64,000 nt of DNA. Source: Cryobacterium sp. SO1. GTDB lineage: Bacteria > Actinomycetota > Actinomycetes > Actinomycetales > Microbacteriaceae. The position numbers and the translations under genes are program-made. Where the stretch lies: contig NZ_CP067394.1 in NCBI RefSeq assembly GCF_004210215.2, forward strand, positions 1,550,001-1,614,000, given 5' to 3'. Below, piece by piece: positions 1 to 64,000 of the stretch. The notes beneath the pieces were generated by a model. It did no database searches, was not told the origin of the DNA, and worked only from the letters and a program-made list of their open reading frames with translations. Position 1 is the stretch's first letter. The number at the start of each line of letters is the position of its first letter.

Positions 1-9
1 ATCAGGATG

Positions 10-48
10 AAGGACGGAAAAAAGGACGTAGTGTCAAATTCCGTCCTT
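10..48 (-). terminator. Probable intrinsic terminator of the histidine phosphatase gene
   Basis: On the minus strand, just past the phosphatase stop, AAGGACG pairs with CGTCCTT and is followed directly by a run of T (plus-strand A-run at 18-23). A competing perfect 10-bp stem (10-19 with 39-48) shares the same arm. A stem followed by a U-tract fits an intrinsic terminator; the double-stem option is unusual. Confidence 0.6.
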
Positions 49-68
49 CTCAACGCACTATTTCCTTA

Positions 69-731
69 CTAAGAGGCGTCGAGCGCTTCGCCGGTCGGGT
101 CCACGGCATCCGCGTCGACCAGCGGCATGCCGCCCAGCGGCACTCCCGCCCAGGAGAGCAGGGTCCAGCCGGTATCGGGCGAGCCCGACAGCTCGACCAC
201 GCCGGTGTTGTCCAGGTCGTGCAGTCCGGCGAACATCGCTGGCACGTTCGTGGCGCGCGCCGCCGCCCAGACCCTGATCGCCGCGCCGTGGCTGAACACC
301 GCCGCGGTCGCTCCGCTGGCCGCGGCCACGGCGATATCGGCGTCGAACCGGGCAAAGAACGCGTGGCCGTCCGGCCCGCCGGGCATCCCCACATCAAGGT
401 TGCCGGCGCCCCAGGCGAACACTGTCTCCATGTAGGTGCGGATGGAGGCGTGGTCGCTGCGCCGCTCGAGAGTGCCGGCTTCGATCTCGTGCAGGCCGTC
501 GGAGACCTGGATGTCCAGGCCCCGGTCGACGGCGAGCGGGCGGGCCGTGAGCTGGGTGCGGTGAAGCGTCGACGCAAAAATAGTGTCGATCGAATCGAAA
601 CGGAGCGCCTCGGGAATGACGGCGGCCTGACGTTCGCCGAGCTCGGTGAGGCCAGGGCCCGGGTGGGCGGTGTCGAGTTGCCCGAGCACATTGGCGGGCG
701 TCTGGCCGTGGCGGATCAGGAGGAGTCGCAT
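69..731 (-). CDS. Histidine phosphatase family protein (phosphoglycerate-mutase-like)
   Basis: 220 residues. The N-terminus has the phosphatase signature LLIRHGQT, whose His is the phospho-acceptor of this superfamily; the second catalytic His is in FSHGAAIRVW near residue 158. Length and motif order fit a cytoplasmic cofactor-independent phosphatase of the broad GpmB/CobC type; the substrate cannot be inferred. The open frame continues upstream to 1082, but I start at the ATG at 731 because the RHG motif normally lies within the first ten residues and the upstream extension looks non-coding. A TATGCT box lies 9 nt upstream of this ATG. It stands alone, diverging from the reductase at 1127. 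Confidence 0.85.
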   Translation of the reverse strand: MRLLLIRHGQTPANVLGQLDTAHPGPGLTELGERQAAVIPEALRFDSIDTIFASTLHRTQLTARPLAVDRGLDIQVSDGLHEIEAGTLERRSDHASIRTYMETVFAWGAGNLDVGMPGGPDGHAFFARFDADIAVAAASGATAAVFSHGAAIRVWAAARATNVPAMFAGLHDLDNTGVVELSGSPDTGWTLLSWAGVPLGGMPLVDADAVDPTGEALDAS

Positions 732-1126
732 GGTGCATCCAGCATAGGCACGGGGCAGTCGGAGGAACACCCGGTGTTGCGCGCCTTCACGGCGAACTCG
801 CCGGAATCGTGGTTTCGATCGCCCGCCTGGGTCGCTCACGCCAGAGTTCCCCCGTCGTTCACCGGGCGTGTGCCCGCCGTCGCCACAGTGAGCTGGGCCC
901 GTCCGAGGCCCGTCTTCCACAGCCTCGGAGGGGCGTCCCTGTGCGCACTCACACCGGCCAGGCGGCGACCTGGTCACCGCGGCCTGGCCCGGCTCGGCGA
1001 CCGTGCAGACCGTTGACCCGTGCGACGGGGTAATAACCGCGCCGAGTAGCAGCATCCGTCCGGCGAAGACGCATCCGGTCACGCATCGACTTGCGGATAC
1101 CCCCAGGGGTATAGCAGACTGGGGTT
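732..1126. other. 395-bp intergenic region between divergent genes
   Basis: No convincing gene or RNA seen. Its minus-strand frame stays open as an extension of the phosphatase, but the composition (Arg/Gly/Pro-rich, no motif) is what GC-rich non-coding DNA gives. The only clear signal is the palindromic operator at 1097-1112. Confidence 0.6.
1097..1112 (+). promoter_or_regulatory. CsoR/CstR-type operator before the reductase at 1127
   Basis: ATACCCCCAGGGGTAT: 7-bp perfect half-sites around a 2-bp centre. This is the shape bound by CsoR/RcnR-family repressors, including the persulfide sensor CstR. The right half runs into TATAGC, a possible -10 box, so binding would block the promoter; ATG follows 14 nt after the site. 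The downstream enzyme handles sulfane sulfur, favouring a CstR-like sensor, but a copper CsoR is possible. No CsoR-family gene is in the window. Confidence 0.75.
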
Positions 1127-2806
1127 ATGACCCAAAATCGATACGTCATCATCGGCGGCGTTGCGGGCGGCATGTCCGCCGCCACCCGCCTCCGCCGGCT
1201 CGACGAGAACGCCACCATCACCGTGTTCGAACGGGGTGGCCACGTCTCGTTTGCCAACTGCGGCCTGCCGTACTACCTCGGTGGTGTCATCGAGGAGCGC
1301 TCCAGCCTGCTGCTGCAGACGCCGGCCACGCTCGGCGCCCGGTTCAACCTCGACGTGCGCGTGCGCACCGAAGTGATCGGCATCGACATCGCGGCCAAGA
1401 CCGTACGGGTGCGTGACCTCGGCACCGGCCACGAGTCCACCGAGGCCTACAACGCGCTGGTGCTCTCACCTGGCGCCTCGCCCGTGCGCCCGCCGCTGCC
1501 CGGCGGCGAGCGGATGCTCACCCTGCGCGACATCGACGACGTCGACGCGGCCATGCGCGCCCTCGAGGTGGCGCCGACGAGCGCCCTCGTGATCGGCGCC
1601 GGCTTCATCGGCCTCGAGATGGTGGAGAACCTCGTACACCGAGGTCTCGAGGTGACCCTCGTCGAGCTCGGCAACCAGGTGCTGCCGCCGCTCGACTCCG
1701 AGATGGCCGGCCCCGTCGCCGAGCGGCTCCGGGCCGCCGGCGTCAGCGTGCGCCTGGGCACCCAGGTCGCCGAAATCGGCGAGAACACCGCCACCCTCAG
1801 CGACGGCAGCGTCGTTGCGGCCGACTTCGTGCTCGCCGCCATCGGCGTGCGGCCCGACACCGCTCTGGCTAAGGCCGCCGGCCTCACCCTCGGCGAACGC
1901 GGCGGCATCGCGGTGGACGATCAGCTGCGCACCAGCGACCCCGACATCTACGCCATCGGCGATGCGGTGGAGAAGACCGACGCGATCTCGGGCGAACAAC
2001 GCCTGGTGGCCCTTGCCGGCCTGGGCAACCGCCACGGACGTCTAGTCGCCGACGTGATCAGCGGCAAGACCATCCGGGTGCGTCCGGCCCTCGGCACCGC
2101 CGTGGTGGGCATGATGGGCCTCACCATCGCCTCCACCGGCTGGAACGAGAAGCTGCTCCGCGCCCGCGGCCGCAACATCCGGGTGTTCCACACCCACCCC
2201 GCCTCGCACACCGGTTACTACCCGGGCGCGGAGTCGATGGCGCTCAAACTCGTGGTCGACGCCGATACCGACGCCATCCTCGGCGCCCAGGGTGTGGGCG
2301 GTGGCGGGGTCGACAAGCGCATCGATGTGATTGCGACGGCCATGGCCGGCGGCATCACGGCATCCGAGCTCGCCGACCTCGAACTGGCCTACGCCCCGCA
2401 GTTCTCCTCGGCCAAGGACCCGGTGAACATGCTCGGCTACGTGGCCCTGAACGCCGCGGAGGGCCTGACCCCGTCGGTGCAATGGCACGAACTCGACGCC
2501 GCCCGCGCGGCCGGCGCCACGCTGGTGGATGTGCGCACGGCGGGGGAGTACGCCGAGGCCGCCATTCCCGGCTCGATCAACATCCCGCTCGATGACATCC
2601 GTGCCCGCCAGGCCGAGCTGCCCGCGGGCCGGCTGATCGTGCACTGCAAGGTGGGCCAGCGCGGCCACACCGCCGTGCGGCTACTCGCGCAGCTGGGCCG
2701 CGACGCCGTGAACCTCGACGGCGGCTATCTCACCTGGGCCGCCGGCGCGGATGCGGCGCAGAGCGACCGCGAGCGCGCCGACGCTCTGCAATTCGCGGGG
2801 GCGTGA
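1127..2806 (+). CDS. CoA-disulfide/persulfide reductase with C-terminal rhodanese domain
   Basis: 559 residues. Residues 1-35 form an FAD-binding Rossmann motif (IIGGVAGGMSAATRLRR). NCGLPYY near residue 44 carries the redox Cys of CoA-disulfide reductases, which use a single Cys. A second Rossmann motif (VIGAGFIGLEMVENL, about 160) binds NAD(P)H, and AIGDAVE (about 275) is the second FAD contact. Residues about 455-555 are a rhodanese domain with active-site loop HCKVGQRG. Known homologues (CoADR-Rhd, Npsr) reduce CoA or glutathione persulfides and polysulfides. Only 14 nt separate the operator at 1097 from the ATG, so expression is probably induced by persulfide or copper. A larger paralogue lies at 37522-40038. 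Confidence 0.9.
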   Translation: MTQNRYVIIGGVAGGMSAATRLRRLDENATITVFERGGHVSFANCGLPYYLGGVIEERSSLLLQTPATLGARFNLDVRVRTEVIGIDIAAKTVRVRDLGTGHESTEAYNALVLSPGASPVRPPLPGGERMLTLRDIDDVDAAMRALEVAPTSALVIGAGFIGLEMVENLVHRGLEVTLVELGNQVLPPLDSEMAGPVAERLRAAGVSVRLGTQVAEIGENTATLSDGSVVAADFVLAAIGVRPDTALAKAAGLTLGERGGIAVDDQLRTSDPDIYAIGDAVEKTDAISGEQRLVALAGLGNRHGRLVADVISGKTIRVRPALGTAVVGMMGLTIASTGWNEKLLRARGRNIRVFHTHPASHTGYYPGAESMALKLVVDADTDAILGAQGVGGGGVDKRIDVIATAMAGGITASELADLELAYAPQFSSAKDPVNMLGYVALNAAEGLTPSVQWHELDAARAAGATLVDVRTAGEYAEAAIPGSINIPLDDIRARQAELPAGRLIVHCKVGQRGHTAVRLLAQLGRDAVNLDGGYLTWAAGADAAQSDRERADALQFAGA

Positions 2807-3036
2807 TCTCGCGGGGAACCTCCCTGCAGTGGGCGGCTCAGCCGGCGGCGGACCAGCGCACCGGCACCGCCAGCTTGGACTGAGCGCCGTCGGCCGTGTG
2901 GTCAGCCGTGCTGCCAGCTGTGTGGTCAGCCGTGGCGCCGATCCGCAGCAGGCGGGTCGAGGCATCCTGGCTGCCTGAGCCCGAAAAGACTCTCCTCCGC
3001 GAGGGCTTCGTGGGCGAGTCCAACGCCTTCCAATCT

Positions 3037-3099
3037 CCGCGAGCTGTGAGAAAAGCACCGAAAATCTTCAGGTTTCGGTGCTTTTCTCACGGCTCGCGA
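3037..3099. repeat. 63-bp palindromic element, copy A (convergent gap)
   Basis: Arms CCGCGAGCTGTGAGAAAAGC and its near-perfect complement flank a short centre; 25 of 26 inner arm positions pair. It lies between two convergent stops (2806 and 3104), where it could act as a bidirectional terminator. Members with the same length are at 7149, 37458 and 41874. The rest of the 2807-3103 gap holds no gene I can defend. Confidence 0.85.
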
Positions 3100-3103
3100 G
3101 CTG

Positions 3104-6100
3104 TTAGGTGAGGTCGCGGAGGCGGGCCGAGAGGCCGGCCTCCGTGGCACCCTTCCGCTCGGAGGTGATCGCGATCACGAGCATGACCGCGCCGATGGTG
3201 GCCAGTGTGATCCACCAGAGCAGCGGGTTGATGGTCTGGCCGATCTGCACCGTGAACACCACGATCACCTCGATGGGCAGCACGGCCAGGCTGATCAGGA
3301 ACGGCGCGGCGAGGCGCCGGGTCGAACCGATCAGGATCGCCGTGAGTGCGAGCGACATCACCAGGATGGCGCGCCAGGTCTGCGGGTCGGTGCCGGTGGC
3401 CAGCACCGACGGCAGGAACGTGACGATGATGCCCGGCGCCAGCAGCCGCCACGAGCCGGCGAAACCGGAAGGCCACGACCCAAGTCGTGCGGGGACGGTT
3501 CGGGCTCCCGGGCGCATCCCGATGATGCCGGCACCGAGCAGCGCCAGTCCGAGCGGCAGCGAGAACGCCTCGACGCGCAGCTCCCGTTCGCTCCAGCCCG
3601 CGACGGCTGCGCACCAGGCGAGCAGGAACAGGAACCAGACCGGGGGCAGCGACGTCGCCGTGCTGCGGCTGCGCGCCGCGACCACGAGCATGAAGCCAAG
3701 CACGGCGACCATCAACAGCGTCAGGGTGCCGATCGAGAAGGCGTCAGCACGGATGGCGGTGATCGGCCCGGCCACCAGGAACGCGGTTGCTGCGGCGAAA
3801 CGCCACCGCGAGGGTGAGGTGTCGCGGGACGCCGGGCCGCCGGATGCTGTGCCGGCCATACCGTCGGCTGCCGTGTCGCCCGAGGCCGTCCCGCCCTGCG
3901 GAAGCCCGCCGGCGAGCGCCGCCAGCAGGGTCGCCAGAGCGCTGAGAGCGAGCACGGGCAGCATGACACCGGTGGTCGGGTTGCCGGCCAGGGCGTCGAG
4001 GCCGAGTCCCCAGCGCATGGCCTGCGCGGCACCCGCAGCCGCAGCCAGGGTGGCCACCACGGCCGTGGAGCCGAGCAGGCTGCCCAGCCCGGTCGCCGCA
4101 CCCGGACCGGTAGCCCTGGTGGCGGCGCGGGCGATGGCGTAGCCGACCAGCACCAAGAGCAGCGCGGCGGCGATCAGTCCGTAGGCCCGCCACGGGATGG
4201 CCGGGCCGAACTGCGCGAGGCCGTACCGCACGGAGCCGAGCTGCGCGGCGCCGAACCCGGCGGACCCGTTGGTGACGAGCACCGCCAGGCTGGGCACCAC
4301 GGCCAGGGCGAGGCCGGTGGCGGCCAGCGTCTGGCCGGTGCGGCCCCTGGCCACGAGGATCGCGCCCACGACCACCATGGCGAGCGCCGGTGGCAGCAGG
4401 TACGGTTCGATCACCTCGATGCCGCGGCTGGCCCAGACGCACCAGAGCGCGCCGGTCCAGCTGGCGCCGGCCGCCCACCAGGCCAGCTGCCGGCCGGTGC
4501 GCAGAGCGTTGACGGCAGCGCCCACACCGAGGATCACGAGCACCAACACCGTGGTCGACAGACCTGCTGCGGTGCGCACCAGTGCCAGCAGCACCGCCAG
4601 CACGCCGGTGAGGGCGGCGGATGCCTCGATCCACCGGCGGCAGGCATCCGCTTCGAGGGCGGTCAGGCCGTGCTTCTCGAGCGCCTGCGTGATCGGACCG
4701 GTGGCCGCGAAGGTGCCGGCCACGAGCAACGCGATGAGCGGCAGCACCACCGGCGATCCGCTGGTGGCCAGCAGCTGAGCGCCGAGGCAGACCACCACCA
4801 CCGCGAGCGAGGGCACCAGCAGAGCGGCCGCGAAGGAGCGCAGGGCAATCGTCATGCCCGGGCGACGCACCGTCATCAGGGTCAGGGCGAGGGCGAAGGC
4901 CACGCCGGTGGACAGCGCGGTCCAGCCGCTGCGCACCAGCAGCACCGCCACGATCCCGGCCAGGAACGGCACCGCACTGACCAGGAGCAGGGCGTACCAG
5001 CTGCGCGGGGTGAGCCAGGTGGTGAGGGTGGCGGCGAGCGCGCAGAGCAGGCCGAGGGTGGTGGTGAGGCAGAGCACGGCGATGCCGTCGACGCCCACGA
5101 GCGTGAGGGCGGTGGCCACATTGACCAGCGCGTACGCGTAGCCGACCGCCAGGTACAGCGGACGCCACCGCGCCGGCAGGGCGCGGGCCAGCGAGGCGAG
5201 GGCGAGCACCGCGGCCGCGCCGACCCACACAGTGGTCGACTCCTGCGACCATCCGGTGATCGCCGCCAGCAACAGCAACAGGTGCGCTCCGCCGCCCACC
5301 GCCCGCCGCACCGTCGGGGGTGCCGCGACGAGCGCGGGAACGAACAGCAGACCGGCGATGAGCGCCGCCGTCAGGACCAAGCCCACGACGGCCTGACCGG
5401 TGATTGACAAGCCCGCCCAGCCGGAGATGGTGAGCAGGGTGAACACCCCCAGCCACAGGGCCAGGCGGTTCGGTGCCGACACTCCCGTCGCTGGCCCGGC
5501 TGGCACGGGTTGCGGGGGCCCGGCCGGCGCCGGCGCAGCCGTTCTGCGGCTCACCTGAGCGACGGCCCAGGCGGTTGCCGTGAGGGCGGCCAACGCGACG
5601 ATCGACGCCAGGCCGACGTTCTGGGCGACGAGCCCGGGGCCGTAGGACGGGTTCGATCCGGCGACGAACGCGAAGTCACCGCTGGCCGGGAAGGGCGAGG
5701 TCTCGCCCGGGTAGCCGCCGGCGACCGATCCGGCCCAGCGCAGCGGAGCGAACAGCGCGCCCGACAACTGCACGACCGCGGTCACCAGGGCGGGGGTCGC
5801 GGCCAGGATCAGCACCGTGACGGCGCCCGAGCCCAGGGCGCCGCGGCTGGCGGCCGGGCTCGAGGGCAGGGCGGCCAGCCCCACCAGGGCGATCCCGCCC
5901 GCGACCGGCACCAGTGCCAGGTACCAGGCCGAATCCTCGAACGACACGGCCAGCGGCAGGATGGCCACCGCCGCCACCGCGAAGGCGCCGGCGGCGAAGC
6001 TCCACGGCCGCGGCAGGCCGTTGCGGCTGCCGAGCGCCGCCACCACCGCCAGAACGGCGAGGATGCCGGCATACCCGGCGATGTCAGTGCCGGTCGTGCT

Positions 6101-7120
6101 GATCGAGCGCACCAGCAGCTGCAGCAGGGCGGCGAGCACGGCAACGGCCTGCAGGGCGGTGGCCGTGTATCGTTCGACCCCCAACGCGGAACCCAGCCCG
6201 GGGGAGAGGCGCGCGAGCACGGGGTGCAGGCCAAGCGCGACGACCGCCACGCCCAGGCTGCCGAGGATCGCGCCCCAGGCGTTGCCCCCGCTGCCGAGCA
6301 GCCCGGGCGAGAGGGCCAGCCCCACGACAGCCGCCCACAGCCAGACCCGCACACCGGAGCGGGCGCCCAGCCCGAACAGCACGGCCGAGCCGGCCAGCGT
6401 GCCGAGAGCGGCGAAGACCCACCCGCTCGCGGAGGACGGCGCCAGCTGTGTGAACGCCCATACGTCAAGGCCGACGAACACCACGCCAAGGGCCGCCACG
6501 GACTCGGCGGAGAACTGCAGACCGCGACGGGCGAACCACCAGGCCCCGCCGAGGAAGACCAGCGTGATCGCCCCGATGATGCTCGTGCGCACGGCGAAGC
6601 TCGTGAGGTCGGGGTTGAAGAAGGTGAAGACCAGTGCCGCCACGGCGAGCAACGCGGCGCCGGCGAAGGCCAGCACCGACTGCACGCTGACCTGGGCGCC
6701 GGCATCCGGGGCAGCCGAAAGAACCGCAGCCGGCACGCCGACAGGTTCGCGCGCACCGACCGGTGCCGCAGGTCGCTGCGGCACGGACACGCTCTGCGGC
6801 CCGGCAGCGCCCACCGCGGCCGGGTCGACCGCAGACGGGCCCATGGCAGCTGTGTCCATTGGGGGAGTGCCCACTGCCGGTGTGCCCAGCGCAGGCGCGC
6901 CGGAGCGCCACACCGTCGGTATCCGCTCGATCAGGCGGTCGCGCCCCCGCAGCGCGTTGACCACCCGCTCGGTCGACGACTCCAGCGCGCCGCCCAGCGG
7001 GCCGCTCAGGTCGGCCCCGCAACCCGGGCACCACTCATCGCTCAGACGCGCGTCGCATCGGGGACAAATCCGCCGGTCCTGCAGATATCGAACGGCAGCA
7101 TCGTTCCAGATTTTCCCCAT
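3104..7120 (-). CDS. Giant polytopic membrane protein with N-terminal zinc ribbon (SCO7613-like)
   Basis: 1338 residues. Residues 18-35 hold a CPRC...CPGC zinc-ribbon pair. A Pro/Ala-rich linker to about 130 follows, and then the rest is an almost uninterrupted series of hydrophobic helices, of the order of 35-40 segments, broken by short Gly/Ala/Ser loops. This matches actinobacterial proteins described only by the Streptomyces SCO7613 C-terminal domain; their function is not known. The short loops and lack of catalytic motifs make a scaffold or lipid-related role as likely as transport. It is monocistronic, flanked by 63-bp palindromes on both sides (3037 and 7149). Confidence 0.75.
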   Translation of the reverse strand: MGKIWNDAAVRYLQDRRICPRCDARLSDEWCPGCGADLSGPLGGALESSTERVVNALRGRDRLIERIPTVWRSGAPALGTPAVGTPPMDTAAMGPSAVDPAAVGAAGPQSVSVPQRPAAPVGAREPVGVPAAVLSAAPDAGAQVSVQSVLAFAGAALLAVAALVFTFFNPDLTSFAVRTSIIGAITLVFLGGAWWFARRGLQFSAESVAALGVVFVGLDVWAFTQLAPSSASGWVFAALGTLAGSAVLFGLGARSGVRVWLWAAVVGLALSPGLLGSGGNAWGAILGSLGVAVVALGLHPVLARLSPGLGSALGVERYTATALQAVAVLAALLQLLVRSISTTGTDIAGYAGILAVLAVVAALGSRNGLPRPWSFAAGAFAVAAVAILPLAVSFEDSAWYLALVPVAGGIALVGLAALPSSPAASRGALGSGAVTVLILAATPALVTAVVQLSGALFAPLRWAGSVAGGYPGETSPFPASGDFAFVAGSNPSYGPGLVAQNVGLASIVALAALTATAWAVAQVSRRTAAPAPAGPPQPVPAGPATGVSAPNRLALWLGVFTLLTISGWAGLSITGQAVVGLVLTAALIAGLLFVPALVAAPPTVRRAVGGGAHLLLLLAAITGWSQESTTVWVGAAAVLALASLARALPARWRPLYLAVGYAYALVNVATALTLVGVDGIAVLCLTTTLGLLCALAATLTTWLTPRSWYALLLVSAVPFLAGIVAVLLVRSGWTALSTGVAFALALTLMTVRRPGMTIALRSFAAALLVPSLAVVVVCLGAQLLATSGSPVVLPLIALLVAGTFAATGPITQALEKHGLTALEADACRRWIEASAALTGVLAVLLALVRTAAGLSTTVLVLVILGVGAAVNALRTGRQLAWWAAGASWTGALWCVWASRGIEVIEPYLLPPALAMVVVGAILVARGRTGQTLAATGLALAVVPSLAVLVTNGSAGFGAAQLGSVRYGLAQFGPAIPWRAYGLIAAALLLVLVGYAIARAATRATGPGAATGLGSLLGSTAVVATLAAAAGAAQAMRWGLGLDALAGNPTTGVMLPVLALSALATLLAALAGGLPQGGTASGDTAADGMAGTASGGPASRDTSPSRWRFAAATAFLVAGPITAIRADAFSIGTLTLLMVAVLGFMLVVAARSRSTATSLPPVWFLFLLAWCAAVAGWSERELRVEAFSLPLGLALLGAGIIGMRPGARTVPARLGSWPSGFAGSWRLLAPGIIVTFLPSVLATGTDPQTWRAILVMSLALTAILIGSTRRLAAPFLISLAVLPIEVIVVFTVQIGQTINPLLWWITLATIGAVMLVIAITSERKGATEAGLSARLRDLT

Positions 7121-7148
7121 TGCCGCAGTCTAGGTGCCCCTCCTCCCT

Positions 7149-7211
7149 CCGCGAACTGTGAACAAAGCCCCAGAAATGGGCGATTTGAGGGGCTGAAGTC
7201 ACGGTTCGCGG
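7149..7211. repeat. 63-bp palindromic element, copy B (divergent promoter region)
   Basis: Arms CCGCGAACTGTG...CACGGTTCGCGG with inner GCCCC/GGGGC. It lies between divergent starts at 7120 and 7230, so it cannot simply be a terminator. Its right arm ends 6 bp before the putative -10 box at 7218 and would occupy the -35 region. Confidence 0.85.
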
Positions 7212-7217
7212 GATGCG

Positions 7218-7223
7218 TAAAAT
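7218..7223 (+). promoter_or_regulatory. -10 box for a leaderless transcript of the gene at 7230
   Basis: TAAAAT, 6 nt before the GTG start; the AAGG before the start is too close to serve as a normal ribosome site. Confidence 0.5.
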
Positions 7224-7229
7224 GAAGGT

Positions 7230-7811
7230 GTGACGGATGCGACGCAGCACGCCCGGGTGCCGATTTCGCGCATCGTCGATGAGGGGGTGCTCATCGCGCT
7301 GTCCTCGGTGCGGATGGCGGTCAAGAACGACATCATCGTCGCGGGACTCGCCGAGCACGCGGACTACGACCGGGCCCGATTCGCCGATGCCACCCGTCGG
7401 GAACTGCAGAGCCTCGCCGAGGAGAACCAGGAATCCAGCGAACGGGTGCGACTGCAGCGCAAGGAACTGACCTTTTTGACCTGGCGCCACGACCTCTCCC
7501 AGGACCAGCTGATGGACCTCCGCCAGCTCAAGCTACGCCGTCGGGTGCACAAACTCCTCGCCCTCGCCCTGCGCGCCGTGGCCGACGACGAGGAGAAGGT
7601 CGGTCGCCTCGTGGCGGACGCCCAGCACGCGGCCAGCAACGAGGTGCAAGACGCCCTGCACACCCGCCTGATGCGCCTCTCGATCGACCCCCTCGACCCC
7701 GAATATCAGCGCCGCCGGGCCGAACGCACCGAAATGTTCCTCCTCGTGGATCTGGCACTGCTTCAGCTCAAGGCCGACGAAGCCGCCGGTCAGAGCCAGG
7801 GCGAGTACTGA
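7230..7811 (+). CDS. Unknown helical protein upstream of jetA
   Basis: 193 residues, GTG start. I do not recognise a family. The sequence is mostly predicted helix, rich in Arg/Glu/Leu, with a heptad-like stretch at about 45-85 (ESSERVRLQRKEL region) and another at 90-130; no membrane segment, signal peptide or nuclease motif is visible. It ends 121 nt before jetA in the same direction, so co-transcription is possible but not shown; it is also the gene whose promoter is occupied by the 63-bp element at 7149. It might be an accessory factor of the jet operon or an unrelated neighbour. Confidence 0.7.
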   Translation: MTDATQHARVPISRIVDEGVLIALSSVRMAVKNDIIVAGLAEHADYDRARFADATRRELQSLAEENQESSERVRLQRKELTFLTWRHDLSQDQLMDLRQLKLRRRVHKLLALALRAVADDEEKVGRLVADAQHAASNEVQDALHTRLMRLSIDPLDPEYQRRRAERTEMFLLVDLALLQLKADEAAGQSQGEY

Positions 7812-7932
7812 GCGGTCTGGCGCGCCGCCGCCCAGGACTGCACAGCACGCCCCCCGCGCCGTTTCCCGGTCGCCGGGGCGACTACGGTTGAGGAGGCCCT
7901 CAGGCGGGCCGGCGAGAAGGGAACGAGCACGA

Positions 7933-9459
7933 GTGAGCGACATCGCGGGTGAATTAGCGCGGGTGCACAGCGCCTTCGACCGACCCACCCTGCGGCTCCT
8001 CGACCGCAAGTGGGCGCCGTTCGTGCTCGCGGTGTTCAAGTCGTCGTTCAGCCGCGACCGGCGCAGTGTGCAGGCCGACCGGCTGCACACCCAGGTGGAT
8101 GCCTACCTGGCCGACCTGCGTTCCATCGGCAGCGAGGTGCCCGGTAAGAACGGGCGGGCGCTCTGCGTGCAGTGGATGAACGACCAGTGGCTCTACCGGG
8201 AGACCGGCGACGACGACGAGGAGCAGTACTCGCTCACCTCGCACGCCCTCGAGGCCCTGCTGCTGGTCGAGGGGCTCTCCCGCGATCGCGCGCTGATCAG
8301 CGAATCCCGGCTCACCACCATCGTCGACACCGTGCGGCACCGTTCCACGCAGGCCAACCCGGACCGGGACGAACGCATCCGCCGGCTCGACCTGGAGATT
8401 GACGCGCTGAACGCCGAACGCGACCGGCTCGCCGCCGGCGGCGCCATCGCCGCGGCCTCGAACGATCAGATGCACGAGGGCTACGCCAACCTGATCGACC
8501 TGATCACCCAGCTGCCCAGCGACTTCAAGCGTGTCGAGGAGTCCGTCGCCGGCATGCACCGGCAGATCGTGAACGACTTCCGCGCCGAGGAACGCCCGAT
8601 CAGCGAGGTCCTCGACGAGTACCTCTCCAAGACGGATGCGCTGATGTCCTCGACCGCCGAGGGCCGGGCCTTCGAGGGCGCCATCGTGCTGCTCCGAAAC
8701 GACGACCTGCTCGCCAAGCTCAAGAACGACCTCGAGTCGATCATGCTGCACCCTTTCGCCCTGGAACTCAGCGCCGCCGACCGGCGCAGCTTCATGGGCA
8801 CGGTCAGCCTGATCCGCAAGGGTGTCGACGACGTGCTCACTCAGCGGAACGGCCTGACCACCACCCTGCGCGAACACATCGTGAACCACGACGTGGTCAA
8901 GGACCGCGAACTCGAACGGTTGCTGCGGGAGATCAACAAGGAACTCGCCGTGTGGATGGAAACCGCCGGCCCCCGGTCGACGGTGACCGCGGAACTGATG
9001 CCGGGCACCCTGGAGCTCGAGCACCTACGCGAAAGGTTCTACGACCCCGGCGCGCACAAGGCGCCGCCGCCCCTCGAGGACGTCTCGGCCTTCGCCCCCG
9101 AACCGCCCACCCTGGATGCGATGCGCACCCAGGGCGGTCCGCTGCTGGCCGATCTCCGCGACGCCATGGTGAGGGCCTTCAGTGCCAACCGTGCCGCATC
9201 CGTCGGCGACGCCTTCAACAGCCTCGAGCCGGCCATGCGCCGGCCGGTCGAGATTCTCGGCCTGCTGCAGCTGGCCACCCAGGTCGACGCCGTCGACCGC
9301 ACGGATGCCGCGGCCTCGACAGCGGGCTCAGACACCGAGTCCTTCGAGACCGTACGCCCCGACGGCTCCCGCCGCACCTTCAGGGTGCCGCGCATCACCT
9401 TGACCGACGACAACACCGCGGCGCTGGCCGCCCTGAACTATGGACCTGATCATGACTGA
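7933..9459 (+). CDS. jetA: JetA/MksF-like kleisin subunit (DUF3375)
   Basis: 508 residues from a GTG start preceded by AGAAGGGA. The N-terminal winged-helix part ([18 protein letters not shown]) and the central helical segments, followed by a coiled coil near 150-175 ([18 protein letters not shown]), are typical of DUF3375. In type I Wadjet this is the MukF-like kleisin that bridges the two JetC heads. Wadjet complexes extrude loops on small circular DNA and, with JetD, cleave it. The frame is open further upstream to 7888, but the family N-terminus begins near here. Its 3' end overlaps jetB by 8 nt, so translation is coupled. Confidence 0.88.
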
Positions 9460-10249
9460 CGACGTGACCACCGAAGCGCCCACCGACGCGACCGACGAGG
9501 GCGTGGAGAGCACCGAGACCACCGACGACGGCGCCCAGAGCTTCTCGCTCTTCGAGGGCGACGAGGGCGGCCTCACGGTGGAGCAGCGCCGCACCCTGGT
9601 GCTGCTGCTCAAGCACCGCTACATCTCCGCGGCCCTGCAGCCCGCCGAGTGGCGCACCCTGCTCGCCTCGCAGAGCCTGCTGAAGTCCCGCCTCAACGAC
9701 CTGTTCCTCGATCTGCACGTCGACCTGCACTACGAGGTGGCCTTCAAGCGTCAGGCCCTCGGCGAGGGTGGGGAGCGGTTCCCGACCCTGCTACACGACG
9801 TGGCGTACACCCGTGAGGAGACCATCCTCCTGGTGCTGCTGCGCCAGCGGTTCCGCAGCGAACGGGCCAGCGGCGTCGACATCGTCATCGTGGACCGCGA
9901 CAACCTGGTCGAGAACGTCGCGCACTTCCGGCCCGAGCACGCCACGGACAGGTTCGGTGACGCCCGCCGCGCCACCGCGGCCGTAGACAGCCTCGCCAAG
10001 GCCCGGGTGCTGCTGAAGACCAGCGACCCCGACCGGTTCCGGATCTCCGCGGTGATCGAGGTGCTGCTGCCGATCGAACGCCTCGGCGAGCTCTGGGAGT
10101 GGCTGGTGGAGCAGAACGGCCAGGAGCCGCCGGAGCAAGCCGGCTCCGATACGCTCGACGCTGACATTCTTGCCGCCGCCGCACCGGACAACGGTGCCGA
10201 ACCCGATCCTGTCGAACCTGCCGACCCCGCCCTGGAGGCCGTTTCATGA
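9452..10249 (+). CDS. jetB: JetB/MksE-like subunit (DUF4194)
   Basis: 265 residues from ATG 9452; another in-frame ATG at 9440 would add four residues. After an acidic Thr/Glu-rich N-terminus, residues about 35-215 match the DUF4194 fold, the MukE-like tandem winged-helix partner of the JetA kleisin ([19 protein letters not shown], then LLVLLRQRF and a C-terminal [14 protein letters not shown] helix). The protein is needed for the condensin-like complex and has no catalytic motif. It overlaps jetA at the start and jetC at the end (ATGA), forming a tight operon. The low-complexity tail after residue 225 is probably disordered. Confidence 0.86.
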
Positions 10250-13200
10250 CCGATTCCCCGCTGTTCCACATGGACGGCGCCACCGAGGGAACCACCCAGT
10301 GGCGCGCCGAGTCCTTCCAGATGGTCAACTGGGGTGGCTTCCAGGGTCACCACGAGGTGGACTTCGCCGCTAGCGCCACCCTGGTCTCCGGCGCATCCGG
10401 TACCGGCAAGTCGAGCCTGCTCGACGCCTACCTGGCGCTGATGATGCCCTCCGACACCCCGTTCAACGGCGCGTCCAACGACGCCGGCTCCGGCCGGGCC
10501 CGCAGCGTCGACCAGCGCAACCTGATGACCTACCTCCGCGGCAAGACCGACTCCAGCCGCGAGGCCGACACCGGGGCGATGCACGACCAGGTGCTCCGCG
10601 GTGCCGACTCGGCCACCTGGGGCGCCGTGGCGATGACCTTCATCGACGACAACCAGCGCCGGTTCACGGTGCTGCGGGCCTACTTCGTGCCGCGCGGCGC
10701 GACCAAGTTCGCCGATGTGACCATGAAGATGGCCACCCGCGACGGCCGGCTGGACCTGCGCGAGCTCGCCGACGTCACCGAGGCCCGCTTCGACAAACGT
10801 GCCCTCAAGAACCGGTTCAGCGACCTGGACGTCTTCGACACCTACGCCGCGTTCTCGCAGACCCTGTACACCCGGCTCGGCATCGGCGCCAACGGCGAGG
10901 GCGGCAAGGCGCTGCGGTTGCTGGCCCGCATCCAGGCCGGCCAGCAGGTGAAAACCGTCGACGGGCTGTACAAGTCGATGGTGCTCGAAGAACCCGCCAC
11001 CTACGCCGCCGCCGACAAGGCCGTCGACCACTTCGAAGACCTCGAACGCTCCTACGGCGCCATGGTCACCGAGGCGCAGAAGGCCAAGGTGCTCGAACGC
11101 CTGCCCGAACTGCACCGCGACTACGAGAGCGCCACCGAGAAGGCTGACCTGATCGACCGTTTCGGGGTGCACCGCGAGGGCGACACCCCGTTCGTGCTCT
11201 GGCAGCTGCTCACCGAGCACGGCCTGCTCGACGCCGCCGCCGACACCAACCGCGGCGCCCGGCGTGAGAACCAGGCCGCGTTCATCGCGGCCCGGGATGC
11301 CGAAACCGAGCTGAAGGGCCGGGTCGCCGACCTGCAGCACCAGCAGCGGGGCGCCGGCGGCGACGTTCTCGCCGCCCTGCAGAACGACCTCGACGTGCTG
11401 GCCGCCAAACGCGACGACGTGGCGGCCGAACGCGCCAGGTTCAACGACCGCATCTCCCTGTTGGGGGCCGTCGCCGGCAACGCCGACGAGACCGCCGACG
11501 ACGCAGCTGCCGACGATGCTGCCGGTGCCGTCGCCATCACCTCGGCCGGCGACTTCGCCGCCGCGCAACTGGCCGCAGAGGGGTTCATCGCCCGGTTCGC
11601 CGCCTCCGAACAGGAGCTCGACCTCGAGCGGGTTTCCCTGCAGCGCACCGCCTACCCGGTCGAAGAGAAGATCCGCACCCTCAAGCAGGAGCACGCGTTC
11701 CTCAAGGGGCGCGCCAGCCTGGTTCCCCAGCACCTGCACAACGCCCGCCTGATGATCGCGGAGGCGGCGGGAATCCCCGCCGAGGAACTGCCTTTCGTGG
11801 CCGAGCTCATCGACATCGCCCCCGGTGAAGACGATTGGCGCCAGGCCGCCGAGGTCACCCTCGGCTCGGTCGTGCGGGTGCTGCTCGTCGACGAGACCCG
11901 GCTGGCCGCCCTCGGCCGCGCCATCGACCCGTTGCACATCCCGGTGCGCATCCACTTCGAAGGTGTCGCCCTGCACCCGCACCAGCAGGTGCAGCACGAC
12001 CCGCGGTACGTCTCGGGCAAACTGACCTTCAAGGACTCCCCGTTCAGCCGCTGGGTGCAGGACCGCGTGCAGGCGCCCGCCATCGACGCGCTCTGCGTCA
12101 ACAGTGCGGCCGAGCTCGCCGGCGACGGCTCCCGGGTCACCCCGAGCGGCCAGATCCGCCAGGGCAAGCGTGGCGCTCACGGGTGGAACAAGGAGCAGCG
12201 GGCCATCATCGGCTTCTCCAGCACCGTCCGTCTGGCCGAGATCAACGAGGAGCTGCGTGCGCTGAAGGCCTCCGCCGACTCCCTCGCGCAGCAGGCCTCC
12301 GCCAAGGCCGGGCAGATCATCGCCCTGCGCCGCTTGAAGGATGCCCACCAGCACCTGATCGACACCGCCTGGCTGGCCATCGATGTCGCCGGCGCCACGG
12401 CCAGGATCACCGCCAAGGAAGCCGAACGTGAACGCCTGCTCGCCGGCAGCGACGTGCTGCGCGGACTCCAGGACGAAGAAGCACGCCTGGCGGCCGAACT
12501 CGAGGCCGCCCAGAAGCTCAAGCACGAGACCGAGCGGGAAGCGTCCGCGCTCAGCGATGAGCACGCCGCGATCGTGGACCGGCAGGACATCGTGAACGTT
12601 CGGCTGGAGCGCATCCAGGCCGACGAGACCGTCACCCTGACCGAGGAGCACTCCGCCCACCTCGACGCCCAGTTCGCCGCCGTGGGCGACAGCACCGACC
12701 TGGCCAGCTTCGCGAACAGCGTCAAGCGGCTGCGCGAGCGGCTCACCGAGCAGTCCAGCCAGGACCGCGATACCGCCCGCAGCTCCAGGGACACCCTGAT
12801 CGGCATCTTCGAGACCTTCCAGAGCCGCTGGCCCGACCCCAACATCGGTGTGGCGATGGAGTCCTACTCCAGCTACAGCGACATCCTCGACGCCGTCTAC
12901 ACGCTGGGACTCTACGAGAGGCGGCAGGAATGGAAGCGGCGCCTGTCCGCGTGGAGCGGGCAGGACCTGGTTCCGCTGGTCGGCGCGTTCACCACCTCGA
13001 TCGAAGAGATCGAAGACCGGTTGCGGCCGATCAACGACATCCTGCGCACGCTGCCGTTCGGGGCCGGCCGGGACCGGCTGCAGATCTCGCTCCGTCGCCT
13101 GCACCGGGACGACGCCACGGCATTCCGCAAGGAGCTCAAGTTGCTCTCCTCCGGCTCGACCGAGGAGTTCACCGACGAGCAGACCGAGAGCCGGTTCACC

Positions 13201-13770
13201 CGGCTGCAGGCGTTCATGAACCTGATCCGCCGGCCGGACGAGCTGGACATCGCGGGGCCGGGCCGGACCACCGGTCGCCAGGGCGCCAAGGCCGAGTCGG
13301 ATCGCGACCTGCTCCTGGATGTGCGCAGGCACGTGGAGATCACCGCGGTGCGCACCACCCCGGACGGCGTGGAAGTGAGCACCTACTCGTCGCTCGGCGG
13401 CAAGAGCGGCGGCGAGTCACAGGAGCTCGTCGCGTTCGTCGTCGGCGCGGCCCTGCGGTTCCAGCTCGGCGACGAGAGCCGTACCCGGCCGCGTTTCGCC
13501 CCGGTCTTCCTCGACGAGGGCTTCGTGAAATCGGACTCCGAATTCGCCGGGCGAGCCGTCGCGGCCTGGAAGGGCCTCGGTTTCCAGCTGATCGTGGGAT
13601 CGCCGCTTGACAAGGTCACCGCCCTCGAACCGCACATGGACCTCGTGCTGTCGATGACCAAGAACACCGTCACGGGCTTCTCCTACATCACCCCGCTGAT
13701 GTCACCGGAACCGACAACGGTCGAGCAGGCGGAGCCGGACAGCGCCGCGTCTGAGCGAAGCGTGGCCTGA
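10246..13770 (+). CDS. jetC: JetC/MksB-like SMC-type ATPase
   Basis: 1174 residues. Walker [10 protein letters not shown] is at about 49-57, followed by a long coiled coil, a hinge region at about 500-640 ([18 protein letters not shown] and following), a second coiled coil, then the ABC-type signature GGKSGGES near 1052 and Walker B VFLDEGF near 1086. The DUF3584/SbcC-like layout and length fit JetC, the motor of Wadjet/MksBEF condensins. The ATG overlaps the jetB stop. An acidic Ala/Asp-rich insertion (about 412-425) interrupts the first coil. No jetD follows: only 49 nt separate the stop from an unrelated hydrolase, so whether the complex can cut DNA is open. Confidence 0.88.
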
Positions 13771-13807
13771 CCCGCGCGCCGGTCTGGCAGGTCACCTGAA
13801 TCCGGCT

Positions 13808-13813
13808 TACGCT
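13808..13813 (+). promoter_or_regulatory. -10 box for a leaderless transcript of the hydrolase
   Basis: TACGCT, 6 nt before ATG 13820, with no ribosome-binding sequence. It argues that the hydrolase is not simply part of the jet operon. Confidence 0.45.
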
Positions 13814-13819
13814 GGCCCG

Positions 13820-14761
13820 ATGGTGTCAGTCCCGATGGTGTCAGAGCAGGATCTGCGACTGCCCGATGGCCGCGTGCTCCGGGTACACGACAGCGCTCCA
13901 GTCCCCGGGGCCGCCGGGGACTCCGGTGCGCCCGGGAACCCCGGTGCGGGCGGGGAGTGGGGCGATCTGGGCGGGTACGACCCGCTCGGCGAACCGGCCC
14001 CGGCCCGGCTCACGGTGCTCTGGCAGCACGGCTCGCCGCAGACCGGCGCCCTGCTCGAACCCCTGCTGGTGGCGGCGGCACAGCGGGACATCCGGCTGGT
14101 CTCGTACGGGCGGCCCAGCTACGGCGGTTCGACGCCGCTACCCGGCCGCACTGTCGCGTCGGCGGCGTCGGATGTGGCGGCCATCGCCGATGCCCTCAAC
14201 CTGGGCCGGTTCGCGGTGATGGGCGCCTCCGGCGGCGGCCCGCACGCCCTGGCCTGCGCCGCACTGCTGCCCGAGCGGGTGACCGCCGCCGCGTGCCTGG
14301 CCGCGATCGCGCCCTTCGACGCCGGCGGTCTCGACTTCTTCGCCGGGATGGCCTCGGATGGCGCGCTGCGGGCCGCCCGCGCGGGCCGGCCGGCTCGCGA
14401 GCACTACCAGGCCACCGCGGAGTTCGACCCGGCCAGTTTCGTGGAACGGGACTATGCCGCGCTCAAGGGCGACTGGGCGTCGCTCGGGGCCGACGTGGGG
14501 GAAGCCTCGGCGGCCGGGCCCGACGGCCTGATCGACGATGACATGGCCTTCGTGGTGCCGTGGGGGTTCGACGTGGCGACGATTCGGGTGCCCGTGCTGA
14601 TCGTGCAGGGCGGCCGGGACCGGGTGGTCCCGCCCGGGCACGGGGCCTGGCTGGCCCGGGCCATCCCGAACGCCGAGTACTGGGACTGCGCCGACGACGG
14701 CCACATCTCCATCCTCACCGAGTGCGCTCCGGCGCTGGACTGGCTGCTCGCGCACTCCTGA
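13820..14761 (+). CDS. Alpha/beta-fold hydrolase
   Basis: 313 residues. A nucleophile elbow GASGGGP lies at about 134-140. The likely acid is the Asp in GGRDRVVP near 270 and the catalytic His is in DDGHISIL near 294, completing a Ser-Asp-His triad. An oxyanion-hole region is likely near QHGSPQTG (about 72). The family includes proline iminopeptidase-like and haloperoxidase-like hydrolases; the substrate is unknown. Residues 25-50 are a Gly/Pro-rich insert. A second ATG at 13835 is possible. It starts 49 nt after jetC, in the place where jetD is often found, but has no toprim-type or nuclease feature. Confidence 0.8.
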   Translation: MVSVPMVSEQDLRLPDGRVLRVHDSAPVPGAAGDSGAPGNPGAGGEWGDLGGYDPLGEPAPARLTVLWQHGSPQTGALLEPLLVAAAQRDIRLVSYGRPSYGGSTPLPGRTVASAASDVAAIADALNLGRFAVMGASGGGPHALACAALLPERVTAAACLAAIAPFDAGGLDFFAGMASDGALRAARAGRPAREHYQATAEFDPASFVERDYAALKGDWASLGADVGEASAAGPDGLIDDDMAFVVPWGFDVATIRVPVLIVQGGRDRVVPPGHGAWLARAIPNAEYWDCADDGHISILTECAPALDWLLAHS

Positions 14762-14806
14762 GCCCGCCCCTCCCGGCAGCCGCGAAAAAAGGAGATAGTG
14801 AAGTTA

Positions 14807-14840
14807 TCAGGACTAGTGCCGGATTTTCGTCCTGAAAATC
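14807..14840. other. Stem-loop upstream of the alcohol dehydrogenase pseudogene
   Basis: Two overlapping hairpins: TCAGGAC (14807) with GTCCTGA (14829), and GATTTTC-GTCCT-GAAAATC at 14822-14840, a perfect 7-bp stem. No T-run follows. It may be an operator or a weak terminator after the hydrolase. Confidence 0.4.
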
Positions 14841-14898
14841 TCACGAAATCCTTCTATCGTGCTCACTACCCCGCCCCATCCAGACTTGGAGGCACATC

Positions 14899-15866
14899 AT
14901 GAGGGCCATCGTCCACGACAGCTACGGCCCGGCCGACGTGCTGCGCCCCGCCGATATCAACCGGCCGAGCGTCGGCGACGACGACGTTCTCCTCCACGTG
15001 AAGGCCACCAGCCTCCACATCGGCGACTGGCACCTGATGGCCGGCCTGCCCCTCATGGTGCGGCCCGCTATCGGCTGGCGCGCGCCGAAGAACCGGGTGC
15101 GGGGCATGGATGTCGCCGGCCGGGTCGAGGCAATCGGCGCCCAGGTCACCCGCTTCAAGCCGGGCGATGAGGTCTTCGGCGTCTGCGAGGGGCCCTGGCC
15201 GAGTACGCCGTCGCCCGGGCCGACACGCTCGAGGCCAAACCGACGGCACTGAGCTTCGAAGAGGCCGCTGGCGTGCCCACCTCGGCCGTCACCGCCCTGC
15301 AGGCCCTCGCCCCCGTGCGGGCCGCCGGGCCGGGCGAGCGGGTGCTCGTGATCGGCGCCTCAGGTGCCGTCGGAGGCTACGCGGTGCAGCTGGCCAGGAC
15401 GTTCGGCGCGCACGTGACCGGTGTGGCCAGCGCCGCCAAACTCGACTACGTGCGCTCGCTCGGGGCGGATGCCGTCGTGGACTACGGCCGGGGCGACATC
15501 ACCCGGTCGGGAGAGCGCTACGACCTCGTGCTCGACACCGCCGGCAACCGGTCGGTCTCCTCGCTGCGCAGGCTCCTCGCCCGGCGCGGCACCCTCGTGA
15601 TCGTCGGCGGTGAGGGCGGCGGCCGGGTCACCGGCGGTTTCGAGCGGGCCCTGCGGGCGCTGCTGCTGTCGCCGTTCGTACCCCAGAAGCTCACCGGCCT
15701 GGTGTCGACGATGCGCCAGGAGGATCTGCACACCCTCGCCGGGTTTCTCGCCAGCGGTGCGATCCGGCCCGTCATCGACACGGTGTATCCCCTTGCCGAG
15801 GCCGCGACCGCCATGCGCCGGCTCACCGATGGCAGCCTCCGCGGCAAGGTCATCATCATTCCCTGA
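14899..15866 (+). pseudogene. Frameshifted zinc-type/quinone-oxidoreductase-like alcohol dehydrogenase
   Basis: TTGGAGG precedes the ATG. The first frame gives a normal GroES-like MDR N-terminus (MRAIVHDSYG, GMDVAGRVEAIG, GDEVFGVCEG) to about codon 98, then turns into unrelated Pro/Arg sequence and stops at 15252. From about 15190 the next frame continues the family exactly (LAEYAVARADTL, then nucleotide-binding VLVIGASGAVGGYAVQLA) to 15866. One missing base in the GAGGGGCCC run near 15187-15195 explains both. Joined, it would be about 322 residues, normal for NADPH-dependent MDR enzymes. Either a real lesion or an assembly error; the neighbouring remnant and truncated gene favour a real lesion. 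Confidence 0.8.
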
Positions 15867-15872
15867 CGCTTG

Positions 15873-15941
15873 GCCCGCGCCGCCCGGATCATCGATCCGG
15901 ACGGCAACTCCTGGGCCCTGCAGCAGATCTCATTGTCCTAA
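15873..15941 (+). pseudogene. 3'-end remnant of a VOC/glyoxalase-family gene
   Basis: The 23-codon frame ending in TAA at 15941 reads RIIDPDGNSWALQQISLS. DPDGN-W-LQ is the hallmark C-terminus of VOC-fold proteins. No start or upstream VOC sequence exists; the MDR gene ends 6 nt earlier. It overlaps the 3' end of the truncated AlkD-like gene, so it looks like the edge of a deletion. Confidence 0.65.
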
Positions 15942-16447
15942 CGGCCGCTCTCGTTCAGTTCTTCCCCGGCGACTCCCAGCAGGCCGGCCGCCCGGCGGAG
16001 GCCCGCGCTGGGATCCTGCGCCCACCGGCCGAGCACGATGTTCGCGCGATTGCGCGCCGGGCCGGTCAGGGCGTCGATCAGCGGCCTGACCACATCCGTC
16101 GTGAGTGGGTCGACGAGCGCGGGCAGTCGTGCGGTGCGCAGGAACCCCTCGATGCGGGTGAGGTCGGAGGCCCTCAGTATCCGCACGTGGGACTGCAGCA
16201 GCACCACGGCCGCCAGGCGGCGCTCGAAGACCGGCGCCGCCCAGAGCTCTGAGCTGAGCATCGTGAGGTCGTCGTGGTCGAGGCCGGGGTAGCGGCGGCC
16301 GGCATCGCGGATGGTGCCGCGGATGGCGCCCACCGATGCGCCGTAGAAGGTGAGGCCACCGCCCAGCCGGGCCCGATCGGCCTCGGCGCGCTCCCAGGAG
16401 CTCTCCCGCTGCAGGGTGGCGTCGATGAACTCGCCGGCAGCACTCAT
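15938..16447 (-). CDS. C-terminally truncated AlkD-like DNA alkylation repair protein
   Basis: 169 residues, where AlkD-family HEAT-repeat DNA glycosylases are usually about 220-240. The visible part has family-typical segments (FYGASVGAIRGTIRDAGRRYPGLDHDDL; SSELWAAPVFERRLAAVVLLQ; DPLTTDVVRPLIDALTG; VLGRWAQDP). The C-terminal helices, which contribute to the concave DNA-binding face, are missing; the end falls on the VOC remnant at 15941. Probably non-functional or partly functional. ATG at 16447 opens toward the DinB-like gene in divergent orientation. Confidence 0.7.
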   Translation of the reverse strand: MSAAGEFIDATLQRESSWERAEADRARLGGGLTFYGASVGAIRGTIRDAGRRYPGLDHDDLTMLSSELWAAPVFERRLAAVVLLQSHVRILRASDLTRIEGFLRTARLPALVDPLTTDVVRPLIDALTGPARNRANIVLGRWAQDPSAGLRRAAGLLGVAGEELNESGR

Positions 16448-16520
16448 CCGTCAATTCTCCCGCAATCCGCGCCGGTGAGACCGTTGTGCACTCACCCCGC
16501 GGCCTGGGAGGCTGGTCCGC

Positions 16521-17102
16521 ATGACTGACGCCGACCTGAAAGCACCCCTCCGCCGCTACCTGGAAGAGGGCCGGGAGGCCCTGATCTGGAAACTCGAGGG
16601 GCTCAGCGAGTACGACATCCGCCGGCCGTTGGTGCCGACCGGCACCAACCTGTTGGGCCTGGTGAAGCACATGGCCGGCGTCGAGGCCGGCTATCTCGGG
16701 GCGACCTTCGGCCGGCCCTTCCCCGAGCCGTTGCCGTGGATGGACGACGAGACCGAGCACAACGCCGACATGTGGGCCACTCTCGATGAGACCCGCACGG
16801 GCATCGTCGACCTGTACCGGCGGGTCGGGGAGCACTCTGAGGCCACCATCGACGCGGTGCCGCTGGACGGCCTCGGCCGGGTGGCGTGGTGGGCGGAAGG
16901 CCGCGACGTGGTGCCCCTGCAGCGGATCCTGGTGCACCTGATCGCCGAAACCCACCGGCATGCCGGCCATGCCGACATCGTGCGGGAACTGATCGACGGG
17001 GCGGCCGGGCTGCTGGCCGGCAACGACAACCTCCCTCCGGCCAGCCCGGACTGGTGGGTCGGCTATCGCGACCGGCTGGAGCAGACTGCCCGCCGGGCCT
17101 GA
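16521..17102 (+). CDS. DinB-family (DUF664) protein
   Basis: 193 residues with a GGGAGG ribosome site 11 nt before ATG. The four-helix bundle pattern has metal-binding His candidates in LLGLVKHMAGVE (about 50) and LVHLIAETHRHAGHADIVRE (about 140-155), typical of DinB/DUF664 proteins, a group linked to thiol-dependent enzymes and stress in actinobacteria. WWVGYRDRLE closes the protein. No further specific substrate can be given. Confidence 0.82.
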   Translation: MTDADLKAPLRRYLEEGREALIWKLEGLSEYDIRRPLVPTGTNLLGLVKHMAGVEAGYLGATFGRPFPEPLPWMDDETEHNADMWATLDETRTGIVDLYRRVGEHSEATIDAVPLDGLGRVAWWAEGRDVVPLQRILVHLIAETHRHAGHADIVRELIDGAAGLLAGNDNLPPASPDWWVGYRDRLEQTARRA

Positions 17103-17146
17103 GGCCGACCCGGCGCCTCGACTGCGATCTGGACCGTTCCGACGCC

Positions 17147-17152
17147 TAAAAT
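17147..17152 (+). promoter_or_regulatory. Possible -10 box of the ABC importer operon
   Basis: TAAAAT about 65 nt before the first start codon of the transporter genes; no clear -35 box. Confidence 0.35.
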
Positions 17153-17216
17153 GGACTGCGCCTGAAAAGGCCACGCTGTTTACGCGCCGAAACCGCGCGC
17201 CCCAAATCGAAGGACG

Positions 17217-18212
17217 ATGCCACCCGTGTCGAGAATCTCTGTCCGCCGGACCCTCATCGGCGCGAGCGCCGGCCTCGCCCTGCTCTCCCTCACCGCCTGC
17301 ACCGGCCAACCGGTCGCCGGTGCGGCTGCCGACGCCTCGGCAGCCGACGGCTCCGGTCGTACCTACGCCCTCGTGGTGCACTCGGTGCCCGGCGACGCGT
17401 TCTGGGACGTCGTGAAGACCGGCGCCGAGGCCGCCGGAGACACCTACGGCGCCACGATCACCTACCAGGGCGACCCTGACGTGCAGAAGCAGAGCCAACT
17501 CATCGACACCGCGATCGCCGCCAAGGTCGACGGCATCATCGTGTCGATGGCCAACCCCGACGGCCTCCGCGGCGCCATCGCTGATGCCGTCGCCGCCGAC
17601 ATCCCGGTCATCACCATCAACTCCGGGGCCGAGGAATCCGCAGAGGTCGGCGCCATGACCCATGTTGGCCAGAGCGAGTACCTCGCCGGCCAGGGCGCGG
17701 GCACCCAGCTCACCGAGGCGTCGGCGAAGAAGGTCATCTGCGTCATCCACGAGGCCGGTAACGCCGGGCTCGAAGACCGGTGCCGCGGAGCCGCCGACAC
17801 CCTCGACGGCAGCCTGACCAACCTGCAGGTCGACATCGCCAACGTGGCGGATGCGCAGAGCACGATCACGAGCGCTCTGCTGGCCGACCCGAGCATCGAC
17901 GGTGTGCTCACCCTCAACTCGGCCGTCGGTGTCGCGGCCGCGCAGGCCGTCGCCGAGGCCGGCAGCGATGCCCAGATCGGTACCTTCGACGTGTCCGCCG
18001 ATGTCACGAGCCTCATCGCGGGCGGCAGCATCCTCTTCGCCGTCGACCAGCAGCCCTACCTGCAGGGATACCTCCCGGTGGACTTCTTCGAGCTGTTCTA
18101 CACGAACGGCAACGTTGTCGGCGGCGGCCAGCCCGTCTACTCCGGACCGGGCTTCGTCACCAAGGAGAACGCCGACCAGGTGGCGACGTTCGCCGGCAAC
18201 GGCACCCGATGA
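17217..18212 (+). CDS. Sugar-type ABC transporter substrate-binding lipoprotein
   Basis: 331 residues, GAAGGA ribosome site. The signal peptide carries twin Arg ([11 protein letters not shown]) and a lipobox LTAC with Cys about 28, so it is a membrane-anchored lipoprotein, possibly Tat-exported. The mature part is a periplasmic-binding-protein type I fold ([52 protein letters not shown]) like ribose, xylose or inositol binding proteins. It is first of a three-gene operon with 4-nt overlaps to the permease and then the ATPase. The ligand is unknown; a pentose, inositol or autoinducer-2-like sugar fits the class. Confidence 0.88.
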
Positions 18213-19276
18213 CGGTGTTGACCACCCCGGGCGAGACACCGGGCGCCGCCCCGGCCCCGGCGGACGAGCGGCTGGCGCGCACCCACCCGCTCGTGCGGCT
18301 GCTGCGCCGCCCAGAGATGGGCGCCCTGGTCGCCGCGCTGGCCATCTTCGTCTACTTCTCGGTGGCCACCAGCGCCTTCCTCTCGCCGGCCGGCGCGGCC
18401 ACCTGGCTCTACTCCGCATCGCTGTTCGGCATCATGGCCGTCGCCGTGGCGATGCTCATGATCGGCGGCGAATTCGACCTCTCGGCCGGTGCCATGACCG
18501 GCACCACCGGCCTGCTCGTCGGCGCGTTCACCACCCAGTGGGGCATGAACCTCTGGCTGGCGATGCTGCTGGCCCTGCTGATCGCCCTGTCCGTCGGCGC
18601 CTTCAACGGATTCCTCGTCGTGAAGACCGGCATTCCGAGCTTCATCGTGACGCTGGGCACCTTCTTCATCCTGCAGGGCCTCAACCTGGCCGGCACCAAG
18701 CTGGTCACCGGCCAGGTCGCCATCCAGGGCATGACCCTGGTGCCCGGTTTCGACGCCGGCAAGGTCATCTTCGGCTCCACCATCCCGGTGGCCGGCCTGA
18801 ACCTCAAGGTGTCGGTGTTCTGGTGGCTCGGCATCACGGCCGTCGCCAGTTGGATCCTGCTGCGCACCCGGTACGGCAACTGGATCTTCGCCATCGGCGG
18901 GCAGCTGCAGAGCGCCGTGCAGACCGGCGTGCCGGTCAAGCGCACCCGCATCGGCCTGTTCATGGGCACGGCCGCGGCCGGGTGGCTGGTCGGCATGCTC
19001 TCACTCTTCGACGTGGCCACCGTGCAGGCCACCACGGGCATCGGCCAGGAGTTCATCTACATCATCTGCGCCGTCGTCGGTGGCTGCCTGCTCACCGGCG
19101 GGTACGGGTCCGCGATCGGCGCCGCCCTCGGCGCCCTCATCTACGGCATGATCCTGCAGGGCATCGTGTTCGCCCAGTGGGACAACAACTGGCTCAAGGC
19201 CTTCCTGGGCGGGATGCTGCTGCTCGCGGTGCTGGTGAACCTCTCGGTGCGCCGCCAGGCGGGGGTGCGCGCATGA
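18209..19276 (+). CDS. ABC transporter permease (RbsC/FrcC class)
   Basis: 355 residues; ATG overlaps the previous stop (ATGA). It has about 10 membrane segments starting near residue 35. The stretch [12 protein letters not shown] near 90 and [17 protein letters not shown] near 145 are hallmark positions of the BPD_transp_2 ribose/branched-sugar permeases. It forms the membrane channel of the importer with the substrate-binding protein at 17217 and ATPase at 19273. The frame remains open upstream inside the previous gene, but only this start gives the family N-terminus. Confidence 0.87.
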
Positions 19277-20058
19277 GCGCCGGCGGGTCAGCCATCCTCG
19301 AGGTGCGCGGAGTCGGCAAGGTCTACGGCTCGGTCATCGCGCTCAGCGGCGTCTCCACCTCGGTCGGCGCCGGTGAGGTGCTCTGCGTTCTCGGCGACAA
19401 CGGAGCGGGCAAGTCGACCCTGCTCAAGATCCTCGCCGGCGTGTACCCGCACTCCTCCGGCGAGCTGCTGCTCGACGGGCGCGCCGAACACTTCACCGGC
19501 CCGCGGCAGGCGCTCGACGCCGGCATCGCCACGGTCTACCAGGACCTGGCGATCGTGGCACTGATGCCGGTCTGGCGGAACTTCTTCCTGGGCGCAGAAC
19601 TCAGCGCCGGCTTCGGCCCTTTCTCGCGCCTGAAGGTCGCCGAGATGCGGGCGATCACGCTCGAACAACTGGGCCGGATGGGCATCGACCTCCGTGACGT
19701 GGACCAGCCCATCGGCACCCTGTCCGGTGGGGAACGGCAGTCTGTCGCCATCGCCAGGGCCATCCACTTCGGCGCCAGGGTCGTGATCCTCGACGAACCC
19801 ACCTCGGCGCTCGGCGTCAAACAGGCCGGCGTGGTGCTGCGCTACGTGGCCCAGGCCCGCGACCACGGCCTCGGTGTGGTGTTCGTCACCCACAATCCGC
19901 ACCACGCCTACCCGGTGGGGGACAGGTTCCTGGTGCTCAACCGCGGGGCCAGCCTGGGCGAGTTCGACAAGGACGGCATCAAGATCGACGAGCTCACCCG
20001 GCTGATGGCCGGCGGCGCCGAGCTGGACTCACTCGCCCGGGAACTCGGGCGGGACTGA
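19273..20058 (+). CDS. ABC transporter ATP-binding protein (single-domain sugar importer ATPase)
   Basis: 261 residues; ATG overlaps the permease stop. Walker A is GDNGAGKST (about 42), signature [14 protein letters not shown] (about 147), Walker [12 protein letters not shown] (about 170) and switch His in FVTHNPHHA (about 208). Only one nucleotide-binding domain is present, as in FrcA-type importers, rather than the two fused domains of RbsA, so it probably works as a homodimer. Its stop is 1 nt from the convergent stop of the gene at 20060, leaving no room for a separate terminator. Confidence 0.88.
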
Positions 20059-20059
20059 C

Positions 20060-20944
20060 CTACGGCTCCCGGGGAATCAGCCGTTCGGCCAGGAACTCGA
20101 CCGTGCGATCAAGCGCGGCCCTGGTGGGGTGCCCGGGCTCGTCGACGAGGCTGACCGTGAGCACGCAGTGCGCCGATGACGCGATTCCGGCCGCGTTGCC
20201 CGGCGACGAATCGATCTCGATGCTCTCGAAACCGGCACCGAACTCCGTACGCAGGGTCTGAAACCGTTCGGGCGGGCACCCGCGGTCGTCGGTGAACCGT
20301 AACGCCAGGATGCCGAGCCCCTCCGGGCCGTCGGTGGTGCGCTCCTTGAGGGTGTCGATGTCCCGCGGCGCCAGGCCGATCGAGGCTCGCCCGGACGCTC
20401 CGAGGGGGAGGGGCAGCGCCGGCTGGCTCAGCACCGCGGCCAGCACCGCCGGCTCCAGGGCCGTGGCCAGGGCGAAGCCGCCGGTGAGGCACATGCCGAT
20501 CACCCCCACCCCGGTGCCACGACTCGGGTCGACGCCAGCCGTGTTCGAGCCAGCCGTGCCTGCGTCAGCCGTGCCTGCGCCAGCCGTGCCGGCGCCGTCG
20601 GCCCAGGCCTGACGCACCAGCGCCCGCAGCCATCCCGTGGCGCCCGCCGGCTGGCGGGTGAGCCCGCGGAACTCCCTGGACACACAGATGCGGCCGATGG
20701 CGCGCAGCATCGCGCCCGTGGTGACCACCGCACCCGGCGTCCCGAACAGGCTCGGCAGGTACACCCTGAAACCGCGGTCGACCAGGCGGCGCGCCAGGTC
20801 GACCACACCGGGATGGAGCCCGGGGATCTCGTGAAGGAGCACCACGCCCGGTCCGTTCCCGGCCGTGAAGACCTGGTGCGAATAGCCATTGTGACTGAAC
20901 GCGGACTCGGTGAAGCCCGTAAGCGCTGGGGGTGGCTGGGTCAT
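20060..20944 (-). CDS. Dienelactone hydrolase family protein with a repeat insertion
   Basis: 294 residues. Alpha/beta hydrolase of DLH type: VVLLHEIPGLHPGVVDLARRL near 35, nucleophile Cys in GMCLTGGFAL near 152, Asp in TDDRGCPPE near 220 and His in SSAHCVLTV near 255. A Cys rather than Ser nucleophile fits the DLH group. Between the N-terminal part and the nucleophile lies an Ala/Gly/Thr insert built from four 15-bp units (20534-20593). TATCTT 7 nt before the ATG suggests a leaderless mRNA. Natural substrate unknown; many homologues are general esterases. Confidence 0.82.
   Translation of the reverse strand: MTQPPPALTGFTESAFSHNGYSHQVFTAGNGPGVVLLHEIPGLHPGVVDLARRLVDRGFRVYLPSLFGTPGAVVTTGAMLRAIGRICVSREFRGLTRQPAGATGWLRALVRQAWADGAGTAGAGTADAGTAGSNTAGVDPSRGTGVGVIGMCLTGGFALATALEPAVLAAVLSQPALPLPLGASGRASIGLAPRDIDTLKERTTDGPEGLGILALRFTDDRGCPPERFQTLRTEFGAGFESIEIDSSPGNAAGIASSAHCVLTVSLVDEPGHPTRAALDRTVEFLAERLIPREP
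20534..20593. repeat. 15-bp coding tandem repeat, four units
   Basis: Four consecutive 15-bp units close to GCCAGCCGTGCCTGC inside the hydrolase gene, giving an AGTAG-like five-residue repeat. In-frame period means copy-number change would not break the gene. Confidence 0.8.
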
Positions 20945-20951
20945 GGCTTTG

Positions 20952-20957
20952 AAGATA
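20952..20957 (-). promoter_or_regulatory. -10 box for leaderless hydrolase transcript
   Basis: TATCTT on the minus strand, 7 nt before the ATG at 20944. Confidence 0.45.
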
Positions 20958-21167
20958 GCCCCCTCCGGCGGATGAGCCCACGTGGCGGCGTCTCATCCGT
21001 TTCGGGGGAATCCGAAATGGCACCATCGGCGGGACGCAGATTGATTGCTACCGTCTGCGGCGAGAGGCCGGCGTGCCGATGTGGTGCGCCTGCCGAACAC
21101 CGCAGAAACCGAACCCCGCAGAAACCGAACCCCGACAGGGCCCAGCCCTGGAAATGGAGCGATACCC

Positions 21168-21485
21168 ATGGCCACAGGAACAACGCCGATATTGGATGTG
21201 GCGGCCGAGATCAACGCTGTCTCGCTGGCCCGCACCGACCTGGACCCGCGCACGCTGATGATCGCCAGGATCGCGGCCCTGGTGGCCGTCGATGCCCCGG
21301 TCGGATCGTATTTCATGCACGTCGGACCGGCAGTGGAGATGGGGCTGAGCGCCGATGACATCGAGGACGTCCTGGTCGCCGTTGCGCCGATCGTGGGCAC
21401 TCCACGGCTTCTGTCGTCGGCGCGCAAGATCGTGGAGGCCTTCGACCTCGCCATCCAACTCGATTCAGAAGGCGACACCCAGTAA
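21168..21485 (+). CDS. Carboxymuconolactone-decarboxylase-family protein
   Basis: 105 residues from the ATG with GGAG 9 nt upstream; the longer frame from 21045 adds low-complexity sequence and is not used. The helical core (TLMIARIAALVAVDAPVGSYFMHV, GLSADDIEDVLVAVAPIVGTPRLLSSA) matches CMD/AhpD-like folds. The CXXC pair and proton-relay His of AhpD are absent, so peroxidase activity is unlikely. Standalone small CMD proteins of this type have no firm function. Just upstream (21101-21135) a 16-17-bp unit is repeated. Confidence 0.75.
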   Translation: MATGTTPILDVAAEINAVSLARTDLDPRTLMIARIAALVAVDAPVGSYFMHVGPAVEMGLSADDIEDVLVAVAPIVGTPRLLSSARKIVEAFDLAIQLDSEGDTQ

Positions 21486-21540
21486 CGCCGGAGTCCAGCG
21501 TGGCCGCTCCGAGCGGCCCGTCCAGTGAGGAGCGCCACCA

Positions 21541-22146
21541 GTGAAAAAGCCCGTCGTCTTCCTGACCCTGCTGGTGCTCCTTGCCGGATGCTCCGCCGCC
21601 GACGGCACCGATCCGTCGCCGAGCAGTACCGCCCCGTCAGCGTCGTCCACCCCGTCGGCTGGGCAGACCGCATCGCCGCCGACCGACGAACAGGTCACCT
21701 GGGCCGGCACGGTCTGCAGCGACACGTCGACCCTGGAGGCCGACGTCCAGGAGCTCGCAATGGCGGCAGCCACCGACGTTGATGAGGTGGGCACCGCGGT
21801 GTCAGACCAAATGGACACCATCTCCGCCTCGGCGAGCACACTGGTCGACACCGTCAAGTCCCCGCCGGAGAACCTCGGCGACGATCCGGAGTTGCTGGCC
21901 GTGCAGGACTCGATCGACGCCGTCGACCAGTCGTTGAAGTCCCTCCAGGCCAGCGCCAGTGCCGTGGAGGGCGCCACCGGTGCTGACCTGGTGGGCGCGC
22001 TCGCGACGCTCGTCGGTGGCACCGGCGCCGTGATCGCCAACGTCGCCGAGACCGTGCAGACCATCACGATGGCAACCCGGGACACCTCCAGCACCCTCGG
22101 CCAGGCCTTTCGGGCCGCACCCGAGTGCGCCACCCTCACCACCTAA
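21541..22146 (+). CDS. Secreted lipoprotein of unknown function
   Basis: 201 residues, GTG start after GAGGAGCG. A signal peptide (MKKPVVFLTLLVLLAGC) ends in a lipobox with Cys 17. It is followed by a Ser/Thr/Pro-rich linker to about 50 and then a helical domain (DEVGTAVSDQMDTISASASTL; LKSLQASASAVEGA) with no recognised motif. One Cys pair (about 58 and 197) could form a disulfide. Lipid-anchored on the outer face of the membrane; role unknown. It precedes the HspR-regulated clp gene by about 190 nt. Confidence 0.75.
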   Translation: MKKPVVFLTLLVLLAGCSAADGTDPSPSSTAPSASSTPSAGQTASPPTDEQVTWAGTVCSDTSTLEADVQELAMAAATDVDEVGTAVSDQMDTISASASTLVDTVKSPPENLGDDPELLAVQDSIDAVDQSLKSLQASASAVEGATGADLVGALATLVGGTGAVIANVAETVQTITMATRDTSSTLGQAFRAAPECATLTT

Positions 22147-22159
22147 CCGCGACCCCGTC

Positions 22160-22192
22160 CATTGGGTGATCTCGACAGGCTCGATCAGCGGG
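22160..22192. repeat. REP-like dyad (single copy here)
   Basis: TGATCTCGACAGGCTCGATCA is embedded here. Similar TCTCGACARGCTCGA dyads are common intergenic repeats in Microbacteriaceae as I recall; no second copy exists in this window, so the call rests on memory. Confidence 0.3.
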
Positions 22193-22277
22193 TGAGGGCG
22201 CCGGCGGGATGCCGTTTGGGCCGCGCACAGGGGAGTCCCAGGATGCGGCGGGAATGAAACACAGGTCCAAACGTTGA

Positions 22278-22298
22278 CTTGAGTCGAGGGCACTCAAG
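22278..22298 (+). promoter_or_regulatory. HAIR element (HspR operator)
   Basis: CTTGAGT-N7-ACTCAAG, an exact match to the HspR-associated inverted repeat known from Streptomyces and mycobacteria. It overlaps TTGACT (22274-22279), a good -35 box, so HspR would block the promoter. Heat or unfolded protein should relieve repression through DnaK-HspR. Confidence 0.9.
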
Positions 22299-22339
22299 TT
22301 TTGGGTTTCCTCCTCGTATCGATTCCCCAGGAGGTTTCC

Positions 22340-24910
22340 TTGCCTACATACTTCGGCCCGACCGGTTCCGAAAACGGTTCGTTCGACGAATTCCTGGCCC
22401 GCTACCTGCAGGGCCAGCGCCAGGCGCAGTCCGGCCGTCCCATCGAGATCACCCGGCTGCTCAGCCGCCGCACCCACGAACTCCTCGTGCAAGCGGCCAA
22501 GTTCGCCCACGGCCACGGCCACGCCCACGTGGACGCCCTGCACCTGCTTCGGGTCATGGTGGAGCAGGAACCCGCGGTCTCGGCCATCCGCCAGGCCGGT
22601 GGCGACCCCGCCGCGATCGTGACCGCCGCCGACGAGCGTCTCCCGGAGTCGAGTGACCAGCAAGCCACGTCGGCGCCGGCCCTCACGCCGTCCGCGCAGC
22701 GCGCCCTGCTGGATGCCCACCAGGTCGCCCGCGCCTTCGGCTCCACCTACATCGACCCCGAACACCTGTTCTTCGCGTTCGTGGTGAACCAGGACGCCCC
22801 CGCCGCCCAGGTGCTGGCCGCCGCCGGCGTCACGGCCGAATCGCTGCAGGCCGGTGCCCAGCAGGCAGCGAACGAGGACGCGCAGACCGAAAGCGGCGTC
22901 GCGAAGAACGGCGAGGCATCCGACACCCCGATGCTCGACACCTACGGCGTCGACCTCACCGAGCGCGCCCGCTCCGGCAAGCTCGACCCGGTGATCGGCC
23001 GCGGCGACGAGATCGAGCAGACCGTCGAGATCCTCTCCCGGCGCACCAAGAACAACCCGGTGCTGATCGGCGAGGCCGGCGTGGGCAAGACCGCCGTCGT
23101 CGATGGCCTGGCCCAGGCCATCGTGGACGGCTTGGTGCCCGAGCAACTGCGCGGCAAGCGCGTCATCGCGCTCGACCTGCCCGCCATGCTCGCCGGCACC
23201 CGCTACCGCGGCGACTTCGAGGAGCGCCTCACCAAGACCATGGATGAGATCAGCGAACGCAGCGATCAGATCATCGTCTTCATCGACGAGCTGCACACCG
23301 TCGTCGGTGCCGGCGGCTCCGGCGAGGGCGGAATGGACGCCGGCAACATCCTCAAGCCGCGCCTGGCGCGCGGAGAGCTGCACGTCGTGGGTGCCACCAC
23401 CCTGAACGAGTACCGCAAGGTCGAGAAGGACCCGGCGCTGGAACGCCGTTTCCAGCCCGTGCGGGTGGGCGAGCCCGGCATCGAGGATGCCGTGAAGATC
23501 CTCGCCGGCCTGCAGGAGCGTTACGCCGAGCACCACTCGGTGCGCTACACGGATGCCGCGATCCGCGCCGCCGTGGAAATGAGCGCCCGGTACATCCCGG
23601 ACCGGTTCCTGCCCGACAAGGCCATCGACCTGATCGACCAGGCCGGCGCCCGTACCCGCCTGGCCCTCGGCTCCCGCGTGGACGTCGCGGGCTTGCGTGA
23701 GAAGCAGTCCGCGCTCGAGTCGGCGAAGGCCCAAGCGGTCGCCGCGGAACAGTACGAGGAGGCGTCCCGGTTGCGCGACGAGGCCGAGACGGTCTCGGCG
23801 AGCATCGACGCGGCCATCGTCAGCCAGGGTGGTGAGGACTCCGGTCCGTCCGCCGTGGTGGACGAGGCCGAGATCGCAGCGATCATCGCCAGGTCCACCG
23901 GCATCCCGGCGAGCCGCCTCACCGCGGGGGACCGCGAACGTCTGGCCACGCTCAAGGATGACCTGCACCAGCGGGTCATCGGGCAGGACGACGCGGTGAA
24001 CGTGATCGCCAAGGCCGTGCGGCGCAACCGCACCGGCATGGGCGACGCCTCCCGGCCGGTCGGCAGCTTCCTTTTCCTCGGCCCCACCGGGGTGGGCAAG
24101 ACCGAGCTGGCCAAGTCCCTGGCCGCCTCGCTGTTCGGTGAGGAGAAGGCCATGCTGCGCTTCGACATGAGCGAGTTCAGCGAACGCCACACCGCCAGCC
24201 GCCTGGTCGGCGCCCCTCCCGGCTACGTCGGTTACGACGAGGCCGGCCAGCTGACCGAACACGTGCGGCGGAACCCGTATTCGGTGGTGCTGCTCGACGA
24301 GATCGAGAAGGCACACCCGGATGTCTTCAACCTGCTGCTGCAGGTGCTGGACGACGGCCGGCTCACCGACGGCCAGGGGCGCACGGTGGACTTCCGTAAC
24401 ACGGTCGTCATCATGACGTCGAACATCGGCTCGGAGGTGCTGGCCAGCCGCAGCGGCGCGCTCGGCTTCACCGCGGATCTCGACGGCGCCGGCAACGGCT
24501 TCGGTTCGGAGAAGGCGTTGCGCGACCGGGTGATGGCCAAGCTGCGCGAGGCCATGCGGCCCGAGTTCCTCAACCGCATCGACGAGATCGTGCTGTTCCG
24601 GAAGCTCGATCAGCCGCAGCTCCGCCAAATCGTGCGGCTGCTGCTCGAGCAGACCCGGTCGCGCCTTACGTCCCAGCACCTCGGCCTTACCGTGAGTGAC
24701 GAGGCCGTGGATTGGATCGCCGAGCGGGGGTACCAGCCCGAATACGGGGCGCGGCCACTGCGCCGTGTCATCCAGCGTGAGCTCGACGACCGCATCGCCG
24801 ACCTCCTTGTCGACTCCCGCTTGGCTGCCGGCGCAGAGGTCACGGTATCCGTCGCCGACGACACCCTCGTCGTCGCAGCAGTTCCGGTGCAGCTCCCACT
24901 GGCGGCCTGA
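22340..24910 (+). CDS. HspR-controlled Clp ATPase (ClpC-like unfoldase)
   Basis: 856 residues from a TTG start chosen because AGGAGG lies 5 nt upstream (22329-22334); the frame opens earlier, inside the HAIR element, with no ribosome site. Clp-N repeats cover about 45-185. AAA+ modules have Walker A GEAGVGKT (about 243) and GPTGVGKT (about 581), with VFIDEL and VLLDEIEK Walker B motifs. The middle domain is short and UVR-like ([14 protein letters not shown]), unlike ClpB, and the second module carries a GALGF loop at the place where ClpP-docking loops occur. So it may feed ClpP rather than act as a pure disaggregase. HspR control of such a ClpC-type protein is notable. Confidence 0.85.
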
Positions 24911-25135
24911 GGCGGTAGGACCGGCGCCGGGGCGCAGCCTCAAGCCATGAAGCTGCCCTGGTGTCGGCCCAGTTCCTGCTGCTGACCGGCAAGCCTGCCG
25001 GCGGTCGTCCGGCTGAAGTCCTGAAGGCAGGAAGTCGTAAGCAGTCCGTAAGGCCTGACGAAGGCGCCATCGGGGAGGATGGAGGGAGACGATACGAGTC
25101 CATTTCGGTGAGAACCGTGGCCAAAGGATATCTTC

Positions 25136-25633
25136 ATGAACATGCGCAAGGTCTTCACCACTGTGGCCCTGATCGTCGCGGTGGTCGCAGGGGTGAGCGG
25201 CTGTGCCGGCAGCCCCGCCAGCAGACAATCCGATAGCCCGTCCGGTACCGGATCCGACAGCTCAGTCGAAGCGACGGCCACCCCGGCCACTCCGGCGGCA
25301 GGCGAGGCGCCCACCCCGGCCGTAGCCGCCGGTGCCTACATCGAGTATTCCGACGGAATCGTCGCGAAGACCGAGGGCACCAAGGTGCTCTTTTTCCATG
25401 CGTCCTGGTGCCCGAATTGCCGGGCACTGGAGAAAGACATCAACGCGGGCCCGATCCCTGCCGGGCTCACCATCATCAAGGTCGACTTCGACAACTCCGC
25501 CGAACTGCGTCAGCAGTATGGCGTCACCCTGCAGACGACCGTGGTCTACGTCGACGACGACGGGTCCGAGCTCGGCAAGGCGATCCTCGCCGAAGATCCC
25601 AGCCTCGACGCCCTCGTCGCCGCGGCACCGTAG
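25136..25633 (+). CDS. Thioredoxin-fold lipoprotein
   Basis: 165 residues; AAGGA 8 nt before ATG. A lipoprotein signal (VVAGVSGC, Cys 23), a Ser/Thr/Pro/Ala linker to about 65, and a thioredoxin-like domain with FFHASWCPNCRAL (Cys 92 and 95) follow. It probably acts outside the membrane as a thiol-disulfide or reductant-relay protein. Its stop overlaps the GTG of the CcdA-like gene (TAGTG), which would supply electrons across the membrane. The pair resembles CcdA-plus-thioredoxin modules for cytochrome maturation or extracellular disulfide repair. Confidence 0.85.
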   Translation: MNMRKVFTTVALIVAVVAGVSGCAGSPASRQSDSPSGTGSDSSVEATATPATPAAGEAPTPAVAAGAYIEYSDGIVAKTEGTKVLFFHASWCPNCRALEKDINAGPIPAGLTIIKVDFDNSAELRQQYGVTLQTTVVYVDDDGSELGKAILAEDPSLDALVAAAP

Positions 25634-26373
25634 TGAATGGTTTGCTCCTGGTGAGCTTTGCCGCCGGAATCCTGACCGTCGCTGCCCCCTGCGTGCTGCC
25701 GCTCCTGCCCGTGATCGTGGGCGGATCGATTGTGAGCGAGGATGCCGACCCGCGTCGGGCGCGCCTGCGACCGCTGGTCATCGCCGCCTCCCTGGCCGTC
25801 AGCGTGGTCGCGTTCACCCTGCTGCTGAAGGCGACCACGGCATTGCTGGGTATTCCGCCGCAGGTGTGGCAGATCATAGCCGGTGGCATAGTGGTGCTGC
25901 TGGGCGTGAACTTGCTGGCCCCGGCGATCTGGGAGCGAGTCTCATCCGCCTTCGGCCTGCAGAATCGGAGCAACCGCGCACTGGACGCGTCGATCGGGCG
26001 ACAGAGCCTGGGCGGGGATGTCCTCACGGGGGCTGCGCTCGGGCCGGTCTTCAGCAGTTGCAGTCCCACCTACGCGCTCATCGTCGCGACCGTGCTTCCG
26101 GTCTCTTTCGGCGAGGGGCTCCTCTACATCGTCGTCTACGCGGTCGGCCTCGCCGGCACGCTCATGCTGGTGGCCTACTTCGGACGGTCCTTTGCCAGGC
26201 GGCTGGGCTGGCTGGCCAACCCATCGGGGTGGTTCCGCCGGGCCATCGGTGTTGCCTTCATCCTCGTCGGGATCGCTGTCGTGTTCGGGCTCGACAAGGC
26301 CCTGCAGTCGTTCGTCCTCGACCTCGGCTGGTACGACCCGATCGCCGGGCTCGAGGAGCTTCTGCGCTCCTGA
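25633..26373 (+). CDS. ccdA: CcdA/DsbD-like membrane electron carrier
   Basis: 246 residues from GTG overlapping the previous stop, without its own ribosome site, implying translational coupling. Six membrane segments are expected. The two redox Cys are in TVAAPCVLPLLP (about 20) and GPVFSSCSPTYAL (about 142), as in CcdA. It transfers electrons from cytoplasmic thioredoxin to the extracytoplasmic thioredoxin-like lipoprotein encoded immediately upstream. No cytochrome c maturation genes are present in the window. Confidence 0.85.
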   Translation: MNGLLLVSFAAGILTVAAPCVLPLLPVIVGGSIVSEDADPRRARLRPLVIAASLAVSVVAFTLLLKATTALLGIPPQVWQIIAGGIVVLLGVNLLAPAIWERVSSAFGLQNRSNRALDASIGRQSLGGDVLTGAALGPVFSSCSPTYALIVATVLPVSFGEGLLYIVVYAVGLAGTLMLVAYFGRSFARRLGWLANPSGWFRRAIGVAFILVGIAVVFGLDKALQSFVLDLGWYDPIAGLEELLRS

Positions 26374-26504
26374 GCCGCTGCGTCTGCCCAACGGCGACCG
26401 CTCGGCCGCGTGACGGATTCGATCCCGCGCTCTCCCGGTCGGGGGACGACACCCAGCCCCACCACCAGTGGCTAAACTGGTCGTTTGATTTGAGGGGTGT
26501 TTGA

Positions 26505-28748
26505 GTGGTTGATCAGGAGCTCGCGCGCGAACAGGATTACGTCGCCACGCTGTACGCGCGCCTCGACGCGCTGCAGCGGGAGGCCGAGGCGCAGCTGAAG
26601 GCCGTGCGGATGCTCGACGTCGGCGGAAACCACCAGTCCAGATCAGAGCGCGACACCTTCGCCCGCACCTACGAGGACCGCATCGTGCAGCTGCGTGAGG
26701 TCGACGACCGCCTGGCGTTCGGCCGGCTGGAGACTACTCCCGAAGACGACGACGACAGCCCGGTCTACCGATACATCGGGCGGGTGGGCCTCCGCGACGA
26801 GAACCTGCAGCCGATCCTGCTGGACTGGCGGGTGCCGCAGGCCAGCGCCTTCTACCAGGCCACAGCCGCGACGCCGCTCGGCGCCCGCTCCCGCCGGCAC
26901 CTGCTCTCCAGCGGCCGCCGGATCATCCGCATCGAAGACGAGATCCTGGATGCCGCGCTGCTGGACGGCGACACCGCCAACCTGCACCAGGGCGAGGGGG
27001 CGCTGCTCTCCGCGCTGACCGCCCAGCGCACCGGGCACATGAGCGACATCGTCTCGACCATCCAGGCCGAACAGGACCGCATCATCCGCTCGGGGCTGAA
27101 CGGGGTGCTCGTCGTGCAGGGCGGCCCCGGCACCGGCAAGACCGCCGTGGCGCTGCACCGCGCGGCCTACCTGCTCTATACACACCGCGACCGCCTGCAG
27201 AACTCCGGCGTGCTCATCGTCGGCCCGTCCACCTCGTTCCTGCAGTACATCGAGGCCGTGCTGCCGTCTCTGGGCGAGACCGGGGTGGTGCTCGCCTCGG
27301 TGGGCCAGCTGTTCCCCGGCGTCGAGGCCAGCCACGAGGATGCGCCGGCCGCCGCCGCGCTGAAGGGCCAGACCTTCATGGCCGACCTGATCGCCCGGGC
27401 CGTGAAGAGTCGGCAGAAGGTGCCAGCCACCAGCCAGAAGCTGCTCGTGAACGGCGACACCCTTGTACTCAAGCCCCAGCTGATCGAGTCCGCCATCCAT
27501 CGGGCCCGCTCCGGCGGCAAGCCGCACAACGAGGCCCGCGTGGTCTTCGTCAAGCACGCACTGAACTCCCTGGCCCGGGAGTGGCTCGAGCAGCTCAAGA
27601 TGCAGGGCCGGTCGATGGACGACACCGACCTGCCGATGCTGCGCGAAGACCTGCGCCTGGCCGACGACGTGCGGGTGGCGCTGAACACGGCGTGGTTGCC
27701 GCTCACCCCGCAGAAGCTCGTGCAGGACCTCTATGCCCGGCCGCAGTGGCTCGAAGAACTCACCCCGCGCTGGCGGGCCGCCCAGCGGGCGCTGCTCTAC
27801 CGGGCCCGTGACGCCGACTTCACGATCGCCGACATCCCGCTGCTCGACGAGGCCGCCGAGCACCTCGGCGAGTACAGCGCCGTTGACGCCGCGCAGAAGC
27901 GCGAGGCCAAGGAACAGCGCAAGCGCGACATCGAGAACGCCGAACTGGCCATTGCGAACATGGACGTGAAGGGCCTCGTGAACGCGAAGGCCCTCGCCGA
28001 CAACTTCGCCGAACTCGGCGACCGGGCCACCACCGCCGAACGGGCGGCGCTGGATCGCAGCTGGACCTACGGGCACGTGATCGTGGACGAGGCTCAGGAG
28101 CTCTCGCCCATGCAGTGGCGGCTGCTGATGCGCCGCGGCCCGCGTCGCTCGTTCACCATCGTGGGCGACATCGCCCAGGCCGCCGCGGCCGCGGCCGCCG
28201 ACAGCTGGCGGGAAGCGTTGGCGCCCGTGCTGGAGGCCTCGTTCGAGGCCGACCGGTGGCGACTCGAGGAACTCACGGTCAACTACCGCACCCCCAGCCA
28301 GATCGCCGAGGCCGCCGAGAAGATGGCCGTGGCGCACGGCCTGCCGATCACCGCGTCCCGCACGGTGCGCGCCAGCGACTGGCCGGTCGAGGTGCTCACG
28401 GATGCGCTCGACGCGGTGCGCCGCGAACGCGCGCTGGGCGTGGGCGGCACCGTGGCGGTGATCGTGGTGGAGGAGCACATCGACGCCCTCGCCGCGACCC
28501 TCGGCGCCGAATTCGGTGATGTCGTCGGCCGGGGTGCGCTCGGCCTGCTGCGGGAGGTGGCCCTGCTCACCCCGCAGGACTCCAAGGGGCTGGAGTTCGA
28601 TGCCGTGATCGTCGTGGATCCCGCCGCCATCGTGGCGGCATCCGAACGCGGCGCCGGTGCGCTCTACGTGGCGATGACCCGCGCCACGCAGCGCTTGTAC
28701 CTGGTGAGCGACGGCCCGTTGCCCGCGGGTCTGGGCGACCTGCCCTAG
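26505..28748 (+). CDS. helD: HelD-type RNA polymerase recycling ATPase
   Basis: 747 residues, GTG start; TAAACT at 26473 is a possible -10 box. The N-terminal coiled coil (ARLDALQREAEAQLKAVRM) matches the HelD arm that enters the RNAP secondary channel. It is followed by DWRVPQASAFYQA, Walker A GGPGTGKTAVALHRA (about 206), and the UvrD-like motifs VIVDEAQELSPMQW (about 526) and a C-terminal SKGLEFDAVIVVDP. HelD removes stalled or rifampicin-blocked RNA polymerase from DNA; actinobacterial class II members include rifampicin-resistance forms. I see no rifampicin-associated element in the 130-bp upstream gap. Confidence 0.87.
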   Translation: MVDQELAREQDYVATLYARLDALQREAEAQLKAVRMLDVGGNHQSRSERDTFARTYEDRIVQLREVDDRLAFGRLETTPEDDDDSPVYRYIGRVGLRDENLQPILLDWRVPQASAFYQATAATPLGARSRRHLLSSGRRIIRIEDEILDAALLDGDTANLHQGEGALLSALTAQRTGHMSDIVSTIQAEQDRIIRSGLNGVLVVQGGPGTGKTAVALHRAAYLLYTHRDRLQNSGVLIVGPSTSFLQYIEAVLPSLGETGVVLASVGQLFPGVEASHEDAPAAAALKGQTFMADLIARAVKSRQKVPATSQKLLVNGDTLVLKPQLIESAIHRARSGGKPHNEARVVFVKHALNSLAREWLEQLKMQGRSMDDTDLPMLREDLRLADDVRVALNTAWLPLTPQKLVQDLYARPQWLEELTPRWRAAQRALLYRARDADFTIADIPLLDEAAEHLGEYSAVDAAQKREAKEQRKRDIENAELAIANMDVKGLVNAKALADNFAELGDRATTAERAALDRSWTYGHVIVDEAQELSPMQWRLLMRRGPRRSFTIVGDIAQAAAAAAADSWREALAPVLEASFEADRWRLEELTVNYRTPSQIAEAAEKMAVAHGLPITASRTVRASDWPVEVLTDALDAVRRERALGVGGTVAVIVVEEHIDALAATLGAEFGDVVGRGALGLLREVALLTPQDSKGLEFDAVIVVDPAAIVAASERGAGALYVAMTRATQRLYLVSDGPLPAGLGDLP

Positions 28749-28783
28749 CGCTTCATCGGCTGGGCCTGGCAACTCGAGAGGGG

Positions 28784-29413
28784 CTATGGCCGCTCGGCCG
28801 GGCGGGGCCGGAGGGACCGGATGGTCGCGAGCAGCGCCTCACGGTTCACGGATGCCGGGCTGCGGATGGCCTGGATGGACGCGCCGTGGATGAGCGCCAC
28901 GACCGTCGAAGCAAGGTCGTCGCCCGAGACGCCGCCCGCGCCCGCACCGGCACCCGCACCGGCACCCGTATCGGTGCCCGGGCCGGCCACCTCGCGGCAG
29001 ACCGGCAGGAAGGCCTCCAGATACCGGCCGAAGGAGGCCTCGATGCGGGTGCGGAAGAGGTCGTCGCGGCGGGAGAAGTACAACGCGAACAGCAGCTCGA
29101 CGCCCGCGTGGTGCTCGACCAGACGGTCGAGCTCGACCCGGATCATCCGTTCGAGGCGGTCCCACGGGGCCAGTGCTGACAGCGACGGGTCGGTGAGCGC
29201 GTTGAGGGTGCCGGTCAGCAGCCCATCGAGCAGGGCCTGGAGCAGGCCGTCCTTGGACTGGAAGTGGAAGAACACCAGGCCGGGGGAGATGCCGGCCGTG
29301 GTGGCGACGCGGCGGGCGGTGACGGCGTCCAGACCCTCGGTGAGGGCGATCCGGTAGGCGGCGGCCAGGATGGCGTCCGAGCGTTCCTGCTCGGGCAGTT
29401 TGGGTCCGCCCAT
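28784..29413 (-). CDS. TetR-family regulator
   Basis: 209 residues. The N-terminal helix-turn-helix (ILAAAYRIALTEGLDAVTARRVATTAGISPGLVFFHF split over residues 14-51) is canonical TetR. The C-terminal ligand domain contains a Gly/Ala dipeptide run (about 150-160) encoded by a short GC-rich repeat. It starts 4 nt after the stop of the DoxX-like gene and is surely co-transcribed with it, so it probably controls that gene and itself. Ligand unknown. Confidence 0.85.
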   Translation of the reverse strand: MGGPKLPEQERSDAILAAAYRIALTEGLDAVTARRVATTAGISPGLVFFHFQSKDGLLQALLDGLLTGTLNALTDPSLSALAPWDRLERMIRVELDRLVEHHAGVELLFALYFSRRDDLFRTRIEASFGRYLEAFLPVCREVAGPGTDTGAGAGAGAGAGGVSGDDLASTVVALIHGASIQAIRSPASVNREALLATIRSLRPRPAERP

Positions 29414-29416
29414 GGG

Positions 29417-29890
29417 TCAGTCCGTCGGCCCGGTGGGGCCGGAGCGGTTGCGCTGGTTGGCACGGTACTCCCGGAATGCCTTCCAGGCGCCGGTGGACCA
29501 GAGTGCCCAGAGCACCAGAATTGGCTGGAAGACCAATCGGATGCTGCGGTCGAGGTCGGTGTTCAGCCCGAAGGAGTCGGTGTGGGTGACCAGCTGAGAG
29601 ATATTGCCGGGGAAGATCGCCACGAAGAACAGTGCCACCAGCATTCCGACCTGCACGCGAAACCGGCCGAGGGCGATGAGCGCGACGCCGAGGAAAATCT
29701 CCACGGCGCCTGACGCGACGACCACAAAATCGCCCTCGAGGGGCAACCAGGTGGGCACCTGGGCCAGGAACGCCTCACGGTTCACGGTGAGGTGGCTGAT
29801 TCCGGCCAGGAGCAGGAACGCGCCGAGCACCAGACGGAAGATGGTGCGCAGGACTGTGCTGCGGGTTGTCTGTGGAGCCAGGATGGTCAT
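29417..29890 (-). CDS. DoxX-like membrane protein
   Basis: 157 residues from the ATG at 29890 (a GTG at 29899 is possible). Four hydrophobic segments: FRLVLGAFLLLAGISHL, VVVASGAVEIFLGVALIAL, VGMLVALFFVAIFPG and LVFQPILVLWALWSTG. The pattern fits the DoxX family. Some DoxX proteins work with thiosulfate or superoxide detoxification complexes, but for isolated members no function is known. It is the first gene of a two-gene operon with the TetR regulator. Confidence 0.75.
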   Translation of the reverse strand: MTILAPQTTRSTVLRTIFRLVLGAFLLLAGISHLTVNREAFLAQVPTWLPLEGDFVVVASGAVEIFLGVALIALGRFRVQVGMLVALFFVAIFPGNISQLVTHTDSFGLNTDLDRSIRLVFQPILVLWALWSTGAWKAFREYRANQRNRSGPTGPTD

Positions 29891-29914
29891 GCTTCCCACC
29901 CTACATTGATCACC

Positions 29915-29987
29915 GGGTCAATGAGCTGGGTCCGTGAGCTGGGTCCGTGAGCTGGGTCAGAGAGTCGGGTCAGTGAGTCGGGTCAGG
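29915..29987. repeat. 13-bp tandem repeat, five to six units
   Basis: Units GGGTCAATGAGCT, GGGTCCGTGAGCT (twice), GGGTCAGAGAGTC, GGGTCAGTGAGTC and a degenerate sixth lie upstream of the DoxX-tetR operon and just enter the 3' end of the gene at 29983. Could vary in number and alter promoter spacing. Confidence 0.85.
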
Positions 29988-30300
29988 GCCCGGAGGCCGC
30001 CACCAGTGCGGCCACCTCGGCGTCGGTCCGGGCCTCGAACACTCCCCACATCATGTGGGTCGGCCCGCTTCCGTCGCTGCCCGCCCTGACGGGCCGGCTG
30101 ATCCAGCGGTTGGCCGAGGCCGCGGCGCCCAGCGCGGCGAGGGACGGAGCAACGGTCAGCTTGCGCATGGTGCCCGCCACCACGCTGCCATCGCTGCCCA
30201 GCCGCCAGCCGCGACTGTTGGCCAGCACCTGACCCACCTCCTCGTCGGTCAACCAGCGGGAAAAGCTCCGATCAGGCGGGTCGATCTTGATCAGCTTCAT
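29983..30300 (-). CDS. Small protein of unknown function
   Basis: 105 residues. No recognised family. Starts MKLIKIDPPD and contains a conserved-looking GWRLGSDG...GPTHMMWGVFEART stretch. No signal peptide, membrane segment or Cys. No strong ribosome site. It lies 54 nt downstream of the PfkB-kinase gene in the same direction and may be co-transcribed. Coding is supported by codon-position bias and an ATG, not by homology. Confidence 0.55.
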   Translation of the reverse strand: MKLIKIDPPDRSFSRWLTDEEVGQVLANSRGWRLGSDGSVVAGTMRKLTVAPSLAALGAAASANRWISRPVRAGSDGSGPTHMMWGVFEARTDAEVAALVAASGP

Positions 30301-30354
30301 GAGGTCAACTGTAATCTCGACGTCCGGTGGCGGGGCTGCACTGGTGTGCCAGGT

Positions 30355-31317
30355 TCACACCGGCAGCAGGGCGAGTTCGGCTTCCAGTCGCTCGACGTCG
30401 GCCCGATGGCAGAGCTCGGTGGCCGGGGTCATGGCCGTGGCGCTGCCCGCGGCGACGGCGGCGCGAAAGGCCGCGCGTGCGTCGTGGCCCTGCGCGACGC
30501 GCAGGACGAAGGCGCCGAGGAAACTATCCCCGGCGCCGACGGTGCTCTGCACCTTCACCTGGGGGACCGGCAGTCGGATGACGCCGTCCGCCGAGGCGAG
30601 AACGGCGCCCTCGCCGCCCAGGGTGAGGGCCACGAACTCGGCAGAGCCGTGCTCGACGAGGGTGCTCGCCGCGTTCATCTGGCCTTCCTCGGTGTCGAGT
30701 TGTGCGCCCACCAGTTCGCCGAGTTCGCGTCCGCTGGGCTTGACCAGGAAGACTCCTTCGGCCAGGGCCGCCGCCAGGGCCGGGCCGGACGCATCCACGA
30801 TGCAGCGCGCGTCGTGCTCGCGGGCTAGTCTGGCCACCCGGGCGTAGAAGTCGTCGGGCGCGCCCGGCGGCAGGCTGCCGCTGGCCACGACGTAGCCCTG
30901 GTGCGGGATCGATGCCGCGACCCTGTCCAGGCAGGCCCGCCATTCGGCCTCGGTGACCTCTGGGCCCTGTAACACGAAGCGGAACTGTTTGCCGGTGGAA
31001 GTCTCGTCGACGGTGAAGCTCTCCCGCGTGCTGCCCGCGATGGGCACCACCACGGTGGGGATACCCTCGGCTTCGATCAGCTTGCGGTAGGCCTCGCCGG
31101 TCGGTCCGCCGGCGGCATAGATGGCCAGGGTCTGGCCTCCGAGACGCTGGATGACGCGGGAGACGTTGACGCCCCCGCCACCCGGGTCCAGCCTGGAGAG
31201 TCCGCAGCGCATCTTGTGCTCACCGACCACGTTTTCCGTCGAGGTGCTGACGTCGAGGGCGGGGTTGATGGTGAGTGTGAGTATCGGTCGCACCGGTGTC
31301 GACCTGGAAGCATCCAT
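30355..31317 (-). CDS. PfkB-family sugar kinase (1-phosphofructokinase-like)
   Basis: 320 residues. Residues 10-70 carry ILTLTINPALDVS and the PfkB first signature with DPGGGGVNVSRVIQRLGG. The second signature is VGAGDSFLGAFVLRVA (about 256), where Asp is the catalytic base. TINPALD is typical of fructose-1-phosphate or tagatose-6-phosphate kinases and E. coli PfkB. It is 32 nt after the small Cys-rich gene and could be read from the operator-controlled promoter at 31555, linking sugar phosphorylation to that regulon only if no promoter lies in between. Confidence 0.85.
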   Translation of the reverse strand: MDASRSTPVRPILTLTINPALDVSTSTENVVGEHKMRCGLSRLDPGGGGVNVSRVIQRLGGQTLAIYAAGGPTGEAYRKLIEAEGIPTVVVPIAGSTRESFTVDETSTGKQFRFVLQGPEVTEAEWRACLDRVAASIPHQGYVVASGSLPPGAPDDFYARVARLAREHDARCIVDASGPALAAALAEGVFLVKPSGRELGELVGAQLDTEEGQMNAASTLVEHGSAEFVALTLGGEGAVLASADGVIRLPVPQVKVQSTVGAGDSFLGAFVLRVAQGHDARAAFRAAVAAGSATAMTPATELCHRADVERLEAELALLPV

Positions 31318-31349
31318 GACCCCAGCGTAGGACTGGCGGGGGAGCCGGA

Positions 31350-31520
31350 TCAGCTCCGGGAGAACAGCCGGGCGAAGAATCCGCCACCGGACGAGGGCTC
31401 CTTCGGGTGGCCGGCGCAGCGATCGTTGCGGGACACGCCTCGCATGACCTGGTCGACGTGCTGACCGCAGCCTGCCCAGGTGGTTTTTCCGCAGGTCCTA
31501 CAGGTCACTGCTCGGCACAT
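31350..31520 (-). CDS. 56-residue Cys-rich protein under a CsoR/CstR-type operator
   Basis: Start chosen at ATG 31520 behind AAGGAGA (6-nt spacing). The frame upstream of this crosses the operator. Five Cys lie at 2, 7, 10, 18 and 35 and His at 21 and 38; the CRAVTCRTCGKTTWAGCG core with a CXXC pair followed by GCGQH suggests a zinc, copper or sulfane-sulfur binding mini-protein. I recall similar unnamed proteins in many actinobacteria, but no function. The tail (about 40-56) is flexible and basic. Located just before the PfkB-kinase gene. Confidence 0.8.
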   Translation of the reverse strand: MCRAVTCRTCGKTTWAGCGQHVDQVMRGVSRNDRCAGHPKEPSSGGGFFARLFSRS

Positions 31521-31554
31521 GAGGTCTCCTTCGAGGTAAGTGGAGCTCCCAACA

Positions 31555-31570
31555 ATACCCCATGGGGTAT
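31555..31570 (-). promoter_or_regulatory. CsoR/CstR-type operator before the Cys-rich gene
   Basis: ATACCCCATGGGGTAT, a perfect 16-bp palindrome, 34 nt before ATG 31520. On the minus strand its end merges with TATTGT, a possible -10 box. It also lies 64 nt before the divergent gene at 31634, whose own -10-like box is at 31622. Confidence 0.78.
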
Positions 31571-31621
31571 ACCCGAGTCTGACCGGACGCTGATGGCGCA
31601 GCGTCGAGTGGACCCGCGGCG

Positions 31622-31627
31622 TAGGGT
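31622..31627 (+). promoter_or_regulatory. -10 box for leaderless epimerase transcript
   Basis: TAGGGT, 6 nt before GTG 31634. Confidence 0.4.
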
Positions 31628-31633
31628 GGCGGC

Positions 31634-32389
31634 GTGCAGAACCCACCGCACCGGAACCCACCGGACCAGCCCGCACCGGACCAGCCCGGCCCGCAGGCCT
31701 ACACGGCTGCCCAGGTGCGCGAGGCCGAGGCGCCGTTCCTCGACCGGGGCATGCCGCTCATGGCCAGGGCGGCCGGGGCCGTGGCGACCGAGGCGGCGAC
31801 GCTCCTCACCGCGCGCCGCGGCGCCGCTGGGGGAGTGCGGGGTGCGCGGGTGCTGGTCCTGGCCGGTTCCGGCAACAACGGCGCGGATGCCCTGTTCGCC
31901 GCGAGGCTGTTGGCCGACCAGGGTGCTGCCCTGTGCATTCTGCCCACCAGCGACCGTGTGCACCGCGTGGCGCTCGAGGCCGCCCTCGCGCCGGGCGCCG
32001 ACCTGCGCCCCGTCGACGAGCGGCCGGAGGTGGTCACCGGGCTCGCCCGGGCGGCCGATCTGATCCTCGATGGCATCCTGGGCACCGGAACCACCGGCAA
32101 CCCGGCCCTGCGCGGGGCGGCGCGCGGCACCGTGGCGGCGATCCTGCCCGCCCTCTCCGGCGAGCATCCGCCCCTGGTCGTGGCCGTCGACCTGCCCAGC
32201 GGAATCGGTGTGGATGACGGCAGTGTGCCCGATCCGACCGTTTTGAGGGCCGACCTCACCGTCACCTTCGGCGGCTGCAAGGCCGGGCTGGTGCTGCACC
32301 CGGCGGCCGACTTCGCCGGCCGGGTGGTCGTGGCCGACATCGGCATCGGCGACGAGCTCGAACGCATCCGGCGTCGGGACCTCGCCTGA
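31634..32389 (+). CDS. nnrE: NAD(P)H-hydrate epimerase (N-terminal domain only)
   Basis: 251 residues, GTG start. After a Pro-rich stretch of about 22 residues comes the YjeF-N fold: YTAAQVREAE, VLVLAGSGNNGADALFAARLL (nucleotide loop), ILDGILGTGTTG, VVAVDLPSGIGVDDG (catalytic Asp region) and a final VTFGGCKAGLVLHPAADFAG. It interconverts R and S forms of hydrated NAD(P)H. The usual fused C-terminal dehydratase (NnrD) is absent and no such gene lies adjacent; in its place is a P-type ATPase remnant, so the partner must be elsewhere. Confidence 0.85.
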   Translation: MQNPPHRNPPDQPAPDQPGPQAYTAAQVREAEAPFLDRGMPLMARAAGAVATEAATLLTARRGAAGGVRGARVLVLAGSGNNGADALFAARLLADQGAALCILPTSDRVHRVALEAALAPGADLRPVDERPEVVTGLARAADLILDGILGTGTTGNPALRGAARGTVAAILPALSGEHPPLVVAVDLPSGIGVDDGSVPDPTVLRADLTVTFGGCKAGLVLHPAADFAGRVVVADIGIGDELERIRRRDLA

Positions 32390-32459
32390 GCCGCGCCGCA
32401 CGCGCGCACGCACGCACGCACCCGAACGCTCGCAGATCCGGGAAGGGGTTCTCGGCAGT

Positions 32460-32915
32460 GAGCCGGCCCGGCAGGAGCTGCCCGGCCTCGTGCGGCACGG
32501 CCTCGCTCTCCCCGGTCACCATCGATTCGTCCACCGTGAGCGTGAGGGCATCCAGCAGCACCATGTCGGCGGCATCAACAGTGCGCTGCAGGCCGTCCCG
32601 GCGCACCCGCGTCTCGGTGGGCAGCAGATCGCGCACGCGTTCCGCCGAACGGTCCGCTCAATGCTCCTGCCAGAACGCGAAGAGGGCGTTGAGCACGATC
32701 ACCACGACAATCGCGATGGCCAGGGCGGGAGTGCCCGCCAGCAGTGCCAGCGCGGCTGCGGCCCACAGCAGCAGGGCAAGCAGGTGGGTGAACTGGCGCA
32801 CCAACGCCCGCAGCGCCGACGGACGCGCCAGGCGGGGCGATACGTTCGCTCTGTCGGTCGCGAGCCGACGGGCGGCCTCCGCCGAGCTGAGCCCGAGCGG
32901 GCGGTCCATCGGCAC
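32460..32915 (-). pseudogene. Remnant of a cation-transporting P-type ATPase
   Basis: ATG 32915 gives the N-terminal cytoplasmic region and first membrane hairpin of a P2-type ATPase (GLSSAEAARRLATDR; LLALLLWAAAALALLAG; VLNALFAFWQEH). A TGA at 32658 interrupts the frame; CGA to TGA would explain it, since the same frame continues with ERVRDLLPTETRVRRDG, LDALTLTVDESMVTGES, then ends in unrelated sequence at about 32460. The phosphorylation (DKTGT), nucleotide-binding and C-terminal membrane parts are missing, roughly 700 residues. Dead gene. A GCGCGCAC simple repeat borders the break at 32398-32420. Confidence 0.8.
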
Positions 32916-32952
32916 TCCTTCCCTCGGCTCGTTCTGCGGGCTACCGGGGAAA

Positions 32953-33861
32953 CTACACCCCGACCGAGGAATCCAACGAAAGGTCGACCGCGGCGATCAC
33001 CCGGGCCCGCAGGATGTTGCTCCGCTCGCTGAACCCGCGCTGACGTTGCACGTATTCGGCCTTGCCCGCCGGGGTTTCGATGGCGACCGGGCGGTAGCCC
33101 CACGTGGTGAGATCGTACGGGGATGCCTGCATGTCGAGTTCCCGGATCTCGCGGGCGAGGTCGAAGCAGTCCAGCAGTAGCTCGCCGGGTACCAGCGGGC
33201 CCAGCTTGATCGCCCATTTGTAGACGTCCATGCCCGCGTGCAGGCAGCCAGGTTGCTCGAGCTGCGGCTGGTTCTCCCGGCTCGGCAGCACGGGATGAGC
33301 CTGCGCCGCGTTGACGTCGACGGCGGCGGGGGTGAAGAAACGGAACGCGTCGAAGTGCGTGCAAGCGATCCGGTGGGTCTCCACGACCGTGTCGGTGTCG
33401 CCCTGGCTGAGCCGGAGCGGGGATCCGTGGCGGTGCTCACCCTGTCGGTAGACCATGGCCCACTCGTGCAGGCCGAAGCAGCCGAAGTTGCCGGCCCGCT
33501 CCGCGGTGCGGCCCAGCAGGCCCACGATGAAGCGGATGCTCCGCGCATTCTTCAGGGCGAACGCAGCGTGATCCACGATCACGTCGTCCCCGACCGAGCG
33601 GTACCACTTCCAGGCGGCGCGCTCGTCGGCGGCCGCGCCCTGCAGCAGAATGTTCGCCCCCGGGTGCCATCGTCGCAGCAGCCCCGGACGAAATGGGTAG
33701 TAGGTGAACAGGAAGTCGTCGACCGGATGGGTGTTCTCGGTGCCGGCGCGTTCCCGGCGTCCCCGCGTGGCGGCGTCGGCACGATCCTGGTGGCGCCGTT
33801 CCAGTTCACGCCAGTCCTCGGCGACGAGCGCGGTGGGCTCGGTCGGGGCAAATGTTGGCAC
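32953..33861 (-). CDS. Conserved actinobacterial protein, often annotated 3-methyladenine DNA glycosylase
   Basis: 302 residues from GTG 33861, with TACCCT 6 nt upstream (leaderless type). Distinct motifs are HPVDDFLFTYYPFRPGLLRRWHPGA, GLHEWAMVYRQ, THFDAFRFFTP and HAGMDVYKWAIKLGPL. Database entries with these motifs carry the name 3-methyladenine DNA glycosylase; I know of no strong evidence for that activity and see no helix-hairpin-helix. Soluble, no Cys-metal motif. The function should be regarded as unknown. Confidence 0.7.
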   Translation of the reverse strand: MPTFAPTEPTALVAEDWRELERRHQDRADAATRGRRERAGTENTHPVDDFLFTYYPFRPGLLRRWHPGANILLQGAAADERAAWKWYRSVGDDVIVDHAAFALKNARSIRFIVGLLGRTAERAGNFGCFGLHEWAMVYRQGEHRHGSPLRLSQGDTDTVVETHRIACTHFDAFRFFTPAAVDVNAAQAHPVLPSRENQPQLEQPGCLHAGMDVYKWAIKLGPLVPGELLLDCFDLAREIRELDMQASPYDLTTWGYRPVAIETPAGKAEYVQRQRGFSERSNILRARVIAAVDLSLDSSVGV

Positions 33862-33867
33862 TCTTCG

Positions 33868-33873
33868 AGGGTA
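33868..33873 (-). promoter_or_regulatory. -10 box for leaderless transcript of the 32953-33861 gene
   Basis: TACCCT on the minus strand, 6 nt before GTG 33861. Confidence 0.45.
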
Positions 33874-33876
33874 CTC

Positions 33877-33975
33877 GCGGCCTGCCTGGGCGGCGCCGCC
33901 GTGTTCCGTTCCAGCAGCGCCTCCGACTACATCAACGGCATCACCCTGCCGGTCGACGGCGGTTGGCTCGCCCGA
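33877..33975 (+). pseudogene. C-terminal remnant of a short-chain dehydrogenase gene
   Basis: Plus-strand frame reads FRSSSASDYINGITLPVDGGWLAR, which is the ending of SDR oxidoreductases (SD-Y-G-TLPVDGGWL). No Rossmann motif or catalytic YXXXK precedes it. It abuts the broken 3' end of the glutathione-transferase-like gene at 33975, so a deletion has fused the two gene ends. Confidence 0.65.
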
Positions 33976-34506
33976 CGTTGTGGAAGGTCAGGTCGGCGAC
34001 CTCGTCGATCTCCGCGCGCAGCGCCACCGGGTATAGGTCGGGGGCGCCGGGTCGGTGGTAGTCCACCCATTCGGTCTCGAAGTCCAAGGTGATCTGGGGA
34101 TAGTTGTTGGTCACGAGCTTGCCGGTGGGCACATCCACGATCGCCGGATGCCGCGCGGGTAGTCCGGGAACCGGGCGAAGTACGCGTCTTGGATGCGTTC
34201 GATGCCCAGCACCGGGTCGACCCCGTTCGGGTCGAGGTCGAAAGTCCAGCTGTTCTTGTCGTGAGTGGGGCCGGGCAAGCCGAGGGAGATGACCCGCTCC
34301 AGGCCGAGTAGCCGGCGCACGATGGCGGTGCGGTTCGCCCAGGGGCAGGCACACGCGGCCACCAGCCGGTAGCGACCGGGTTCCACTGGCCAGCCGTCCC
34401 GGCCGTCACGGGTGATGCGGTCTTCGATGTAGTTCGTATCGCGATCGAAGTCCTTGCCGGGCTCTACGTAGCTGGGTCGTAGGGTGCTGGGGGGCAGATT
34501 GCTCAT
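33975..34506 (-). pseudogene. Broken Xi-class glutathione transferase (YqjG/ECM4-like)
   Basis: ATG 34506 opens a frame with the glutathionyl-hydroquinone reductase pattern: RDTNYIEDRI, CACPWANRTAIVRRLLGLE (the CPWA Cys is catalytic in this class), HDKNSWTFDLDPNGVDPVLGI. A small deletion near 34146-34152 shifts the frame; the next frame continues as AIVDVPTGKLVTNNYPQITLDFETEWVDYH and EIDEVADLTFHNV, then runs into the SDR remnant. About half of the roughly 320-residue protein (the all-helical C-terminal domain) is gone, so it is dead. Confidence 0.8.
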
Positions 34507-34582
34507 CCTCCCACGCTACGGGAAAATCTCGTGCGTACGCATAGAATCTGGCCGTCTGAGCGGATGCGCGGTCATCGTCCGC

Positions 34583-34879
34583 TCAGTCGTGCAGGTGATG
34601 CAGAGGCCACGCCGTGGCGCCGGAGAGCAGCTCGAGCAACGACTGCGCCGACGAGCGGGCCTCGGCCTCGCCGCGTGGATCGTGAACGTCGATGGCCAGG
34701 GGTGGGGCCTCCCCGAATTTGGGGATGTCAACCTCGACCCGGCCACCGTGCGGCAGTGGGACACAAGCCGAGGCGGTGTGGGCGCCCTGCACCGACGCAT
34801 CCAGGGCCGCGGCGATGATGCCGAGGGCCTCCGGCTTGGTGGCGTGGATATCGGCGACGATGGTAGCGACGTGGTCCAT
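34583..34879 (-). CDS. Small conserved-looking protein of unknown function
   Basis: 98 residues from ATG 34879 with GAAGGA 5 nt upstream; the longer frame from 35083 adds non-coding-like sequence. MDHVATIVADIHATKPEALGIIAAALDASVQGAHTASACVP and a GGRVEVDIPKFGEAPPLAIDVHD segment suggest a compact alpha/beta fold. One Cys; no membrane segment. I cannot name a family. The 231 bp upstream (34880-35110) show no other feature. Confidence 0.6.
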   Translation of the reverse strand: MDHVATIVADIHATKPEALGIIAAALDASVQGAHTASACVPLPHGGRVEVDIPKFGEAPPLAIDVHDPRGEAEARSSAQSLLELLSGATAWPLHHLHD

Positions 34880-35110
34880 GGGTGTCCTTCGACGGCGGGG
34901 CGGTTGACCGTCAGCGTAGTCCAACCCGCGCGCCGGCCCCGCAGCTGTGGTGCTCAGCGAAGACTCCGCCCGCACCGGGGACGCTGGAGATGAAACAGCA
35001 CGCTCGCGGAACGGCTTGACGGCCGTTCTGGGGGTACCCGGCACCTTAACGCGAGGCAAACAGCGGCGAGCGGGTTTGGTCACGCCCCCAGGCTCCGGTA
35101 GTCATTCTGT

Positions 35111-36856
35111 ATGAGCAAAGTAACGAAGACGGTGAACCGGGAACTGCGGGCTGTCCGGCCCGTCAGCCTGGGCGAACTGGCCTCGCCGGCCCGTCTGGTG
35201 CCGGCCGACACCCCGCTGGCCGACATCGATCGCACCTTCCGGGCCGAACGTGGGCTGCGGTCCATTGTGGTGCACGACGGCAACCGCTTCGCGCTCCTGT
35301 CTCGTGAGCACGTGGAATACACGCTCACCGGGCGACTCGGTTACGGGCGCGGGCTGCACGTGCGATCAACGGCCGCGCAGATGATGTCGGCAAACTCGTT
35401 CTCGCTGCCGGGACACCTGGAGCTCGGTCACGCCGCGCAGCGCATCCTCACCCTGCCGGAGGAATCCCGCTACCGCGATGTGCTGGTACTCACCGATTCG
35501 GGACCGGGGGTTGTCTCGGTTTCTCAGCTGTTCGAGCGGCTGTCCGCCGACTTCCGGTACGCCGCCCTGCACGATTCCCTGACGGGCCTCGCCAACCGGC
35601 GGCAGCTCGAGGAGCGGGGTTCGACCTTCACCGCGGCTGACCTGGCCGGCGTGGCTGTGCTGTTCATCGACCTGGACGGGTTCAAGGCCGTGAACGACAC
35701 CTTCGGCCACCGTGCCGGGGACGAGGTTCTGGTCGGTTTTGCCGACAGGCTGCGGGGCCTGATGCGTCCAGCGGATGTTCTGGCCCGGCTCGGCGGCGAT
35801 GAATTCGCGGCGCTACTCGTGAACGTCACCGAGGCGCAGGCTCTGGACGTTGCAAACCGGGTGGTGCTTCACGCCGCCGCTCCGTTTGCCAGCGACGGCC
35901 ATTCTCTGCACCTGTCGGCGTCGGTGGGCGTCTCGATGGCCGTCGATGTGGTCGACGAACTGGAGCTCAGCCAACTCGACGCGCTGCTCAGGCACGCCGA
36001 CGGAGCCATGATCAAAGCCAAGAAATCCGGCAAACGCCAGGTGGCCCGGCTCGACGGGAAGGGGGCCGCGCCGATCACCCGCAACGCGCTGATCCGGCGC
36101 CGGCTGGCGGCGGCATTTGAATCGGAGACCTTCGCGCTCAACTACCAACCGCAGTTGAACCTGGTCACGGGGGAGTGCACCGCCGTCGAGGCGTTGCTGC
36201 GCTGGCACGACAAGGTGCTGGGCGAGGTGTCACCGGCGGAGTTCATTCCGATCTTCGAACTGTCCGGCGACATCCACCGCATCGGTGAGTGGGTGATCGA
36301 CCAGGCGTGTGCGCAGGCGCGCCGCTGGCTGGATGCCGGTGAGCCGCGCAGCATCGCGATCAATGTGTCGCCGCTGCAGCTCGCCGCTCGTACCGTGGTT
36401 CCCCAGGTTCTCGCCGCGCTCGCCACCCATCGGGTGCCCCCCGGGCTGTTGCAGGTGGAGATCACCGAGGGGTCCGAGATCACCGACCTGCCGCGGGCGA
36501 TCGGCCAGCTGCAGGCGTTGCGGGACGCGGGCCTGAGCATCGCGCTCGATGACTACGGAACCGGGTACTCGTCCCTGGCCATGTTGCGCGACCTCCCGCT
36601 GACCACGGTGAAGATCGACAAGACTTTCATCGACACGATCGAGAACTCGCCTCAGGATGCGCTCCTGGTGGGCGGAGTCATCGACACGGCCCACGCATTG
36701 GGACTGCGGGTGACCGCGGAAGGGGTGGAGCGGGCCGGTCAATTGCATCTTCTGAGAGCGATGGGCTGCGACACCGCGCAGGGATACCTGATCTCGCGAC
36801 CCGTGCCCGCCCATCTGGTGCCGGCGGTGCAGTCGTGCGTGTCGGAGGGGTGTTGA
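35111..36856 (+). CDS. GGDEF-EAL cyclic-di-GMP protein with N-terminal CBS-like region
   Basis: 581 residues. Residues about 15-150 resemble a CBS-type pair (LVPADTPLADIDRTF...RSIVVHDGNRFALLSREHVEY; ...YRDVLVLTDSGPGVVSVSQLFERL). GGDEF domain about 155-315 has intact GGDEF at about 227 and DSLTGLANR at 160, so diguanylate cyclase activity is plausible. EAL domain about 325-575 has the metal-binding EALLRW (about 358), DDYGTGYSSL, KIDKTFI and AEGVE, so phosphodiesterase residues also look complete. No membrane segment; cytoplasmic. TAGTCA lies 6 nt before ATG, hinting at a leaderless mRNA. Nucleotide binding by the N-terminal region might switch the activities. Confidence 0.88.
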   Translation: MSKVTKTVNRELRAVRPVSLGELASPARLVPADTPLADIDRTFRAERGLRSIVVHDGNRFALLSREHVEYTLTGRLGYGRGLHVRSTAAQMMSANSFSLPGHLELGHAAQRILTLPEESRYRDVLVLTDSGPGVVSVSQLFERLSADFRYAALHDSLTGLANRRQLEERGSTFTAADLAGVAVLFIDLDGFKAVNDTFGHRAGDEVLVGFADRLRGLMRPADVLARLGGDEFAALLVNVTEAQALDVANRVVLHAAAPFASDGHSLHLSASVGVSMAVDVVDELELSQLDALLRHADGAMIKAKKSGKRQVARLDGKGAAPITRNALIRRRLAAAFESETFALNYQPQLNLVTGECTAVEALLRWHDKVLGEVSPAEFIPIFELSGDIHRIGEWVIDQACAQARRWLDAGEPRSIAINVSPLQLAARTVVPQVLAALATHRVPPGLLQVEITEGSEITDLPRAIGQLQALRDAGLSIALDDYGTGYSSLAMLRDLPLTTVKIDKTFIDTIENSPQDALLVGGVIDTAHALGLRVTAEGVERAGQLHLLRAMGCDTAQGYLISRPVPAHLVPAVQSCVSEGC

Positions 36857-36931
36857 TCCGCGGGAGCACCTCGCGTATCTGCGCGGGCCGGTCGATAATC
36901 GGCAGCGAAGGCAGACGCACACCTCAGAAAT

Positions 36932-36973
36932 AACCATTCGCAGAGAACCATTCGCAGAGAACCATTCAGCGAG
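36932..36973. repeat. 14-bp tandem repeat, three units, before the VOC gene
   Basis: AACCATTCGCAGAG twice followed by AACCATTCAGCGAG; the third unit merges with the GAGGAGAG ribosome site of the gene at 36984. Confidence 0.8.
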
Positions 36974-36983
36974 GAGAGTCATC

Positions 36984-37454
36984 ATGAGCACGAAACTCAA
37001 CCCCTATCTCGGTTTTCGCGACAACGCCAAGGAGGCGATGGAGTTCTACCACTCGATCTTCGGCGGCGAATTGACGCGCAGTACCTTCGCGGAGTTCCAG
37101 GCCAGCGAGGACCCGAGCGAGCAGGACAAGACCATGCACGCCGCGCTCACCACTCCGAACGGCCTGTCCCTGATGGCGGCCGACACCCCTAATGCCATGG
37201 AGTACACGCCCGGCAACAACTTCTCGGTGTCGCTCAGTGGCGAGAGCGACGACGCCGCCGAAATGCGGGGCTACTGGGACCGGCTCGTCGACGGCGGTTC
37301 GGTGACGATGCCGCTCGAGGCCGCGCCGTGGGGTGACAGCTTCGGCATGTGTGTCGACAGATTCGGGGTGGCCTGGATGCTCAACATCGCGGGCGCCCCT
37401 GCGAACGCTTCAGCGACCGCGCCCCCGCAGGCCGCCTCCAGCGACACAGTATAG
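36984..37454 (+). CDS. VOC-family (PhnB-like) protein
   Basis: 156 residues; GAGGAG before ATG. LNPYLGFRDNAKEAMEFYHSIFGGEL and GDSFGMCVDRFGVAWMLNIA are the start and end signatures of the PhnB/3-demethylubiquinone methyltransferase-like VOC group. No clear metal triad, which is usual for this subgroup. The function is unknown. An Ala/Pro/Thr tail follows after residue 138. Its stop is 3 nt before the 63-bp element at 37458, which lies between it and the convergent reductase. Confidence 0.82.
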   Translation: MSTKLNPYLGFRDNAKEAMEFYHSIFGGELTRSTFAEFQASEDPSEQDKTMHAALTTPNGLSLMAADTPNAMEYTPGNNFSVSLSGESDDAAEMRGYWDRLVDGGSVTMPLEAAPWGDSFGMCVDRFGVAWMLNIAGAPANASATAPPQAASSDTV

Positions 37455-37457
37455 GTT

Positions 37458-37520
37458 CCGCGAACTGTGAGAAAAGCCCCGAGAATCGGAGTTTTTCGGG
37501 GCTTAGCTCACGGTTCGTGA
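37458..37520. repeat. 63-bp palindromic element, copy C (convergent gap)
   Basis: Fills the whole gap between stops at 37454 and 37522. Arms CCGCGAACTGTGAGAAAAGC, inner CCCCG/CGGGG, right end TCACGGTTCGTGA. The position suits bidirectional termination. Confidence 0.85.
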
Positions 37521-37521
37521 A

Positions 37522-40038
37522 TCAGATGAAGAGGGTTGTGGTCGATTCCGAGGCCTCGCCGAGGAACGTCGCGACGCCACCAAGCTCGACGCCGGGCATC
37601 AGGTCCGGTTCGGCTATGCCGAGCAGGTCCATAGTCATGGTGCACGCGATCAGGCGTGCACCGCCGGCCTGAGCGGATGCAATCAACTCGGGCAGTGGCG
37701 CTACCTTGTTGTCTCTCATGACCTTTTTGATCATCGCGGCACCGGCACCGAGCATGTTCATCTGAGAGAGCGGGAGGCTGCCGGCGCCCGAGGGCATCAT
37801 CGTGGCGAACATCTTGTCCATCAGTTTGCGGTCCCGCTTGGGGGCGTCGGTGCGGCGCAGTGAGTTCAGCCCCCAGAAGGTGAAGAACATCGACACCTCT
37901 TCGCCCATGGCCAGGGCGCCGTTGGCGATGATGAATGCCGCGAGAACCTTGTCGAGGTCGCCGGAGAACACCACGAAGGAGGTCTTGCCCGGGCCGGCCG
38001 GTGCGGCGTTCGCGCCGGAGGCGGCCGGGGCGACGGCGCCGCCCTTGCGCATGGTGGCCACATAGCCGGGACCCTCGGGCTGGATGGCCACCAGCTGATG
38101 GCCGTTGCGCCTCGCCCAGGCCGGGGCGTCGCTGGCGAAGCCGGGGTCGGACACGTGAACAACGACCTCGTCGCCGGGGGTGAGGGCCTTCATCTTCTCG
38201 GAGAGTTTCATGATCGGGCCGGGGCAGGCGAGGCCGGAGCAGTCCAGGTCTACCTTCACGCCGGAGCCCTGGGCGAGGGCGGTGCTCGCTGCAGCCGAGG
38301 CCTGGAACGGGGCGGCTTCGGCGTACGCGGTCATCGGCTGCGGCGGTTCGTCGTTCTCCGGCTCAACCTCGTGCCAGGAGCGGAACGTGTCCGAACCGCC
38401 CGACAGGGTGGCGACATCCGTGAACCCCCGCTGCACGAGCGCGCGATGGGCGAGATAGCTGCGGAAACCGACCGCGCAGTAGAGCCGCAGCGGCACGGTG
38501 TGGTCCCAGCCCGAGCTCGCCGTACGGATGCTGCCCAGCGGCACATTCTCGGCACCCGGCAGGTGCCAGATCGAGAACTCCTCCGGGGTGCGCACGTCGA
38601 TCAGGCGCGCGCCGGCGGTGGCGTCCGGGTAGTCCTGGGCGTACCAGAGGGTGAGGTCGCCGCGCAGCACGTTGCTCGCCACGAAGCCGGCCATGTTCAC
38701 CGGGTCCTTGGCCGAGCCGAACGGTGGGGCGTAGGCAAGCTCGAGCTCCTCGAGGTCGTAGACGGTCTGGCCGGCGCGGAGTGCGGTGGCGAGCACGTCG
38801 AGGCGTTTGTCAACACCGTCGAATCCGGCGGCCTGGGCGCCGAGGACGCGCCCGGTGTCGGGGGAGAAGAGCACCTTGAGTTGCATCATCGCGGTGCCGG
38901 GGTAGTAGCCGGCGTGCCCGGACGGGTGCACGTGCACCGCGCGGTACGGCAGGTTCGCAGCCAGGAGCTGGCGTTCGGTGGCGCCGGTGCCGCCGGCCAC
39001 CATGTCGAACACCTTGACGATGGAGGTGCCCTGGGTGGAACGGTACTCGGTGGTGCGACCGGAGATGTTCTCGGCGGCCACCCGGGCCTGCCGGTTGGCG
39101 GGTCCGGCCAGGGGAGCGAGCCACTGGCCGGGCAAAACAGTGTGCGGGGTCTCGACGGAGTCGCCGGCAGCCCAGATGTGCGGGTCGGAGGTTCGCATGT
39201 GGGTGTCCACCGTGATGCCGCCGCGGGCGCCGATAGCCAGCCCGGCGGCCGCCGCGAGGGCGGTGTTCGGCCGCACGCCGGCGGAGAGGATGACCAGGTC
39301 GGCCGGAAGCACCGTGGAGTCGGTCAACTCCACGTCGAGAGTCCCGTCCGGACGGGCGGTGAATGCGGCGGCGGCCGTGGAGAGGTGCAGGTTGATGCCC
39401 CGGCTGCGCAGGTGATGCTCCACCGGCACCGAGAGCTCGTGGTCGAGCGGCGGCAGGATCTGGTCGCTCATCTCGACGACGTCCACGGCGGCACCGCGGC
39501 GCCCCAGGTTCTCGGCCATTTCCAGGCCGATGTAGCCCGCGCCGATGACCACGGTGCGCACGGGGCCGCGGACTCCGGACACCGCCTGGGCCAGGGCGGC
39601 GTCCAGCTGGCCCTTGATGGCATCCATGTCGCCGAGGCGGCGGAGCACGTGTACGCCGGGCAGGTTGATGCCGGGCAGCGGCGGGCGCAGGGCTTCGGCG
39701 CCCGGGCACAGGGCGAGGGCGTCGTAGCTTTCGGTGTACTCACGATTGGTGTCGACCTCGCGCACGGTGATGGTCTGCGCGGCGCGGTCGATGCCCGTCA
39801 CCTCGTGGCCGATGCGCACGTCGATATCAAGCGATTCGCGCAGGCTCTCCGGGGTCTGTAGCAGCAGGCGGCTTCGATCCGCGATCACCTCACCCACGTG
39901 GTAGGGCAGTCCGCAGTTGGCGAAGGATACGTGGTGGCCGCGTTCGAGAACGATGATGTCCGCGAACTCGTCCAGTCGACGGGCCCGGGCGGCGACGGAC
40001 GCGCCGGCAGCGACGCCTCCAACGACGACGATTTTCAT
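37522..40038 (-). CDS. Four-module sulfane-sulfur enzyme: CoA-disulfide reductase, rhodanese, TusA and DsrE-like
   Basis: 838 residues; GGAAGG before ATG. Residues 1-450: FAD/NAD(P)H reductase with VVGGVAAGASVAARARRL, redox NCGLPYH near 43 and VIGAGYIGLEMAENLG near 166. Residues 470-560: rhodanese with CAVGFRS loop. Residues 600-670: TusA/SirA-like domain with LDCSGLACPGPIMKLSEKMK, whose Cys in CPGP accepts persulfide. Residues 685-838: DsrE/DsrF-like domain (FVVFSGDLDKVLAAFIIANGA). All the sulfur-relay modules are in one chain, so persulfide could be passed internally and reduced. The operator at 40085 indicates the same regulon as the smaller paralogue at 1127. Confidence 0.9.
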   Translation of the reverse strand: MKIVVVGGVAAGASVAARARRLDEFADIIVLERGHHVSFANCGLPYHVGEVIADRSRLLLQTPESLRESLDIDVRIGHEVTGIDRAAQTITVREVDTNREYTESYDALALCPGAEALRPPLPGINLPGVHVLRRLGDMDAIKGQLDAALAQAVSGVRGPVRTVVIGAGYIGLEMAENLGRRGAAVDVVEMSDQILPPLDHELSVPVEHHLRSRGINLHLSTAAAAFTARPDGTLDVELTDSTVLPADLVILSAGVRPNTALAAAAGLAIGARGGITVDTHMRTSDPHIWAAGDSVETPHTVLPGQWLAPLAGPANRQARVAAENISGRTTEYRSTQGTSIVKVFDMVAGGTGATERQLLAANLPYRAVHVHPSGHAGYYPGTAMMQLKVLFSPDTGRVLGAQAAGFDGVDKRLDVLATALRAGQTVYDLEELELAYAPPFGSAKDPVNMAGFVASNVLRGDLTLWYAQDYPDATAGARLIDVRTPEEFSIWHLPGAENVPLGSIRTASSGWDHTVPLRLYCAVGFRSYLAHRALVQRGFTDVATLSGGSDTFRSWHEVEPENDEPPQPMTAYAEAAPFQASAAASTALAQGSGVKVDLDCSGLACPGPIMKLSEKMKALTPGDEVVVHVSDPGFASDAPAWARRNGHQLVAIQPEGPGYVATMRKGGAVAPAASGANAAPAGPGKTSFVVFSGDLDKVLAAFIIANGALAMGEEVSMFFTFWGLNSLRRTDAPKRDRKLMDKMFATMMPSGAGSLPLSQMNMLGAGAAMIKKVMRDNKVAPLPELIASAQAGGARLIACTMTMDLLGIAEPDLMPGVELGGVATFLGEASESTTTLFI

Positions 40039-40084
40039 GGGATGCCTTCCGTTGGCCCGGACGGTCTCACGGCCAGCCGAGCAG

Positions 40085-40100
40085 ATACCCCGGTGGGTAT
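40085..40100 (-). promoter_or_regulatory. CsoR/CstR-type operator before the four-module enzyme
   Basis: ATACCCCGGTGGGTAT; one base off a perfect palindrome in the 16-bp register (GATACCC...GGGTATC as outer dyad). It lies 46 nt before ATG 40038. On the minus strand it runs into TATCTG, a -10 candidate, as at the other two sites. Confidence 0.72.
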
Positions 40101-40276
40101 CTATCGGGGCTGTTTTGACAGTACACCCCGGCCCCTCCGGTGACCCGGGACTTTAGGCCTGCCGAATGACCGTTCGATGAAGGCGGCCGACGAGTGGCCG
40201 TGCCGAAGGTCATCACCGCGATTGTGTGCCTGTCAGCTCACCTCAGCGCTCCCGACAGCCGCCTCCCCGAACGTCA

Positions 40277-41809
40277 CTAGAACGGCGGGTCGTCGGGGAC
40301 CGGTGGTGTCGGTGTCCGCGTCGACCTGTGCCGGGGAGGCATCAGGTAGCTATCCTCCGGGGGTCGTTTCCGGCTTTTCGGACCCACCACCGGGGCGTGT
40401 GGCCGGGGTGGTCCCATGGGGTTGGCGGGGTCGGTGCGGTAGCTGCGTTTGCCTGGGGAGGTCCAGAGCAGGATCCCGCCGGGTTGTTGAGTGACGCGCC
40501 AGTGGGTGAGGTGTTTGAGTCGGTGGTGGGGTTCGCAGAGATGGGCGAGGTTGTCGCAGTCGGTCGTGCCGCCGTCGGCCCAGTCGTGGGTGTGGTCGAT
40601 GTCGCTGGTGACCGCGGGCCGGGAGCAGCCGGGGAATCGGCAGGTTTCGTCGCGCACCCTCAGCCACTTCTTCATGGCTGTGGTGTTCTTGTGTTGGGTT
40701 TTGCCCAGGGAGAGCACGACTCCGGTTTCGGGGTGGGTGAGTAGTCGGGTGAAGCTGGGGGCGTGTCCGGCGATCTGTCGGGCCATCTCGGGGGAGATGG
40801 GGCCGTAGCCCTCGAGGGCGGCGGGTTCCTCGTCCAGGCCGAGCAGGGTGAGCACGGGCACGGTGATCATGACCGTGCCGCGGATCCCGGCGCCCATCCC
40901 GTCGGGGGTGATGCCGTCCAGCAGGAGTGCCCGGGTGATGTCGGCGCGGAGTTGATCGAGGGTGCGCTTGTTCTGTTCCTCATGCACATCCGAGTTGCCT
41001 GCTTCCGGTGCCGACTCGGACGACGGGTCGCCGAGTTTTTTCAGTTTCGCCGCCATGGTGTTGATCCGGGTGTAGGCGGCTTTGGTGTCGTGGGCGGTGC
41101 CGTACCAGTGCAACCAGCCCATCCCGTCCGGGGCTGCCTCCCACCGGGTGTGCCTCTCGGCGAGGGCGTTGGTGGTGCGGGTCACGATGGACTCCGGGTG
41201 CAGCCGCTCGCGGAGCCGGCGGGCTTTGTCGCGGAACCGGCCCACCGGGAGTCGCTTGGCCTCCGGGAGTATCCGTTCTTCAAACCCGGCTTGGTGGTCC
41301 GTGGGGAGTGAGCGCAGTTGGTCGAGCAGGGTGGTGGCGTGCCGGTAGCTGATCTGTCCGGCCGCGAAGGCCTCGAACGTGGCCGGGGCGAAGCCGCAGA
41401 GGTTCCGGGCCTCGTCGAGTTGCCGGTCGATGGTGCGTTCGGCCACCCGGGTCAGGCACGCGGTTTCGCTCACGATGGTCCGCCGGGCGACGTCGTGGTC
41501 GTCCCACCGGTTGTGCGCGGCCGCGCGGGCCTGGTCCGCCGTCATCGTGGCCGCGTTGTGGTCGGCGAGGCGGATGTTCTCCGGGTTGCCGTGCAGCCGG
41601 GACGCGACCTGGGGCTGTTCGCTCCAGTCCTGCATGTCCACGAGATGTTCGATGCGGCGGGCCTGGGCCCTGGCGATCAGGCGGTCCTGGGCCGCGATGA
41701 GTTCGGTGTAGCGGATCAGATCGGCCTGGACCTGTTCGTCCAGGCTGGGCGTCGGAGAGTGGTCGTCATCGTCCGGAGCCGGCGTTGGTGCCTCAACAGT
41801 GATGCTCAT
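40277..41809 (-). CDS. HNH endonuclease-signature protein with DUF222
   Basis: 510 residues from ATG 41809; the frame is open up to 41905 but that would run through the 63-bp element. The DUF222 region (about 60-330) is helical; a C-terminal HNH motif reads CRFPGCSRPAVTSDIDHTHDWADGG and NLAHLCEPHHRLKH, with Cys pairs for zinc. These DUF222-HNH proteins occur in many copies in actinobacterial genomes and are sometimes linked to mobile or intron-like behaviour, but their role is unclear. No phage or transposon genes are adjacent. The Pro/Arg-rich tail is probably disordered. Confidence 0.82.
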   Translation of the reverse strand: MSITVEAPTPAPDDDDHSPTPSLDEQVQADLIRYTELIAAQDRLIARAQARRIEHLVDMQDWSEQPQVASRLHGNPENIRLADHNAATMTADQARAAAHNRWDDHDVARRTIVSETACLTRVAERTIDRQLDEARNLCGFAPATFEAFAAGQISYRHATTLLDQLRSLPTDHQAGFEERILPEAKRLPVGRFRDKARRLRERLHPESIVTRTTNALAERHTRWEAAPDGMGWLHWYGTAHDTKAAYTRINTMAAKLKKLGDPSSESAPEAGNSDVHEEQNKRTLDQLRADITRALLLDGITPDGMGAGIRGTVMITVPVLTLLGLDEEPAALEGYGPISPEMARQIAGHAPSFTRLLTHPETGVVLSLGKTQHKNTTAMKKWLRVRDETCRFPGCSRPAVTSDIDHTHDWADGGTTDCDNLAHLCEPHHRLKHLTHWRVTQQPGGILLWTSPGKRSYRTDPANPMGPPRPHAPVVGPKSRKRPPEDSYLMPPRHRSTRTPTPPVPDDPPF

Positions 41810-41873
41810 ACCTGAGATCGTCTCACCTACCACCGACACCGCCCCTGCCCGCGCACCCCCCGTCCCACCCCAT

Positions 41874-41936
41874 CCGCGAACCGTGAGAAAAGCACCCAAA
41901 ATCACGAAAACACGGTGCTTAACTCACAGTTCGCGG
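41874..41936. repeat. 63-bp palindromic element, copy D (divergent promoter region)
   Basis: Between divergent genes at 41809 and 41957. Arms CCGCGAACCGTGAGAAAAGC and GGTGCTTAACTCACAGTTCG. The right arm ends 8 bp before TAGGTT, the -10 candidate of the gene at 41957, mirroring copy B. Confidence 0.85.
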
Positions 41937-41944
41937 AAGGGGAT

Positions 41945-41950
41945 TAGGTT
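41945..41950 (+). promoter_or_regulatory. -10 box for the polymerase-domain gene
   Basis: TAGGTT, 6 nt (all G) before ATG 41957; the G-run could also be a weak ribosome site. Confidence 0.4.
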
Positions 41951-41956
41951 GGGGGG

Positions 41957-42979
41957 ATGGCGAGCGAATCGACGGAGTTGACCGTAGCCGGGCCCCACGG
42001 CGACCGGGTCATGCGCATCTCGAGCCCGAGCCGGGTGCTCTGGCCGGAGCTGGGCATCACCAAGCTCGACCTGGCCGAGTATCTCGTGGCCGTGGGGGAG
42101 CCCTTCGTCGCGGCGAACGGTGAGCGCCCGGTGTCCCTGCAACGGTTTCCGGGCGGCATCGACGGCGAACAGTTCTTCTCGAAGAACCCGCCCAGGGGCG
42201 CCCCGGAGTTCATGCGGGCGGTGCCGGTGGTCTACCCGAGCGGGCGCACGCATCCGCAGCTCGTGATCGACGAACCGGCCGGTGCGGTCTGGGCCGCGCA
42301 GATGAACACCGTGGTCTTTCACCCCTGGCCGTCCCGGGCGGGCAACACCGACAATCCCGACCAGCTGCGCATCGACCTCGACCCGCAGCCAGGCACCGAC
42401 TTCGACGACGCGATCCCGGTGGCCATCGAACTGCGCGCGGTGCTCGCCGAGGCGGGCCTCACCGCGTTCGTCAAGACCTCCGGCAACCGCGGCCTGCACG
42501 TCTTCGCCCCCATCGAGCCGACCCGCGAGTTCCAGGTGGTGCGGCACGCGGTGATCGCGGCCGCCCGTGAGGTCGAACGGCGGATGCCGAAAGCCGTCAC
42601 CACTGCCTGGTGGAAGGAGGAGCGCGGAGCCCGCATCTTCGTGGACTTCAACCAGGCGAACCGGGACCGCACCATGGCCGGCGCCTACAGTCCACGGGCG
42701 CTGGCGCACGCCCCGGTGTCGTGTCCGATCGGCTGGGACGAACTCGAGACGTCCGACCCCACGACGTTCACCATCCTGACCGTGCCAGAGCGGCTGGCCA
42801 CGACCGGCGATCCGTGGTCCACGATGCACGCTAAACCGGGCCGTATCGACACGCTGCTCGACTGGTGGGAACGCGATCTGGCCGCCGGCCTGGGCGAGCT
42901 GCCGTTCCCGCCTGAGTACCCCAAGATGCCCGGCGAGCCGCCCCGGGTGCAGCCCAGCCGTGCCCGCGACGACCCGTAG
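41957..42979 (+). CDS. LigD-type NHEJ polymerase/primase domain protein
   Basis: 340 residues. Stand-alone PolDom of the archaeo-eukaryotic primase superfamily: SSPSRVLWPELGITKLDLAEY at the start, phosphate-binding SLQRFPGGIDGEQFFSKN, the metal-binding pair in RIDLDPQPG (about 137), KTSGNRGLHVFAPI (about 175) and the third acidic position in ARIFVDFNQANRDRTM (about 235). It fills gaps at DNA double-strand ends, preferring ribonucleotides. The ligase and Ku partners are not fused; an ATP-dependent ligase is 9 kb away at 52105, Ku is not in the window. Confidence 0.88.
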   Translation: MASESTELTVAGPHGDRVMRISSPSRVLWPELGITKLDLAEYLVAVGEPFVAANGERPVSLQRFPGGIDGEQFFSKNPPRGAPEFMRAVPVVYPSGRTHPQLVIDEPAGAVWAAQMNTVVFHPWPSRAGNTDNPDQLRIDLDPQPGTDFDDAIPVAIELRAVLAEAGLTAFVKTSGNRGLHVFAPIEPTREFQVVRHAVIAAAREVERRMPKAVTTAWWKEERGARIFVDFNQANRDRTMAGAYSPRALAHAPVSCPIGWDELETSDPTTFTILTVPERLATTGDPWSTMHAKPGRIDTLLDWWERDLAAGLGELPFPPEYPKMPGEPPRVQPSRARDDP

Positions 42980-42998
42980 GGGCATCCGCGCGCCGTGA

Positions 42999-43067
42999 AG
43001 CTCGCGAAAGTGCCCGTGTGGCTGCTTCGGCAGCTCCGAAGCAACCGTTTAGCCGCTTTCGTGAGCT
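42999..43067. terminator. Long imperfect palindrome between convergent genes
   Basis: AGCTCGCGAAAG (42999) pairs with CTTTCGTGAGCT (43056), 11 of 12, and TGCTTCGG pairs perfectly with CCGAAGCA around a 5-nt loop. Convergent position suggests a bidirectional terminator; no T-run. Different in sequence from the 63-bp family. The rest of the 42980-43162 gap shows no gene. Confidence 0.5.
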
Positions 43068-43162
43068 GACGGCACTGCTACAACTTCGGCCAGCCGAACG
43101 GGCAGTTCCGCACGCAGCCGGCCCTGCCGCGCCGGGCGCCCCGGTAGAGCGGATGCTCGTCT

Positions 43163-43717
43163 TCAGGCCGTGACGCGCTCGTAGCGGAGGAAACGGTAGC
43201 GCAGGTCGGTGCGAGAGGTGAGCCACTCGCCGGCCGCGGTCTGGGCGAACGCCGCACCGGGGGTGGGGGCGACGGTGTCGCCGGGTGCATCGAGGTCGAC
43301 CTCGGTCACCTCGAGGTGGTCGGCCAGATCCAGCGCCTGACGGTAGATCTCGCCCCCGCCGATCACCCAGACCGGAGCGGGAGCCGCGGCGGCCAGCGCG
43401 TCGGTCAGGGAGTGCACCACCGTGGCGCCCTCGGCGGCCCAGTCCGGCTGGCGGGTGATGACGACATTGTGCCGGCCGGCCAGGGGACGAAACCGCTCCG
43501 GAAGCGAGTCCCAGGTGCGGCGGCCCATGACGACGGCGCCGTCCAGAGTGAGTTCCTTGAAGTGTGCAAGGTCTTCCGGGAGCCGCCACGGGATGGTGCC
43601 GGCGTCGCCGATGACCCCGTTGACCGCTTGAGCCCAGATCAGGCCGATCGGCGCGGCAGGCGCATCCGGTGCAGGCGCATCCGGTGCATCCGCCGCCGAC
43701 CGAGCCTCAGACGGCAA
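43163..43717 (-). CDS. folA: Dihydrofolate reductase
   Basis: 184 residues from TTG 43717 (AAGG 6 nt upstream); there is no other in-frame start before the conserved core. A 22-residue Asp/Ala/Pro extension precedes [14 protein letters not shown]. Other family positions: [17 protein letters not shown] with the substrate-binding acid in the PEDLAHF helix, [18 protein letters not shown] and [14 protein letters not shown]. It reduces dihydrofolate to tetrahydrofolate with NADPH. The start lies inside the 3' end of thyA, so the two are translationally coupled, matching the need to recycle dihydrofolate produced by ThyA. Confidence 0.92.
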
Positions 43718-44531
43718 CGGGGGCCTTGATCGCGGGGTGGTGCACGTAGTCCACGACCTCGAGGTCCTCGAACTCGTAGTCGAAGATGCTGTCGCGCTGG
43801 GTGGTGATCTTCAGCTGGGGAGCCGGGTACGGGGCGCGGCTGAGCTGTTCGGTGACCTGCTCGAGATGGTTGGAGTAGATGTGGCAGTCGCCGCCGGTCC
43901 AGATGAAGTCGCCCACCTCGAGGCCGGTCTGCGCGGCGACGAGGTGGGTGAGCAGCGCGTAGCTGGCGATATTGAACGGCACGCCGAGGAACAGGTCGGC
44001 GCTGCGCTGGTAGAGCTGGCAGGAGAGCTTGCCGTCGGCCACGTAGAACTGGAACAGCGCGTGGCACGGGGCCAGCGCCATCTCGGGGATGTCGGCGACG
44101 TTCCAGGCCGACACGATGATGCGCCGCGAGTCCGGGTCGGTCTTGAGGGTCTCGATGACCTGGGCGATCTGGTCGATGTGCCCTCCCGCCGGGGTGGGCC
44201 AGGACCGCCACTGCACGCCGTAGACCGGGCCGAGCTCACCCTGTTCGTCGGCCCACTCATTCCAGATACGCACGCCGTGCTCCTGAAGCCAACCCACATT
44301 GCTCTCGCCGCGCAGGAACCAGAGCAGTTCATAGGCCAGCGACGGAAAATGCACCTTCTTGGTGGTGATCAGCGGGAAACCCTTGCTGAGGTCGAAGCGC
44401 AGCTGGGCGCCGAACACGCTGAGCGTGCCGGTGCCGGTGCGGTCGGCCTTGGTCGCCCCGGTTTCCAGAACCAGGCGCAGCAGGTCTTCGTAGGGCGTGG
44501 CAATGGAGCTTGGCTCGGCTGCAGTGTTCAT
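43707..44531 (-). CDS. thyA: Thymidylate synthase
   Basis: 274 residues, slightly longer than the 264 of E. coli. Key positions: [19 protein letters not shown] (phosphate Arg), [29 protein letters not shown], the nucleophile Cys in [14 protein letters not shown] (about 157), [18 protein letters not shown] and HIYSNHLEQ. Converts dUMP to dTMP, oxidising methylene-tetrahydrofolate to dihydrofolate. First gene of a thyA-folA operon. TAGATT 7 nt before ATG points to a leaderless transcript. Confidence 0.95.
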
Positions 44532-44538
44532 CGAATCA

Positions 44539-44544
44539 AATCTA
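44539..44544 (-). promoter_or_regulatory. -10 box for leaderless thyA transcript
   Basis: TAGATT on the minus strand, 7 nt before ATG 44531. Confidence 0.45.
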
Positions 44545-44607
44545 CAGCGTGCCCGGCCGCTGCCAGAAGGGAGCCGTCACATCCGGTGCCCAGGGCCCCA
44601 TCCTCGA

Positions 44608-44613
44608 TAACAT
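44608..44613 (+). promoter_or_regulatory. -10 box for leaderless amidotransferase transcript
   Basis: TAACAT, 6 nt before GTG 44620. Only about 63 bp separate this from the divergent thyA -10 box. Confidence 0.45.
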
Positions 44614-44619
44614 GGGGCG

Positions 44620-45354
44620 GTGAAGCCCTTTCTGCTGCTGGCGACCCGTTCCGAGGATGAAGCCGCCGACGACGAATACGCGGGGTTCCTGGCGGCCGGC
44701 GGGCTGATGCCCGGGCAGCTGCACAGGGTGCGCCTCGAGGCCGCACCGATGCCGCCGATCGCCCTCGGCGACTACTCCGGCGTGATCGTGGGCGGCAGCC
44801 CGTTCAACGCGAGCGACCCCGACGAGACCAAGTCAGCGGTGCAGCACCGCGTCGAGCGCGAACTGGCCGGCCTGCTCGACGACGTGGTGGCACAGGACTT
44901 CCCGTTCCTCGGCGCCTGCTACGGCATCGGCCTGCTCACCAGCTACCTCGACGGCGTCGTCGACGACACCTGGTCGGAGGTGGCCGGTCCCATCGTGGTG
45001 AGCCTCACCACGGAGGGCGTGGTCGACCAGCTGTTCGGCCGGGTCACGGACACCTTCGAGGCCTTCGTGGGGCACAAGGAGGCCTGCACGGTGCTGCCGA
45101 CGGGTGCCGTGCTGCTGGCCACCGGGGAGGACTGCCCGGTTCAGGCGTTCAGGATCGGCCGGAACGTCTACGCCACGCAGTTCCACCCCGAGCTCACACA
45201 GGCCGGCATCCTCACCCGGCTGCGGGTGTACCACGACAACGGTTACTTCGCACCGGATGCTTACGATGAGGTGATGGCCGCCATCGACGCCTCCTCGGTG
45301 ACCGAGCCGGCCACCATCATGAAGGCGTTCGTGGAGCGGTTCGGCACCGCCTAG
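44620..45354 (+). CDS. Class I glutamine amidotransferase (GMP synthase-like)
   Basis: 244 residues, GTG start. Nucleophile Cys in FLGACYGIGLLTSY (about 106), catalytic His and Glu in ATQFHPELTQ (about 190). GVIVGGSPFNASDPD near 55 is the oxyanion-side loop. It lacks the ATP-PPase half of GuaA, so it is a stand-alone GATase1-like hydrolase that may deaminate or deglutamylate a small molecule; the YgfF/GuaA-like subgroup has no confirmed substrate. It is alone, divergent from thyA and convergent with the response regulator. Confidence 0.82.
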   Translation: MKPFLLLATRSEDEAADDEYAGFLAAGGLMPGQLHRVRLEAAPMPPIALGDYSGVIVGGSPFNASDPDETKSAVQHRVERELAGLLDDVVAQDFPFLGACYGIGLLTSYLDGVVDDTWSEVAGPIVVSLTTEGVVDQLFGRVTDTFEAFVGHKEACTVLPTGAVLLATGEDCPVQAFRIGRNVYATQFHPELTQAGILTRLRVYHDNGYFAPDAYDEVMAAIDASSVTEPATIMKAFVERFGTA

Positions 45355-45367
45355 AACCGGGGCCGGC

Positions 45368-46045
45368 TCAGAGCAGTTTGCGCGCCGTCGCCCAGGCGGT
45401 GAGCTCGTGCCGGCTGGACAGCTGCAGTTTGCGCAGCACCGCCGACACGTGGGTCTCCACGGTCTTGGGGGAGATGAACAGCGCGCTGGCCACCTCCTTG
45501 TAGGCGTAGCCGCGGGCAATCAGACGCATCACCTCCTGCTCCCTGGCCGACAGCCTGTCGAGTTCGTCGGTGGTCGCCGCGGTCTCGCCGGCGACAGCGC
45601 CGAAGGCGTCGAGAACGAAGCCGGCCAGGCGCGGCGAGAAGACGGCGTCGCCTCCGGCCACCCGGCGGGCGGCATCCGAGACCTCTGCGCCGGACGCGCT
45701 CTTGGTGATGTAGCCGCGGGCACCGGCACGGATGACGGTGACCACGTCGTCCGCCGCGTCCGACACGCTCAGGGCCAGGAACAGGGTCGACGGGGCCAGC
45801 GGCGCGGCGGCGTGGATCACTTCGGCGCCGCCACCCCCGGTGCCACCGGGCAGGTGCACGTCCAGCAGCACCACCCGCGGCTGGGTGGCGACGACCACGG
45901 CGATTGCCTCGTCGACGGTCGCGGCCTCGCCGAGCACGTGCAGCGTGGGGTCGAGCTCGGAGCGCAGCCCGGACCTGAAGATCGAATGGTCGTCGACGAT
46001 CACGACGGTGAGGTCGCGGGGGGTGCCGGAGGTCGGTTTGGTCAT
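45368..46045 (-). CDS. NarL/LuxR-family response regulator
   Basis: 225 residues. Receiver domain 12-130: acidic pocket VIVDDHS, phospho-acceptor Asp 62 in VVLLDVHLPGG, Thr/Ser switch about 92 and Lys in ITKSASG about 115. LuxR-type HTH about 160-220 (LSAREQEVMRLIARGYAYKEVASALFISPKTVETHVSAVLRKL). The ATG overlaps the stop of the partner kinase at 46042, so the two-component pair is coupled. It probably regulates the divergent PspC/LiaF-like gene at 47496. Confidence 0.92.
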   Translation of the reverse strand: MTKPTSGTPRDLTVVIVDDHSIFRSGLRSELDPTLHVLGEAATVDEAIAVVVATQPRVVLLDVHLPGGTGGGGAEVIHAAAPLAPSTLFLALSVSDAADDVVTVIRAGARGYITKSASGAEVSDAARRVAGGDAVFSPRLAGFVLDAFGAVAGETAATTDELDRLSAREQEVMRLIARGYAYKEVASALFISPKTVETHVSAVLRKLQLSSRHELTAWATARKLL

Positions 46046-47394
46046 GGGGTGTCTTCCTGGCTGTCGAGGGGGAGGGAGAGCCGGATCTCGGTGCCGGTTC
46101 CACCCGGGCCGGGGCGCACGGAGGCTGTGCCGCCGGCCCGTTGCATGCGCGCCAGGATCGACTCCCGCACGCCCATCCGGTCGGCCGGGATGTCCCCGAT
46201 GGAGAAGCCCGGTCCGCGGTCGGTGACGCTGACCTCGATGGCCCTCGGCGACGACTCCACGTAGACGGAGACGCTGCCCCCGGCGTGCCTGGCGGCGTTG
46301 AGGATGGCTTCCCGTGCGGCCGCGAGCAGGGCGTCCGGCACCTCGCGGTCGACGGAGCCGACCGCGACGACATCCACGTGAACCGCAAAATCACGCTCGA
46401 CGGTGGTCGCTATGCCGCGGAGCTCGGCGGCCAGGTCGACGGGACCGTTCGTGGCGCCGGTGAACAGCCAGTCCCGCAAGTCCCGTTCCTGGGCGCGGGC
46501 GAGCCTGGCGGCCTCCGAGTGCGGGCCGGCCTTCTGCTGGATGAGCGCGAGGGTTTGCAGCACCGAATCGTGCAGGTGCGCGGCCATCTCGGCCCGGCCG
46601 GCCTCCCGCTCCCTGGCCGCCCGTTCGTCGGAGAGATCGCGGGTGAGCCGCACCGCCCACGGGGCGACGACCACGGCCACGCCGACGAGCACCGACAGCG
46701 CCGCCACGACGACGGTCCAGACGTTGGGGTTGTCACTGGTGACGAAGAACAGCAGGATGCCCAGAGCCACCAGCACCAGCGCCCCGAGCGCGCGCACCAG
46801 CATGCCAGAGCTGCGGGGACCGGCGCCGCTGCGCAGCTCGGCGAACTGGCGCCAGGCCAGCCCGGTGCCTGCCAGCGCCACGATCGCGGGGATGATGGCG
46901 TCCAGAGGCAGGTCGGCGCCGAGGCGGTCGGCGATCAGCGCTCCGGCCGTGCCGACCAGCGCGAGCCCCAGGAGGATCTCGGTCACCGGCGCGCGACGAG
47001 GCTCCCGGGCAGGGGCATCCGCCGCTGCTGCGCTCGCCGCTCCCGGGCCGGCCCCTGCGCCGGCGGGCAGGTCGCCCGGCACCGTGCGCGGGCCGGGTGG
47101 GGCCGGGCCGGAGCCGGTGAGGGCGGCCTTGGGCAGCCGGTCCCCGCGCCCGTCGCCGCCAGCGCCATCCGCCGTTTCGTCGGGGGTCGTGGCCCAGAGC
47201 CAGCCGTAGAGCAGCATGCCCGCCCCACCGCACAGGGCCAGCACGAACGTGACGGTGCGCACGAAGGTGACCGGCAGGCCGGAGTGCCGGGCGAACCCAG
47301 CGCACACGCCCGCCACGATGCGCAGGCGTGGCCGCACGAGGTGCCCGGTGAAACGGGGATCGGTGGGACGCAGGAGGGTCACAGCACCATCCAA
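46042..47394 (-). CDS. PspC-domain sensor histidine kinase
   Basis: 450 residues. N-terminal PspC domain (RIVAGVCAGFARHSGLPVTFVRTVTFVLALCGGAGMLLYGWLW, 24-70). A Gly/Ala/Pro linker follows, then four membrane segments (about 140-245), the HisKA_3-like H-box MAAHLHDSVLQTL (His 273 or 275) and an HATPase domain with NAARHAGG N-box and DRGPGFSIG G-box. This is the actinobacterial LiaS-like layout for sensing envelope stress. It shares an operon with the response regulator and diverges from the other PspC gene at 47496. Confidence 0.9.
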   Translation of the reverse strand: MDGAVTLLRPTDPRFTGHLVRPRLRIVAGVCAGFARHSGLPVTFVRTVTFVLALCGGAGMLLYGWLWATTPDETADGAGGDGRGDRLPKAALTGSGPAPPGPRTVPGDLPAGAGAGPGAASAAAADAPAREPRRAPVTEILLGLALVGTAGALIADRLGADLPLDAIIPAIVALAGTGLAWRQFAELRSGAGPRSSGMLVRALGALVLVALGILLFFVTSDNPNVWTVVVAALSVLVGVAVVVAPWAVRLTRDLSDERAAREREAGRAEMAAHLHDSVLQTLALIQQKAGPHSEAARLARAQERDLRDWLFTGATNGPVDLAAELRGIATTVERDFAVHVDVVAVGSVDREVPDALLAAAREAILNAARHAGGSVSVYVESSPRAIEVSVTDRGPGFSIGDIPADRMGVRESILARMQRAGGTASVRPGPGGTGTEIRLSLPLDSQEDTP

Positions 47395-47495
47395 GCACCC
47401 ATGGCCGTGCAGGTCGCACCCCGAGTCGCTCCGTCGGGGTGCAATCAGGGTCTTCCCCCATGGCCGGGTGCCAGGCGCGGCAGCAAGATGGAGTC

Positions 47496-49109
47496 ATGAC
47501 CGAGACACCGTCCTCCAACCCGCCGACTACTCCGTACGGCGCCCCCAACACCTCCGGGCAGCCCAAGGCCCCCGGCGGGGCCGCGTTCTTCGACTGGGTG
47601 CGCGGCCTCGGCTTCGTGCGCGGCCAGGAGCGTTGGCTCGCCGGCGTGTGCGGTGCGATCGCGGCACGCACCGGACTGGACCCGCTGATCGTGCGCGGCA
47701 TAGCCGTCGTGATCGCCATCCTCGGCGGGCCGATCTTCTTCCTGTACGCGGTGGGCTGGGCGTTGCTGCCCGACGAGTCCGGCCGCAGCCTGGTGGAGAA
47801 GGCCGCCCGGCAGATCTTCGAACCGGCCATGATCGTCGTCGGTGCGCTGCTGTTCTTCACGTTCGTCCCGTGGATGCAGGGCATCTGGTGGCAGGGACCG
47901 CCAGAGGTCTGGGGGATGCCCGGCTGGCTGGAGGTGCTGTTGCGCACCAGCTGGGCCATCGGCCTGACGGCGGGCATCATCGTGCTGGTGATCTACATCG
48001 CCAGGCGGGTGCCGTCTTCGCGGAACCAGCCATCCGGCTACCCCGCCGGGCCTCGGGCCGGGGGGTATCAGCAGGGCGCGGCTCCTCAGCCCGGCTCCAC
48101 CCCTCAGCCCGGCTCCACCCCTCAGCCGGCGACAGCGTCCCAGCCGGTCGCGCCTGCCGAGTCCGCACCGACGCTGTCCGCGCCGTCCGAGTCCGGCTCG
48201 ACCTCCCGGCCGGCCCCGACCGCAACTTTCGTGCCGCCGGTCCCGCCCGTTCCGGAGCCGCCGGCCTCCACCGGCGCCTCACTCTGGGACGATCTGACGG
48301 GTAAGCCCAACGGCTCTGCGCCCAATGGCTCTGCGCCCTATGGATCGGCGCCCTACGGTTCTGCTCCGACCGTCCCCGCCGCTCCTACTCCCGCCGCCTT
48401 CGACCCGCGGCGCTACCAGGCCTCGCGTCGCCGCAAGCAGTTGGGCGCCGGCTTCGTCGCGGTCGTCGCCGGGCTCGCCCTCAGCGTCGGCGCCGTCGCG
48501 GCATCTTTCGTGGCCGACGGATCCTGGTCCAACAGCACCTTCTTGGTCGGGGCATCCGCCGCGCTCGCCGTGATCGCCGTGGGTATCGTGGTGGCCGGTG
48601 TACGCGGCAAGGAGGGCGGCTGGCTGAACTTCTTCAGCATCGTCCTGGCCGTCTCGATGGCCTGGACCGCCTTCATCCCCGCGGGAACCGACGTGGTCAC
48701 GTTCGGCGATCCCACCTGGCGCTACAACGCCACCAGCTACAACGCCGGTAACTCCGGTGCCGACGGCTCCAACACAGACAACCCGACCGGGTTCCTGATG
48801 ATCGCCGGCGCACCCGTCATCGACCTGACGGATGTCGACAACGCGCCGTCCAGCGCCGACCACAGCGTCGACGTCTGGATCGCGTTCGGCGACGTGGAGT
48901 TGGTGCTGCCCGAGAACCGCACCGTGGCCGTGGACGCGAGCATCCTCGCTGGCGGGGTCGACTACACCGGCCAGCAAGAACTTGACCGCGGCGGGGTGCT
49001 GTTCAACGACTCCCGCATCGTGGCCGAAGGTGCAGGCACAGGCGTGACGACAGTCCGGGTCTGGACGCTCTTCGGCCAGGTCACCATCAACCAACAGGCA
49101 CTGCGGTAG
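47496..49109 (+). CDS. PspC and LiaF-like membrane protein
   Basis: 537 residues from ATG 47496 (GGAG upstream); the frame from 47439 is not used. PspC domain at 40-100 (RWLAGVCGAIAARTGLDPLIVRGIAVVIAILGGP), further membrane segments at about 115 and 160, a Pro/Gln/Ser linker with PQPGST repeats (about 200-215) and an NGSAP/YGSAP repeat (about 270-290), three more membrane segments (about 330-410), and a beta-rich C-terminal LiaF-like domain (VDVWIAFGDVELVLPENRTV). LiaF-type proteins restrain the kinase; here it lies next to one. Likely part of an antibiotic or phage-shock-like envelope-stress circuit. Confidence 0.85.
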   Translation: MTETPSSNPPTTPYGAPNTSGQPKAPGGAAFFDWVRGLGFVRGQERWLAGVCGAIAARTGLDPLIVRGIAVVIAILGGPIFFLYAVGWALLPDESGRSLVEKAARQIFEPAMIVVGALLFFTFVPWMQGIWWQGPPEVWGMPGWLEVLLRTSWAIGLTAGIIVLVIYIARRVPSSRNQPSGYPAGPRAGGYQQGAAPQPGSTPQPGSTPQPATASQPVAPAESAPTLSAPSESGSTSRPAPTATFVPPVPPVPEPPASTGASLWDDLTGKPNGSAPNGSAPYGSAPYGSAPTVPAAPTPAAFDPRRYQASRRRKQLGAGFVAVVAGLALSVGAVAASFVADGSWSNSTFLVGASAALAVIAVGIVVAGVRGKEGGWLNFFSIVLAVSMAWTAFIPAGTDVVTFGDPTWRYNATSYNAGNSGADGSNTDNPTGFLMIAGAPVIDLTDVDNAPSSADHSVDVWIAFGDVELVLPENRTVAVDASILAGGVDYTGQQELDRGGVLFNDSRIVAEGAGTGVTTVRVWTLFGQVTINQQALR

Positions 49110-49144
49110 CCGACAGCCACCCTCGCACCACGCTAGGAGACACC

Positions 49145-49501
49145 ATGACCGACCAGAACAGCCCAGCCGACGGCCCCGACAACGAACCGACGATCCCACT
49201 GAACAGCATCCCAGCTACCACCACCCCACGCACCAGCACGCCACTGAACAGCACGCCACTGAAGGGCACCCCACTCGAGTCGACCCCGCCGGCAGCCGCA
49301 GACCCGCTGCCCCGACGCCGACCGCTCTTCGCGACCATCTTCTGGGGAGCACTGATGCTCGCCCTCGCGGCCTTCATGGCGGCCCGTGAGCTGGTGCCGG
49401 GCAGCTTCGACCTGGTCACCTGGCTGCTCACCGCGATCGTGGGCATCGGGCTCCTGCTCGTCGTCGCCGGGATCGCCGCCGCCGCCCGTCGCGCGGGTTG
49501 A
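49145..49501 (+). CDS. Small two-TM membrane protein of the PspC module
   Basis: 118 residues; TAGGAGA ribosome site 8 nt before ATG and 35 nt after the PspC/LiaF-like gene, so probably co-transcribed. Residues 1-55 are a disordered Thr/Pro stretch made of STPL and GTPL repeats. Two hydrophobic helices follow (TIFWGALMLALAAFMAA, LLTAIVGIGLLLVVAGIAAAA). No family recognised. It may be a LiaI-like partner by position only. Confidence 0.65.
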   Translation: MTDQNSPADGPDNEPTIPLNSIPATTTPRTSTPLNSTPLKGTPLESTPPAAADPLPRRRPLFATIFWGALMLALAAFMAARELVPGSFDLVTWLLTAIVGIGLLLVVAGIAAAARRAG

Positions 49502-49672
49502 GCCGCACCGAGCCGCATCGAGCATCTCCCAGCCGCTCCCAGCCGCCCCGGGGTAGACCTTGAGGGTGCCGTGTACGATGCCTCAGGTCCGCGCGGAGAT
49601 CCAGCCTGGCACCGAAAGTCCCGACGGGTTCTCGTTCGCCATCCACCCTGCCGTCACCGCGCCCTTGAGTGC

Positions 49673-50086
49673 CTAGATGACGCGGAAGACCTTGCTGATC
49701 ACGGGTTCGGCATCCGTCAGCTGCCACTCGGGCTGGCCGAGGTGCTGACGGATGGCAGGAACCAGCGTTCGCCAGTAGTCGCGGTGTACGGTACGCCAGT
49801 GCTCAAGCGTGGGAGATTCGCGACGGGCCAGTTCGAGGGTGACCTCTGACACCGTGGTCTCGACGACGTCGAGGATCTCGATCACGGCGACCCGGGTGTT
49901 GCCGGAGTCGACGAGGGCGTAGAGCGTGCCCACGGTGGGCAGCGCCTCTCCGGTCATCTCGTAGGCCACCCGCAGGTTGGACGACCCGGTCTTCGCCCCC
50001 GACATGATCAGGGCCACCATCAGCTCGCGGAATTCACTCGGTTCGCCGAATACGAGCGGGGGCAGGGTGTGGATTTCGGCGATCAT
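49673..50086 (-). CDS. ASCH-domain protein
   Basis: 137 residues. VFGEPSEFRELMVALIMSGAKTGSSNL matches the ASCH entry motif (SG-KT), and VGTLYALVDSGNTRVAVIEILDVVETTVSEV supplies the beta-barrel core. HWRTVHRDYWR near 100 completes the usual pattern. ASCH proteins bind RNA or modified nucleosides; some hydrolyse N4-acetylcytidine. The precise role here is unknown. Single gene with no visible ribosome site; the 226 bp before it (50087-50312) hold only a GCGC-rich stretch. Confidence 0.8.
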   Translation of the reverse strand: MIAEIHTLPPLVFGEPSEFRELMVALIMSGAKTGSSNLRVAYEMTGEALPTVGTLYALVDSGNTRVAVIEILDVVETTVSEVTLELARRESPTLEHWRTVHRDYWRTLVPAIRQHLGQPEWQLTDAEPVISKVFRVI

Positions 50087-50312
50087 GGTGACTTTCTAAC
50101 GCGAGCGCCCGCGTCTGCGCGCGCGCGAGAAGGGAACACCAGCATAAGCGGACGGACAGGTTCGCTGGTTCAGCGGAAAGCGGCTCACCCGGCCGCGTTC
50201 GCGCAGCTCGCCGGCGCCTGACGCTCATCGCGCGAGCGCGGTGCCGGTGGCATGATGCGACTACCGCGCGCCGCCGGTTCCGGCGCCTGCGCGACGACGA
50301 TGGGAGAGAACC

Positions 50313-50528
50313 ATGGCATCACGGAAGTGGAGCGAGATGAACGGCGGCCAGAAGTTCGGCGTCGTGGCCGGGGCCATCGTGCAGCTGGTGCTCGCGGGTC
50401 TCGCCTGGAGCGACCTGGCGCACCGGCCGGCGAAGAAGGTCAACGGGCCGAAGGGGGTCTGGGCGGCCGTAATCGCGATCAACTACGCCGGCCCCATCGC
50501 CTACTTCCTCGCCGGCCGCAAAGACTGA
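50313..50528 (+). CDS. Small PLDc_N-like membrane protein
   Basis: 71 residues; GGGAGAG before ATG. Two hydrophobic helices (FGVVAGAIVQLVLAGLAWSDL and WAAVIAINYAGPIAYFLAG) with an intervening RPAKKVNGPKGVW loop match the cardiolipin-synthase/phospholipase-D N-terminal domain found alone in many actinobacteria. The catalytic HKD domain is absent. Its function as an isolated protein is unknown. Confidence 0.75.
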   Translation: MASRKWSEMNGGQKFGVVAGAIVQLVLAGLAWSDLAHRPAKKVNGPKGVWAAVIAINYAGPIAYFLAGRKD

Positions 50529-50540
50529 CCTGCGCACACG

Positions 50541-50599
50541 GTGAGGTACGGACTTCCCGCCTTCAGCATCGAAACGAAGGCCGGATGTCCGCGACTCAC
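50541..50599. terminator. 59-bp symmetric palindrome between convergent genes
   Basis: GTGAG-4-GGAC-5-GCCTTC-11-GAAGGC-5-GTCC-4-CTCAC: three paired blocks separated by equal unpaired spacers on both sides. Between stops at 50528 and 50626; a bidirectional terminator or protein-binding dyad is likely. Confidence 0.55.
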
Positions 50600-50625
50600 C
50601 GGGCGGCAGGTGGCGGGAGCGCCGG

Positions 50626-51912
50626 TTAGGTGTACCAGCTGGGCTCGGGCACCTCGTTCAGCAGCACGTACTGGCCCACCTCGCGCTTCTTGTACGCGGC
50701 GGGGTCGTGCAGGCTGTGCGTGCGCAGGTTGCGCCAGAAGATGTCCAGGCCCACCGAGTTGGCCGACGCGCGGGCACCGGTGAGCTCGTAGATCTTGCTC
50801 GTGGTCTCCAGGCCGTCCTCGATGGCCCGCAGCTTGGCGGCGGCGATGAGCACAGCGATCTCGCCCCGGCGCCGTTCGGTGAGTTCCTCCCGGGGCGCGT
50901 GCAGAACCTGGCTGATCTCGGCGCCGGCCCTGTCGGCGATGGCCTCGTCGGCCCAGAGCTTGGACTGCAGCTGCCCGTAGCCCTCGAGCAGGTACCATTC
51001 GTCGGTGGCGCGCTCCTTGTTATCGCCGCCGTACGGCCAGGCCCGGGTCGACGTGCGGGTGTACGCCGACGCCGTCTCGATGGCGCCCTGGGTGATGCCC
51101 AGGTAGAAGTTCGTGAAGACCAGCTGGATGGCCGGCACGTTGAGGGTGTTGTAGATCAGCGGCTGGAAGATTTTCTCCACGAACCCGGCCGCGGCGGCCC
51201 AGGGCACCCGCACATCGCGGATCTCGACGGAGCCGGACTCGGTGAGGCGCTGGCCGAGGTTGTCCCAGTCGTCGCCGAACACGATGCCGGGCTGGTCGGT
51301 GGGCACGATGGCGAAGATGTGGGTGTCGGTGCCGGCCAGCACCCCCTCGAGCACGGTGAGGTCGGCCACCTGGCCGCCGGTGGAGAACGACTTCCGGCCG
51401 CTGAAGACCAGCTCGTCGCCGTCCTCGGTCACGGTGAGGTCGGAGTCGCGCGGGTTCACCGCACCACCGAAGAGGAAGTTGTTGGCGGTGTAGAGCTCCT
51501 CGACGGCGAGGATCTGCTCGTCAGTGGCCACCAGGCGGGCCGCCCAGGCCCACAGGTAGTGGTAGCCGAGCAGTTGCCCGATCGAACCGTCGCCGCGGGC
51601 GACGACGCGGATGACCTGGTACGCGGTCTCCCAGCTCTGCCCGCCACCGCCGTGGGCGAGGGGGCCGAGCAGGGTGACCAGGCCGGCGGCCTTGAGCAGG
51701 CGCACCTCGGCCTGCGGAGCCAGGTTGGCCCTGTCCCGGTCGACGGCGTCGACGATGAGGATGTCGGACACCTCCCTGGCGCGCTCGAGCCAGCCTTCCC
51801 GCGTGGTGGGAGCCGGCACACCCGCCCAGCGGTCATCGAATGCGCGGGTGTCTGGTGCGCCGGTGTCTGGTGCGGCGGCAGATACGGGGGTACTGAGTGC
51901 GGTGTCGGTCAT
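50626..51912 (-). CDS. DszC/SfnB-like flavin monooxygenase (acyl-CoA dehydrogenase fold)
   Basis: 428 residues; AGGA 7 nt before ATG. The acyl-CoA-dehydrogenase fold has GLVTLLGPLAHGGGGQSWETAYQVIRVVARGDGSIGQLLGYHYLW near 70-115, NFLFGGAVNPRD, FSGRKSFSTGGQVADLTVL and a C-terminal GARASANSVGLDIFWRNLRTHSLHDP. The catalytic Glu of true acyl-CoA dehydrogenases is not seen; the motifs fit FMNH2-dependent monooxygenases acting on sulfones or dibenzothiophene and used in sulfur scavenging. No flavin reductase gene is adjacent. The upstream leader with Cys codons (51833-52030) may tie expression to cysteine supply. Confidence 0.82.
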   Translation of the reverse strand: MTDTALSTPVSAAAPDTGAPDTRAFDDRWAGVPAPTTREGWLERAREVSDILIVDAVDRDRANLAPQAEVRLLKAAGLVTLLGPLAHGGGGQSWETAYQVIRVVARGDGSIGQLLGYHYLWAWAARLVATDEQILAVEELYTANNFLFGGAVNPRDSDLTVTEDGDELVFSGRKSFSTGGQVADLTVLEGVLAGTDTHIFAIVPTDQPGIVFGDDWDNLGQRLTESGSVEIRDVRVPWAAAAGFVEKIFQPLIYNTLNVPAIQLVFTNFYLGITQGAIETASAYTRTSTRAWPYGGDNKERATDEWYLLEGYGQLQSKLWADEAIADRAGAEISQVLHAPREELTERRRGEIAVLIAAAKLRAIEDGLETTSKIYELTGARASANSVGLDIFWRNLRTHSLHDPAAYKKREVGQYVLLNEVPEPSWYT

Positions 51913-52030
51913 CGGAGGTCCTATCGTGGTCGGCAGCGGTCTCCTCGAGGCGGCGTTCAGGCACGGCAGAGCAGCGGCACAGGTGCTGCCGCTTCGATCG
52001 TTCCAGCACGTTTCGCTCGAGGTGATGCAA
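51833..52030 (-). promoter_or_regulatory. Possible Cys-codon leader frame upstream of the DszC-like gene
   Basis: A minus-strand frame opening at TTG 52030 or GTG 52009 reads ERSKRQHLCRCSAVPERR; two Cys codons (51977-51979 and 51971-51973) flank an Arg codon, and the frame overlaps the main start at 51912. Short Cys-containing leaders controlling sulfur genes by attenuation are known in actinobacteria. Here the frame is long for a leader (stop at 51833) and no ribosome site is clear, so this is tentative. Confidence 0.35.
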
Positions 52031-52104
52031 CCCTAGGCATACCGAGGGCGGCCCGGTGGAATACGACCCGAGGTTACGTCACACCCCGTCATCCGCCTGG
52101 CCGG

Positions 52105-53151
52105 TCAGTCCAACACGCCGCCGAGGTCGTACGCTATCGGCCGCTCCAGCTGGTCGAAGGTGCATGATCGGGCGTCCCGGTCCGGGCGCCAGCGCTCGAA
52201 CTGCACGGTGTGCCGAAACCGCTCGCCCTCCATGTGGTCGTACCGCACCTCGAGCACCCGGCTGGGCCGCAGCCGCACGAACGAGGTGTCTTTGTTCGCC
52301 GAGAACCGGTTGCGCTCGGTCTGGCCGGTGACCACGGCGCCATCATCGTCGTGCAGCACCAACGGTTCCAGCTCGTCGACCAGCCGCAGCCGCCGGGCGT
52401 CGCTGAACGCGGATGCACCGCCGACGCTGCGCAATTCACCGGCGTCGTCGTACAGGCCGAGCAACAACGATCCCACCCCGGTGCCGCTCACGTGCGTGCG
52501 GTAGCCCAGCAGCACGACATCCGCCGACCTGTGGTGTTTCACCTTGAACATCGAGCGTTTGCCCGGGGCGTACACGGCCGCCAGCGGTTTGGCGACGATG
52601 CCGTCCAGGCCGGCGCCCTCGAACTCGACCAGCCAGCGGCGGGCAAGGGCGACGTCCCGAGTGGTGCGGGTGAGGTGGATGGGGTCACCGAGGGCGCCGA
52701 CCAGGTCTTCGAGGGCAGCGCGGCGTTCGGCGAACGGGGTGTCCAGCAGGCTCCGGCCGCCGCGGGAGAGCAGGTCGAAGGCGACGAAGGTGGCCGGGGT
52801 CTCGTCGGCGAGCCGGCGCACCCGGGTGGCCGCCGGGTGGATTCGCTGTGACAGCATCTCCCAGGAGAGGTGTTCGGAGCCGGGGACGCCCGTGCGCAGC
52901 ACGATCTCGCCGTCGAGCACGCACGGCTCAGGCAGCAGATTCTCGAACGCGAAGGTGAGCTCGGGAAAATACCTGGTGAGCATCTTGGAGCCGCGGCTGG
53001 CGATGGTGCTGACCTGTCCGTCGAAGGAGACGATGCTGCGGAAGCCGTCCCACTTGGGCTCGTAGCAGAGGCCCCCGGGCACGCTGTCTTGCTCCGGAAC
53101 CGTGTCGACGGCCCGGGCGAGCATGGGAGAAACGGCTGCTGCGACTGCCAT
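52105..53151 (-). CDS. ATP-dependent DNA ligase (LigC-type)
   Basis: 348 residues from ATG 53151. Adenylation domain: nucleotide-accepting Lys 33 in YEPKWDGFRSIV (motif I), SRGSKMLTRYFPEL (Ia), CVLDGEIVL (III), TFVAFDLL (IIIa), GIVAKPL (IV) and MFKVKHHRSADVVLLG (V). An OB-fold tail follows, with RTHVSGTGVGSLLLGLYDDAGELR. This size fits the short actinobacterial LigC, which aids NHEJ and ribonucleotide-linked excision repair. A stand-alone polymerase domain at 41957 is its likely functional partner though not adjacent. No strong ribosome site; another ATG at 53124 is possible. Confidence 0.88.
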   Translation of the reverse strand: MAVAAAVSPMLARAVDTVPEQDSVPGGLCYEPKWDGFRSIVSFDGQVSTIASRGSKMLTRYFPELTFAFENLLPEPCVLDGEIVLRTGVPGSEHLSWEMLSQRIHPAATRVRRLADETPATFVAFDLLSRGGRSLLDTPFAERRAALEDLVGALGDPIHLTRTTRDVALARRWLVEFEGAGLDGIVAKPLAAVYAPGKRSMFKVKHHRSADVVLLGYRTHVSGTGVGSLLLGLYDDAGELRSVGGASAFSDARRLRLVDELEPLVLHDDDGAVVTGQTERNRFSANKDTSFVRLRPSRVLEVRYDHMEGERFRHTVQFERWRPDRDARSCTFDQLERPIAYDLGGVLD

Positions 53152-53261
53152 GCCCGCAGTCTGGCCCGCTTCACGCCCGCCGAACACCCTCGCTGCACAT
53201 ATTCCCAGCCGGTGAGGCATCCATGCCGTTGGAGGCATCCGAGGGTGAGGAAGATGGAAGC

Positions 53262-54971
53262 ATGACTGAACGCCCGAGCACGACCAACTTCCGCCGCGCC
53301 CGCGACCGGCTCCTCGAGCTGCGGAGCGACCACGCAGGTGCCTCCGCCGCCTTCGTCTGGCCGGACGTCGGCGACAGCTTCAACTGGGCGACGGACTGGT
53401 TCGACGTGATCGCCACCGGGAACGACAAGACCGCGCTGTGGATCGTCGAGGAAGACGGCCGCGAACTCACGGTCAGCTTTGATGCGATGGCCACCCGCTC
53501 CGACCAGGTCGCCTGCTGGCTCATCCAGCAGGGCGTGGCCAAGGGCGACCACGTCATGCTCATGCTCGGCAATCAGGTGGAGCTCTGGGAGACCATGCTG
53601 GCCATCATGAAGGTGGGCGCGGTCATCCTGCCCACCTCCACGGTGCTCGGCAGCCATGACCTGGCCGACCGGGTGGAGCGCGCCGGCGTGCAGCACGTGA
53701 TCGCCAACGCCGAGGACACCGCCAAGTTCGCGGGCGTGGAAGGAGCCTTCACCCGCATCTGCGTCGGCCGGCCCACTGCGGGCTGGACCGGCTACGCCGA
53801 GTCCCACCAGGCCGGCACCGGCAAGGTCGACGTCCCCGTGGCCTCCACCGACCCGTCGCTGATCTACTTCACCTCCGGCACCACGAGCAAGCCCAAGATG
53901 GTGGTGCACAGCCAGACCTCGTACCCGGTCGGTCACCTGACCACCATGTACTGGCTGGGCCTTCGTCCCGATGATGTGCACCTGGCCATCAGCTCGCCAG
54001 GCTGGGGCAAGCACGCCTGGAGCTGCTTCTTCTCGCCGTGGATCGCCGAAGCCACCGTATTCGTCTACAACTACTCGAGGTTCAACCCCGCCGCGCTGGC
54101 GCACCAACTGCACCGCGCCGCCGTCAGCACCTTCTGCGCGCCGCCGACGGTGTGGCGGATGCTGATCCAGGCGGATGTCGGTGCCAAGCCGGAGAGCCTG
54201 CGCGAGATCCTCTCGGCCGGGGAGCCGCTGAACCCCGAGGTGATCAGAGCGATCCAGCGTGCCTGGGGCCTGACCATCCGGGACGGCTACGGCCAGACCG
54301 AGACCACCGCGATCGTGGGCAATGTGCCCGGGTCGAAGTTGTTGGCAGGCTCCATGGGGCAGCCGCTGCCCGGCGTGGCTGTGGTGCTCGTAGACCCGAT
54401 CACCGGTGAACTCACCGAGGAGGGTGAGATCTGCCTGGACCTGGGCACCCTCGCGGTGAACCTGATGTCCGGCTATCACGGCGACGCCCGGCGGAGCGCC
54501 GAAGTGATCCGCGACGGCTATTTCCACACCGGCGACGTTGCCAACCGGGATCAGAACGGCTACCTCACCTTCATCGGCCGCACCGACGACATCTTCAAGT
54601 CCTCCGACTACAAGGTCTCGCCTTTCGAGGTGGAAAGCGTTCTGATCGAGCACCCCGCCGTCATGGAGGCCGCCGTCGTGCCCGCTCCCGACGACACCCG
54701 GTTGAACATCGCCAAGGCCTACGTGGCGCTGGCGGCCGGCTGGGCGCCGGACGCCGAGACGGCACTGGCCGTGCTGCGGCACGCCCGCAACGGCCTGCCG
54801 CCGTACATGCGGGTGCGCCGGGTGGAATTCTTCGAACTGCCCAAGAGCAACTCGGGCAAGATCCGCCGGGTGGAGTTGCGGGCCCGGGAGAACGAGGCCG
54901 CGGCCGCCGATGTGCGCCTGGCCGACGAGTGGCGCGACGACCAGTTCCCGGAGCTGAAGAAGCGGTCCTAG
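53262..54971 (+). CDS. AMP-dependent acyl-CoA synthetase (medium-chain type)
   Basis: 569 residues from ATG 53262 with GGAAG upstream. P-loop YFTSGTTSKPKMVVHSQ (about 210), AISSPGWGKHAWSCFFSPW, DGYGQTETTAIVGN (about 345), HTGDVANRDQNGYLTFIGRTDDIFKSSDYKVSPFEVE (about 427-460) and C-terminal catalytic Lys in LPKSNSGKIRRVEL (about 535). It activates a carboxylic acid as acyl-AMP and transfers it to CoA. Similarity is to ACSM-type medium-chain synthetases; chain length cannot be read from the sequence. Confidence 0.88.
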   Translation: MTERPSTTNFRRARDRLLELRSDHAGASAAFVWPDVGDSFNWATDWFDVIATGNDKTALWIVEEDGRELTVSFDAMATRSDQVACWLIQQGVAKGDHVMLMLGNQVELWETMLAIMKVGAVILPTSTVLGSHDLADRVERAGVQHVIANAEDTAKFAGVEGAFTRICVGRPTAGWTGYAESHQAGTGKVDVPVASTDPSLIYFTSGTTSKPKMVVHSQTSYPVGHLTTMYWLGLRPDDVHLAISSPGWGKHAWSCFFSPWIAEATVFVYNYSRFNPAALAHQLHRAAVSTFCAPPTVWRMLIQADVGAKPESLREILSAGEPLNPEVIRAIQRAWGLTIRDGYGQTETTAIVGNVPGSKLLAGSMGQPLPGVAVVLVDPITGELTEEGEICLDLGTLAVNLMSGYHGDARRSAEVIRDGYFHTGDVANRDQNGYLTFIGRTDDIFKSSDYKVSPFEVESVLIEHPAVMEAAVVPAPDDTRLNIAKAYVALAAGWAPDAETALAVLRHARNGLPPYMRVRRVEFFELPKSNSGKIRRVELRARENEAAAADVRLADEWRDDQFPELKKRS

Positions 54972-54996
54972 CCCGCGCCGTGACGACCCCTCGCGG

Positions 54997-55064
54997 CGAG
55001 TTGCCCTCGTACGGACCAGCTGCCCCGCTCTGGTGGGGCAACTCGTCCGCAGCGGGGCAACTCG
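54997..55064. terminator. Inverted-repeat cluster between convergent genes
   Basis: CGAGTTGCCC at 54997 faces two direct copies of GGGGCAACTCG at 55035 and 55054, so two alternative hairpins can form. Between stops at 54971 and 55072; likely terminator. Confidence 0.5.
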
Positions 55065-55071
55065 ACGGGTC

Positions 55072-56568
55072 TCAGCCCGCGGTGCGGCCCGGCGCGGCGT
55101 GGGCATCCTGGGCCAGACGCCGCACGGCGCGCAGCGGAATCGGTAGCCAGGACGGCCGGTTGCGGCTCTCGTAGATGCTCTCGTAGATGGCCTTGTCGAG
55201 TTCGAACGCGGCCAGGAGGGGCTCCTGCCCGGTCAGGGCCGTGCTGTCTAGGGCGTTGTCGTGTGGGGCCTTGCCGGCCTCCTCCTGGTAGCCCCGCAGG
55301 AAGGCCGCCCGAGCCGTGCTGGCCCAGTCCACCGCGTCGGGCCCTGCTGCGGGGTCCCGCATGGCGATGGTCGCGCCCACGTAATCGAACGAGCGGAGCA
55401 TGCCGGCCACATCGCGCAGCGGGAGGTCCGGCAGCGAACGTTCGGCGAGCGGGCGCAGCGGCTCGCCCTCAAAATCGATCAGCACCCAGCCGCGACCGGG
55501 CACATCAAGCACTTGGCCGAGGTGGTAGTCGCCGTGGATGCGCTGCAGATGCGGCCAGAAGGCGGCCTGGGCTCTGGCGAAGACCGCCTCGATCGCCGCA
55601 CTGTGGGCGGCCAGCTCGGGCACCTCGCGGGCGGCCAGCCGGTATCGTTCCCGCATCGTCAGGCACAACTGGTTGACCACGTCGCCGGTGGACGCCACGG
55701 TGGGAAACACCCGGGCGAGATCCCGGTGCACGGCGGCGGTCGCGACGCCAAGGGCATGCGCGGGCGCGCTGAAGTCGGTGCCGGTCGAGGCGGCGTGCAA
55801 CGCCACCCGCCAGGCGTCTTCGACCCCGGGCAGGAACTCCTGGGCGAACACGAGGTGGCCGCTCTGGCGTGCGGGTGAGAGCGGGCTCGTCCACTCGCCG
55901 GACACCGCGCCGATGGGCCGGGGAACGAACCTGGATCCGGCGCCCGCGAGGGCCGATTGTACCGAGACATCCGGGTTCGAACCGGCGGCGACCACCCTGA
56001 ACACCTTGAGGATCACCGGGCGGCCGCGCCGCCCGGTCTCGTCGACGAGGTCGATGATGATCGAAGTGTTCGACTGTTCGCCATTCAGCACCCGGCTGGC
56101 CGTAACTGTGTACCGGCTCAGGTCGACGGGCTCGTCGCCCGGCGCCTGGCGCACCCGCAGCAGCTCGCCTTGCGCGGCGGCGCCGGCCGGGTCATCGGAC
56201 GGCGTCGACGCGCCGGTGACGATAGACCCGTGCAGCGCCGCGGCGTAGGCGGAATCGTGCGGGGCGTCGTAGAGGTAGCGGGGGAGTCCGTCGTGTCCGA
56301 GCGTCCGCTCGATGAGAGCCGACGAGTCCGGCAACGGCTGCGTGCGCTCGGTCACGGGCAGCTGGTAGAGCGTGGAGAATCTGCTGGCCGTGTCGAGCAC
56401 CAGATGGCAGGCGATGCGTACCCCTTCCTCGTCCGTCGGAAGGGCCCACTGGCCGATGCTCCGCAGAACCGGGCTGTGCGCCTTGCCGGCAAACCAGCGC
56501 TGAGCGCCGACCCAGCCGTCGACGGCCGGCGTGAGGTCGATGCCGGTGCCGGCGCTGGCGTGGTTCAT
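55072..56568 (-). CDS. Maltokinase-like aminoglycoside-phosphotransferase-fold kinase
   Basis: 498 residues. N-terminal cap with VGAQRWFAGKAHSPV (residues 20-35), N-lobe TASRVLNGEQSNTSIIIDLV and Lys in VILKVFRVV, and C-lobe catalytic loop RIHGDYHLGQVLDV (Asp about 346) with metal site LIDFEGEPLRPLAERS (about 367). This architecture is that of mycobacterial maltokinase (Mak), which phosphorylates maltose to maltose-1-phosphate for glycogen synthesis via GlgE; related glucosamine kinases share it. TreS, GlgE and GlgB are not in the window, so the substrate is uncertain. TACGCT lies 7 nt before ATG. Confidence 0.82.
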   Translation of the reverse strand: MNHASAGTGIDLTPAVDGWVGAQRWFAGKAHSPVLRSIGQWALPTDEEGVRIACHLVLDTASRFSTLYQLPVTERTQPLPDSSALIERTLGHDGLPRYLYDAPHDSAYAAALHGSIVTGASTPSDDPAGAAAQGELLRVRQAPGDEPVDLSRYTVTASRVLNGEQSNTSIIIDLVDETGRRGRPVILKVFRVVAAGSNPDVSVQSALAGAGSRFVPRPIGAVSGEWTSPLSPARQSGHLVFAQEFLPGVEDAWRVALHAASTGTDFSAPAHALGVATAAVHRDLARVFPTVASTGDVVNQLCLTMRERYRLAAREVPELAAHSAAIEAVFARAQAAFWPHLQRIHGDYHLGQVLDVPGRGWVLIDFEGEPLRPLAERSLPDLPLRDVAGMLRSFDYVGATIAMRDPAAGPDAVDWASTARAAFLRGYQEEAGKAPHDNALDSTALTGQEPLLAAFELDKAIYESIYESRNRPSWLPIPLRAVRRLAQDAHAAPGRTAG

Positions 56569-56575
56569 GTGGTTC

Positions 56576-56581
56576 AGCGTA
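56576..56581 (-). promoter_or_regulatory. -10 box for leaderless maltokinase-like transcript
   Basis: TACGCT on the minus strand, 7 nt before ATG 56568. It falls just before the 3' end of the gene at 56592. Confidence 0.4.
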
Positions 56582-56591
56582 GCCGGACCCG

Positions 56592-57131
56592 CTACCGCCC
56601 CGGTGCCGAACGAACTTCCGAAACCGGTGCGCTCAACAAGGAGACGACGACGGCGTCGTTCTTGGTGCTCTGCTGCCCGATCTCGGTAAAGCCCAGCCGG
56701 TTGTGGAACGCCAGCGATTCCGGGTTGGCCGGCCGCAGGTTGACCTCGCAGAACACCACGTCGGCGGGCAGGGCGCGTGCCGCGTCGAAAACCGCCGAAT
56801 AGAGCCGGGCACCGAGCCCCCTGCCGCGGTGGCCGGCCGCCACGACGATGCGGTCCACGTAGAGAAAGGAGTCGGAGCGACCGGAGAAATACCGGTAGTT
56901 CTCGCTGGCATAGGCCGCGCCGGCCGCGAACAGGATTGCGAAGCCGAGAACGGTAGCCGGCTCGGTGTCCGCCACGACGGCGATGGCGCTATGGCTCGCG
57001 GCGATCAGCGCCGCCAGGTCGTCGGGGGTGAGGTTGTTGACCGCGGGCACCGCGGCGCTGTTGAGCGCTATCAATTGGGCGCAATCGGTGTTGCGGACTG
57101 GACGCAGGGAGAGCAACGGGGTCATCGTCAT
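56592..57131 (-). CDS. GNAT-family N-acetyltransferase
   Basis: 179 residues. Acetyl-CoA binding motif VDRIVVAAGHRGRGLGARLYSAVFDAAR (about 93-120; R-G-R-G-L-G) and NPESLAFHNRLGFTEIGQQ (about 138-158) are standard GNAT. The N-terminal VRNTDCAQLIALNSAAVPAVNNL part resembles acetyltransferases acting on amino groups of small molecules. The substrate is unknown. TAGCGT lies 6 nt before ATG. Ends 24 nt before the maltokinase-like gene in the same direction. Confidence 0.82.
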   Translation of the reverse strand: MTMTPLLSLRPVRNTDCAQLIALNSAAVPAVNNLTPDDLAALIAASHSAIAVVADTEPATVLGFAILFAAGAAYASENYRYFSGRSDSFLYVDRIVVAAGHRGRGLGARLYSAVFDAARALPADVVFCEVNLRPANPESLAFHNRLGFTEIGQQSTKNDAVVVSLLSAPVSEVRSAPGR

Positions 57132-57137
57132 CCTCCG

Positions 57138-57143
57138 ACGCTA
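57138..57143 (-). promoter_or_regulatory. -10 box for the GNAT gene
   Basis: TAGCGT on the minus strand, 6 nt before ATG 57131; the spacer CGGAGG is also a possible ribosome site, so both modes are possible. Confidence 0.4.
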
Positions 57144-57237
57144 GCCGATGGGGCGTCGTCGGACTCCTAGCCGCGGCCAGTGGAGAGCAGTAGGTTGCGG
57201 CTGCAGGAGTCAGCGTCCCACAACGTCAGGAGGAGTC

Positions 57238-59658
<2,421 letters not shown>

Positions 59659-59680
59659 GGCGGGGCGGGGCTCCGTACCG

Positions 59681-60163
59681 TTAGTCGGTGTCCTCGCCAG
59701 GACGCGGCGCGGTGCGGTCGAGCGTGGTGCCGTCGAGCACCGTGCCGTCGGCCTCTGGACCGTCGAGCACCGCACATTCGTAGTCGGTCTCCGCGGCGTC
59801 GGCGACCTGCCTGGTCGCGATGACCCGCTCGCTGATCCGGTGCTCGACGGCCTCCGCCATCGCCACTTCGTCGGGGGACGCATTGGCCAGCAGATCCTCG
59901 AGATCGTCGGGGTCACGGTGCATGGCCTCGATGGCGGAGACCTCGGCCCTGGCCACCGCCGCCCGGCTCCGCAGGAAGGTGATGTGCGCTTCCCACCGGC
60001 TGTGCTGCCCGGTGCTGTGCTGCCCGGTGCTGTGCTGACTCGTGCTGTGCTGACTCGTGCTGTGCTGACTCGTGCTGTGCTGCCCGGTGCTGGCCTGGCG
60101 ACCTTGGCCGGTCCCTCTCTCGTTGGTCCCTCTCTCGTTGGTCTCGTTCTCGTTGCCGCTCAC
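59681..60163 (-). CDS. Unknown small protein with Ser-Thr-X-Gln-His pentapeptide repeats
   Basis: About 160 residues. An N-terminal Asn/Glu/Arg/Gly stretch (NERGTNERGT) leads into a run of STGQH and STSQH pentapeptides. After it comes a helical part, ITFLRSRAAVARAEVSAIEAMHRDPDDLEDLLA and DEVAMAEAVEHRISERVIATRQVADAAE, and a Asp/Gly/Thr-rich tail with DGT repeats. The His-rich array could bind metal; the protein family is unknown. Convergent with ppsA with a 22-bp gap. Confidence 0.6.
   Translation of the reverse strand: MSGNENETNERGTNERGTGQGRQASTGQHSTSQHSTSQHSTSQHSTGQHSTGQHSRWEAHITFLRSRAAVARAEVSAIEAMHRDPDDLEDLLANASPDEVAMAEAVEHRISERVIATRQVADAAETDYECAVLDGPEADGTVLDGTTLDRTAPRPGEDTD
60001..60090. 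repeat. 15-bp coding tandem repeat, six units
   Basis: Six 15-bp units: three TGTGCTGCCCGGTGC and three TGTGCTGACTCGTGC, in order 2 + 3 + 1. In-frame with the minus-strand gene. The near identity of units suggests recent copy-number change. Confidence 0.88.
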
Positions 60164-60251
60164 GGCGCCTCCCTTGTCGGTGGGAGCCTAGCGCCGCATC
60201 CACCCCCGCGTAATGCGCGCGCGCCGTCACGAGAGTGCGCAGCTGGCGGAG

Positions 60252-60533
60252 TCAGTCGTAGGCGCGCAGCAGCTGCCAGCGAGCGCCGCCGTCGTCGTGC
60301 TGGATGTCGAAAACCAGCGAGGTGCCGTCGTCGGCGGTGCCCTGGCAACGCCAGGCAGCCACGGGTTTGGGCGGGTGGGTGAGAAAGTGCAGCAGCTCGT
60401 CGGGCAGCGACGCTGACGCCGTCAAGGGCGTGGGAGTGTCGGTCACCCTGAACCGGCGGGCCCGCCAGACCAGGCGGACCGGAGAACCCTCAGGGGAGAC
60501 CCAGACCGCGACGGTTTCGTTAATCAGACTCAT
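60252..60533 (-). CDS. Small DUF6504-like protein with a LexA box
   Basis: 93 residues; GAGG 10 nt before ATG. The core VAVWVSPEGSPVRLVWRARRFRVTDTPTP followed by WRCQGTADDGTSLVFDIQHDDGGARWQLLRAYD is an SH3-like beta barrel pattern. It resembles DUF6504 proteins, which in many actinobacteria lie beside the mutasome genes imuB and dnaE2, as far as I recall. Here it is isolated, but a near-perfect SOS box (60553-60568) lies 20 nt upstream, supporting a DNA-damage role. Confidence 0.65.
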   Translation of the reverse strand: MSLINETVAVWVSPEGSPVRLVWRARRFRVTDTPTPLTASASLPDELLHFLTHPPKPVAAWRCQGTADDGTSLVFDIQHDDGGARWQLLRAYD

Positions 60534-60552
60534 GGCACATCACCTCAACAGA

Positions 60553-60568
60553 TAGAACATATGTTCGA
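60553..60568 (-). promoter_or_regulatory. SOS box (LexA site)
   Basis: TAGAACATATGTTCGA: 15 of 16 positions symmetrical and a match to the actinobacterial LexA consensus TCGAAC-N4-GTTCGA except one base. Perfect inner 12-bp palindrome. It overlaps the likely -10 region of the minus-strand gene and lies 100 bp before the gene at 60669, whose own box at 60657 makes it a less likely target. Confidence 0.8.
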
Positions 60569-60656
60569 AGTTTACTCCCTGAGGTCCGACATTGCGAGAA
60601 AAACACCGAGCTCACCGATGGAGTGCCGCGGGGATGACGCGGCGGGGCCGCGGCGC

Positions 60657-60662
60657 TATCAT
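60657..60662 (+). promoter_or_regulatory. -10 box for leaderless holin-like gene transcript
   Basis: TATCAT, 6 nt before ATG 60669. Confidence 0.45.
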
Positions 60663-60668
60663 CGCGGC

Positions 60669-61073
60669 ATGATTCGCATCCTGTTGCGCGCGCTGATCTT
60701 TCTGCTCTCTGCGGCCCTGGGGCTCTGGGTGGCATCGCTTGTCCTGCCGGACCTCACGGTGACCGCGAGCGGGTTCGTCACCGCGGCGGTCGTGTTCGCC
60801 GTGGCTCAGAGCGTGCTCTCGCCGTTCCTCGCCAAGGTCGTCGCGCGGGGTGCGCCGGCGTTCCTGGGTGGCATCGGCCTGCTGTCGACGTTCGTCGCGC
60901 TGTGGATCGCCTCGCTGTTCCCCGGCGGGCTCACCATCACGGGGTGGCAGACCTGGATCCTGGCCGCCCTGGTGGTCTGGCTGGTCACGGCCGTTGCGAC
61001 GCTGCTGCTGCCGTTGGTGTTCTTGCGCGAGGCGAGGGACAAGCGCGCCGGTGCGGCGCGCCCGATGCTCTGA
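60669..61073 (+). CDS. Four-TM phage-holin-family-like membrane protein
   Basis: 134 residues from ATG 60669; the frame from 60561 is rejected. Four hydrophobic helices: LLRALIFLLSAALGLWVASLVL, GFVTAAVVFAVAQSVLSPFLAKV, FLGGIGLLSTFVALWIASLF and ILAALVVWLVTAVATLLLPLVFL. The pattern matches the chromosomally encoded actinobacterial 4-TM proteins named after phage holins; no lysis genes accompany it, so a housekeeping envelope role is more likely. Confidence 0.75.
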   Translation: MIRILLRALIFLLSAALGLWVASLVLPDLTVTASGFVTAAVVFAVAQSVLSPFLAKVVARGAPAFLGGIGLLSTFVALWIASLFPGGLTITGWQTWILAALVVWLVTAVATLLLPLVFLREARDKRAGAARPML

Positions 61074-61094
61074 CGCCGGATGCCGGCGGCGGGG

Positions 61095-62285
61095 TCAGGG
61101 GCGGCGCAGGCCCACCGCGGTCAACGTCAGGCAGCCGGCGCAGGCCGCGGCCAGCAGCGAGAGCATCAGCGGGTAGCTCGCGAACTCGGTCAGGCTGGCG
61201 AAGAGCACCGGGAGCAGGAAGCCCACGTAGGTGAGGCTGTAATACACGCCGGTGATGCCGGCCAGGTCGGTGGGGGTGGAGATCCGCTGGATCTCGACGA
61301 GGCCGGCGACCACCGTGATGCCGTAGGCGGCCCCGAGCACAACGCCCGTGATCAGGGCGAGCACCGGGGACAGGGTGACGGCCGTGGCGACGGCGCTGAG
61401 CACGCCGACGAGCATGATGCCCATGCCCACGAGGATGGCGCGGCCCCGGGTGAGTGAGTTGAGCCTGGAGACCTGCGGTTGCACAAGAGCCCCGGTGCCC
61501 AGGGTGACCACGGTCAGGAGAGTGGCGAAGGCCAGGTTGAGCTCACCGAGCTGCGACTCCACGAGCTTGGGCATCATGGCGTAGGCGATGCCTGCGGCGC
61601 CGAACACCCACGGGGCAGTCGGCAGTACAACGCGCAGGAACCGGCGGTGGCCGGCCAGCGGCACCTTGAGGTCACCCCAGAGCGAGGCGTGAACCCGGCT
61701 GCGCGGCACGGTCTCCGGGGTGCGCAATAGGCGGGGCAGGATCAACAGGCTCAGCAGGATGTGCACCGCGTAGGGCAGCAGTGTGGGTAGCGGTCCCCAC
61801 TGGGCCAGAACGCCGGACACCCCGGCGCCCAGGCCGAAACCGACGGTCAGAGTGAGGGCCGGCCGGCGTGCCCCGGCGGAGGGGCGGGCCACCAGGTCGA
61901 ATGGGGTGCTGGAGAGCTCCTTGATCCAGGCGGTGCCGACCGACATCGCCACGCCCACGCTCAGGCCGGCCAGGAACCGGCCCAGGCAGATGACGACCTC
62001 GCTGGAGAAGCCGAGGCCGAGAAGGATGCTGGCCAGGATGCCGGCGAGGACACCCGCGACCACGAGGGGCTTGCGTCCGTAGCGGTCGGAGAGGGCGCCG
62101 GCCAGCAGGAGACCGGGAACCAGTCCGACGACGTAGAGGCCGAGGAACAGGTCGGCGGTCACGGTGGAGTAGTGGCCCAGGGTCTCGTACATGTGCAACA
62201 GCGGGGTGAAGTGGTTGCCACCCCACGCCATCACGAACAGGGCGGGAGCGGCGAGGTGCCAGGGGGCAGTGGTGCGGTCAGTCAT
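61095..62285 (-). CDS. MFS transporter
   Basis: 396 residues with 12 predicted membrane segments. LLLAGALSDRYGRKPLVVAGVLAG (about 60-80) is the conserved MFS loop 2-3 motif. Sugar- or drug-type specificity cannot be told. It starts 16 nt after the stop of the GntR-family gene in the same direction, so the regulator and transporter form one operon, and the regulator's FCD domain probably senses a metabolite carried by this permease. Confidence 0.85.
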   Translation of the reverse strand: MTDRTTAPWHLAAPALFVMAWGGNHFTPLLHMYETLGHYSTVTADLFLGLYVVGLVPGLLLAGALSDRYGRKPLVVAGVLAGILASILLGLGFSSEVVICLGRFLAGLSVGVAMSVGTAWIKELSSTPFDLVARPSAGARRPALTLTVGFGLGAGVSGVLAQWGPLPTLLPYAVHILLSLLILPRLLRTPETVPRSRVHASLWGDLKVPLAGHRRFLRVVLPTAPWVFGAAGIAYAMMPKLVESQLGELNLAFATLLTVVTLGTGALVQPQVSRLNSLTRGRAILVGMGIMLVGVLSAVATAVTLSPVLALITGVVLGAAYGITVVAGLVEIQRISTPTDLAGITGVYYSLTYVGFLLPVLFASLTEFASYPLMLSLLAAACAGCLTLTAVGLRRP

Positions 62286-62301
62286 GGTGCTTTCCGGTCG
62301 G

Positions 62302-62988
62302 TCAGAGCATCCGGGGCACGCGGTGCCCCGATTCCAGGTGGGCTCGCAGCAACTGTTCGTAGGCGGCGGTGTCGCCGACTCGCAGGTGTTCGGCCAGCAG
62401 GCGGTGCTCGGCGATGAGCCTGTCGATGTTGTCGGGGTCGCGCACGGCCACCCTGTGCACCAGCCGTTCCAGCCGGGGGCCGAGGCGGGAGTAGATCTCG
62501 TCGATGACGCTGTTGTGGGTCTCGTCGACGATCCGGGAGTGGAACCTGTGGTCGGCGCGGGCGTAGGCCAGGAGATCGCCGGCGGCGGCGGAATCCGTCT
62601 GCGCCTGGATCAGGGACTGCAGCTCGGCATCGACGGCGTCGATCCGGCCGGGGCGCTCGCCGAGGAGCTGCACGGCCTTGGTCTCGAGGAGCATGCGCAC
62701 CTGCAGGAGCTCGGCGGTCTCGATGTCGTCGACCGCGGTGACGATGGCGCCCTTCTTCGGGAAGAGCCTGAGAAGCCCGGCCGACTCGAGCGTGAGGAAC
62801 GCCTCCCGTACCGGCGTGCGGCTGAGCCCGAGCGAGGCGGCGACATCCCCCTCGGTGATGAGAGCACTGGCCGCGAGATCGCCCGAGATGATGGCGTCGG
62901 CCACATGGGAGTAGGCACGCTCCGCCGCGGAGGGGCCCGTGCCCCGGGAATTGGAGGCCGGTGAACTGGAGGCCGGTGAGAACTGCAT
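62302..62988 (-). CDS. GntR-family (FadR/FCD type) transcriptional regulator
   Basis: 228 residues from ATG 62988; the longer frame to 63366 is rejected because it precedes the winged-helix N-terminus with low-complexity sequence. Residues 1-18 are a Ser/Pro/Ala tail encoded by a duplicated 15-bp unit (62952-62981). Winged helix: AYSHVADAIISGDLAASALITEGDVAASLGLSRTPVREAFLTLESAGLL. FCD ligand domain with metal His candidates DHRFHSRIV and AEHRLLAEHLR (about 145 and 200). Usually binds small carboxylates. It is the first gene of the operon with the MFS transporter. Confidence 0.87.
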   Translation of the reverse strand: MQFSPASSSPASNSRGTGPSAAERAYSHVADAIISGDLAASALITEGDVAASLGLSRTPVREAFLTLESAGLLRLFPKKGAIVTAVDDIETAELLQVRMLLETKAVQLLGERPGRIDAVDAELQSLIQAQTDSAAAGDLLAYARADHRFHSRIVDETHNSVIDEIYSRLGPRLERLVHRVAVRDPDNIDRLIAEHRLLAEHLRVGDTAAYEQLLRAHLESGHRVPRML

Positions 62989-63166
62989 TTCCCTAGCGTA
63001 CCGAGAAAACCGGTTGATAAATGCATCGATAACCTCAACATGGTTCGCGGGCGGCCGCTCGGGGCGCTGGCAGTAGAGTGCAGAGATCGTGAGCCGATGA
63101 TGCCTCGCCCTAAAATCTGCCGACGCGACCCGTGTCGAACCTCCGGCCCGAGTGGAAGAGCATCTG
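62989..63166. promoter_or_regulatory. Shared promoter region of gntR-MFS and the SDR gene
   Basis: 178 bp between divergent starts. AT-richer than the surroundings near 62990-63040 (GGTTGATAAATGCATCGATAACC, containing a dyad around ATGCAT), a plausible GntR operator. No other gene seen. Confidence 0.4.
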
Positions 63167-64000
63167 ATGAGCGAACGAACCATTGTGATCACCGGCGCCA
63201 GCGACGGCATCGGTGCGGCGGCCGCGCGAGCGTTGGCTGCGGCCGGTGACCGCATCGTCATTGTCGGGCGCTCGCCGCAGAAGACCGAGGCGGTGGCCGC
63301 CGAGATCGGCGCCGACCACTTCATCGCCGACTTCAGCAGACTCGCCGAGGTGCGCACCCTCGCCACCGAACTTCTGAAGCGCTACCAGCGCATCGACGTG
63401 CTGGCCAACAACGCCGGCGGAATCCTGGGTGACCGCGAGGTCACTGTCGACGGCCACGAGAAGACCTTCCAGGTGAACCACCTGGCGCCGTTCCTGCTCA
63501 CCACCCTGATGATGGACCGTCTCCTCGCCAGCCGGGCGTCGGTGATCAACACCTCGAGCGCCGCCAACCGGTTCGGCCACATCGACCTGGACGACCTCGA
63601 GAACGAGCGCAAGTACTCGCCCAACAACGCCTACGGTGACGCGAAGCTGGCGAACATCCTCTTCACCCGGGAATTGCACCGGCGATACAGCTCGCTGGGA
63701 CTCGTCACGGCGGCGTTCCACCCGGGCATCGTGGCAACGAGCTTCTCCACCGAATCCACGAGCATCATGCGGCTGGTGTACCAGACCGCGCTCAAGCGCA
63801 TGCTCATCACGCCGGAGAAGGGCGCGGACACCCTGGTCTGGCTGGCGACCACGGCCGCCGGGGTCGACTGGCAGTCGGGGGAGTTCTACGAGAAGCGCCT
63901 GGTGCACTCCACGAACCGCCAGGCCGCGGATGCCGGCCTCGCGACGGCGCTCTGGGAGCGCAGCATCGACATGGTCGCCTCCGACCTGCTGCCGCAGGGC
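63167..64000 (+). CDS. Short-chain dehydrogenase/reductase (partial, runs off the window)
   Basis: 278 codons seen without a stop. GGAAG 6 nt before ATG. Cofactor motif TIVITGASDGIGAAAARALAAAG (TGXXXGIG, residues 5-25), ADF at 46, NNAGG at about 83, catalytic Ser in VINTSSAAN (about 128) and the Tyr-Lys pair in NAYGDAKLAN (about 156-160). The later part (VKTAFHPG equivalent VTAAFHPGIVATSF) fits retinol-dehydrogenase/WW-oxidoreductase-like SDRs. Divergent from the GntR regulator, so it may be one of its targets. Confidence 0.88.
   Translation, partial: MSERTIVITGASDGIGAAAARALAAAGDRIVIVGRSPQKTEAVAAEIGADHFIADFSRLAEVRTLATELLKRYQRIDVLANNAGGILGDREVTVDGHEKTFQVNHLAPFLLTTLMMDRLLASRASVINTSSAANRFGHIDLDDLENERKYSPNNAYGDAKLANILFTRELHRRYSSLGLVTAAFHPGIVATSFSTESTSIMRLVYQTALKRMLITPEKGADTLVWLATTAAGVDWQSGEFYEKRLVHSTNRQAADAGLATALWERSIDMVASDLLPQG

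Follow-up and report, generated by a model that had tools for sequence, protein, structure and literature searches.

Four palindromes of identical length lying between genes raise the question as to whether they are RNA hairpins, small mobile elements or sites read by a protein. They were found in the window, which is the whole stretch of 64,000 nucleotides analysed here and belongs to a Cryobacterium-like genome (G000) that we compared with its relatives G030, G004, G022, G061 and G010. The first-pass annotation had reported four copies of 63 bp with arms CCGCGARCYGTGA, two in convergent and two in divergent gaps (A and C, B and D), and had noted -10 candidates 6-8 bp past the right arm of the divergent pair. 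The sequence and gene calls agree with it on all of these points, and the features are as follows:

3037..3099, no strand assigned, palindrome copy A, between convergent genes at 1127-2806 (+) and 3104-7120 (-)
7149..7211, no strand assigned, palindrome copy B, between divergent genes at 3104-7120 (-) and 7230-7811 (+)
7218-7223, -10-like TAAAAT, 6 bp after copy B
37458..37520, no strand assigned, palindrome copy C, occupying the whole space between the convergent genes at 36984-37454 (+) and 37522-40038 (-)
40277..41905, minus strand, gene for the DUF222-HNH protein, 542 aa in its longest ORF, with the ATG at 41809 as the likelier start
40279..41936, minus strand, dispersed DUF222-HNH unit, one of 7 in G000
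41874..41936, no strand assigned, palindrome copy D, forming the right end of the DUF222-HNH unit, with a ligD-type gene immediately downstream
41945..41950, plus strand, -10-like TAGGTT, separated by 8 bp from the end of copy D and by 6 bp from the ATG at 41957

A large family of fixed length

Further copies were expected genome-wide, and at least 80 were counted in the G000 chromosome within the fetched stretches. Constancy of length, first noted in four copies, extends to the family as 75 of the 80 are equal in length and carry a 61-bp core, which is found too in 63 of 67 G030 copies. The palindromes had been judged not to be chance and this holds, given that count and a strict-pattern genome search returning 55 copies against 0 for the reversed pattern. 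Within the genus the palindrome model matches 15 of the 37 genomes searched, its own included. A loose-pattern search across the order gave look-alikes in G214, G070, G041 and G222, which we do not call the same family since their length, arms or layout differ.

An Rfam scan of the window gave nothing at gathering thresholds and, from a limited literature search, we know of no earlier description of the palindrome element. Spread by phage or plasmid was rejected, as the exact pattern had no match in viral contigs and the palindrome had none in plasmids. Origin bias is weak in G000 (p=0.07 for all 80 copies and p=0.22 with one copy per 5 kb) and stronger in G030 (56 copies, p=0.005, in stretches mostly fetched around listed matches), and it is not used as evidence. 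The A-B and C-D intervals are variable among relatives; breaks are also common elsewhere in the region and so the palindromes are not claimed as synteny breakpoints.

The arms behave as two half-sites

The first-pass annotation had read paired changes between the arms as covariation, a claim that did not survive in larger samples. Among 62 dereplicated G000 copies we counted 1330 paired cells against 1315±9.9 after shuffling, and in G030 978 against 967±7.5. A test of the same kind was strongly positive in the G214 look-alike family (294 against 252±6) and is therefore able to detect pairing. The two position pairs put forward, 21/43 and 7/57, do pair in A-D, but over the 62 dereplicated copies they pair in 36 (31.1 expected) and 51 (50.2 expected), about the rate given by composition. 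In a covariation test of 19 copies (18 distinct) every measure was reached by at least 54 of 500 shuffles, and the compensatory-change test between arms does not place the family among structured RNAs under pairing selection. Pooling the two genomes left a faint pairing excess (combined z about 2.1).

The arms vary nearly independently, their base profiles match and both have C-rich flanks on the outer side. As they hardly covary they resemble two independent half-sites, and they look like equivalent half-sites of duplex DNA. Lone half-sites with up to 3 mismatches were absent from the 321,188 bases scanned of the genome's own stretches; in 635,550 bases of G030, at a limit of 2 mismatches, 6 single halves turned up, every one of them beside an ISL3 insertion. 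The palindromes had been proposed to be mobile or protein-binding. It is protein binding that fits best, since the arms scarcely covary, the opposite of the reason first given, while mobility of the palindrome itself finds little support below. From symmetry and conservation we infer a candidate protein-binding dyad site.

Inheritance and conservation of sites

For 39 of the 80 G000 sites both flanks are adjacent in the fetched G030 stretches, with a palindrome flagged in 25 and visible in the printed segments of 9 more. At 13 G000 sites with side-by-side G030 flanks, in stretches chosen by predicted position, 9 hold the palindrome, 3 are split by an IS and 1 is clean and empty (2675832), with target duplication not evident. 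Many palindrome sites are vertically inherited. Copy C has its orthologue in G030 at 1109129, and a G030 copy adjoins the right flank that is shared with copy B. Single sites are dispensable, 2675832 being missing in G030 and copy B in G061, in which the aligned flanks stop at 7142 and resume at 7218, 6 bp apart. The D site holds a palindrome without adjoining DUF222 in G030, G004, G022 and G061, and in these four the TTAGGTTGGG stretch at the place of D's -10 candidate also precedes ligD; in G010 the site has a DUF222 gene of the unit's subfamily without the palindrome.

Over 25 matched G000-G030 copies, mismatches fall at 18 of 800 conserved half-site positions (2.2%), 101 of 300 degenerate half-site positions (34%) and 157 of 425 positions of the centre, in a set that uses 25 of 27 listed matches (two excluded over core length; B and D are matched by a single shared flank) and was matched partly by consensus resemblance, which biases conservation upward.

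Placement at gene ends

The palindromes are extragenic, with 77 of the 80 G000 copies outside called genes and the 'inside' calls of the other 3 uncertain. In tandem and convergent gaps the distance from stop codon to palindrome has a median of 8 bp, 86 of 94 distances being 30 bp or less, and copies 145253, 638589 and 1285978 are preceded by rRNA genes. Among the 73 of 80 copies given an orientation class (4 copies have a called gene to just one side) 31 are convergent and 10 divergent, against 13 and 14 among 57 neighbouring gene pairs in the window. Such placement would suit RNA hairpins at gene 3' ends, either bidirectional terminators without a U-tract or protectors of mRNA 3' ends, and both termination and mRNA 3'-end protection have been proposed as roles for REPs. 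The RNA folds of A-D, far more stable than those of shuffles (z -7.2 to -10.4), point the same way, as does a sense-strand preference for G.U over A.C in pooled tandem copies (68 against 43, p=0.02, in a pool of 57 that includes orthologues and near-duplicates).

The preference is absent however from the G000 tandem copies alone (26 against 23, dereplicated), arm covariation is slight and the sequence is conserved more strictly than a terminator needs. There is also no T-run, with a mean of 1.62 T in the 12 nt past the hairpin and 6 T or more at 1% of 160 ends, in keeping with the earlier view that these are not simple U-tract terminators, and terminator scans flagged none at A, B and D and the inner stem only at C. 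We consider RNA hairpins somewhat unlikely as the explanation, with room left for an RNA role by the pooled pairing excess and pooled G.U preference.

Mobile DNA at the palindromes

An ISL3-family DDE element has 7 full copies in G030, and every one of them lies inside a palindrome, adjoining the inner GGKGC/GCMCC box and with 8-bp duplications. An IS110-family element, assigned by Pfam on one copy, abuts two palindrome copies whose G030 counterparts are uninterrupted. The unit at D has the DUF222 domain and HNH motif of a DUF222-HNH (13E12-type) unit; its protein matches PF02720 (E=2.7e-16) and PF01844 (E=2.3e-4) in Pfam, and in the sister copy L187 PF02720 alone passes. Its left edge is the last sense codon, with the flank completing the stop codon, and its right edge is the end of palindrome D, six sister units likewise ending on a palindrome (7 units and L193 were examined among the 23 DUF222 matches in G000). 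Copy D and its six sisters in G000 spread as the end of this unit. Judged from their sequence context, the palindromes are insertion targets for several kinds of mobile DNA.

A palindrome stands at the 5' end in 9 of 10 examined proteins of this DUF222-HNH subfamily; a scan of 30 other DUF222 genes, only 6 of which belong to palindrome-rich genomes, found it in none. By eye, the left end of the unit is loosely half-site-like (GAACGGCGGGTT vs GAACTGTGAGTT, 9/12). Together with the seven units ending on a palindrome these findings favour a REP- or MITE-like element spread in trans, possibly by the DUF222-HNH protein, its solo copies being old footprints. Vertical inheritance of many sites argues against it, as does the clean empty site without evident target duplication, and mismatch classes of 2% and 34% would not persist in old footprints. 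DUF222 is present in 40 of 41 genus genomes against 15 of 37 for the palindrome model; palindrome-negative genomes carry DUF222 and the 30 other genes lack the 5' palindrome, and DUF222 was accordingly rejected as a general driver. Co-occurrence with a REP-type Y1 transposase had been suggested, but none of the 41 genus genomes, G000 among them, gave a match to PF01797, whereas 5 of 14 named controls did. With this result, and with 9 of 13 G030 sites keeping the palindrome and 1 empty, mobility of the palindrome itself is mostly unsupported and a trans-spread element seems quite improbable to us.

Proposed explanation

We lean towards reading the palindromes as duplex DNA sites of a REP-like family, probably protein-bound and reused as landing pads. 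Each site would join two equivalent half-sites (about CGCGAACYGTGASHWAAGCMCC) in a dyad, bordered on the outside by C-rich flanks, and a fixed distance between the half-sites would give the whole of 61-63 bp. A putative dimeric host DNA-binding protein would most likely read both halves, purifying selection would keep the sites just past gene 3' ends, and the bound complex may serve as a direction-independent transcription roadblock or a chromosome-organising site. Mobile DNA would use the sites as landing pads because they are many, safe and recognisable, the ISL3-family element inserting inside, the IS110-family element at the edge and the DUF222-HNH unit taking the site as one end.

A more specific version, which we think unlikely, holds that the sites are direction-independent gene-end roadblocks for an undescribed dimeric protein of drifting specificity and that the DUF222-HNH unit is homing-like with the site as its end. 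Drift of the protein's specificity between species would produce palindrome dialects; if true, each Cryobacterium species would have its own dialect at gene ends that are orthologous between them and a DUF222-HNH protein would have a defined DNA target.

The family is of interest as a large conserved actinobacterial REP-like one with the REP transposase undetected and clear signs of selection on duplex half-sites. The palindromes provide a ready-made set of targets with which a binding protein could be sought, and they give one subfamily of DUF222-HNH proteins, which are poorly understood, a concrete DNA partner. All seven copies of the ISL3-family element in one genome chose them as target.

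Comparison with known systems

Integron attC sites are imperfect palindromes of about 60 bp, a few bp past stop codons and species-specific in sequence, with RYYYAAC/GTTRRRY cores. The Cryobacterium palindromes resemble them in size, in placement just past stop codons and in species-specific sequence, but the core is CGCGAAC/GTTCGCG and not GTTRRRY, both strands are equivalent and copies are dispersed and not in arrays. Integron attC and uptake-sequence ideas were set aside on the core sequence and the lack of single half-sites. Set beside MITEs, there is the one clean empty site (2675832) without evident duplication and many sites are vertically shared.

PMC10589994 counts REP13E12/HNH endonuclease/DUF222 among repetitive elements. 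The dispersed DUF222-HNH genes are like these mycobacterial repeats, unlike which one Cryobacterium subfamily ends on a genome-wide palindrome. We know of no such palindrome for REP13E12.

The palindromes share with the REP/BIME elements of enterobacteria and Pseudomonas a high copy number (80 copies), a place outside genes, palindromic form and use as a target by insertion sequences (PMC1525189). REPs are described as measuring 20-40 bp and bearing a GTAG or CGTC tag on one of their ends (PMC3733652), whereas the Cryobacterium palindromes are of fixed length at 61-63 bp and end in CCGCGAAC/GTTCGCGG with the GTAG/CGTC tag absent; unlike REPs with RAYT, they occur without a Y1 (TnpA_REP) transposase found in 41 genomes. 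ISPpu9 and ISPpu10 are REP-specific insertion sequences (PMC1525189) and offer a parallel for insertion sequences with a palindromic repeat as specific target, although here the element is of the ISL3 DDE family, and an IS110-family element borders two copies as well.

A palindrome family of fixed length at gene ends

The four 63-bp palindromes described in the first-pass annotation are confirmed at exactly those positions in the window:

A, 3037-3099
B, 7149-7211
C, 37458-37520
D, 41874-41936, right end of a DUF222-HNH unit (40279-41936, minus strand)

The Cryobacterium sp. SO1 genome is a single contig of 4.07 Mb (the window occupies 1,550,001-1,614,000), and a strict pattern finds 55 copies across it and none for the reversed control pattern. 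A sequence-only model gives at least 150 scored matches with both strands counted, and at least 80 copies, a lower bound, were counted in the fetched SO1 stretches. The core, in which outer arms CGCGAAC/GTTCGCG enclose a variable centre, is 61 bp long in 75 of these 80, the others being 62 bp (three), 59 bp (one) and 72 bp (one). No lone half-sites were found in the SO1 stretches scanned.

By the orientation of their neighbouring genes, the 80 copies divide into 31 in convergent, 32 in tandem and 10 in divergent gaps, plus four with no gene called on one of their sides and three placed inside a gene, a call we regard as uncertain; for comparison, gene pairs in the window number 57 (13 are convergent, 30 are tandem and 14 are divergent). 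The distance from stop codon to palindrome in tandem and convergent gaps has a median of 8 bp and is 30 bp or less in 86 of 94 cases. Three copies stand behind 23S and 5S rRNA genes (stretches L004, L149 and L158), and in L158 (1427-2258) two 5S genes follow one 23S gene, with the palindrome at chromosome position 1285978 between the 5S pair. No T-run was found after the palindrome hairpin. An RNA role is possible, as the hairpins are strong and sense G.U is favoured in a pooled set of 57 tandem copies (68 vs 43), but the SO1 tandem copies alone have no such preference (26 vs 23).

The 1338-aa gene between A and B (3104-7120), whose product has no Pfam match, aligns with nothing at the syntenic locus of the relative G022, where the junction carries one palindrome. 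Short tandem repeats of 15-bp period occur at 49196-49274, 59984-60097 and 20533-20592, and the 869-aa protein encoded at 22301-24910 has its closest homologue found in Cryobacterium lactosi (93%).

Arm pairing

The arms had also been read as covarying, which the counts do not bear out. In 19 SO1 copies (18 distinct) with 28 arm pairs, every pairing measure was reached by at least 54 of 500 shuffles. For 62 dereplicated 61-bp SO1 copies the number of pairing cells is 1330 and the shuffled value 1315.0±9.9 (146 of 2000 shuffles equal or exceed the observed value); for 43 dereplicated copies from the relative G030 the corresponding numbers are 978 and 967.4±7.5 (170 of 2000). Pooling both genomes gives z of about 2.1, and a slight pairing excess over shuffles may be present. 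Base frequencies in the left arm and the reverse-complemented right arm are nearly equal, position 21 having A:C of 33:29 in both. Applied to a look-alike of 60 bp from genome G214 (20 copies), a test of this kind gave 294 of 380 pairing against 251.9±6.1 when shuffled, and none of 2000 shuffles reached the observed number. Because pairing is near the shuffled level and the arm frequencies match, while the G214 test is strongly positive, the two arms in this Cryobacterium behave as a single degenerate half-site present twice rather than as a stem under selection to pair. Constant length, gene-end location and nearly independent half-sites characterise a real family.

Conservation between SO1 and G030

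Mismatches in 25 matched SO1-G030 copies fall at 18 of 800 conserved half-site positions, 101 of 300 degenerate positions and 157 of 425 centre positions (of the 27 matched pairs listed, two were left out because of their core length, and the B and D pairs have just the right flank in common). Similarity is higher between matched than between unmatched copies (0.819 vs 0.771; 0 of 5000 permutations), so the descent of matched copies is largely vertical. Both flanks are adjacent in the fetched G030 stretches for 39 of the 80 SO1 sites, those that could be judged; the palindrome is flagged at 25 of them, visible in the printed segments at nine more, split by an insertion element at three, replaced by other sequence at 3407139 and cleanly absent at 2675832, many of these stretches having been chosen because palindrome copies were already known there. 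In G030 stretches chosen by predicted position, nine of 13 paired sites have the palindrome, three are split and one is empty. Sequence comparison shows that the palindromes are largely inherited vertically under selective constraint.

Insertion elements and the DUF222-HNH unit

The palindromes are targeted by an ISL3-family element (Pfam PF01610), which splits three matched sites in G030. A genome-wide search of six genomes, with a query taken from a palindrome-borne copy, returned seven full copies, all in G030, and an eighth row that is a 46-bp fragment match adjoining one of them. All seven lie inside a family palindrome, next to its inner GGKGC/GCMCC box, and all show an 8-bp duplication; if ~100 palindromes make up an estimated 0.15% of the genome, the chance of seven out of seven lying in palindromes is ~10^-20. 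An IS110-family element of SO1 (PF01548 and PF02371 in L109) starts directly at the border of two copies, 2690448 and 3734920, both cases having been found via the palindromes; the G030 counterparts of these two copies are uninterrupted.

The unit ending at D occurs at seven places in SO1. Two copies are 98.9% identical over 1741 bp with unrelated flanks on both sides, which makes this a discrete unit. On the left, the six readable units have their edge at the gene's last sense codon, and flanking sequence completes the stop codon (TAG, TGA or TAA); the stretch that holds the seventh, L185, ends shortly beyond it. On the right, four units stop where the palindrome stops, and in the other three the shared sequence runs on for about 20 bp. 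G030 has a palindrome without DUF222 both at 1792878 and at D; at D about 2 kb of other sequence takes the unit's place, and a simple insertion therefore does not account for D. Nine of ten proteins of this DUF222 subfamily (cut set after scores were seen) have the palindrome at the gene 5' end, seven in SO1, one in G002 and one, frame split, in G030; the tenth, from G010, has none there. A scan of 30 further DUF222 genes, only six of them from palindrome-rich genomes, did not find it at any 5' end. The HNH protein may act on the palindrome.

Palindromes in relatives and other genomes

At site 3038919, six of 20 relatives have a palindrome of this type, two (G003, G011) one of other sequence, six none, and six are unplaceable; at 3037990 seven of 20 have one, with clearly different arms in several, and 13 are unanchorable. 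G006 has its own variant, with an inner length of 57 bp in all 13 copies. A model search of 60 genomes, with stricter filters that weak variants may escape, matched 16: SO1 itself, 14 of the 36 other genomes from its genus and one of 23 from other genera.

Other palindromes were also seen. Where they are syntenic with the window, four relatives carry a second family of about 57-63 bp (CGACWTGCMGC..CCCCTT .. GGCAAGTCG-like):

L324 (G030)
L327/L326 (G022)
L332/L333 (G023)
L321-L323 (G061)

The 60-bp G214 family (L425-L444) has the same outer CGCGAAC/GTTCGCG and strongly covarying arms, and many of its centres, TGAATCGGTTCA and AAGCGCTT being examples, resemble LacI-type operators. Contigs of G070 (L336, L344, L348) carry CGCGAAC/GTTCGCG units clustered at about 19-20 bp spacing, a layout unlike the 61-bp palindrome. 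In G041/G222 (L337, L338, L341, L342, L345, L349), from another family of the order, CGCGAACGKACA..GTTCGCG and similar palindromes vary in length from 52 to 62 bp.

We infer a dimeric protein that would bind the SO1 palindromes, as we do its function. Compared with REP elements the palindromes are REP-like in kind, but in 41 genomes of the genus no REP transposase was detected.
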